IMG/VR virus record: IMGVR_UViG_3300012954_000033
Span: 1 to 33,880 of that record
Strand: one strand, 5' to 3'
DNA length: 33,880 nucleotides
Origin: a virus
Below the pieces are notes generated by a model that saw only the letters and a list, made by a program, of their open reading frames with translations, did no database searches and was not told where the DNA came from. Positions within the stretch are counted from its first letter, which is position 1; each line of letters begins with the position of its first letter. A program made the translations under genes and the position numbers. Below are positions 1 to 33,880 of this stretch, piece by piece.

Positions 1-2
1 AG

Positions 3-77
3 GCAGACCCCGAACCTGCCAACCCGACTCAGTACCATACTTGGGAGGAATTAGCGGAAGTGATGTTCGGTTGCTGA
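3..77 (+). CDS. C-terminal end of an unidentified protein (partial)
   Basis: An open frame enters from the left edge and stops at TGA 75-77. The visible residues end in HTWEELAEVMFGC. The frame has GC-rich codon use like the next small gene and a terminator-like hairpin follows ten bases after the stop, which together suggest a real gene end. Nothing visible identifies the family. The other two frames also run open for some distance, so the assignment is tentative. Confidence 0.4.
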   Translation, partial: ADPEPANPTQYHTWEELAEVMFGC

Positions 78-86
78 ACTGGTTTT

Positions 87-107
87 AGGGGGCGCAATCC
101 GTCCCCT
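87..107 (+). terminator. Terminator-like hairpin
   Basis: AGGGGGCG and CGTCCCCT pair over eight base pairs (one G-U) around the five-base loop CAATC. It lies just after the stop at 77 and before the next gene. A strong T run after the stem is missing (only TTAT), so it may be a weak or factor-assisted terminator, or an RNA-stabilising hairpin. Confidence 0.4.
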
Positions 108-143
108 TATCCTATAGAATAACGTCAGTTGAAACGAAACACC

Positions 144-353
144 ATGACAATCACCGCCGACCAAAACGGAACCATCTCATGGAGTGAGGCAGTACAGTAT
201 GCATGGAGTGCTGATCAGGATCTTAACTTCCTGTCACAGTTCGCTCAGGATTATGCCCACTTATGTGGTGAGCGCATCGACCTGGGTGAGTTGGAGACCT
301 GGCGCTGCGACCTCATCGGGGCGGTGATTGCTGATATTGTGTTCGGGGGTTGA
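144..353 (+). CDS. Small acidic protein of unknown function (69 aa)
   Basis: The frame reads from ATG 144 to TGA 351-353. An in-frame TTG at 129 is a possible but less likely start. The product is acidic and Trp-containing (SWSEAV, ETWRC), with no membrane segment or signal peptide that I can see. G+C is far above the 30-40% of the later genes. It sits between two GC-rich hairpins, so it may be its own transcription unit. I do not recognise the family. The composition suggests either an early-type cyanophage gene or DNA acquired from a higher-GC source. Confidence 0.55.
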   Translation: MTITADQNGTISWSEAVQYAWSADQDLNFLSQFAQDYAHLCGERIDLGELETWRCDLIGAVIADIVFGG

Positions 354-378
354 CAGCAGCGTTAGTTCGTGATAGGCA

Positions 379-401
379 GTGCCCCCGCCCGTCGGGGGTG
401 C
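379..401 (+). terminator. GC-rich hairpin after the small gene
   Basis: CCCCCG and CGGGGG pair around the loop CCCGT, and the stem can extend by G-U, U-G and G-C to nine pairs (379-401). It lies 25 bases after the stop at 353 and marks the switch from GC-rich to very AT-rich DNA. No T run follows, so a classical intrinsic terminator is not certain. Confidence 0.4.
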
Positions 402-451
402 CGCGCCGCCCGTGTATATAAAATCCATGGGTCCCTCCAATCTATAAAGTC

Positions 452-481
452 TTGCTTTTGCTAGAGAGATATCTTTATATA
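452..481 (+). promoter_or_regulatory. Weak sigma70-like promoter candidate
   Basis: TTGCTT (452-457) and TATATA (476-481) are 18 bases apart, about 70 bases before the AbrB-like gene at 552. The surrounding AT-rich DNA makes chance matches likely. Otherwise the gap 354-551 holds only the hairpin at 379-401; I see no tRNA or ORF in it. Confidence 0.2.
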
Positions 482-551
482 AAAAAATTTTCCGGATAGA
501 AAAATTAATCGTAGATATGTTAAACTTAATAAAATTATAGATAAAACAAAA

Positions 552-746
552 ATGGAAAACGAAATACCTCTTATGCAAAAAAATCCCCGAGAAAATTTTA
601 CTACTATAGAGGTTGATCCTGTAACAGGTGAATATCTTGCCAAAGTACCAGAGTGGATTATATCCGAATTTGGTTGGTATGAGGGTACTTGTGTTAATAT
701 GGAAGTTGATGGTGATAGTATATTAATAACGGAATGTTGTGAGTGA
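552..746 (+). CDS. AbrB/MazE-like small protein (64 aa)
   Basis: After about 15 residues the protein reads as one short beta-rich domain: IEVDPVTGEYLAKVPEWII, then a Gly-Trp-x-x-Gly turn, then VNMEVDGDSILITE near the C-terminus. The order 'D..G...V.IPE.I...LGW..G..V...VDGD.I.I' is the layout of swapped-hairpin AbrB-type DNA-binding domains (as in MazE antitoxins and SpoVT/AbrB regulators). That assignment rests on the pattern only. ATG 552 gives the longest product; ATG 573 is an alternative, and neither has a clear Shine-Dalgarno. No toxin-like partner is adjacent, so a stand-alone phage regulator is more likely than a toxin-antitoxin pair. Confidence 0.6.
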   Translation: MENEIPLMQKNPRENFTTIEVDPVTGEYLAKVPEWIISEFGWYEGTCVNMEVDGDSILITECCE

Positions 747-775
747 TTGACTATCCTATGAGATAGTAGTATAAT
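747..775 (+). promoter_or_regulatory. Near-consensus sigma70 promoter
   Basis: TTGACT (747-752) and TATAAT (770-775) are separated by exactly 17 bases. That is five of six and six of six matches to the bacterial -35 and -10 consensus. Transcription would start near 782, about 30 bases before ATG 814 of the glycosyltransferase-like gene. The -35 box begins right after the stop codon of the AbrB-like gene (746). This is the best host-type promoter in the window and suggests early or constitutive expression of 814 onward, unlike the TATAAATA units. Confidence 0.7.
750..767. repeat. Inverted repeat inside the promoter spacer
   Basis: ACTATC (750-755) and GATAGT (762-767) form a perfect six-base inverted repeat around CTATGA. 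It overlaps the end of the -35 box and fills most of the spacer up to the -10 box. The placement is typical of an operator, but a chance match or a small hairpin cannot be excluded. Confidence 0.4.
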
Positions 776-813
776 TACTATTGAATCGATTCACATTCAA
801 ATTTGACCTAATT

Positions 814-1575
814 ATGGCAAAAGGATTTACAGTAAAAGCAAAAGCGCCCGCTAAGCCAAAAGCAGCAGAGCAAGAGTGGGACTATGATAAAGCAAGAGAG
901 ATGCTTAAAGGAAAGACAGTAGTCTTCTGTCTTCCTGGTCGTGGAGTATCATATACGTATCTTAAAAACTTTGTACAACTTTGTTTTGATCTAGTACAGT
1001 GTGGTGCTAGTATTCAAATTTCACAAGACTACAGTTCCATGGTGAACTTTGCACGTTGCAAGTGTCTTGGTGCAAATGTGTTACGTGGACCTCAGCAAAA
1101 ACCATGGGATGGTAAATTGAAGTATGACTATCAGTTGTGGATTGATAGTGATATTGTTTTTAACACTGAGAAGTTTTATCAGTTAGTTCTAATGGACAAA
1201 GATATTGCTGCTGGTTGGTATATGACCGAAGATGGTCAAACTACAAGTGTTGCACATTGGTTGGAAGAAGATGACTTTCGTAGCAATGGTGGAGTTATGA
1301 ATCACGAAACTGGAGAAACTATTTCTAAGCGTCGTAAACCATTCACTGTTGACTATACTGGATTTGGTTGGTTGTTAATTAAGAATGGTGTCTTTGAAAA
1401 CGAAGGTATTCCATATCCTTGGTTTGCACCTAAGATGCAAGTCTTTGAATCTGGTGAAGTACAAGATATGTGTGGAGAAGATGTATCATTCTGTCTCGAT
1501 GCTATTGCAGCAGGTTTTGAGATTTGGTGTGATCCTCGCGTTCGCGTTGGACACGAAAAAACTCGCGTGATCTGA
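814..1575 (+). CDS. GT-A fold glycosyltransferase-like protein (253 aa)
   Basis: The N-terminus is Lys/Ala/Pro-rich (about residues 1-20), followed by a Rossmann-like nucleotide-sugar domain (KTVVFCLPGRG..., about 33-43). An Asp-Ser-Asp motif in LWIDSDIVF (D111, D113) fits the metal-binding DXD of GT-A enzymes. Near the C-terminus CGEDVSFC (E222-D223) and GHEK (H247) fit the acceptor-side ED motif and the metal-liganding His of this fold. The likely role is transfer of a sugar to a phage or host glycan or to DNA; donor and acceptor cannot be read. ATG 814 is preferred to an in-frame TTG at 781, which lies at the predicted transcription start. It is driven by the sigma70-like promoter at 747-775. 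T4-like cyanophages commonly carry related proteins. Confidence 0.7.
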   Translation: MAKGFTVKAKAPAKPKAAEQEWDYDKAREMLKGKTVVFCLPGRGVSYTYLKNFVQLCFDLVQCGASIQISQDYSSMVNFARCKCLGANVLRGPQQKPWDGKLKYDYQLWIDSDIVFNTEKFYQLVLMDKDIAAGWYMTEDGQTTSVAHWLEEDDFRSNGGVMNHETGETISKRRKPFTVDYTGFGWLLIKNGVFENEGIPYPWFAPKMQVFESGEVQDMCGEDVSFCLDAIAAGFEIWCDPRVRVGHEKTRVI

Positions 1576-1579
1576 TATT

Positions 1580-1738
1580 ATGGAGGAGAACTATACAATT
1601 CTCCATAAGGGGAAAGTACTTTTTAAGAACTTGACGAAAGACGAGTACTTTGATATTATGGAGGACCTTTCAATTGAGTATTATCAGAAAGGGTCTCCAC
1701 GTCCTCAAGACTTGAAGACAAACATTACTAAATTCTAG
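1580..1738 (+). CDS. Small conserved-type protein of unknown function (52 aa)
   Basis: ATG 1580 to TAG 1736-1738, four bases after the previous stop. The product starts MEENYTILHKGKVLFKNLT, contains DEYFDIMEDLSIEYYQKGSP and ends in NITKF. It looks like a compact alpha/beta protein with a Gly-Ser-Pro turn. The start is followed, not preceded, by a GGAGGAG string, so translation may depend on coupling to the upstream gene. It resembles small ORFs seen in other T4-like cyanophages, but I cannot assign a function. Confidence 0.6.
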   Translation: MEENYTILHKGKVLFKNLTKDEYFDIMEDLSIEYYQKGSPRPQDLKTNITKF

Positions 1739-1746
1739 GAGTTATT

Positions 1747-1899
1747 ATGGCAGTACGTGCAAAGGTTGGTGTACTCGGTAAAGAGGGATTTATGCCCGGA
1801 AAACCGAAGAAGACTCGTCAAGGTTCGGGGAAGCATACAAAATACGCCGCTTCTTCTCGCAATGGGGCAAAGAAGATGTATCGTGGACAAGGACGATAA
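1747..1899 (+). CDS. Small very basic protein (50 aa)
   Basis: ATG 1747 to TAA 1897-1899. TAGGAG, overlapping the previous stop codon, is a good ribosome binding site at 1736-1741. The product begins MAVRAKVGVLGKEGFMPGK and is rich in Lys, Arg and Gly (KPKKTRQGSGKHTK, KKMYRGQGR), with almost no acidic residues. It is probably unstructured and able to bind nucleic acid or an acidic surface; a DNA- or RNA-associated role is inference from charge alone. Similar short basic ORFs occur in T4-like cyanophages. Confidence 0.65.
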   Translation: MAVRAKVGVLGKEGFMPGKPKKTRQGSGKHTKYAASSRNGAKKMYRGQGR

Positions 1900-1901
1900 T
1901 A

Positions 1902-1909
1902 TATAAGTA
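1902..1909 (+). promoter_or_regulatory. Possible late promoter (one mismatch)
   Basis: TATAAGTA matches the T4 late octamer TATAAATA at seven of eight positions and lies 18 bases before ATG 1928. That spacing is similar to the three exact copies at 2880, 18085 and 27445. The mismatch lowers confidence. Confidence 0.35.
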
Positions 1910-1927
1910 TAGTTTTAATGTCACTAT

Positions 1928-2605
1928 ATGGCATGTTTGATTGCAAATCTTCCATCACAGGAAGTATGGGTTCGTAAAGAATATCTAACGGACCATCAAA
2001 GTGGACACGGTGAATTTGTAAAGGGCGTCTGGGTATCGGTTAAATCGATTCCTGGGCGTGCTTTTTATTTTGAGACATATTTACCAGAATATGCGGCGAT
2101 GTATGATAAATTGCCTATAAGTGCCTTTGTAGCAGATCCTGAGACTCCTTCTCCTGATATGAATCTACCAAACCTACAGTTTTGGAACTGTATGGACTAT
2201 GGTGTAGTAACAGTTGATAAGAAATTCATTGGTTCGATGGACTTTGAGTGTTATACACGGGACTTTGGTAATGTAAAAGGCACTTATATCTGCACAATTG
2301 ATAACTATCACCATGATCCAGACTATGTTGACTGGGCAACGAGTGAGAATCCAGCCGAACACAAGTCACATAACCTAATTGAACTTGAAAATGGGCAGTA
2401 TGCACTGTATCCAAACAATAGAATGCGTATCTATGACAATAGTTTGACACCGGTTGAACCAAAAATGCCCGATTTTAAGGTTTCGACTCAATATTATCAA
2501 GTTGAAAACGGATTTGAACGACTTGGAATGGGACGTGAAGACGAATATTTCTGGAAAACATCACAAGAACGCCAACAGGAGGAAGAAAATGGAACCAACC
2601 AATGA
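1928..2605 (+). CDS. Conserved-type phage protein of unknown function (225 aa)
   Basis: ATG 1928 to TAA 2603-2605. The product is acidic and rich in Tyr and Trp (GVWVSVKSIPGRAFYFETYL, FWNCMDYGVVTVDKKF, DNYHHDPDYVDWA), with a charged C-terminal tail (ERQQEEENGTNQ). There is no signal peptide or membrane segment. It looks like a single soluble beta-rich domain of the size of a small virion or assembly protein. It sits directly before the baseplate genes and behind a possible late promoter, which suggests late expression. I recognise it only as a type found near gp25 in T4-like cyanophages. The last 17 bases overlap the next gene. Confidence 0.7.
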   Translation: MACLIANLPSQEVWVRKEYLTDHQSGHGEFVKGVWVSVKSIPGRAFYFETYLPEYAAMYDKLPISAFVADPETPSPDMNLPNLQFWNCMDYGVVTVDKKFIGSMDFECYTRDFGNVKGTYICTIDNYHHDPDYVDWATSENPAEHKSHNLIELENGQYALYPNNRMRIYDNSLTPVEPKMPDFKVSTQYYQVENGFERLGMGREDEYFWKTSQERQQEEENGTNQ

Positions 2606-2720
2606 TTTTTTAGATAATCTTGCTGCAAAACAACACGAAAAACTAATTCGTGAGGTTGTTGGTGACAATAAAAACACCGATAAGGAAGATGAACCTCAAA
2701 ATTTGATTGAGGAAGTGTGA
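2589..2720 (+). CDS. Small acidic protein (43 aa)
   Basis: ATG 2589 lies inside the end of the previous gene and has a strong ribosome binding site, AGGAGGA at 2577-2583, five bases upstream. The product starts MEPTNDFLDNLAAKQHEKLI and ends in an acidic tail (EDEPQNLIEEV), probably one helix plus a disordered tail. No family function is recognised. The overlap implies translational coupling to the 225-residue protein. Confidence 0.65.
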   Translation: MEPTNDFLDNLAAKQHEKLIREVVGDNKNTDKEDEPQNLIEEV

Positions 2721-2721
2721 A

Positions 2722-2865
2722 ATGTCAAAATATCACGTAGATACAGACACCAAATACAAGTATAAGGTGTGGGGCACTACTAAGTTGATAACCGACTACT
2801 GGTGTAAACCACATAAAACGAATGATAAACCCGAAGAATACACTGAAGAAGAAAATAATGAATAA
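2722..2865 (+). CDS. Small Tyr/Lys-rich protein (47 aa)
   Basis: ATG 2722 follows GAGGAAG (2709-2715) by six bases and lies one base after the previous stop. The product starts MSKYHVDTDTKYKYKVWGTT, has one Cys, and ends in an acidic tail (EEYTEEENNE). The strand-like N-terminal half (YKYKVWGTTKLITDYW) suggests a tiny beta-sheet protein. The family is not recognised. It is the last gene before the gp25 late promoter. Confidence 0.65.
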   Translation: MSKYHVDTDTKYKYKVWGTTKLITDYWCKPHKTNDKPEEYTEEENNE

Positions 2866-2879
2866 TTTTCAATATGAAG

Positions 2880-2887
2880 TATAAATA
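2880..2887 (+). promoter_or_regulatory. T4-type late promoter for the gp25 operon
   Basis: An exact TATAAATA octamer is placed 23 bases before ATG 2911 in a 45-base intergenic gap. In T4 this sequence alone serves as the -10 element for late transcription with gp55, gp33 and the gp45 clamp; the same motif is used by relatives. It probably drives gp25, gp6 and the giant gene. Confidence 0.75.
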
Positions 2888-2910
2888 AATCTATAGAAAA
2901 TACACGCTCA

Positions 2911-3312
2911 ATGCCTACAAAGAGGATTTCTCGCGCTTTTAAGGATATTAGTCTATCATTTGACCCACATCCAGTGACGAAGGACCTCCCTGTACTTGTA
3001 AATGAGCGTGCTATTATCAGATCTATTCGTAATTTAGTTGAAACCATTCCAACTGAAAGGTTTTTTAACTCTAGGTTGGGTTCAGATATACGTAAAAGTC
3101 TTTTTGATTTTGTTGATGTTGGTACTGCCAATGCGATTCGTACCCAAATCTTGAATACTATCAAATTTTATGATCAAAGGGTTGAAAATTTGCGTGTTCA
3201 AGTTGATCCAAGACCTGATGATAATAGTTTCGATGTCATAGTTTTCTTTGATATCGTGGGACAAGACCTCCCTTCACAATCGTTTTCATTCATATTAGAA
3301 TCGACAAGGTAA
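2911..3312 (+). CDS. gp25: Baseplate wedge protein gp25 (lysozyme-like fold)
   Basis: The 133-residue length matches T4 gp25 (132 residues). The chain follows the family layout: an N-terminal segment with RAIIRSIRNLVETIPTER, the 'GSDIRKSLFDF' stretch (the counterpart of G.DL...LFE in relatives), and a C-terminal hairpin ending in FILESTR. gp25 joins gp6 and gp53 in the wedge core and helps start sheath assembly. The usual Glu-Pro-Arg motif is DQR here (D88-Q89-R90), with only the Arg kept. No clear Shine-Dalgarno precedes the ATG; the short late leader may suffice. In T4, gene 25 lies in another cluster; next to gp6 is the cyanophage arrangement. Confidence 0.93.
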   Translation: MPTKRISRAFKDISLSFDPHPVTKDLPVLVNERAIIRSIRNLVETIPTERFFNSRLGSDIRKSLFDFVDVGTANAIRTQILNTIKFYDQRVENLRVQVDPRPDDNSFDVIVFFDIVGQDLPSQSFSFILESTR

Positions 3313-3315
3313 AAT

Positions 3316-5235
3316 ATGCCTTTTACACAGTTTACCAATCTAGATTTTGACCAAATCAAGACTCAAATCAAAGATTATCTTCGTGCAAATTCAAATTTCA
3401 CGGATTTTGACTTTGAGGGGTCTAATTTTTCCGTCCTGATTGATACCCTAGCATATAACACATACATCAATGCGTTTAATGCCAACCTTGTTGTTAATGA
3501 ATCGTTTCTCGATGCCGCAACGGTGCGTGAGAATGTTGTTTCTCTTGCTAGAAATATTGGTTACGTACCACGCTCTAAAACCGCCTCTACGGCAAACATA
3601 ACGTTTTCTGTACCAACCACTACCACTAGTGGTTTTATTACCCTTACAGCAGGTTTAGTGTGTGTTGGAGGATTTGATAACACATCATACCGCTTTTCGA
3701 TCCCAGAAGACTTAACTGCTCAAGTTGTAAATGGTAAAGCACAATTTGGTACCACTGATAAACCAGTTAAAGTTTTCCAAGGTTCTTCACTTTCAAGACA
3801 ATTCTTAGTCAATACATCAACTGATCAGAGATTTATTATTGATAATCCTAATGTTGATTCCTCAACTATTAGAGTATATGTAAAAGGTGTTAATGATACT
3901 GGACTTGGAAGGGAATATCGCAGAGCAGATAATATATTAGAAGTAAATAAAAATTCAGAAATATATCTCATTCAAGAGATTCAGGATGAAAAATATGAGA
4001 TGTTATTTGGTGACGGTTATTTTGGTAGACCTCTAGAAAATAATGCAGTCGTCACAGTAAGATATATTATCACTGAAGGTAAAGCAGGTAATGGTCCATC
4101 CACATTTGACTTCCAAGGTAACTTTATTGATGAGTCAGGTGTAAGGGTAATTCCTAATGACACAATTAACATAACTACCATCCAGAAGGCGATAAATGGT
4201 GGTGATATTGAGAATGTATCCTCTATTAAGTATTTCGCTCCCAGACTCTATGCAGCGCAATCTAGGGCGGTTACAGCAAGGGATTATGAGGCAATCATTC
4301 AGACAATCTATCCAAACACCGAATCTGTGGCGGTAGTTGGTGGTGAAGAATTAAGTCCTCCTAAATTTGGAAATGTTCAGATTAGTATCAAACCAAAAAA
4401 TGGTACTTACATTTCTGATTTTGATAAACAAAATATATTAAACAAATTAAAGCAATATGCTATTGCAGGTATTAATCAAAACATAATTGATCTTAAAGTT
4501 CTTTTTGTTGAAATTGATTCTTCAATTTATTTCAATAGTAATCAAATTTCTGATGTTGATGATTTGAGAACTAGTATTATAGATGCATTATCAATCTATT
4601 CGCAAGATGTTGATATTAATAGATTTGGTGGAAGATTTAAATATAGTAAAATGCTCCAACTTATTGATAGAGTTGATTCTGCAATTACTTCTAATATAAC
4701 GAAGATCAAAATTAGAAGAGATTTGAGAGCACTGATTAATCAATTTGCCCAGTATGAGCTTTGCTTTGGTAATAGATTCCATATAAACCCATCTGGTTAT
4801 AACATTAAGAGCACTGGATTTAAAATTTCTGGAGAAACTTCTACAGTATTTCTTACTGATACCCCACAAATAGTCTCATCGGATGGCACTATAAAAACGG
4901 GCATTGTTTCCATTGTAAAGAAAACTGAAACTGGAGAAATGTTTATTGTTAGTAAAGATGCCGGAATTGTTGACTACATGAAGGGGGAAATTATTTTAAA
5001 TACTGTCAATATCGTAGAAACCTCTCTTCCAGATAATATTATTGAAATTCAAGCATTTCCAGAATCAAATGACATTGTTGGATTAAAAGATCTTTATCTC
5101 AGTTTTGATGTTTCAAACAGCACAATAAATATGATTAAAGATGTGATTGCATCTGGTGAAGATATTTCTGGAGTTTCTTTCACAAGAGATTATTATACTT
5201 CAAGTTACTCAAACGGAGCATTAGAGAGGAAATAA
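3316..5235 (+). CDS. gp6: Baseplate wedge protein gp6
   Basis: At 639 residues it is close to T4 gp6 (660). The start MPFTQFTNLDFDQIKTQIK and the following DFDFEGSNFSVLIDTLAYNT and NLVVNESFLDAATVRENVVS blocks are the characteristic N-terminal part of gp6/BaseplateJ-type proteins, which form the ring of wedge dimers around the hub. The segment with LFGDGYFGRPLENNAVVTVRY and the 'SRAVTARDYEAIIQTIYPN' block match the conserved central part. It starts three bases after gp25, with an AAGG ribosome site. gp6 should bind gp25, gp53 and the gp7-position protein. Confidence 0.95.
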   Translation: MPFTQFTNLDFDQIKTQIKDYLRANSNFTDFDFEGSNFSVLIDTLAYNTYINAFNANLVVNESFLDAATVRENVVSLARNIGYVPRSKTASTANITFSVPTTTTSGFITLTAGLVCVGGFDNTSYRFSIPEDLTAQVVNGKAQFGTTDKPVKVFQGSSLSRQFLVNTSTDQRFIIDNPNVDSSTIRVYVKGVNDTGLGREYRRADNILEVNKNSEIYLIQEIQDEKYEMLFGDGYFGRPLENNAVVTVRYIITEGKAGNGPSTFDFQGNFIDESGVRVIPNDTINITTIQKAINGGDIENVSSIKYFAPRLYAAQSRAVTARDYEAIIQTIYPNTESVAVVGGEELSPPKFGNVQISIKPKNGTYISDFDKQNILNKLKQYAIAGINQNIIDLKVLFVEIDSSIYFNSNQISDVDDLRTSIIDALSIYSQDVDINRFGGRFKYSKMLQLIDRVDSAITSNITKIKIRRDLRALINQFAQYELCFGNRFHINPSGYNIKSTGFKISGETSTVFLTDTPQIVSSDGTIKTGIVSIVKKTETGEMFIVSKDAGIVDYMKGEIILNTVNIVETSLPDNIIEIQAFPESNDIVGLKDLYLSFDVSNSTINMIKDVIASGEDISGVSFTRDYYTSSYSNGALERK

Positions 5236-5238
5236 AAT

Positions 5239-8200
5239 ATGTCGCATTTTGAAAGAAAGTTGCAAATCAATAAAATTATTGAGAGTCAACTTCCAGAATT
5301 TTTAGTTGCCGAATTTCCCAAAGCGGTAGAATTTTTTAAACAATATTACATTTCACAAGAGAGTCAAGGTTCTCCTGACGATTTAATTAATAATCTTGAC
5401 AGATATTTAAAATTAGATAACTTAATTCCAGAAGTTATTATTGGAAAAACTACTCTCTCTGGAGACGTTACCTCTTCGGATACGAGTATCACCGTATCTT
5501 CAACTAAAGGATATCCAGAAGAGTATGGTCTTTTAAAAATTGGTAATGAAATTATTACATATACCTCAAAGACTGATACTCAGTTCTTGGGATGTATTAG
5601 AGGATTTTCAGGTATTGATGGATATACTAGTAATATTGAAAAAGATTTTTCCAATGTAAACAAACAGACAATAAATTTTTCTGATACTGAAGCAGAATCT
5701 CACACTCAAGGGGATAATGTATCTAATTTAAGTTCATTATTTCTGCAAGAATTTTATAAAAAAATTAAAATTGCATTTGCTCCAGGGTTTGAAAACCAAT
5801 CTTTTGTTTCTGATTTAGATGTTGCAAACTTTATTAGACAGATAAAAGATTTTTATCAAGGCAAAGGTATTGCAGAATCTATAAAAATTCTTTTTACAGT
5901 TCTTTATGGGGTTAAAGCAGATGTTTTAGACCTAGAAACTAGACTTATTAAACCTTCAGGTGCAGAATTTATTAGAAGAGAAGTAGTTGTTGCTGAGATT
6001 ATTTCTGGCGATCCATTTCAATTGGAAGGTCAAGCAATTTATAGATCACTTGATGACTCTACAATTCCTATTGCTACGGCATCTGTATCTAATGTAGAAG
6101 TTTTTACTAGGGATTCAAAAACATATTATAAACTCGAACTCTTTGTAGGATTTGATGACAACTCAAGTTTTGAGAATGCTTTCATTATACCAGGATTTTC
6201 TAAGGTAATAGAAACTGTTTCTGTTGGTGCAGATGTAATTACTGTTGACTCCACCATTGGATTTGATAGTTCTGGAACTATTATTTCTGGAAATAACACT
6301 ATTAAATATACATCAAAGAGCATAAATCAATTTTTTGGATGTACTGGCGTTACTGAAGTAATTAATCCAACAGATGAGATTAGATCTGAAGTATTCGTTT
6401 ATGGATTGGGTAGTGGAGACTCTAATAACAGAGTAGATATTCGTTTAACTGGTGTTTTAAATAATTTTGTAGAAATAGATAATATTTCTCTGTTGGAAGA
6501 GGGAGAAGAAATTAGAGTATTATCTACTGGCGAAAATATTCGAAATCCAGAACGTAATCGCTCATATAAAGAAATTTTTGCTAACTCTTGGATTTACAAT
6601 ACAAGTTCAAGATATAATGTTGAGTCTATTAATGGTTCAACGTTCACATTAACTTCTGAAATTGATAAGTCAAGTTTAAAAGTTGGAGATACCATTGACG
6701 TATTAGTTGGTAGTTCTGAAACGGTATCTAGAAGTAATGCCACAATTACATCAATCAATACTACACTCAATCAAATTACAGTTAGTAATTTGGGCACATT
6801 CACTGCAAGTTCTACTGTTGATTACAGTATCAGAAGAAAAATTGAAAAAGTTACTAGCTCCAACGTTGATCTCACTTTAGGAAACGATAAGTATTTTGCA
6901 AACGTTCAAAATTTATATTGTGATGATAACTCTACGTTTGGATATGTTACATCATTGTCGTTGCCAGAATATGATATTGAAGATATTTTAATCGAATCTC
7001 AACTTGCAAATGGATCTGAAACAAATTTTGATGGATATAGTTCTGTCAATAAAACTTACTCAATATTGAAGTTTGCATCTGATGTAAAATTTATTGATGG
7101 TGATAGAGTTAAATATGTTTCTGATAAACCTCTTGTTGGACTACAGTCTGGAGAGTCGTATATTGTTGATGTTATTGCACCTAATAAAATTAGACTTTAT
7201 ATTTCAAGTTCTTTATTATCATCTGGAACTGATTTTATTGAGTTCAATGCAAATCCAGATACCTCTGCAACACATACATTTACATTATTAACTCAAAAAT
7301 CAAGAGTAATTTCACCAGCACCAATTTTAAGAAAATATCCTCTCAATAGAACTATCACAAATGCAGAAAATTCTGATAGAGGGTCTAGTCACATTGGACA
7401 ACTTATAGATGGTGTTCAAATTTCAAGTCCTAAGTCTAATGACAAAGTATATTTTGGACCATTAACAGATTTTGAAGTGTTTAATGGTGGTATGGATTAT
7501 GATGTTATCAATCCTCCACAATTAGATATTACAACTGGTGTAGGTTCATCTGCTCTTGTAGAACCAGTTATAATGGGTTCTGTATCTGAAGTTTTAGTTG
7601 ACCCACAAAATTTTGATGTTAGTGGAGTTTCTGCAATAACTTTAAAAGGTGCCAATGGTAGCGGATGTATTTTAGAACCTATTGTTGGAGATAGATTTAG
7701 AATATTAGAATTTGATAGTAGAGCACTTGTTTTGGGTGGTGGTATTGATAGTAATGATGAAACTATAACATTTCTCAAACCACACAATTTATTACAGTTC
7801 CAAAAAGTAACTTACAATTCAAATGGAAATGTAGAGATTGGTATTGGTGATTTTCAAGACTCTTCAAATGATATTGATAATAGACTTGTAACTGGAGATG
7901 AATATATTATTAGGTTGGTCAACACATCAACCATCAAACTCTTTAATAATTTTTCAGATGCTTCTTCTGGTATTAATACGATTGGATTTAGTACTGCAAC
8001 TACGGAAAGTGGTATACATCAGTTCAGAACTATTCCAACACCATCTCTGAGAAAAATAAGAGTTGTAGAACCAGGTTCGGGATATCAACATAGAAAACTT
8101 AGAGTAAAGTCTTCTGGAATATCTACTCAATATAATAAGATAACCTTCAAGAATCATGGATTCAATGATGGAGACATCGTTGAATATTCCACAGAAGAAA

Positions 8201-11200
8201 CGCGAGAAGGTAATCGACGAATTGATGGCATCTCGACAAATCCTGATGTTCAATATTCAATTCAAAAACTTGATAATGATAATTTTAGATTAATTAATGT
8301 TGGAGTTGCTGCAACACTTGATAATGATTTAGTAAGATCTAAATTTGTAGAAATATCTGGTATTGGTTCAGGATATCATGTTTTCCAGTACCCACCAATT
8401 ACAGTATCTGCAACTGTTTCCTTTGGTTCAACTTTAACTGGCACTCTTAATTTTACACCAATTGTTACTGGACCAATTGTAGACGCTTATCTCTATGAAC
8501 CTGGTGCAGGATATGGTTCAACAGTATTGAATTTGCAGAAGCAACCAATCGTTAGTGTTAGGAGTGGGAAACTTGCACAATTAAATCCAATTGTATCAAA
8601 TGGAAGAATTATTCAGGTCCAAATATTGGGTTCTGGAAAAGAATATTTTTCTACTCCAGAATTAATAGTTGAAGATACTAGCAATTTTGGTTCTGGTGCA
8701 ATATTGAGACCAGTAATTGTTAATGGAAGAATTGATGACGTAATTGTTATTAATGAAGGTGTTGGATATAACCCAAATACAACATCAATCAGAGTAAAAC
8801 CAAGGGGATCTGGTGCAATATTTAATACTAAAATTAGAAGTCTGTCCGTAAATGATGCAGAAAGATATGCAGATTTTTCTATACTAAAAAATAATAAAAT
8901 ATTTGGAGTTTTAAAAGAAAATGCTTCTGAAAATGGATTGGAGTACTCTGTTTATGGATATTCTGAAGATTTAGCAGATGTCTTTGATGATAATTTAAAC
9001 ACTAATCACTCTAAGATTATTGGTTGGGCATTTGATGGCAATCCAATCTATGGACCATATGGATATACTGATGCTAATAATATTCAATCTGGCGTTTCTT
9101 TGATTGTTCCTGGATATTCTGTAGATACATCTTCTGTTTTTGATAGACCAAGTACATCTACATTTGAAGCAGGATATTTTATTGAAGATTACAAGTTTAA
9201 TGATAGTGGAGATTTAGACGTTCACAATGGAAGATTTTGTAAAACTCCAGAATTTCCAAATGGAACCTATGCATATTTTGCAGGCGTTACGACAAGTAAT
9301 ACTGTAAACACACTAGTTCCACTATATCCATATTTTGTTGGAAATACTTTTAAATCAAAACTTGACGAAGATAATTTATACTTAGATCAATCATTTGATT
9401 TTAATAATTCAAATCTGGTTAGAAATGTATTCCCATATAAAATTGCTGATGAAAATGCAGATTATGATTTTATTGATGAGGGATATGAAACTTTCCCACA
9501 AAGAACTTTTGTCACTTCAGTAACTAAAGGTTCTGTAGAAAAAATTGATATTTTTTCTGGAGGTAAAAATTATAAAGTAGGAGATAGAGTTAATTTTGAT
9601 GAGAGTGAAACAGGTGGTTCTGGACTATCTGTTCAAGTGTCTGAACTTGTTGGAAAAGATATTGAAGAAATTAATACGAATTTAGAACAATATGTTGATT
9701 CAGTATTTGTTAGAGATAGTGCTTTCCAAGTGTCTGCATATTTTGAATCTGGATTTGATATCAATAATAATGAAAATATTCTTGTTAGTGGATTAACAAC
9801 ATCAATTCCAAATTTAAAAGGAAGTCATAAAGTAGGCATTTCTTCAGATACCATCGGTCTTGCATCAACAATGTCTTCTCACACCACAAATGGTGGTATA
9901 ACTGAGGATATTTTTGTTGATGAATTAACAAATGTTTCTGTAGGAAGCACAATTATAGTTCACTCAGATGATGGTAGCACTATAGTAGACGAAACCGTAA
10001 GAGTTCTGAACAATTATGGTAATGGAGTTATTAAAGTTAAAAGATTTGGAGATACTGGTATTGCACATAGTCTTAGTAGTGAGATTAATTTAATTCCTGA
10101 TAGGATTAAAATTCAAGCAAAAACTCCAGTTTTCAAATCTTCTCGTTCTAAATTAGTTTATTTTAATTCAGATAATGCAGTTGGATTTGGAACAACTACA
10201 AATAGTGCAATTGAGAAGACTATCACTATTGGTGGTGTAGATAATTTAATTCAAATTCCAACTAGAGCAATATATGTTCCTAATCATGGATTTAAAACTG
10301 GTGAAGAACTTTCATTTAGTATGAATGATAGTCCAGTTACTGCTGCAGATGTTCTCATTGTTTCAAATGAATCAAATTCATCACAATTCAATTTACCTGT
10401 AAATAGAGCTTCTGTAGCAACTGTATACGCCATTAACAAGGGTCCAAATTATATTGGTCTAACAACTCAAGTAGGTCTTTCAACCTTCAGTGAGGGTCTT
10501 TACTTCCGTAGTGGCGGATCAGACAATGCGGAATACCTACTACAAAATAATCCAACCAAAGTTACTGGTGATGTTGATAGAATTATCACTACTGTCAGTT
10601 CATCATCAACCCATGGATTAAAAAATAACGATGTAATTATTCTTGATGTCAAACCAAATACCATTGTTGGATTGGGAACAACAGCAGCAGCAACTGTAGT
10701 TTATAATGAGTCTACAAAGTCACTGCTCATTAATCCTACCGGTATTAACTCTACTGCGATTGATACCTCAACTAATACGATTACTTTTACTAATCATGGA
10801 TTTGAAACTGGTGAAAAGGTCTTTTATGAAAGTACAGAGATTGCATCTGGATTAACTACTGGATTCTATTATACTATTAGAGATAGTAGAAATACCTTCA
10901 GACTTGCAGAAACTCTATATGAATCAAATCCCAAAACAGAAAAAGTAGTTAATATTGTTGGAACGGGTGCTTCTACTCACACTATTAGTAGAATAAATCC
11001 AAAAATCGATGTTGTTAAAAATTCTGACCTTAAATTCTTATTGGGAGATTCTTCTCTTTCTGGATACGAATTCAAAATTTTCTATGATGAAAACTTTAAA
11101 AATGAATTTATAACTTCATATGATAATAGAGAATTTAATGTTGAAAAAATTGGTGTTAGTGGAGTTGGAACTGCATCAATAACTATAAAATATTCAGAAA

Positions 11201-14200
11201 ATATTCCATCTAGACTTTTCTATGCCGTAGAGAAGGGTGGATATATTAGTACAGCGGATACTGATATCAAAAATCATTCGGAAATACGTTATGTAAAGAG
11301 TGAGTATAATGGAACTTATAATATTACTGGTGTTACTTCAACATCATTTGATATCTCTCCATTCAAACTACCATCCGTATTGAAGTATGATGTTGGTGTA
11401 GAATGTGATGAGGCATCTTATAGAACTAAATCCAATACAGCAACTAGTTCTATAGGTGCTGTTAAAATTTTATCCCCAGGATTTAATTATAGTAGATTGC
11501 CACAGTTTGTGGACGTTTCTAGTGATAATGGAGTAAATGCAAACTTAGTAGCAATATCAACATCTATTGGTAAACTCAATAAATTCAGAATTGATAATAT
11601 TGGGTATGCATATCCTTCAGATAAAACTTTAAGACCTGAAGCAGCACTTCCCGCAAAACTCAATATTGACAATCTTGATACTGTTACTGGATTTGACATT
11701 ATTAGTGGTGGATTAAAGTATATTACAGCACCAAATCTTCTGTTATGGAATGATACAAGTAATTTTGTTGCAGATGATTCTTCGTTATTACCAGTTCTAC
11801 CAAATACATCAATTTCAGAAATTAAGCAAATTGCACCAATTCTTGGTTTAGAATCTGAACCACATAGAATCGTGGCAGTAAATAATTCAAATGGTGTTGG
11901 AATTAGTTCTATAGTTTCTGGTGCTAGTGGTGTTGCAACTTGCACATTAAAAACTCCTATTCTAGGATTTACTACGTCACTTTTTGCAGATGGAGATGAA
12001 ATCTTTGTTGAGGGTATTGAATTAATCGATAATGGTGAAGGATATAATTCCGAAAACTATAATTATAGATTCTTCAAAATCGACAGTTTTGTTAACTCAA
12101 ATCCAGCACAACTTACATTCTCACTTGTCAATGAGGATGGAATTGGGTTAACAACTAATCCAGGTATTGCAAAAACAAATCAATCTGGATATGCTACTAT
12201 TGTAAATAAAAAAAATTATCCAAATATTGAAATTCTTCAGTCTAGATCATCATTTGAATTGAATGAAGGTTTATTTGTAGATAATGGTTCTGGATATACT
12301 GAAACAAAAGCATCTATTTCTCTAGTTAGACCAGATTTTGTTAAAACAGTTGGACCTCACAACTTTAACGTTGGTGATAAAATTAAAGGTAAAATAACAG
12401 GAACTATTGCAGAAATTGTATCAATTGGTAGTGATAGAGCTAAGTTCACTATTAATTATTCTTCTAGACAAAACTTAGGATGGAAAGATGATAAAGGTAA
12501 ATTGAGTGAAGATTATCAGGTAACTTCTGATAATGATTACTATCAAAATCTTTCTTATTCTGTTAAGAGTCCAATACCTTGGTCAGTAATGTCTGGTCCA
12601 TTGAATTCTATTGTTCACCCAGCAGGTATGAAGAATTTTGCTGATGTTGGTATTACGTCAGCGGTAGATAGTGCGGTTGGATTAGCAGGATCTACCAAAG
12701 CAATAAGTGTTTTGGATATTTTTAATGAGTCTAAAGTTTGGACTATCAATAACTTTGATATAGCAGTTGATGATGATGTTAGAACACTTTCTTCTGGTGC
12801 CGAGCAATCTAAATTCCTAACAATTGGTAATAGAAAATTAGCAAACTATGCTGAGTGTAGAACAAATAGAGTTCTTTTACATGATGACATTAGTGGTCAA
12901 TTCTCCAGTCAAGATAAACAAGGACAATCAATAGAAATTGAGCAAATTGCAACTATTGATACAAATGTCAGATATTTAATACAAATTACCAATCCAAAAA
13001 CCTTAGATGTTCAACTATCAGAATTAATTGCTCAAACAACGTCTCTTGATACTTATCTGTTTGAAAAAAATCTAGCAACTTCTGCAGGATTATCTACAAA
13101 TACTAATAACAAACTTGGAGAATTTGAACTTGATGTTAATGATGAAATTAAAACATTAACCTTTACTCCAACCAATCCATTCGACGATGATTTGGATATT
13201 AAAGTTATTAAGAGAACATATTCTAATTTTTTCGCAGGTATTGCAACTCAAAGTATTGGATCAATTGATTTAGTTAATTCAAATATTGTTGGAATTAGTA
13301 GTGTAGGAACTGCATCTAGTGAGAAATCACTATATCATATTGATTCTACATCTTCTAATGGTGCATTTATAAGTATTGAAATGATCAATAGATTTGATCT
13401 AGGTGATTTTGTAAATGTTGAGGCATTTATCAATTTTGATGCAACAAATTCATATGTAAGTGAATATTATTTTGACTCTAGTAATCTTTCTTATAGTTCT
13501 TCAAATGTTGGTATTGTAACTACAATATATGATGGTGTTGGAATTGTCACAGTCAGTATTAGAAATCCAGGTATTGATACATCTACTTATGATGTTCGTT
13601 CAAACATTATTGAGTTTACATCAACTGGATCAGACGATACTTATAGATTCTTAAGAAGTGGTCAACCAGCAGGGTCCGAAAGAAGTGCTCTACTTGATTG
13701 TGTATCTGATACTCATATAGGTATTACAACAACTGCTCAATATTCTAAAGATGTTATATCTTCAGTTTCATCACTTGTTAGAGTATCTGTCGGTTCAAGT
13801 TCTGCATTACATCAAGTAACTGCTCTATGTGATGGTACAGAAGTTACTGTTATTCCTGGATTATTTGTAGCAAATACTGGTTCTGCAGGATTAGGTTCTT
13901 TTGGTGGAAAAATTGTAGGAAATGAATTCTTAGTCAATTTTTATCCAGATGATACTTCCGTAAATTATACTACACAAGCATTTAATGAAGTAATCTACAG
14001 AGAAAGTGATTTTGACAATGTACCAGAAACTTTAGTATATAATGCAAGTGAAACAAATATAATATTATCAGCCTTCGATGCTATTAATGGTACTAGAGGA
14101 AACAAGACTGCATTTGATCTGAAATATGAGGGTATTCCCATTTATGAAAAAACTTTCAATCCAGCAGATACAAATACTCTTGATCCAGTAACAGGAATCT

Positions 14201-17200
14201 TCACAATCAATAATCATTTCTTTAATACTGGAGAGGAATTGATTTATACTCCAGGTTCTACTTTTATTGGTGTTGGACAAACTGAAGTCGGTATTGGAGA
14301 AACTTCAAACTATCTTGGAACTGTTGTAGATCAACTTCCAGAAAGAGTATATCCTATTGTTACCAATGCAAATACCTTTAGATTAGCAACAACTAGAGAG
14401 TTTGCAAATGCAGGAATTGCAGTAACCTTCACAAACGTTGGTGAGGGTAATGCACACAAACTTGAAGTTACAAAAAAATTATCCAAAACTGTTATTGGTC
14501 TTGATGGTATTGTTCAACAACCAATTACATTCACACCAGTATCACATGTTCTTGAAAATAATGGATTCTTTAATGTTGCTGGAGTTGGAACAATTCCTGT
14601 AGGTCTCTCAACCTTCAATATTAGTGGTATTTCATCTATAAACCCAAGAGATTTGATTAAAATTGATGATGAATATATGAAAGTTGTTGAAGTTGGTCTC
14701 AGTACTAACGTTGCTGGAGAACTTCTTGGACCAATTAATGGAATTATTCAGGCAGGATCTGCAGCATCATTCAATACCGTATCTGTAGTCAGAGCATCTG
14801 TTGGTTCTACTGCTGCTCCACATAATGATGGCGCAAATGTACAAATTTTCAAAGGTTCATTTAATATTGTAGGATCTAAAGTACATTTTACTGATGCCCC
14901 AACTGGAAGTGCTAGAACAAGGAGAGGTTTAGATAACCTTCCTCCTGTAAAATCATTTTTCTCTGGAAGAACTTTCTTAAGATCTAATTATGATACCAAT
15001 ATGGTATTTGATGATATCTCAGATCAATTTACTGGAATTGGACAAACCTTTACAATGAAGGTTGGTGGTGCAAACACAACAGGTGTTGATATTGGTAATG
15101 GAATATTATTCCTCAACGGTGTCTTCCAAACACCAACTACTATTAATAATCTTGGGAATAACTATTCATTCCAAAATTCTACTGCTGCTGGTATTTCTAG
15201 TGTAGTATTTTCTGGTATTACTTCAGAAAATGGTTCATACATTCAATCAGACTTTGATATTAATCAGAATCAATTACCTAGAGGTGGACTGATTGTATCT
15301 CTTGGTTCAACACCAGGTCTCGGATATGCACCGCTTCATGGTGCAAAAGTTAAAGCAGATTTAACAAATGGTGCCATTACCGATATTGTTGGTGTTAACA
15401 CCTATCGCAAACCTGTAGGTATCACAACCGCAGATTACAATAATGTTACAGGTGTTATTGAAATTGAAACCAGTTCAAATCACTATCTGAAGGGTGGAGA
15501 AAGAGTTCAATTAGTTGGACTACACTTCACATGTGCTCAAGCACACGCTGGTGTCACAACAACAGTATTCCCAGACCATGACCGCTCTTTTGATATTGCA
15601 AGTATTCTCTCTGCCAATAAACTGACTGTTCAGGTCGGACCTAGCACAATTGTTCACAATTATGTTGGATTTGGTAGTGTATTCAAGCACTTCTCACTGT
15701 CTAATGGTTCTGGATATAGAGACCCCGTTTCTATCGGTGTTACTGATTTGGCATTTGAGCATAGATTTGTTCGCTCAGTTTCCGATTCAATCTTTGTTGG
15801 TTCTGCTGGAACTGATACATTCACCGCAACCAACGCAGAATATACATCACCTACAGGTAGACTATTATTAACTATTCCATCTCATGGTTTAGCAGTTGGA
15901 AATCAAATTGGTATTGATACTGGTGCGATTGTCTTCACATGTTCTGAGGATAATTTCTTCACCGAACAACCATATCCAAGAGCAACTGATCCAGTTGCTG
16001 GTATCACCACAGAGGTTATCTCAGTAACTAGAAATACCATTACTGTCGATGTTGGTCCTGGTGGTGGTGCTGGAAGAGGTGCAGAAATTTCTGCAACAGT
16101 TGGTATAGGTGGAACGTTAATCTTTAGTATTGATAATAGTGGTTCTGGATATGTAAATCCAAGAATTCAAATTCCAGAACCAACATATGAAACTATGGAA
16201 GTTGTTGGTGTATCAAGACTTGGTATAGGTGCAACTACAACAACAGGTGAAAACTTATTAATGAATGTTGTGATTGGTGCCGCAAGTACCAATGTTGGTA
16301 TTGGATCAACTCTATTTGAAGTTGAATCCTTTAACATTAGAAGAAGTGGATATGCATTTGAAGTTGGAGATGTATTTAAAGTGGTTGGTCTTGTTACTGC
16401 AGCACATCTTAGTGAACCAATTTCAGAATTTGAACTTGAAGTTGTTGAAACTTTTAATGACAGTATGTCTGCTTGGTCATTTGGTGAGATGAATTATATT
16501 GATAGTATTGAAGCATTCCAGGATGGTTCAAGAAAGAGATTCCCATTAATTTACCAAGGTGAACTTTTAAGTTTTGAAATAGATCCAAATAATGCAGTTT
16601 CAAATGAAATTGATTTGGATTCAATTTTACTCATCTTTGCCAATGGTGTTCTTCAACAACCAGGTTCCTCTTACACATTTGATGGTGGAACATCATTTAT
16701 ATTCAAAGAAGCACCATTAGAATCTGATAAAATTGATATCTTCTTCTATCTTGGACAAGATGGTGTTGATGTTATTACAGTCAATGTCGATGAAACATTT
16801 AAGATTGGTGATGAAGTTTTAGTTAAAAAACATCCAGGTTTCGCATTAACCAAGGATCAATCCCGAGATAGAACAATTCTTGATATTCTTTCTGCCGATA
16901 AAATTGAAACTGACATTTATACCGAACAAGGGATAAATGAGAATGATTTCAAACCAATTAGTTGGACCAAACAAAAACTTGATATGTTTGTAAAGGGAGA
17001 TTTTGTTTATAAAACAAGAGATTCTATCGAACCAAGAGTTCTTCCAACTTCAAAAGTTATTGGTGATGTTAATGAAAATAGTAATCAAATTTTTGTTGAT
17101 AATGCACAATTCTTCAATTATGAAGAAAATAATTATGCTATCGATATCACTACTGTACAAGGATTACTTGTAGAAGGAAAAGATCCAGTTTCTGCTGCAA

Positions 17201-18078
17201 TTACAGCAACTGTTGGAGTAGGTGGAACAATTAGTGCAATCACAATTAATAATATTGGTTCAGGATATTCTGGTTCAACACTTGATGTCAAATTTACTGC
17301 GCCTTTAGATATTGGTGTTGGTCTTGGCACAACAGCAGTGGCAACTGTAAATATTGTAAATGGTTCTATTGGTTCTGCATCTATAACAAATCCAGGTTTT
17401 GGTTATTCAGTTACAAATCCACCTCAAGCAATTGTTGAAGTTCCCAAAGGAAATCAAGAATTAGTTGCTGCAATTACAAACGTTGAAGGATTTGCTGGAA
17501 TTATTACTGGTATTAGTACAACATCAGGTGTTGGTGATTGTACAATGGCACTCAATATTGATTATGATTCTATTCAGTTTGCAAGTAATACTAGCGCCAC
17601 TAATAGTTTGCTTGCTGGTTACCCTGTATATGTTTATGATACTTCAGTTGGTAATGGAGTAACTACTGTTGATGGGAATGACAACTCTACTGTTGGTATT
17701 GGAACAACATTCTTAGATGCTGTTTATATGATACAAGCTGTTTCAAATAATGGCAACAAAGGTAGAATAACTTGCAATATTCATACAGATACCAATATTG
17801 CAGGTATTGCAACGACAGGATTTTATGTAGCAAACGATCCAGATCGAACAATTTCAGTGGGTAAATTATCTTGGGGAAGATTATACAACCCAATTGATGG
17901 ATTGACTAGAGATAATCCCGTATCAATGGGAGTGACTGGTCTTACAATTGATTCTGGATTATCTACGTTCCCAACAATTCAGAGAAGAAACTTTGGATTT
18001 AAAAATAGTGGTGCATTGAGAAAATCATCAGCTGGTCCTGATGCAAGTCAAAATTCCTCTGGATTTACTTTACTATAA
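5239..18078 (+). CDS. Giant baseplate-region structural protein in the gp7 position (4279 aa)
   Basis: One uninterrupted frame of 4279 codons lies between gp6 and gp8, where T4 has gp7 (1032 residues). AGAGGAAAT precedes the ATG. Residues about 1-240 look globular (KAVEFFKQYYI; FIRQIKDFYQGKGIAES...) and are the best candidate for the wedge-binding, gp7-like part. The rest is beta-repeat rich: two IG.E.I.YT.K....F.GC modules (about 78-124 and 331-371), several NHGF..GE.V.Y modules, many Gly-x-Gly-Tyr repeats, a degenerate YHYH domain (about 1255-1369), a duplicated Phe-Thr-Cys module (about 3418-3608), and a NGVLQQP...Y.F module (about 3798-3840). The C-terminus is a conserved-looking tail (GKLSWGRLYNPIDGLTRDN, then RRNFGFKNSGALRK). 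Probably an extended peripheral baseplate protein. Virion location is very likely; equivalence to gp7 is inference from position. Confidence 0.85.
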   Translation: MSHFERKLQINKIIESQLPEFLVAEFPKAVEFFKQYYISQESQGSPDDLINNLDRYLKLDNLIPEVIIGKTTLSGDVTSSDTSITVSSTKGYPEEYGLLKIGNEIITYTSKTDTQFLGCIRGFSGIDGYTSNIEKDFSNVNKQTINFSDTEAESHTQGDNVSNLSSLFLQEFYKKIKIAFAPGFENQSFVSDLDVANFIRQIKDFYQGKGIAESIKILFTVLYGVKADVLDLETRLIKPSGAEFIRREVVVAEIISGDPFQLEGQAIYRSLDDSTIPIATASVSNVEVFTRDSKTYYKLELFVGFDDNSSFENAFIIPGFSKVIETVSVGADVITVDSTIGFDSSGTIISGNNTIKYTSKSINQFFGCTGVTEVINPTDEIRSEVFVYGLGSGDSNNRVDIRLTGVLNNFVEIDNISLLEEGEEIRVLSTGENIRNPERNRSYKEIFANSWIYNTSSRYNVESINGSTFTLTSEIDKSSLKVGDTIDVLVGSSETVSRSNATITSINTTLNQITVSNLGTFTASSTVDYSIRRKIEKVTSSNVDLTLGNDKYFANVQNLYCDDNSTFGYVTSLSLPEYDIEDILIESQLANGSETNFDGYSSVNKTYSILKFASDVKFIDGDRVKYVSDKPLVGLQSGESYIVDVIAPNKIRLYISSSLLSSGTDFIEFNANPDTSATHTFTLLTQKSRVISPAPILRKYPLNRTITNAENSDRGSSHIGQLIDGVQISSPKSNDKVYFGPLTDFEVFNGGMDYDVINPPQLDITTGVGSSALVEPVIMGSVSEVLVDPQNFDVSGVSAITLKGANGSGCILEPIVGDRFRILEFDSRALVLGGGIDSNDETITFLKPHNLLQFQKVTYNSNGNVEIGIGDFQDSSNDIDNRLVTGDEYIIRLVNTSTIKLFNNFSDASSGINTIGFSTATTESGIHQFRTIPTPSLRKIRVVEPGSGYQHRKLRVKSSGISTQYNKITFKNHGFNDGDIVEYSTEETREGNRRIDGISTNPDVQYSIQKLDNDNFRLINVGVAATLDNDLVRSKFVEISGIGSGYHVFQYPPITVSATVSFGSTLTGTLNFTPIVTGPIVDAYLYEPGAGYGSTVLNLQKQPIVSVRSGKLAQLNPIVSNGRIIQVQILGSGKEYFSTPELIVEDTSNFGSGAILRPVIVNGRIDDVIVINEGVGYNPNTTSIRVKPRGSGAIFNTKIRSLSVNDAERYADFSILKNNKIFGVLKENASENGLEYSVYGYSEDLADVFDDNLNTNHSKIIGWAFDGNPIYGPYGYTDANNIQSGVSLIVPGYSVDTSSVFDRPSTSTFEAGYFIEDYKFNDSGDLDVHNGRFCKTPEFPNGTYAYFAGVTTSNTVNTLVPLYPYFVGNTFKSKLDEDNLYLDQSFDFNNSNLVRNVFPYKIADENADYDFIDEGYETFPQRTFVTSVTKGSVEKIDIFSGGKNYKVGDRVNFDESETGGSGLSVQVSELVGKDIEEINTNLEQYVDSVFVRDSAFQVSAYFESGFDINNNENILVSGLTTSIPNLKGSHKVGISSDTIGLASTMSSHTTNGGITEDIFVDELTNVSVGSTIIVHSDDGSTIVDETVRVLNNYGNGVIKVKRFGDTGIAHSLSSEINLIPDRIKIQAKTPVFKSSRSKLVYFNSDNAVGFGTTTNSAIEKTITIGGVDNLIQIPTRAIYVPNHGFKTGEELSFSMNDSPVTAADVLIVSNESNSSQFNLPVNRASVATVYAINKGPNYIGLTTQVGLSTFSEGLYFRSGGSDNAEYLLQNNPTKVTGDVDRIITTVSSSSTHGLKNNDVIILDVKPNTIVGLGTTAAATVVYNESTKSLLINPTGINSTAIDTSTNTITFTNHGFETGEKVFYESTEIASGLTTGFYYTIRDSRNTFRLAETLYESNPKTEKVVNIVGTGASTHTISRINPKIDVVKNSDLKFLLGDSSLSGYEFKIFYDENFKNEFITSYDNREFNVEKIGVSGVGTASITIKYSENIPSRLFYAVEKGGYISTADTDIKNHSEIRYVKSEYNGTYNITGVTSTSFDISPFKLPSVLKYDVGVECDEASYRTKSNTATSSIGAVKILSPGFNYSRLPQFVDVSSDNGVNANLVAISTSIGKLNKFRIDNIGYAYPSDKTLRPEAALPAKLNIDNLDTVTGFDIISGGLKYITAPNLLLWNDTSNFVADDSSLLPVLPNTSISEIKQIAPILGLESEPHRIVAVNNSNGVGISSIVSGASGVATCTLKTPILGFTTSLFADGDEIFVEGIELIDNGEGYNSENYNYRFFKIDSFVNSNPAQLTFSLVNEDGIGLTTNPGIAKTNQSGYATIVNKKNYPNIEILQSRSSFELNEGLFVDNGSGYTETKASISLVRPDFVKTVGPHNFNVGDKIKGKITGTIAEIVSIGSDRAKFTINYSSRQNLGWKDDKGKLSEDYQVTSDNDYYQNLSYSVKSPIPWSVMSGPLNSIVHPAGMKNFADVGITSAVDSAVGLAGSTKAISVLDIFNESKVWTINNFDIAVDDDVRTLSSGAEQSKFLTIGNRKLANYAECRTNRVLLHDDISGQFSSQDKQGQSIEIEQIATIDTNVRYLIQITNPKTLDVQLSELIAQTTSLDTYLFEKNLATSAGLSTNTNNKLGEFELDVNDEIKTLTFTPTNPFDDDLDIKVIKRTYSNFFAGIATQSIGSIDLVNSNIVGISSVGTASSEKSLYHIDSTSSNGAFISIEMINRFDLGDFVNVEAFINFDATNSYVSEYYFDSSNLSYSSSNVGIVTTIYDGVGIVTVSIRNPGIDTSTYDVRSNIIEFTSTGSDDTYRFLRSGQPAGSERSALLDCVSDTHIGITTTAQYSKDVISSVSSLVRVSVGSSSALHQVTALCDGTEVTVIPGLFVANTGSAGLGSFGGKIVGNEFLVNFYPDDTSVNYTTQAFNEVIYRESDFDNVPETLVYNASETNIILSAFDAINGTRGNKTAFDLKYEGIPIYEKTFNPADTNTLDPVTGIFTINNHFFNTGEELIYTPGSTFIGVGQTEVGIGETSNYLGTVVDQLPERVYPIVTNANTFRLATTREFANAGIAVTFTNVGEGNAHKLEVTKKLSKTVIGLDGIVQQPITFTPVSHVLENNGFFNVAGVGTIPVGLSTFNISGISSINPRDLIKIDDEYMKVVEVGLSTNVAGELLGPINGIIQAGSAASFNTVSVVRASVGSTAAPHNDGANVQIFKGSFNIVGSKVHFTDAPTGSARTRRGLDNLPPVKSFFSGRTFLRSNYDTNMVFDDISDQFTGIGQTFTMKVGGANTTGVDIGNGILFLNGVFQTPTTINNLGNNYSFQNSTAAGISSVVFSGITSENGSYIQSDFDINQNQLPRGGLIVSLGSTPGLGYAPLHGAKVKADLTNGAITDIVGVNTYRKPVGITTADYNNVTGVIEIETSSNHYLKGGERVQLVGLHFTCAQAHAGVTTTVFPDHDRSFDIASILSANKLTVQVGPSTIVHNYVGFGSVFKHFSLSNGSGYRDPVSIGVTDLAFEHRFVRSVSDSIFVGSAGTDTFTATNAEYTSPTGRLLLTIPSHGLAVGNQIGIDTGAIVFTCSEDNFFTEQPYPRATDPVAGITTEVISVTRNTITVDVGPGGGAGRGAEISATVGIGGTLIFSIDNSGSGYVNPRIQIPEPTYETMEVVGVSRLGIGATTTTGENLLMNVVIGAASTNVGIGSTLFEVESFNIRRSGYAFEVGDVFKVVGLVTAAHLSEPISEFELEVVETFNDSMSAWSFGEMNYIDSIEAFQDGSRKRFPLIYQGELLSFEIDPNNAVSNEIDLDSILLIFANGVLQQPGSSYTFDGGTSFIFKEAPLESDKIDIFFYLGQDGVDVITVNVDETFKIGDEVLVKKHPGFALTKDQSRDRTILDILSADKIETDIYTEQGINENDFKPISWTKQKLDMFVKGDFVYKTRDSIEPRVLPTSKVIGDVNENSNQIFVDNAQFFNYEENNYAIDITTVQGLLVEGKDPVSAAITATVGVGGTISAITINNIGSGYSGSTLDVKFTAPLDIGVGLGTTAVATVNIVNGSIGSASITNPGFGYSVTNPPQAIVEVPKGNQELVAAITNVEGFAGIITGISTTSGVGDCTMALNIDYDSIQFASNTSATNSLLAGYPVYVYDTSVGNGVTTVDGNDNSTVGIGTTFLDAVYMIQAVSNNGNKGRITCNIHTDTNIAGIATTGFYVANDPDRTISVGKLSWGRLYNPIDGLTRDNPVSMGVTGLTIDSGLSTFPTIQRRNFGFKNSGALRKSSAGPDASQNSSGFTLL
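8480..8840 (+). repeat. Three tandem Gly-x-Gly-Tyr protein modules in the giant gene
   Basis: Three consecutive units read as 'V...L.EPGAGYGSTVLNL', 'IQVQILGSGKEYFSTPELIV' and 'VIVINEGVGYNPNTTSIRV', with GSGA.L.P.I.NGRI linkers between them. The repeat is at protein level and has diverged at DNA level. Isolated copies occur elsewhere in the same protein near 7471, 8056, 9520, 11452, 12000, 12270, 15690, 16130 and 17230. Confidence 0.6.
9001..9345 (+). other. Degenerate YHYH-type domain within the giant protein
   Basis: Residues 1257-1276 read H-S-K-I-I then GWAFDGNPIYGPYGY, and 1331-1347 contain GRFCKTPEFPNGTYAYF. The 'GYAFDG.PIYGPYGY ... NGR.C.TP..P.GTYHYH' frame is that of the YHYH domain family found in secreted bacterial proteins. 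The name-giving Tyr-His-Tyr-His is Tyr-Ala-Tyr-Phe here (Y1344, Y1346), so any metal or catalytic role tied to the His residues is probably lost. It may act as a structural or glycan/cell-surface binding unit. Confidence 0.65.
15490..16060 (+). repeat. Duplicated Phe-Thr-Cys module
   Basis: Two copies share the order 'G..(V/I).(L/I)....FTC......T..(F/P)P......IASI/EVISV..N.(L/I)TV.VGP'. Copy one is about 15490-15650 (LHFTCAQAHAGVTTTVFP ... KLTVQVGPS). Copy two is about 15890-16060 (IVFTCSEDNFFTEQPYPRA ... TITVDVGPG). Each is followed by a Gly-x-Gly-Tyr unit, so the duplication unit probably includes it. The region is also richer in G+C than its surroundings. Confidence 0.55.
17230..17450 (+). 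repeat. Two Gly-x-Gly-Tyr modules near the C-terminus of the giant protein
   Basis: The units 'ISAITINNIGSGYSGSTLDV' and 'SASITNPGFGYSVTNPPQAI' are separated by a GLGTTAVATVNIVNG linker, residues about 3998-4071. They match the units in gp14 and the DUF4815 protein more closely than most copies within this gene. Confidence 0.55.
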
Positions 18079-18084
18079 ACCCCA

Positions 18085-18092
18085 TATAAATA
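18085..18092 (+). promoter_or_regulatory. T4-type late promoter for gp8
   Basis: An exact TATAAATA lies 19 bases before ATG 18112, in the 33-base gap after the giant gene. Transcription would start close to the ATG, leaving a very short leader without a visible Shine-Dalgarno. It would supply gp8 and the DUF4815 protein independently of the nearly 13 kb transcript of the giant gene. Confidence 0.72.
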
Positions 18093-18111
18093 CATAAAAA
18101 ACATATAAGCA

Positions 18112-19671
18112 ATGTCAGCTATTGTTACCGATCAATTTAGGATTCTGAATGCAGGCAATTTTGTCGAATCGGTTGAAAACACATCCAACTCGTATTATAT
18201 TACTGTAGGACTACCAAATCCGACCATCACTGGTTATGGTAGGACTTCGGATTGGAATACTTCGCCACCAGCACCATTAGACAATCAATCTAATAATGCC
18301 CATAGTGGTGATGTTACCCTATTTGGTAAAAAAATATCTTCTGCAAACGTAAAGCGTATTGTTAGAAGAATTGATTGGGTTGCTGGAAGTAGATATGAAA
18401 TGTACAGAGATGATTACAGTATTGCCTCCCCTTCCCCATTAACAAATGCGGCAAGATTATTTGATGCAAACTATTACGTAATAAACTCAGATTTCAGAGT
18501 TTATGTCTGTATTGAAAATGGTTCTAGTGGAAATAATCCAAAAGGAAATGTATCACAGGATGAACCAACATTTACAGACTTAGAACCAACGAGAGCTGGC
18601 ACTAGTGGTGATGGATATATTTGGAAATACTTATTTACAGTATCTCCAAGTGATATTATTAAGTTTGACTCAACCGATTATATCACTTTACCTAGCAATT
18701 GGACAACAACAACTGACACTCAAATACAATCTGTAAGAGATTCTGCAAATTCACAAACAAACCTTAATCAAATTAAAACAGTTTACATTGATAAACCTGG
18801 CAGCAATTATGCTAGTGGATTGAGTCAGGAAATGAATCTTGTTGGTGATGGTACTGGCGGTAAAGTTAGAATTGATGTTGAGGCAGGTAAAATCACAAAT
18901 ACAGTGGTTACTGCAGGTGGAAAAGATTATTCATATGCTCTTGTAGACCTTGGTTCTATTAATTCTAATACAACTGGTTCTAGTGCAAAACTTGTACCAG
19001 TAATCCCTCCTGCAAAGGGTCACGGAGATGACATCTATCAGGAATTGGGATCTGATAAAGTTTTAATTTATGCCAGATTTGATGATTCAACTAAAGATTT
19101 CCCAGTTGATACCAGTTTTGCACAAGTTGCAATTGTGAAAAATCCAACAGCAGTTGGTACAGATAATATTTTCACAGGTTCAACTTTTAGTGGATTAAAT
19201 TCGATAAAATTTTCAAATATTACTGGCACTCCTATAATCGGAGAAAAAATTGAACAGAGTCTTACAAATAATGTAGGAAAAGCATTTGGATATGTTTCTT
19301 CATATGATTCTGAGACAAAGGTCCTTAAATACATTCAGGACCGTTCACTATACTTCAATCAAACTACTTTAGATCATCAAGATTATGTTGGAATTTCTAC
19401 TAATGGTAGAAATTATTCCTTCGAATCTAACGCTAATTTAATTACTGGACAGCAATCTGGATTTAGTGGTTCTGTAGATCTTAATTTCTCAGGTATTACT
19501 ACAAATCCAACAGGAAGTAAACTAATTAATTTGGGTGTTAACTTCACAGGTGGTATGTCTGTTCCCGAAATAAATAAAGGGTCAGGGCAATTAATTTATC
19601 TTGATAATAGACCTAGTATTGCTAGGAACTTGAGACAAAAAGAAGACATTAAAATTATACTGGAATTTTAA
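18112..19671 (+). CDS. gp8: Baseplate wedge protein gp8 with inserted modules
   Basis: The N-terminus (IVTDQFRILNAGNFVES, YYITVGLPN, RRIDWVAGSRYEMYRDDYS) and the SGDGYIWKYLFTVSPSD block follow the gp8 family layout, as does the C-terminus YLDNRPSIARNLRQKEDIKI. T4 gp8 is 334 residues and dimeric; this one is 519. The extra length lies mainly between residues about 221 and 460: two Gly-x-Gly-Tyr-type units (PGSNYASG, AGGKDYSYA) and one GEKIEQ...GKAFGYVSSYD...ITGQQSGFSGSV module. gp8 should link the gp7-position protein and gp6 at the wedge periphery. It is preceded by its own late promoter. Confidence 0.9.
   Translation: MSAIVTDQFRILNAGNFVESVENTSNSYYITVGLPNPTITGYGRTSDWNTSPPAPLDNQSNNAHSGDVTLFGKKISSANVKRIVRRIDWVAGSRYEMYRDDYSIASPSPLTNAARLFDANYYVINSDFRVYVCIENGSSGNNPKGNVSQDEPTFTDLEPTRAGTSGDGYIWKYLFTVSPSDIIKFDSTDYITLPSNWTTTTDTQIQSVRDSANSQTNLNQIKTVYIDKPGSNYASGLSQEMNLVGDGTGGKVRIDVEAGKITNTVVTAGGKDYSYALVDLGSINSNTTGSSAKLVPVIPPAKGHGDDIYQELGSDKVLIYARFDDSTKDFPVDTSFAQVAIVKNPTAVGTDNIFTGSTFSGLNSIKFSNITGTPIIGEKIEQSLTNNVGKAFGYVSSYDSETKVLKYIQDRSLYFNQTTLDHQDYVGISTNGRNYSFESNANLITGQQSGFSGSVDLNFSGITTNPTGSKLINLGVNFTGGMSVPEINKGSGQLIYLDNRPSIARNLRQKEDIKIILEF
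18772..19010 (+). repeat. Gly-x-Gly-Tyr-type insert in gp8
   Basis: Residues about 221-300 read 'IKTVYIDKPGSNYASG', then a GDGTGGKVRIDVEAGKI linker, then 'VTAGGKDYSYALVDL'. The Gly/Tyr positions and linker match the repeat of the neighbouring giants; T4 gp8 has no room for them at its length. Confidence 0.5.
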
Positions 19672-19674
19672 AAA

Positions 19675-22600
19675 ATGCCACAGAAGACTAACTTAAACGT
19701 AAATCCTTATTATGATGATTTTGATAAGGATAATAATTTTTACAAGGTTCTTTTTAAACCTGGATATCCTGTTCAGGCAAGAGAACTAACAGGTCTTCAG
19801 TCTGTTCTGCAGAATCAAATAGAATCCTTCGGAACACATATGTTCAAGGAAGGTTCTATGGTGATTCCTGGTGGAATCACATGTGATAATGAATTCACTA
19901 CTGTTAAGATAAATGAGACCCATTTAGGCATTGATGTAAGCATCTATCTTGATGCCCTTGTTAACGCCAATAATGGTAAAGGTACGGAAGTAAGAGGTTC
20001 AGATACAGATATAACTGCAACAATTAAAGGTTATGTTCTTCCACCTAGTCTGGATGCGGATGAAATTACACTTTTTGTAAAGTATGATTCTACAGCAGAA
20101 GATGGCGAAACTGATGTTTTTGCAGACTCTGAGATATTGATTATTGAAGAGAATGTGAGTTATGGAAATACTACTTTAAATGCTGGTGACACTATCCTTT
20201 CTTTAGTTTCAAATGATGCTACAAAAATTGGTTATGCTATAGGTGTTTCTGCTGGAGTATATTTTATAAGAGGATATTTTGTTGATATCCCTACCTCACA
20301 GATAGTTCTTGATTTATATGATAATCAACCATCATTTAGAGTTGGTTTTGAAGTAATAGAAGAAGTCATAAATTCAGATCAAGATGGATCATTAAATGAT
20401 AATGCCAAAGGATATACAAACTTTGCTGCACCAGGTGGAGATAGATTAAAGATAAGTACTAGATTAACTAAAAAGAGTTTACAAGATTTTAATGATACAA
20501 ACTTTATTGAACTTGTAAGGATCAATGAAGGTGAAATTAAAAAGTTAGAAGCAAAAACTCAATATAATTTCATCAAAGATTATTTTGCAAAGAGAACTTT
20601 TGAAGAATCTGGAAATTATGCGGTTGATAGTTTTACCGTAGATGTTTTAGATTCTTTAAACAATGAAACTGGTGGTGCTGGACTGTTTTCGGAAAATCAA
20701 CTTACTGATGAAGGTAACAAACCCAATGAAGACTTAATGTGTGTAAAAGTTTCTGCGGGAACTGCATATGTTAAAGGGTTTGATGTAGATTTGGTTGGAT
20801 CAACTATTATTGATGTACCAAAACCAAGAACTACAAAATCTATTGCACAAACTAAGGTTCCCTTTTCAATGGGAAGTCTTCTTAAAGTTAATAATGTTGC
20901 CGGTGTTCCATATATTTCTATTGGATCACAACAGGGGCAAAACACATTTGATAATGTAATTCAATTATTTGATGAAAGAAGAAATGTTGCTACAAATAAT
21001 GCGGGAACTGGTAGAAAAATTGGTGAAGGTAGAGTCTATTGGTATGGAGTAAGTGATGCATCATATACGGGTGCTACAACAAGTTGGGATTTATATCTAT
21101 TTGATATTCAAACATACACTGATGTTTATGTATCAAGTAACATAAGCGAAAATGCTACCATTCCTCTTGGATCATATGTAAGAGGTCTTTCTACTGGTGC
21201 TACGGGATATATTGATAGTAAGAGAAGTCCCTTATGTATGAGTTTAACACAAACTTCTGGCACTTTCCAAAAAGGTGAGCAAGTTATTGTTAATGAAATT
21301 GAAGAATATACTTTCGGTGTAACTGCAGTTGAAGAGTTCACTGTAGAAGATATTAAGTCCGTATATCAAGATTCAACTAATCTTGATACAAATATTCAAA
21401 GAGATTTTATTGCAGATACAATTCTGTATGAAAAGACTTTACCAGATTTTAGTAAGAATGATAAGTTAATTATAACAGGTGGTTCCGATGCATCAGTTCC
21501 TGGAAGATTCTTTGCAGGAGTAACTGGAATTAAAACAGGTGCAATTTTAAAATATCAATCCACTGCCTCCTCAGATCCAAACTTTAATGTTATTTCAGCA
21601 ATTAATGCTGATGGAAATGAATTAACTTTAATATCTCCAGATAGTAGTGTTACAGGAATTTGTGTCAATAATGTAACTAATAGTGAATCAAACTTCTCGT
21701 TGATGGTTCCAAAGATTCATGCTTCACAGCAATCTGGTCTTTATTCGGAACTTCCAAGATTTAATGTATCTTCTGTTGATTTGTCAAATGCAGAGTTAAC
21801 TATAACAAGACAAATCACCGGAGTGGAGACAGATTCTAATGGAGAATTGCTACTTACTGTTGCTGACTTTTTAGGAAGCTCTGTTGGTATTAATAGTGTA
21901 TTTTTTGAAGCGTTTGATGCTGAGAGATACTCTATTCATTACTCAGATGGAAATACAGAAGATTTGACTTCTGATCAATTTACATATGGAGCAACTCAAA
22001 TTGAATTTAAAGGTCTCACAGTTAACCAAAGTAATGTTGTTGTTATTGGAACTTTGAGAAAAACTGATATTACTCATAAAACAAATGATTATGTGAGGAG
22101 TAATATTGTTTCCATTACAAGAACTACTGGAAAATCACCAAACACTGCAGGTCTAACTACAAGTAGATTTTATGGTTTAAGAATTGAAGATAAAGATATT
22201 TCATTAAATACTGCAGATGTAGTTGATGTTGTTGCAGTATACGAATCAACTAATAATGAGGCACCTACTTTAGACTCTTTAACTTTTGCAACTGGTCTTG
22301 CTTTAAATCAAAATGCAATAATTGGTGAAAAAATTGTAGGTCAAAATACTAGGGCAGTTGGTCAAATAATAGAAACTACTGCAACTGAAATTAAATATGT
22401 TGCTCTTAATGACAATGAATTTGCTGTTGGAGAAGAAGTTGTATTTAAAGATTCATCCTTATCTTTAATAGTTCAAGAAGTTACGCCTGGCAGTTACATT
22501 GATAGAACTGATAATTATATTTTAAATAAATCACATACAAATCAAATCGTAGATTATTCTCGTATTGTTAGAAGGGAAGGATTTGCAATTCCAACAAGGC

Positions 22601-25600
22601 AATTGCAAGTCATCTACAATCAATATAGGGTAGGTTCTGGTTCAACTACTTTTGGAGATATCTTCACAGTCAATTCGTATACTGCTGAAAGATATAAGAA
22701 TGATATTCCAACGGTAACCAATGGAACTAGAGTGTCTGATCTTTTAGACTTTAGACCAAGAGTAAGAGATTTTGATGCAGAAAATGCAACAATGTCTCCA
22801 TTTACTTATGATGCTAGAGAATTTTTGACACCATACAAATATGTGGTTACTCCTGAAGAAACTACAAGTGTTGGTTTGAGTTATTATTTACCTAGAGTTG
22901 ATTTATTGTCAATTAATCGTCTTGGTGAAGTTGAGGTTATTCAAGGTGAACCTGCAGAAGACCCTCAGGCACCTGATCTTGCTGATGATGCAATGGAAAT
23001 TGCTCTTATAGCATATCCAGCATATCTCTATAATCCAGTTAAAGGTCCTGGAATTCTGTTAAGGGATAACAGAAGATTTACGATGAGAGATATTGCAGCA
23101 TTAGAAGATAGAATTGAAAATCTTGAGGAAGTTACCTCATTAAGTCTTCTTGAACTCAATACTGCTACAGTAGAGGTAACTGATGCAAATGGACTGAATA
23201 GATTTAAATCTGGATTTGTTGTTTCTGATTTTAAAGATAAGTCTCTTGCAGATCCAGTATATACCAGAATGGATATTAATTCAGAACAAAAGATGGGTAT
23301 TTCTCCTGTTGAGTTCTGGTCTTTAAATGCAGAACTAGCATGGGATTCATCTGTTGATGTTGAAAATGATGATCTTGATACTCAAAATTTACCACTATTT
23401 GATAAAAATATTCAAAAAACTGGTGATTTACTAACACTCAAATACACTGAGATTGATTTTCTAAATCAACCACAAGCGACTAATGTTGAAAATGTAAATC
23501 CATTTAATGTTATTGTTTTTGTTGGTGGTGTTCAATTAACTCCACCATCAGATAATTGGACTCGTACAATTTATATTAATCATAAGAGAACAGAATCTAC
23601 TGGCGCTAAATGGGTACAACAAGCAAAAGTTCATAAAGATGTTGATAAAAAAGTTGAATATGTAACTTATAAGAAAGGTCGTGGTAGAAATGAGAAGAAG
23701 ACGAAAAAATTCGTTGATACAATTATTACCAAAACCACTACATATAAACCAAAACTTATAGGACCATCTAAGGAATTTGATTATGTTGAAAATGTTAAAA
23801 TTACTAGTACTGTAGATCCCTTTATGCGTTCTAGGGAAGTATACTTCTACGCAAATGGGTTGAAGCCAAATCAAAAACATTATCACTACTTAGATGGTCA
23901 ACAACCAGATATTATTCCAAAACTGGTTAGCATTGATATGCAGTCTGGCACCTTTAAAAAGAATGAAAAAGTCGATATCTTTAAAGGTGGCAAGAAAATT
24001 GGTCATATGAAGATTAAAGAACCAAATAATAAATTTGGTCAAAAAGTCAGTGAAGTAATTGCATTCAATCCACTTTCTTACGAATCATATACCATTAATC
24101 CATATGATAAAAAGGGTTCACCTCCACCAGAAAATTATTCTGCAACTTCAAAATTAATTAATTTTGATCTCATATCGTTAGCAAATAAAGAAGAATATTA
24201 TGGATATATTACAAATGGTTGTAAAATTGTAGGTAAAACTAGTGGTGCTGTTGCTAAAGTTAAATCTTACAGTTTAATTTCCGATAATTGGGGTGATATT
24301 CAGGCATGCTTCCACTTCCGTGATCCTAATAAAAAACCTACACCACCAATTAAAATTAAGAGTGGAACAAAGACTGTAAAAATTACTGCTGTTCCTCCAG
24401 GTCTTAATCCACTCCCCGGTTCTACTTCAGGAGCATCTTCAGCTACTGGTACCTACAGTGGTTCTGGAGTAATTGTTACACAAGAACAAGATTTTGTTCA
24501 GGTCAGAAATCCACCCAAACCAAAAGCAAAGAAGAGTAAGGTTGAGGTTAAGATAAAAGCAGCACATAGAGATCCTCTTGCACAAACTTTCCTTGTTGAT
24601 GGTACTGGGATATTCCTCACCTCATTCGATTTATTCTTTGCAACTAAAGATCCTAAGAAAAAAATCTTTATTGAACTTAGAACAGTAGAATTAGGTACTC
24701 CTACAAATCTACTTGTTCAAGATTTTACTCAAATTGCATTGAATCCTAAGGATATTAAAGTTTCTAGTGATGCATCTGAACCAACAAATGTTAAGTTCTC
24801 ATCACCTGTATATCTTGAAGCAGATAGAGAATATGCAATTGTTATTCTTGCACCTTCTTCCGATAAGTATGAAATGTGGACAGCGACCATGGGTCAAAAA
24901 ACTGTTCAATCGGCAAATCTTCCAAATTCGGAAAATGTTGTTGTTTCTAAGCAATACATTGGTGGTTCTCTGTTTAAGTCTCAAAATGGTACAATTTGGA
25001 CTCCAAATCAGTATCAAGATTTAACTTTTAAACTCAAAAAAGCAGAGTTTGTTGAAAAGGGTACATTAATTGCATATAATAGTGGCATCGGACCTAAAGG
25101 TTCAAATGCTTCAGATCTTCCCAAAAATCCAATTGAATTACTTCCAAGAAAGTTAAAGGTAAGTTGTGAAGGTGCAACCGCTGCCGATACCACAAACTTT
25201 GTTCCAGGTACTATGGTCGGAATTCAGAATAACGACGATTTGTACGGATTTATTGAGAAAGTTGGTGGTGGACTCGCTACGGGTACAAATTCTGGTCAAA
25301 TCGCTAATCCTGGTATTGGATATAGTGGTGGTGTCACTCCAGACTTAGTAAGTCTTTATACCCTCACGGGTAAAGGAAGTGGAGCAACTGCCAAAGTAAC
25401 TACAAATGCTGGTGGTGAAGTTACTGAAATCGATATTCTCACTAGAGGTGAAGGATATGCAATCGGTGATTTATTGGGAATTACAACAGCGCATGTTCAA
25501 AAAGGAACAGGTGCGATTTTCGCAGTCACCAATGTTGGTGTTACTAGTGCATTATATCTTACTAACGTACAAGGTGAACATTTCCCATCATCAACACGTT

Positions 25601-27057
25601 TGATGAGATTTACTACAGATTATGACGTGTCAACAAAGACACTTGGATCTGCAAACTTCAACACTGCAACAAATAATCCATCAATTATTATTGATGAAAA
25701 ATTTGATGGCAACGTCATGAAGATTGTTCAATACAATCATGCACATCACGGTGCAAATAATGATATTGAAGTTGTTGATGTGAAACCAGATAGAGAAAAG
25801 ATAAAACTTACTGCTAATTTGGGTCAAAATGCAACTGTTGTTTCTATTGCAGACACCAGACCATTTTCAAATTATGAAGGAATTTCTACTTCAGGTGGAT
25901 ATGCACAAATTTCAAATGAAATTGTTGAGTATTCTGGAATTAATAATACTTCAGGTAATGCTGGAACTTTGACAATAATTAGTAGAGGCGTTGATTCTAC
26001 AACACAATCAGCACACACTACTGATGATTTTATACAACCATATGAAATTGGTGGAGTTAATTTGAGAAGAATTAACACTACTCACAATTTACCATCAACT
26101 TACTATACTGATGAAAATGATAATATTGATCATTATCATTTAAGATTTAATAGAAGCACTCCTTATAGTAGTAGAAATCTTGGTGGAAGTAGACTCAACT
26201 TCAATGGACAAAAAGCAGTTGGTGGTAATAGTGTTGGAATTTCACAAAATTATCAATTCAGTTCTCTGACTGCACAATTCAATTATATTACTCCAGGAAA
26301 AGGAACTAAAGTAAAAGCATCTGTAAGAACCATTTCTGGAACTAGTGCAGGTGGAAATGAAGTTTCATTCATAGATCAAGGTTACGAACCAATCACTATT
26401 AATAAAGTGCATCATTTTGATACACCTAGATTGGTTGCATCCAAGGTAAATGAAAAAGAACAACTCACAAGTTTACCCAAAAATAAATCACTAACTTTAC
26501 GTGTTGATTTTGAATCAAAAGATAAGAACTTATCTCCAGTAATGGATATTCAAAATGCAACTTGGGTTCTTGGTAGAAATAAAATTAACAATCCAATTAA
26601 TGATTATGTTGCAGATGCAAGAGCAAATACTCTAAATGATGATCCTCATAGCACATGCTTTGTTACTAGAATGACATCTCTTGAACAACCTGCAACTAGT
26701 TTGAAAGTTCTTATTGCAGCATGTGTTCAGGAAAATGCAGATATTAGAGTCTTATACAGACTTCATAGAGCAGATTCTGCAGAAATTGATCAATCATTCA
26801 CACCATTCCCTGGATATGACAATACTAAGGATACTGATGGCGATGGATTTGGAGATCAAATTATTGATATAACTAAAAATAGTGGCAGACCAGATGCTAA
26901 AAATACAGCGAATGATCCAGAAACTTTCTCAGAGTATCAATTCTCTGTAAATAATCTGGAGCAATTTGATGGATTTAGTATTAAAATTGTTACTTCTTCA
27001 ACCAACGAGTCTACTCCAGTTAAACTGAAAGACTTTAGATGTATCGCACTTGCATAA
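19675..27057 (+). CDS. DUF4815-type giant virion protein, probable fibre or baseplate appendage (2460 aa)
   Basis: The start NVNPYYDDFDKDNNFYKVLF with GYPVQARELTGLQSVLQNQI is the signature opening of DUF4815 proteins, known from tail-fibre-like proteins of large phages. The domain appears to run to about residue 1030 (LLDFRPRVRDFDAEN). A helical RDIAALEDRIENLEE segment (about 1138-1152) follows, then a very Lys-rich stretch (1303-1366). Next come PFMRSREVYFYANGLKPNQK and AHRDPLAQTFLVDG (from about 1629), a beta-sandwich-like block to about 1800, two Gly-x-Gly-Tyr units (1874-1942), and a C-terminal domain with a DTDGDGFGD loop (2386-2394) ending in DFRCIALA. It fills the place of T4 gp9-gp11. 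Cell contact is inference; a virion role is very likely. Confidence 0.85.
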   Translation: MPQKTNLNVNPYYDDFDKDNNFYKVLFKPGYPVQARELTGLQSVLQNQIESFGTHMFKEGSMVIPGGITCDNEFTTVKINETHLGIDVSIYLDALVNANNGKGTEVRGSDTDITATIKGYVLPPSLDADEITLFVKYDSTAEDGETDVFADSEILIIEENVSYGNTTLNAGDTILSLVSNDATKIGYAIGVSAGVYFIRGYFVDIPTSQIVLDLYDNQPSFRVGFEVIEEVINSDQDGSLNDNAKGYTNFAAPGGDRLKISTRLTKKSLQDFNDTNFIELVRINEGEIKKLEAKTQYNFIKDYFAKRTFEESGNYAVDSFTVDVLDSLNNETGGAGLFSENQLTDEGNKPNEDLMCVKVSAGTAYVKGFDVDLVGSTIIDVPKPRTTKSIAQTKVPFSMGSLLKVNNVAGVPYISIGSQQGQNTFDNVIQLFDERRNVATNNAGTGRKIGEGRVYWYGVSDASYTGATTSWDLYLFDIQTYTDVYVSSNISENATIPLGSYVRGLSTGATGYIDSKRSPLCMSLTQTSGTFQKGEQVIVNEIEEYTFGVTAVEEFTVEDIKSVYQDSTNLDTNIQRDFIADTILYEKTLPDFSKNDKLIITGGSDASVPGRFFAGVTGIKTGAILKYQSTASSDPNFNVISAINADGNELTLISPDSSVTGICVNNVTNSESNFSLMVPKIHASQQSGLYSELPRFNVSSVDLSNAELTITRQITGVETDSNGELLLTVADFLGSSVGINSVFFEAFDAERYSIHYSDGNTEDLTSDQFTYGATQIEFKGLTVNQSNVVVIGTLRKTDITHKTNDYVRSNIVSITRTTGKSPNTAGLTTSRFYGLRIEDKDISLNTADVVDVVAVYESTNNEAPTLDSLTFATGLALNQNAIIGEKIVGQNTRAVGQIIETTATEIKYVALNDNEFAVGEEVVFKDSSLSLIVQEVTPGSYIDRTDNYILNKSHTNQIVDYSRIVRREGFAIPTRQLQVIYNQYRVGSGSTTFGDIFTVNSYTAERYKNDIPTVTNGTRVSDLLDFRPRVRDFDAENATMSPFTYDAREFLTPYKYVVTPEETTSVGLSYYLPRVDLLSINRLGEVEVIQGEPAEDPQAPDLADDAMEIALIAYPAYLYNPVKGPGILLRDNRRFTMRDIAALEDRIENLEEVTSLSLLELNTATVEVTDANGLNRFKSGFVVSDFKDKSLADPVYTRMDINSEQKMGISPVEFWSLNAELAWDSSVDVENDDLDTQNLPLFDKNIQKTGDLLTLKYTEIDFLNQPQATNVENVNPFNVIVFVGGVQLTPPSDNWTRTIYINHKRTESTGAKWVQQAKVHKDVDKKVEYVTYKKGRGRNEKKTKKFVDTIITKTTTYKPKLIGPSKEFDYVENVKITSTVDPFMRSREVYFYANGLKPNQKHYHYLDGQQPDIIPKLVSIDMQSGTFKKNEKVDIFKGGKKIGHMKIKEPNNKFGQKVSEVIAFNPLSYESYTINPYDKKGSPPPENYSATSKLINFDLISLANKEEYYGYITNGCKIVGKTSGAVAKVKSYSLISDNWGDIQACFHFRDPNKKPTPPIKIKSGTKTVKITAVPPGLNPLPGSTSGASSATGTYSGSGVIVTQEQDFVQVRNPPKPKAKKSKVEVKIKAAHRDPLAQTFLVDGTGIFLTSFDLFFATKDPKKKIFIELRTVELGTPTNLLVQDFTQIALNPKDIKVSSDASEPTNVKFSSPVYLEADREYAIVILAPSSDKYEMWTATMGQKTVQSANLPNSENVVVSKQYIGGSLFKSQNGTIWTPNQYQDLTFKLKKAEFVEKGTLIAYNSGIGPKGSNASDLPKNPIELLPRKLKVSCEGATAADTTNFVPGTMVGIQNNDDLYGFIEKVGGGLATGTNSGQIANPGIGYSGGVTPDLVSLYTLTGKGSGATAKVTTNAGGEVTEIDILTRGEGYAIGDLLGITTAHVQKGTGAIFAVTNVGVTSALYLTNVQGEHFPSSTRLMRFTTDYDVSTKTLGSANFNTATNNPSIIIDEKFDGNVMKIVQYNHAHHGANNDIEVVDVKPDREKIKLTANLGQNATVVSIADTRPFSNYEGISTSGGYAQISNEIVEYSGINNTSGNAGTLTIISRGVDSTTQSAHTTDDFIQPYEIGGVNLRRINTTHNLPSTYYTDENDNIDHYHLRFNRSTPYSSRNLGGSRLNFNGQKAVGGNSVGISQNYQFSSLTAQFNYITPGKGTKVKASVRTISGTSAGGNEVSFIDQGYEPITINKVHHFDTPRLVASKVNEKEQLTSLPKNKSLTLRVDFESKDKNLSPVMDIQNATWVLGRNKINNPINDYVADARANTLNDDPHSTCFVTRMTSLEQPATSLKVLIAACVQENADIRVLYRLHRADSAEIDQSFTPFPGYDNTKDTDGDGFGDQIIDITKNSGRPDAKNTANDPETFSEYQFSVNNLEQFDGFSIKIVTSSTNESTPVKLKDFRCIALA
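25296..25500 (+). repeat. Gly-x-Gly-Tyr modules in the DUF4815 protein
   Basis: Two units, 'QIANPGIGYSGGVTPDLV' and 'TEIDILTRGEGYAIGDLLGI', joined by GKGSGATAKVTTNAGG, residues about 1874-1942. They match the gp14 and giant-protein copies in spacing and in the GSGA.A linker. Confidence 0.55.
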
Positions 27058-27058
27058 T

Positions 27059-27283
27059 ATGCCACATCCAGAATATGATGATTTAATTCCTGTCGAGGGA
27101 CACCAAAACTTGTACCGAGACAGGAATAATGGTTGCATTGTCAATACAGACAAGAGTAACTATGATAATTACATGAAAATTAAGCGATTAAAGCAGAATG
27201 AAAAGAATGAGCTTGATTCTATTAAATCTGATATAGAAGAGATTAAATCTTTACTAAAGGAACTTACTAATGGATCCAAATGA
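27059..27283 (+). CDS. Small protein with C-terminal coiled coil (74 aa)
   Basis: ATG 27059 is one base after the previous stop; an upstream in-frame TTG at 27050 is unlikely. The first half (DDLIPVEGHQNLYRDRNNG) looks like a small beta unit, and the second half (KRLKQNEKNELDSIKSDIEE, then KSLLKEL) is a strong heptad coiled coil. Similar small ORFs are common at this place in T4-like cyanophages and may be minor virion or assembly factors; no function is established that I know. The last 14 bases overlap the next gene. Confidence 0.7.
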   Translation: MPHPEYDDLIPVEGHQNLYRDRNNGCIVNTDKSNYDNYMKIKRLKQNEKNELDSIKSDIEEIKSLLKELTNGSK

Positions 27284-27449
27284 AATTAAACTTGATGCAC
27301 TTTCAAAACAATTTACTTATCAAAAACTAGCAAATGAAATTGATGAATGCGATTCTATGAATATATTAAAAGATATTGCAAAGTCTTATGCAAAACTTTA
27401 TTTGAAGCAACAAGAGGTAGTTTCTGGACTAGGACTTGAAGGAATATAA
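27270..27449 (+). CDS. Small helical protein (59 aa)
   Basis: ATG 27270 lies within the end of the previous gene, with AAAGGAA (27256-27262) seven bases upstream. The product starts MDPNEIKLDALSKQFTYQK and contains ILKDIAKSYAKLYLKQQEVV, all predicted helix. The stop TAA (27447-27449) lies inside the late promoter octamer of the next unit. I know the type only from T4-like cyanophage genomes. The overlap implies translational coupling with the coiled-coil protein. Confidence 0.65.
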   Translation: MDPNEIKLDALSKQFTYQKLANEIDECDSMNILKDIAKSYAKLYLKQQEVVSGLGLEGI

Positions 27450-27452
27450 ATA
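27445..27452 (+). promoter_or_regulatory. T4-type late promoter for the fibre-like genes
   Basis: An exact TATAAATA overlaps the stop codon of the 59-residue gene and lies 26 bases before ATG 27479. A second, imperfect TATAAATG at 27474-27481 contains the start codon itself. The first site is well placed to drive 27479 to gp16. Confidence 0.72.
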
Positions 27453-27478
27453 TTTCTACAATCCTGAATTGTATATAA

Positions 27479-27706
27479 ATGGCTGAAATTAAAGTCAGAG
27501 TAGGAGCTAAACCAGCAACAAAAGTTATTTCTTCACTTGCTGGTGCTCAAGGTCTGTCTTTGGCTGAGCTGAGTGATGTTAATGCCTCAACCTTATCTAA
27601 TGGCATGGTTCTTGTATATAATAGCAGCACAAAAAAATGGGACGCGACCTTGACGCTCACCCCAGGTGCAACGCAGAATTTAGACATCAACGGAGGAAGC
27701 TTCTAA
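27479..27706 (+). CDS. Small fibre-associated structural protein (75 aa)
   Basis: The product starts MAEIKVRVGAKPATKVISSL, continues with a LAELSDVNASTLSNGMVLVY segment and ends in NLDINGGSF. The 'LSDV....L.NGMVL.Y......W' pattern recurs in fibre and baseplate-appendage proteins of marine T4-like phages, so a virion role is likely. It is the first gene after the late promoter and lies two bases before the 566-residue fibre-like gene. It shares a Gly-Gly-Ser/Thr-Phe end with that protein. The GGAGGA coding for its last glycines is the ribosome binding site of the next gene. Confidence 0.7.
   Translation: MAEIKVRVGAKPATKVISSLAGAQGLSLAELSDVNASTLSNGMVLVYNSSTKKWDATLTLTPGATQNLDINGGSF
27692..27697 (+). 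promoter_or_regulatory. Ribosome binding site inside the end of the upstream gene
   Basis: GGAGGA, ten bases before ATG 27708, is formed by the two Gly codons of the upstream protein's GGSF end. It is a full Shine-Dalgarno core and supports the ATG at 27708. Confidence 0.65.
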
Positions 27707-27707
27707 A

Positions 27708-29408
27708 ATGGCAAGTATTATTAGGATCAAAAGATCCTCAGGCACATCTAAACCATCAAGCCTGCAGTGGGGTGAATTTGGATATGTAACTGGTATTGGT
27801 AGTTATGGGGGAACTAATCAATACAAGGATAGAATTTTCTTAGGAGATGATGGCACTAATGCCAATCCAGTAGGTGGATTCTATTATACCTCCATGATGG
27901 AGCATACACCTGGTTCTATTCAAGGTGTTCAGAATACAAGAAATTCTGATAATGGTGTTGTTGCTGTTCTTGCTCCATCATCAAATACAGGTTTAGGTGG
28001 AGCAGATTCGCTTAAAGTTGATCAATGGAACGTAGATAATATTAGAATTGATGGAAATGTAATTTCATCAACAGACACTGATGGTGATATTGATCTCGAC
28101 CCTAATGGTACTGGTGAAGTTCATATTCCAGATGATACATTCCTGTCATTCGGTAATGATAAAGATGCAAAAATTGAATATGATGAAGATGGTGTTAATC
28201 AGTTAACCTTCACAGGTGCTGATGTAAGAATTAATATTGCAACAGAATCTGATACTAAAGATACTGGCGCTCTGATTGTTGAGGGTGGCGTTGGTATTGA
28301 GAAAAACCTCAATGTTGGAGGAAATCTCAATCTTGAAGGTGGTGCTGTCATTGATGACATCAAAATTCAAGATAATGTAATATCTTCATTATCTGATAGT
28401 AGCGATACCCTTTACTTAGATCCATTTCCTGATGGACTGAGTAATGAAGGTACTGTTATTATTAAAGGTAGTCTTCAAGTTGATGGCACAACAACATCAA
28501 TCAACTCAACTACTTCGACATTAAATGATCCAATTTTCCATATTGGTGATTTGACCAGTGATAGAACCGTAATGACAACGGTTGTTTCTGGTGTTAGCAC
28601 TATCAGATTGGATTCTGTTGTTGGTATTAATACTGGTGATATTGTATCTGGTAATGCAGGTCTAAATGCTGGTGCTGCAAACACAGTTTCATCATATGAT
28701 ACTGCAAATAAAATTATTACTTTACAGGATGCTACCATTTCTGGTATTGCAACTGCAAGTCAATTAATTATCACTCACGCATTTGATACTAATACCGATA
28801 GAGGTATTTCTTTTGCATATAATGATAGTCAATCACAAGTTGGTGGTGGAACTACTGGTAATAAGACAGGTTTCTTTGGATATATTGATCAAGGAAATGT
28901 TGGAAGTGGAGCAACAAATAGATCTTGGACTTATATTCCAGAAGCTACTGTTGCAAATAGTCTTGTAAGTGGAACAAGAGGATACTTAGATATTAAAGGT
29001 ATCTATTATCAGACAGGTGATTTTAATCACAATGGAATGGTTTATTTTGACGTTGATGGTCTTCAAACCTCAACGGGTGCTCCATCATCACCTGTAAATT
29101 CTTCAAAACAGTTTATGACTGCAGTAACAAAGAGGGTTCTTAATCTTCCTAGTAACGTTACTTTAGCGAAAGGTGACATTGTTAAGCAAGATACCTCAGA
29201 CGCTTATGGTGTAGTTGAAAGTGCTGTGAGCAATGCCGCAGTAGTTCCACTTGTTGGTGTTGAAGGTACATTTAATGCATCAAATAATTTGAGAAAAGAA
29301 GGTGCAAACGGATCTATAGATGACTTATCATTATCTCCCGATAGTGTTGGTGTAATATATACTGATAGACCACAATGGACTGAAACCCTAGATGGAGGAA
29401 CTTTCTAG
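27708..29408 (+). CDS. Tail-fibre-like virion structural protein (566 aa)
   Basis: The N-terminus (IRIKRSSGTSKPSSLQWGEF, then GYVTGIGS...KDRIFLGDDG) is of the type that opens many cyanophage fibre-like proteins. It is followed by a 'STDTDGDIDLDPNGTGEVHI' unit (about residues 120-142) and an 'ALIVEGGVGIEKNLNVGGN' unit (about 188-206), which are common beta-repeat elements of phage fibres. The C-terminal third is a separate domain ending WTETLDGGTF. No chaperone or peptidase motif was seen. It occupies the T4 gp11/gp12 place and probably forms a trimeric baseplate or neck fibre; receptor binding is plausible but not shown. Confidence 0.75.
   Translation: MASIIRIKRSSGTSKPSSLQWGEFGYVTGIGSYGGTNQYKDRIFLGDDGTNANPVGGFYYTSMMEHTPGSIQGVQNTRNSDNGVVAVLAPSSNTGLGGADSLKVDQWNVDNIRIDGNVISSTDTDGDIDLDPNGTGEVHIPDDTFLSFGNDKDAKIEYDEDGVNQLTFTGADVRINIATESDTKDTGALIVEGGVGIEKNLNVGGNLNLEGGAVIDDIKIQDNVISSLSDSSDTLYLDPFPDGLSNEGTVIIKGSLQVDGTTTSINSTTSTLNDPIFHIGDLTSDRTVMTTVVSGVSTIRLDSVVGINTGDIVSGNAGLNAGAANTVSSYDTANKIITLQDATISGIATASQLIITHAFDTNTDRGISFAYNDSQSQVGGGTTGNKTGFFGYIDQGNVGSGATNRSWTYIPEATVANSLVSGTRGYLDIKGIYYQTGDFNHNGMVYFDVDGLQTSTGAPSSPVNSSKQFMTAVTKRVLNLPSNVTLAKGDIVKQDTSDAYGVVESAVSNAAVVPLVGVEGTFNASNNLRKEGANGSIDDLSLSPDSVGVIYTDRPQWTETLDGGTF
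29394..29400 (+). promoter_or_regulatory. Ribosome binding site inside the fibre-like gene end
   Basis: GGAGGAA is encoded by the Gly-Gly-Thr codons before the stop and lies 13 bases before ATG 29414. The spacing is long for an ideal site but no better one exists. Confidence 0.5.
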
Positions 29409-29413
29409 AAAAT

Positions 29414-29605
29414 ATGGATAATCAAGGTGAAGTGGATGTAAATGTTCTTGTTAAACTTTATAATTCAAAATTAGCAGCATTAACAAATCAAAATGTTCTT
29501 CTTGAAGCAAAACTAACAACCTTGTCTCAAGATTTTCGCGAAAAATATGAAGAACTAAAACAGGAGAATGCTGAATTAAAATCAAAATTAGAAGTACAGG
29601 AGTAA
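29414..29605 (+). CDS. Small coiled-coil protein in the wac position (63 aa)
   Basis: Almost the whole chain is heptad helix: VLVKLYNSKLAALTNQNVLL, then AKLTTLSQDFREKYEELKQE and NAELKSKL. It lies immediately before gp13, where T4 has the whisker protein gene wac (fibritin, a trimeric coiled coil of 487 residues). Size and lack of a foldon-like end argue against true fibritin, so this may be an assembly helper or a minor neck component. AGGAG near its stop serves gp13. Confidence 0.7.
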   Translation: MDNQGEVDVNVLVKLYNSKLAALTNQNVLLEAKLTTLSQDFREKYEELKQENAELKSKLEVQE

Positions 29606-29606
29606 T

Positions 29607-30452
29607 ATGGCAAAACCATCAACTAGACAAGGTTTAATTGACTATTGCTTACGTCAACTTGGTGCTCCCGTTTTAGAAATTAACGTGGACGATGATCAAA
29701 TTGATGATCTAGTTGATGATGCCATTCAATATTTCAACGAACGTCACTATGACGGCGTTGAGAAAATGTATTTGAAATATCAAATAACACAAGACGATGT
29801 AGATCGTGGTCAAGCAAAAGGTACAACTGGTGTTGGTATTGTAACTACCACTGCTACATCCACATCTATTAGTGGATATGGTACTACAACATCAAGTTTT
29901 TACGAAACATCCAACTTCATTCAAGTACCAGATTCTGTTATTGGTATTGAAAGAATTTTTAAATTTGATACTAATAGCATTTCTGGTGGAATGTTTAGTA
30001 TTAAGTATCAACTTTTCTTGAATGACTTATATTATTTTAATTCGGTTGAACTTTTACAATATGCAATGACTAAGAGTTATCTAGAAACTATTGATTTTCT
30101 ACTAACTCCAGATAAACAAATTAGATTTAATAAGAGGCAGGATAGATTATATCTAGATATTGATTGGGGTTCTCAGGAAGTGGGTGAGTTTATGATTTTG
30201 GAATGTTATAGAGCATTAGATCCTGATTCATTCACACAAATTTATAATGATACTTGGATGAAACAATACCTTACTGCTTTAATTAAGAGGCAATGGGGCA
30301 GAAATCTTAGTAAGTTTAGAGGTGTTAAACTTCCTGGTGGAATTGTATTGAATGGAGCAGAAATTCTTCAACAAGCAGAATCCGATCTATCAGATATTAA
30401 ATCAAGAATGATGTCTGAATATGAATTACCACCCTTAGACTTTATTGGATAA
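29607..30452 (+). CDS. gp13: Neck protein gp13 (head completion)
   Basis: The 281 residues are close to T4 gp13 (309). The family's N-terminal segment is clear: TRQGLIDYCLRQLGAPVLEI, then a DDDQIDDLVDDAIQYFNERH acidic helix and GVEKMYLKYQIT. The rest includes WMKQYLTALIKRQWGRNLSK and GGIVLNGAEILQQAESDL, typical of the C-terminal part. gp13 and gp14 form the neck joining filled head to tail. AGGAG at 29598-29602 precedes the ATG. The stop overlaps the gp14 start as TAATG. Confidence 0.94.
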   Translation: MAKPSTRQGLIDYCLRQLGAPVLEINVDDDQIDDLVDDAIQYFNERHYDGVEKMYLKYQITQDDVDRGQAKGTTGVGIVTTTATSTSISGYGTTTSSFYETSNFIQVPDSVIGIERIFKFDTNSISGGMFSIKYQLFLNDLYYFNSVELLQYAMTKSYLETIDFLLTPDKQIRFNKRQDRLYLDIDWGSQEVGEFMILECYRALDPDSFTQIYNDTWMKQYLTALIKRQWGRNLSKFRGVKLPGGIVLNGAEILQQAESDLSDIKSRMMSEYELPPLDFIG

Positions 30453-31894
30453 TGGCCCTAAATCCCTTTTTTCTTCAAGGCACACAGTCTGAGCAGAGAC
30501 TTGTTCAGGATATAATTAATGAACATCTACGATTTCATGGTGTAGAAGTAACATATATTCCAAGAAAATTTGTAAATAAGAAGACTGTTATTGAAGAAGT
30601 ACAATCATCTAAATTTGATGACAATTTTGCAATTGAAGCATATGTTAATACATATGATGGATATGGTGGTGCAGGAGATATCCTGACAAAGTTTGGTGTG
30701 AGTATAAGAGATGAATTAATACTTACAATTTCAAAGGAAAGATTTGAAGATTTTATTGCCCCATTTATGGCGGGAATTGATGACGGAACAGAAGATAGTG
30801 AATTACCAACACCAACGAGACCTAGAGAAGGTGATTTAGTTTATTTTCCTTTAGGACAAAGATTATTTGAAGTAAAGTTTGTAGAACATGAAGATCCCTT
30901 TTTCCAGTTAGGAAAAAATTATGTTTATCAATTGAAATGCGAACTCTTCGAATATGAAGATGAAATCATTGATACAACAATTCCTGAGATTGATACTCAG
31001 GTTCAAGAAGAAGGCATCATTTCTACTCTCAAACTGATTGGTATTGGAAGAACTGCACTTGCAACTGCAATCATACAAGGAACAGAGTCCTCAGGATATG
31101 TTAGAGAAATATTCTTGGATAATGATGGTTCTGGATATACTTCAATACCAACAATTGGATTCACAACATCACCAACAAATCAAACTGGAGATACACCAGA
31201 AGCTATAGGAATTCTCACTACTAAAGGTGGCGTTACATCTATTGAGAAAATTTTACTTATCAATGCTGGTGCTGGATATACTGTTGCACCTACTATCACA
31301 ATCTCTGGTGGAGGAGGAACTGGTGCTGCAGCAACATGTAGCATCGTAACTACTGGTCAAGGTGTAATTAGATATACTATTACTGATTCTGGTGTTGGAT
31401 TTGGTACTGCACCTGTTGTTACAGTCACTGCACCCCCATCTAGTGGAATTAGTAGTACTGCTGTTGGTATCGCATCTATTGGTAGAGATTCAGGTGGTGA
31501 CAATATACTTAAAGCAATCTTTGTTGAAGATACTGGTAGAGGATATAGCTCTGCCCCAACAGTTACTATTGCAGATCCAGAAACACTTAGTGGTCTTGGA
31601 ACATATATTTTCAATGAAGTTATTGTTGGAGAAAGGTCCAAAACTGAAGCAAGAGTTAAAGAATGGGATCAAGACACAAGGATACTCAAAGTATCCAATG
31701 TTAGTATTGGTTCCACTCAACTTGGATTCTTCCCAGGAGAAACTATCAAAGGAAAAGACTCTGGAGCAGAATATCCAATGCTATCCTTCATTCAAGATGA
31801 TATATACAATGAGTATACTGAAAATGATATATTTGAATCTGAAGCAGATGATATCTTAGACTTCAGTGAATCTAATCCCTTTGGAACATTCTAA
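30452..31894 (+). CDS. gp14: Neck protein gp14 with inserted repeat domain
   Basis: The first 180 residues follow gp14: NPFFLQGTQSEQRLVQDIIN, then VEVTYIPRKFVN, GDLVYFPLGQRLFEVKFVE and FFQLGKNYVYQLKCELFEYE. T4 gp14 has 256 residues; this one has 480. The extra part is four Gly-x-Gly-Tyr/Phe units (about 217-377) and a GERSKTEARVKEWDQDT / FPGETIKGKDSGAEYP module (about 386-445), before a short acidic end FSESNPFGTF. The neck function is secure; the insert would project from the neck ring. The gene is coupled to gp13 and gp15 by TAATG overlaps at both ends. Confidence 0.92.
   Translation: MALNPFFLQGTQSEQRLVQDIINEHLRFHGVEVTYIPRKFVNKKTVIEEVQSSKFDDNFAIEAYVNTYDGYGGAGDILTKFGVSIRDELILTISKERFEDFIAPFMAGIDDGTEDSELPTPTRPREGDLVYFPLGQRLFEVKFVEHEDPFFQLGKNYVYQLKCELFEYEDEIIDTTIPEIDTQVQEEGIISTLKLIGIGRTALATAIIQGTESSGYVREIFLDNDGSGYTSIPTIGFTTSPTNQTGDTPEAIGILTTKGGVTSIEKILLINAGAGYTVAPTITISGGGGTGAAATCSIVTTGQGVIRYTITDSGVGFGTAPVVTVTAPPSSGISSTAVGIASIGRDSGGDNILKAIFVEDTGRGYSSAPTVTIADPETLSGLGTYIFNEVIVGERSKTEARVKEWDQDTRILKVSNVSIGSTQLGFFPGETIKGKDSGAEYPMLSFIQDDIYNEYTENDIFESEADDILDFSESNPFGTF
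31101..31580 (+). repeat. Four Gly-x-Gly-Tyr units inserted in gp14
   Basis: The units are 'IFLDNDGSGYTSIPTIGF', 'ILLINAGAGYTVAPTITI', 'YTITDSGVGFGTAPVVTV' and 'IFVEDTGRGYSSAPTVTI', 35-50 residues apart with GTGA/ISS linkers. This is the cleanest array of the repeat in the window: each has a beta strand, G-x-G-Y/F, then (A/I)P.(V/I)(T/G)(V/I/F). Confidence 0.7.
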
Positions 31895-32739
31895 TGCTAG
31901 GAACTTATTACTATCACGAAATAGTTAGAAAGACTATTATATCTTTTGGAACTTTATTTAACGATATTCATGTACGTCATCAAGATAAAGGTGGCAATGA
32001 TATTAGTGATTTAAAAGTTCCTCTTGCATATGGACCTGTTCAAAAGTTTTTAGCAAGATTAGAACAACAAGCAGAATTGAATAGGGCAGTTCAAATTAAC
32101 TTACCAAGAATGTCGTTTGAAATGACATCCATTTCTTACGATTCTACTAGAAAGTCAAGTCTTGTACAAACATTTAAAGCTTGCTCTGATGGAAGTAAGG
32201 TAAAAAAAGTTTTTATGCCTGTTCCATATAATATTGGATTTCAACTGAACATCCTTTCAAAGTTGAATGATGATTCTCTTCAAATTTTGGAGCAAATATT
32301 ACCCGTCTTTCAACCACATTTTAATCTCACTATAGATTTAATAGAATCTATTGGAGAAAAAAGAGATATTCCAATTATTCTTGAGTCCGTATCTTTTCAA
32401 GATGATTATGAAGGTTCGTTTGATACTAGAAGAGCACTCATTCATACATTAAATTTTACCGCAAAAACATACCTATTTGGTCCTATTGCAGATAGCAGTG
32501 ATGGTCTTATTCGTAAGGTTCAGGTTGATTTATATGCTGATACTAATAGACAAACTGCTCGACGTGAGATGAGATACACTGTCGAACCTGTTGCAAAGGA
32601 AGATAAAAATGATGACGGCGTTGTTGACGCAGAAGATACTCCATTGCTTATGCCTGGTGATAATTTTGGATTTGATGAAGAGTGGCAATTTTTAGGGGAT
32701 AGTAAAAAGTATAGTCCCACACAACAGAAGGATATTTAA
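31894..32739 (+). CDS. gp15: Tail sheath stabiliser / tail terminator gp15
   Basis: The 281-residue chain is close to T4 gp15 (272). Typical segments are YYYHEIVRKTIISFGTLFND, VPLAYGPVQKFLARLEQQA, NLPRMSFEMTSISYDSTRK and VPYNIGFQLNILSKLNDDSL; the 'YGP..K...R' and 'P.M.FE' blocks are family hallmarks. gp15 forms a hexamer that caps the tail tube and sheath and receives the neck. The C-terminal tail carries an EF-hand-like acidic loop (residues 237-248). It starts within the gp14 stop (TAATG). Confidence 0.94.
   Translation: MLGTYYYHEIVRKTIISFGTLFNDIHVRHQDKGGNDISDLKVPLAYGPVQKFLARLEQQAELNRAVQINLPRMSFEMTSISYDSTRKSSLVQTFKACSDGSKVKKVFMPVPYNIGFQLNILSKLNDDSLQILEQILPVFQPHFNLTIDLIESIGEKRDIPIILESVSFQDDYEGSFDTRRALIHTLNFTAKTYLFGPIADSSDGLIRKVQVDLYADTNRQTARREMRYTVEPVAKEDKNDDGVVDAEDTPLLMPGDNFGFDEEWQFLGDSKKYSPTQQKDI
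32602..32637 (+). other. EF-hand/dockerin-like acidic loop in gp15
   Basis: Residues 237-248 read DKNDDGVVDAED, matching D-x-N-x-D-G-x-x-x-x-x-D, the calcium-loop spacing of dockerin and EF-hand motifs. Only one loop is present and there is no obvious second half, so calcium binding is inference. Confidence 0.5.
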
Positions 32740-32744
32740 TTATT

Positions 32745-33176
32745 ATGAAAGATAGTTATGAATCTATTGATAAAGCACTAGATATTGAAAGTAGCATTGT
32801 TGAATCAGAACCAATAAAACCAATGCCACCAAAAGTGGATAAAAATGATATTACAAAAGACTATGAATATACTCGTGCAAATTTATATTCTTTGATTGAG
32901 AAAGGTCAGGAAGCAATCAATGGCATTATGGAACTTGCAGGTGAAAGTGCAAGTCCTAGAGCATATGAAGTTGCTGGTCAGTTGATAAAAAGTGTTGCAG
33001 ATACAACAGATAAATTAGCAGATTTGCAGAAAAAACTTAAAGATTTGGAAGAGGATAATACTGCTAAAGGACCCAATACTGTAACAAACAACGCGCTATT
33101 TGTTGGATCAACTTCAGAATTATCAAAACTACTGAAACAAGGTTTTCTAAATAATACTGAGTCCGACTCAAAATAA
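32745..33176 (+). CDS. gp16: Small terminase subunit gp16
   Basis: The 143-residue product is a little shorter than T4 gp16 (164). It has an acidic N-terminal third, then a mainly helical core (YEYTRANLYSLIEKGQEAIN, ASPRAYEVAGQLIKSVADTT, DKLADLQKKLKDLEED) and a C-terminal FVGSTSELSKLLKQG segment. The 'R.Y.V...LIK...D....L..L' helical pair is typical of T4-like small terminases, which form rings that regulate the gp17 motor. AAGGA precedes the start. The order after gp15 agrees with T4. The stop overlaps the next start as TAATG. Confidence 0.9.
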   Translation: MKDSYESIDKALDIESSIVESEPIKPMPPKVDKNDITKDYEYTRANLYSLIEKGQEAINGIMELAGESASPRAYEVAGQLIKSVADTTDKLADLQKKLKDLEEDNTAKGPNTVTNNALFVGSTSELSKLLKQGFLNNTESDSK

Positions 33177-33880
33177 TGGCAAAAAAATCCTGTAAAAGAG
33201 GATACTATTATTGTTACGCTTCTAAGAAGTGTAAGAAAATTCCTGGTGGATATCGTGTAGGACTTGGTGGGTATCTTCGTAGAGAAAAAGAAGAGGAGAA
33301 ATCAGAAGATACTGAAGCAAAGAAAAATGGTAATGGTAACGGTGGTAACGGCAATGGAAATCACTCAAATGGCAATGGCAACGGGAATGGGTCATCTTCT
33401 AATGGAGGTGGTAACGGTGGCGGGGGAGGCGTCTCAGAGGGTTGGAGCAGCAAATACAAAAAGTCAATCGACTGCGATAACCCAAAAGGATTCTCCCAAA
33501 AAGCACATTGTCGGGGTAGAAAGAAAGTAAATGAAGCAACAATGAGTCCTACTCAAAAGAGAAAGGACACCATACTGAAGAAAAAGTATGATAAGTCTGA
33601 TATGAAGAAGAATATGATTGATCAGTATGGTAAAGAAGAGGGTACTAAGATTTATTTTGCCACTATTCGTAAGCAGGCAATGAAAGAGGAGTCTAATCCT
33701 CGCATTCCTAGAAAAAAGGGCCAACCAGCAAATTCCAAAAAACACTCAGACCTTTATACGGATGAAAATCCAAAGGGAACGATTCATGGACTTGGATTCA
33801 AAGATGTTGCAACCGCTAAAGCATCTGTTTCTAAAATTCGCAATTCATCAAGATCTCATGCTCACAAAATCCAGGCAGCA
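33176..33880 (+). CDS. Cys-rich, Gly/Asn-linker protein between gp16 and the expected gp17 (partial)
   Basis: ATG 33176 overlaps the gp16 stop, and the frame stays open for 235 codons to the window edge. Three parts are visible. Residues 1-40 are a basic head with C6, C13 and C19 (KSCKRGYYYCYASKKCKK). Residues 51-85 are a low-complexity Asn/Gly linker. From about 86 on is a basic region with SIDCDNPKGFSQKAHCRGRK (C100, C112), a helical part, and a SKKHSDLYTDENPKGTIHG segment near the edge. The modules occur in other marine T4-like phages. Zinc or DNA binding is possible from the Cys and Lys pattern, but no function is established. Confidence 0.75.
   Translation, partial: MAKKSCKRGYYYCYASKKCKKIPGGYRVGLGGYLRREKEEEKSEDTEAKKNGNGNGGNGNGNHSNGNGNGNGSSSNGGGNGGGGGVSEGWSSKYKKSIDCDNPKGFSQKAHCRGRKKVNEATMSPTQKRKDTILKKKYDKSDMKKNMIDQYGKEEGTKIYFATIRKQAMKEESNPRIPRKKGQPANSKKHSDLYTDENPKGTIHGLGFKDVATAKASVSKIRNSSRSHAHKIQAA

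Follow-up and report, generated by a model that had tools for sequence, protein, structure and literature searches.

Exchangeable accessory domains shape the encounter between a phage and its host, and the known ones are mostly Ig-like. The Ig-like domains of tail sheaths have been described as horizontally exchanged and proposed to act as weak binders of surface carbohydrates (PMC9230969), and T4 Hoc presents strings of Ig-like domains (PMC10385173). Ig-like phage domains (Big_2, HYR and fn3-type) are small tandem β modules that unrelated virion proteins carry as inserts or appendages; they spread horizontally and are dispensable in orthologues, and in each of these respects they resemble the repeat that we describe here, the GxGY module, from a 33.9-kb stretch of DNA in a virus record (the whole of which was analysed and is referred to below as the window). 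The reading that we favor, and consider fairly probable, is that of a homologous plug-in repeat that is exchangeable between proteins and used as an accessory surface module much as phage Ig-like domains are.

Gene order in the window is that of Prochlorococcus phage P-SSM2, namely gp25, gp6, a giant protein at the gp7 position, gp8, a DUF4815 protein, small genes, gp13, gp14 and gp15, and the sequence identifies the window as a fragment of a T4-like cyanomyovirus, a marine cyanophage. The window gp14 is 67% identical to that of P-SSM2 and shares with T4 gp14 (PF11649; PDB 9mkb, 9lu4) both the neck-protein domain and the gp13-gp14-gp15 order; the T4 chains align to residues 3–177 only, and relative to T4 gp14 (256 aa) and P-SSM4 gp14 (308 aa) the protein contains an extra block of ~200 residues made of GxGY units. 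Similarly, gp8 carries the Pfam domain of its T4 counterpart (PF09215, E=4.8e-15) and its AlphaFold model matches the T4 gp8 structure (PDB 1n7z, E=1.1e-9), indicating that the core is indeed gp8 and that the units are an addition: the window protein has 519 aa, T4 gp8 has ~334, and two units are inserted at residues 213–300. The expectation in the initial annotation that both T4 proteins lack the units was thus borne out. The giant is assigned by PHROG to the baseplate wedge proteins and contains a Pfam YHYH domain (residues 1236–1356), and gp7-position giants of ~3,500–5,200 aa occur throughout cyanophages of this kind.

Each unit spans ~40 residues and comprises a strand a, the GxGY turn, a short strand b (consensus PTVTI), a GxGA linker and a strand c, with a median spacing of 40 aa between tandem units (557 tandem pairs). 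To score the units (Table 1) we used, among others, an external-only profile trained solely on units of cellular proteins and of viral contigs other than the window, where 'external' denotes sequences outside the window's close relatives and some of the viral training proteins are relatives, in other phages, of gp8, gp14 or the giant; all four gp14 units (43.2, 27.2, 20.4 and 13.4 bits) and four giant units (21.4, 15.1, 12.1 and 8.1 bits) exceed its best decoy (7.5 bits; 21x search space). The gp14 block, which separates the T4-like neck core from the C-terminal domain, comprises three G.GY strings and one GVGF unit, and all four units, found between 31085 and 31579, lie where the initial annotation had put them. 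A motif scan of the giant yields 11 G.GY strings, eight of them strict G[SAVIT]GY, as well as degenerate units (GGMDY at 7471, GGKNY at 9544, GFNY at 11461 and GGLKY at 11692), and one cluster directly precedes the YHYH domain; the earlier count of about a dozen was right, though only about four exceed the decoys as single sequences. The module proposed for the DUF4815 protein was recovered as two units, near 25282–25344 and 25408–25485, and the units proposed for gp8 were found in the expected place (~18763–19010) but with GSNY and GKDY instead of the GxGY letters. No unit was found in a profile scan of the window's gp6, gp25, gp13, gp15 and the protein encoded at 27708–29408. A second motif-bearing domain, GETI.G..SGA (31598–31786), falls mostly within the C-terminal part of gp14; as a second shared module it finds weak support outside gp14.

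Table 1. GxGY units and their host genes in the window (residue numbers refer to the encoded proteins)
Feature	Position	Strand	Basis or score
Giant protein, gp7 position	5239-18078		
Giant, degenerate unit FEVFNGGMDY, first in the protein	7471..7572	+	Motif scan, weak
Giant, unit VVEPGSGY	8038..8085	+	6.2 bits external-only, 10.6 bits giant-family profile; alone near decoy level
Giant residues 1028-1240, cluster GSGY, GAGY, GKEY, GVGY	8320..8958	+	Profile A2
Giant, unit ILSPGFNY and following strand	11437..11556	+	8.1 bits external-only, slightly above best decoy (7.5)
Giant, two units IDNGEGY, VDNGSGY	12007..12306	+	15.6 and 11.2 bits giant-family profile; second 7.7 bits external-only
Giant, unit LSNGSGY	15664..15744	+	15.7 bits giant-family profile
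Giant, unit IDNSGSGY	16099..16161	+	16.5 bits giant-family profile
Giant residues 3980-4080, two GxGY units GSGY, GFGY	17176..17478	+	21.4 and 12.1 bits external-only
gp8	18112-19671		
gp8 residues 208-318, two degenerate units DKPGSNY, TAGGKDY	18733..19065	+	Profile A3
DUF4815 protein	19675-27057		
DUF4815 protein residues 1855-1965, two units ANPGIGY, LTRGEGY	25237..25569	+	Profile A4
gp14	30452-31894		
gp14 core, T4 neck-protein domain, host of insert	30452..31006	+	Pfam PF11649 E=8.3e-31, residues 3-188
gp14 residues 186-392, tandem block of four GxGY units	31007..31627	+	13.4-43.2 bits external-only, decoy maximum 7.5
gp14 unit matches	31085-31177, 31235-31345, 31346-31465, 31514-31579		
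gp14 C-terminal part	31628..31891	+	Alignment with P-SSM4, S-RIM12, ACG-2014e

For profile comparison, separate alignments were built for gp14 186–392, giant 1028–1240 and 3980–4080, gp8 208–318 and DUF4815 1855–1965, with relatives from viral contigs and reference phages as rows. In hhalign, all cross-protein pairs score between 31.3 (gp14 with gp8, the weakest) and 90.8 (gp14 with the giant profile A5, P=3.4e-15), and the column-shuffled controls, 20 per pair, reach at most 21.9. Within this range the giant profile A2 scores 59.3 with gp14, 62.0 with the gp8 profile A3 (8e-10) and 51.9 with the DUF4815 profile A4, and the last scores 57.4 in a further comparison with the giant, 52.5 with gp8 (4e-9) and 39.2 with gp14. 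PHROG_701, which was built independently, covers the giant, gp8 219–310 (E=1.1e-11) and gp14 199–374. An HMM of the four gp14 units alone and a gp14-only full-length profile did not reach the giant when searched against whole proteins; its units were reached only with chunked targets and anchored profiles. The DUF4815 units are borderline in the external-only scan (7.3 bits; best decoy 7.5), and their membership rests on profile–profile evidence. The gp8 units gave no match in the single-sequence scan with the same profile, and their assignment draws on the profile comparison, the PHROG_701 match and a gp8 orthologue (L268) whose canonical GTGY units align exactly on the degenerate units of the window. 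Taken at the level of profiles, the GxGY units of the giant, gp8, the DUF4815 protein and gp14 thus constitute one homologous module, as the initial annotation had claimed for these four different virion proteins.

Comparison of gp14 orthologues further indicates that the module moves, in that they carry zero, two or four units at two sites. T4 gp14, P-SSM4 gp14 and Kuttervirus gp14 contain no unit; in S-RIM12 and ACG-2014e a pair of units splits the C-terminal domain between FTVGE.I.G and AEVKSW, interrupting the GETI.G..SGA domain; and the window, P-SSM2, S-SM2, P-TIM68 and others have four units ahead of the C-terminal domain, flanked by the same GETI.G..SGA domain. The two sites point to independent insertion, and P-SSM4 gp14 may have come to lack the units through loss. 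Nearly all sampled relatives in the window's gp14 group carry four units, a constancy equally compatible with adhesion and with a fixed structural role. Median pairwise dN/dS values (Nei-Gojobori), in which pairs are non-independent and some dS values high so that the contrast alone counts, are 0.055 for the gp14 core, 0.268 for the units (~5x the core) and 0.234 for the C-terminal part, which has no units and is as relaxed as they are; the corresponding values in gp8 are 0.097 for the core, 0.222 for the units and 0.153 for the third part. The units are under relaxed but purifying selection, with weaker constraint than on the assembly core, as expected for a peripheral module; dN/dS is well below 1 and there is no sign of diversifying selection on the units as a whole.

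On this reading a single ~40-residue repeat behaves as a plug-in module, one that otherwise unrelated virion and extracellular proteins have gained, multiplied and lost at loops or domain borders; in this phage it occupies the gp7-like and gp8 wedge proteins and the DUF4815 protein, and it separates the two halves of gp14. We infer that the units are displayed on the virion exterior, since assembly proteins accommodate them in loops or termini and a number of the cellular hosts belong to extracellular types. In such an accessory surface role the repeat would make weak contacts of low specificity, either with polymers of the host envelope or with neighboring virion proteins, and by analogy with what has been proposed for sheath Ig-like domains such weak contacts are its most likely use, with a bracing or spacing role not far behind. 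A purely structural reading, in which rigid β rods lengthen or brace the oversized cyanophage wedge and neck and bond to neighboring copies with no role in host contact, is possible though less probable: it draws on the unit count, constant at four in most relatives within this gp14 group, on the purifying selection acting on the units and on the size of the gp7-position giants throughout these phages, but gp14 orthologues with zero, two and four units show that the neck works without them, the same module occurs in cellular proteins such as SusD lipoproteins, and the units evolve faster than the core.

A consensus query recovered units in genomes from numerous bacterial phyla and from some archaea, and in many viral contigs; tblastn with a consensus repeat gave no match in phage records, probably owing to the low-complexity filter. 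Unit-masked BLAST grouping assigned 155 unit-bearing proteins, sampled with the canonical consensus and therefore no measure of abundance, to 60 unrelated host groups, 20 of them with viral and 44 with cellular members. Among the hosts that Pfam names are tail sheaths, a T7-type nozzle, gp6, gp8, neck gp14 and an XM1 gp53-type cement protein, together with SusD, DUF2589 and multicopper oxidases; their Pfam domains are interrupted or flanked by units, as in a lambda-like tail tube with units inside the domain and another tail tube with units at its C-terminus. In cells the module is patchy: 3 of 99 genomes in a Bacteroidota sample gave matches, the seed genome being one of the three. Nearly all cyanophages examined have units in gp7-type, gp8, DUF4815 or gp14 proteins. 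The initial annotation was therefore right about one module across four proteins but not in treating it as special to the neck, wedge and appendage proteins of these phages, as it is also bacterial and archaeal. Of the explanations offered there for a common repeat, module exchange is favored by the two gp14 sites and the 60 host groups; glycan adhesion may be a role of the units; a single shared decoration partner is not implied, as presence in four proteins alone points to none when the module is widespread in bacterial and archaeal proteins. An account confined to the lineage, in which gp7-type units were copied into gp8, the DUF4815 protein and gp14 of one ancestor with no exchange with other genomes, would fit the finding that all four proteins bear units in most Kyanoviridae genomes sampled, which does imply an old spread within the lineage; this account is nonetheless made unlikely by the canonical units of unrelated phages, of bacteria and of archaea and by the differing insertion sites in gp14.

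To examine the fold, gp14 186–392 was predicted with AlphaFold from 61 sequences (mean pLDDT 85.1, pTM 0.74). The model shows a regular succession of a long strand, a ~4-residue strand and an 8–10-residue strand, three per unit, with strand c leading into strand a of the next unit through a short tight turn, and it suggests that tandem copies probably stack into a β rod or string. The gp8 model has a lower overall pLDDT (70.5; ~78–87 in the unit region), and its unit-region strands (223–228, 236–245, 248–257 and 260–271) follow the order a-b-c-a as in gp14. Foldseek comparison of the gp14 block with PDB folds gave no match (best E=0.18, TM <=0.23 among the matches listed), and there was no credible match among PDB sequences. 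In BFVD the block matches unrelated viral proteins down to E=7e-8, including a tail fibre, P22 gp10-like and YHYH proteins, with clean two-unit superpositions of 2.2–2.5 Å over 87–90 columns; rmsd is large in longer alignments, which is to be expected if the units are strung together at variable angles. That the module might be a divergent known domain, for example Ig-like or fn3, missed by profile libraries is suggested by its all-β tandem architecture, by its occurrence on the same kinds of virion protein as Ig-like domains and by a few weak Foldseek matches that are Ig chains. Three strands per ~40 residues as opposed to seven per 80–100, the lack of any Pfam Ig, Big or fn3 match and the PDB results above render this very improbable, and we reject an Ig-like identity.

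Convergence of low-complexity Gly/Tyr/Thr segments in place of a homologous family would account for the simple letters, the short single units and the several giant units that score at decoy level alone, but we reject it as barely credible, given that column shuffles keep the composition and lose the signal, that the external-only profile finds matches, that a confident repeating fold is predicted for the gp14 block and that the order strand, turn, PTVTI, GxGA is conserved; a profile finding nothing beyond Gly/Tyr-rich sequence, against which the initial annotation had cautioned, is not what this check returned.

Scans of the window and other unit-bearing proteins with Pfam and NCBIfam models found none that covers the unit. 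A number of PHROG profiles (PHROG_701, 19630, 708, 5342, 4406, 22827 and 1922, for giant virion, wedge, tail-fibre and hub proteins) do contain it and therefore match any unit-bearing protein, yet each represents a cluster of whole proteins, named after some other function, and not a model of the repeat. This creates an annotation hazard, in that unit carriers match PHROGs named baseplate wedge, head closure Hc2 or tail fibre regardless of their identity, which a Pfam-type model of the unit would fix. The GxGYxYP family, a putative glycoside hydrolase (PMC4071793), has only the letters GxGY in common with the module: its Pfam model is absent at E up to 1 from the four window proteins and has no match in any unit-bearing protein scanned, and we reject the identity and regard the two as unrelated. 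Searches of the open-access literature found no description of the motif or of the module in cyanophage proteins. To our knowledge, no description of a GxGY module exists.

On a broader proposal our judgment is evenly balanced: the module may represent an uncatalogued β-repeat fold without a solved structure, among the most promiscuous building blocks of tailed-phage virions and some bacterial surface proteins, that could serve as a general adhesive or spacer in sheath, tube, neck, wedge, nozzle and cement proteins and so form a second system beside the Ig-like domains. As a second, uncatalogued module in abundant marine myoviruses, it allows the oversized neck and baseplate proteins of these phages to be read in part, and the existence of unit-less orthologues offers a clean deletion experiment. 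The GxGY module differs from Ig-like domains in its ~40-residue three-strand unit, its GxGY turn and its lack of a Pfam Ig or PDB fold match, and it is also found in cellular proteins; like the Ig-like accessory domains, it is inserted into or appended to unrelated virion proteins and varies between orthologues.

Proteins that share little beyond the GxGY unit, a beta module of about 40 residues, are drawn by it into the wrong families. PHROG_701, 19630, 708, 460 and 438 match the unit-bearing loci L259, L279, L313 and L316, and unrelated carriers, among them a DUF2589 protein and a tail tube, match families that PHROG labels as baseplate wedge or as head closure Hc2 because of the units only. 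The repeat is an annotation hazard, in that proteins carrying it can take the PHROG names of families to which they are unrelated.

Within the viral sample, the most frequent unit-bearing group is a protein of ~750 residues with up to six units (L339, with some 29 viral loci resembling it), which, going by the BFVD names of similar matches, is P22 gp10-like. In a tail-sheath protein of the cyanobacterium Nostoc foliaceum, six near-perfect tandem units are flanked by parts of the sheath domain. The gp6 wedge protein of one viral contig carries two units close to its C-terminus, whereas the window's own gp6 has none.

In the gp7-position giant, units lie immediately N-terminal to a YHYH domain, a predicted metal-dependent hydrolase (PMC7824862). 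The C-terminal domain of gp14, with the pattern F..GE.I.G..SGA.., might be a second shared module; it also occurs in P-SSM4 gp14, which has no units, and weak sequence matches make a module common to gp14 and the DUF4815 protein possible.

Domains and unit-bearing genes
Feature	Position	Strand	Score
YHYH domain, giant (residues 1236-1356)	8944-9306	+	Pfam E=7e-27
Candidate second module, gp14	31598-31786
Weak match, DUF4815 protein	24211-24270		11.9 bits (decoy 6.7)
Weak match, DUF4815 protein	22318-22482		7.1 bits (decoy 6.7)
Tail sheath, Nostoc foliaceum	L313:2861-4972
gp6, viral contig	L380:1798-3843

Fold matches in BFVD to the modelled gp14 block include A0A3G5AH46 and A0A3G5AH06 of Sylvanvirus, a giant eukaryotic virus. 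Among cellular proteins, two very large multicopper-oxidase proteins (L294 and L318) hold 18 and 7 GxGY strings, respectively; one of these loci comes from an archaeal Methanoperedens MAG. SusD-family lipoproteins (L265 and eight similar loci, from Niabella, Sphingobacterium and others) carry two units within the SusD_RagB domain, which might connect the repeat with the uptake of glycans.
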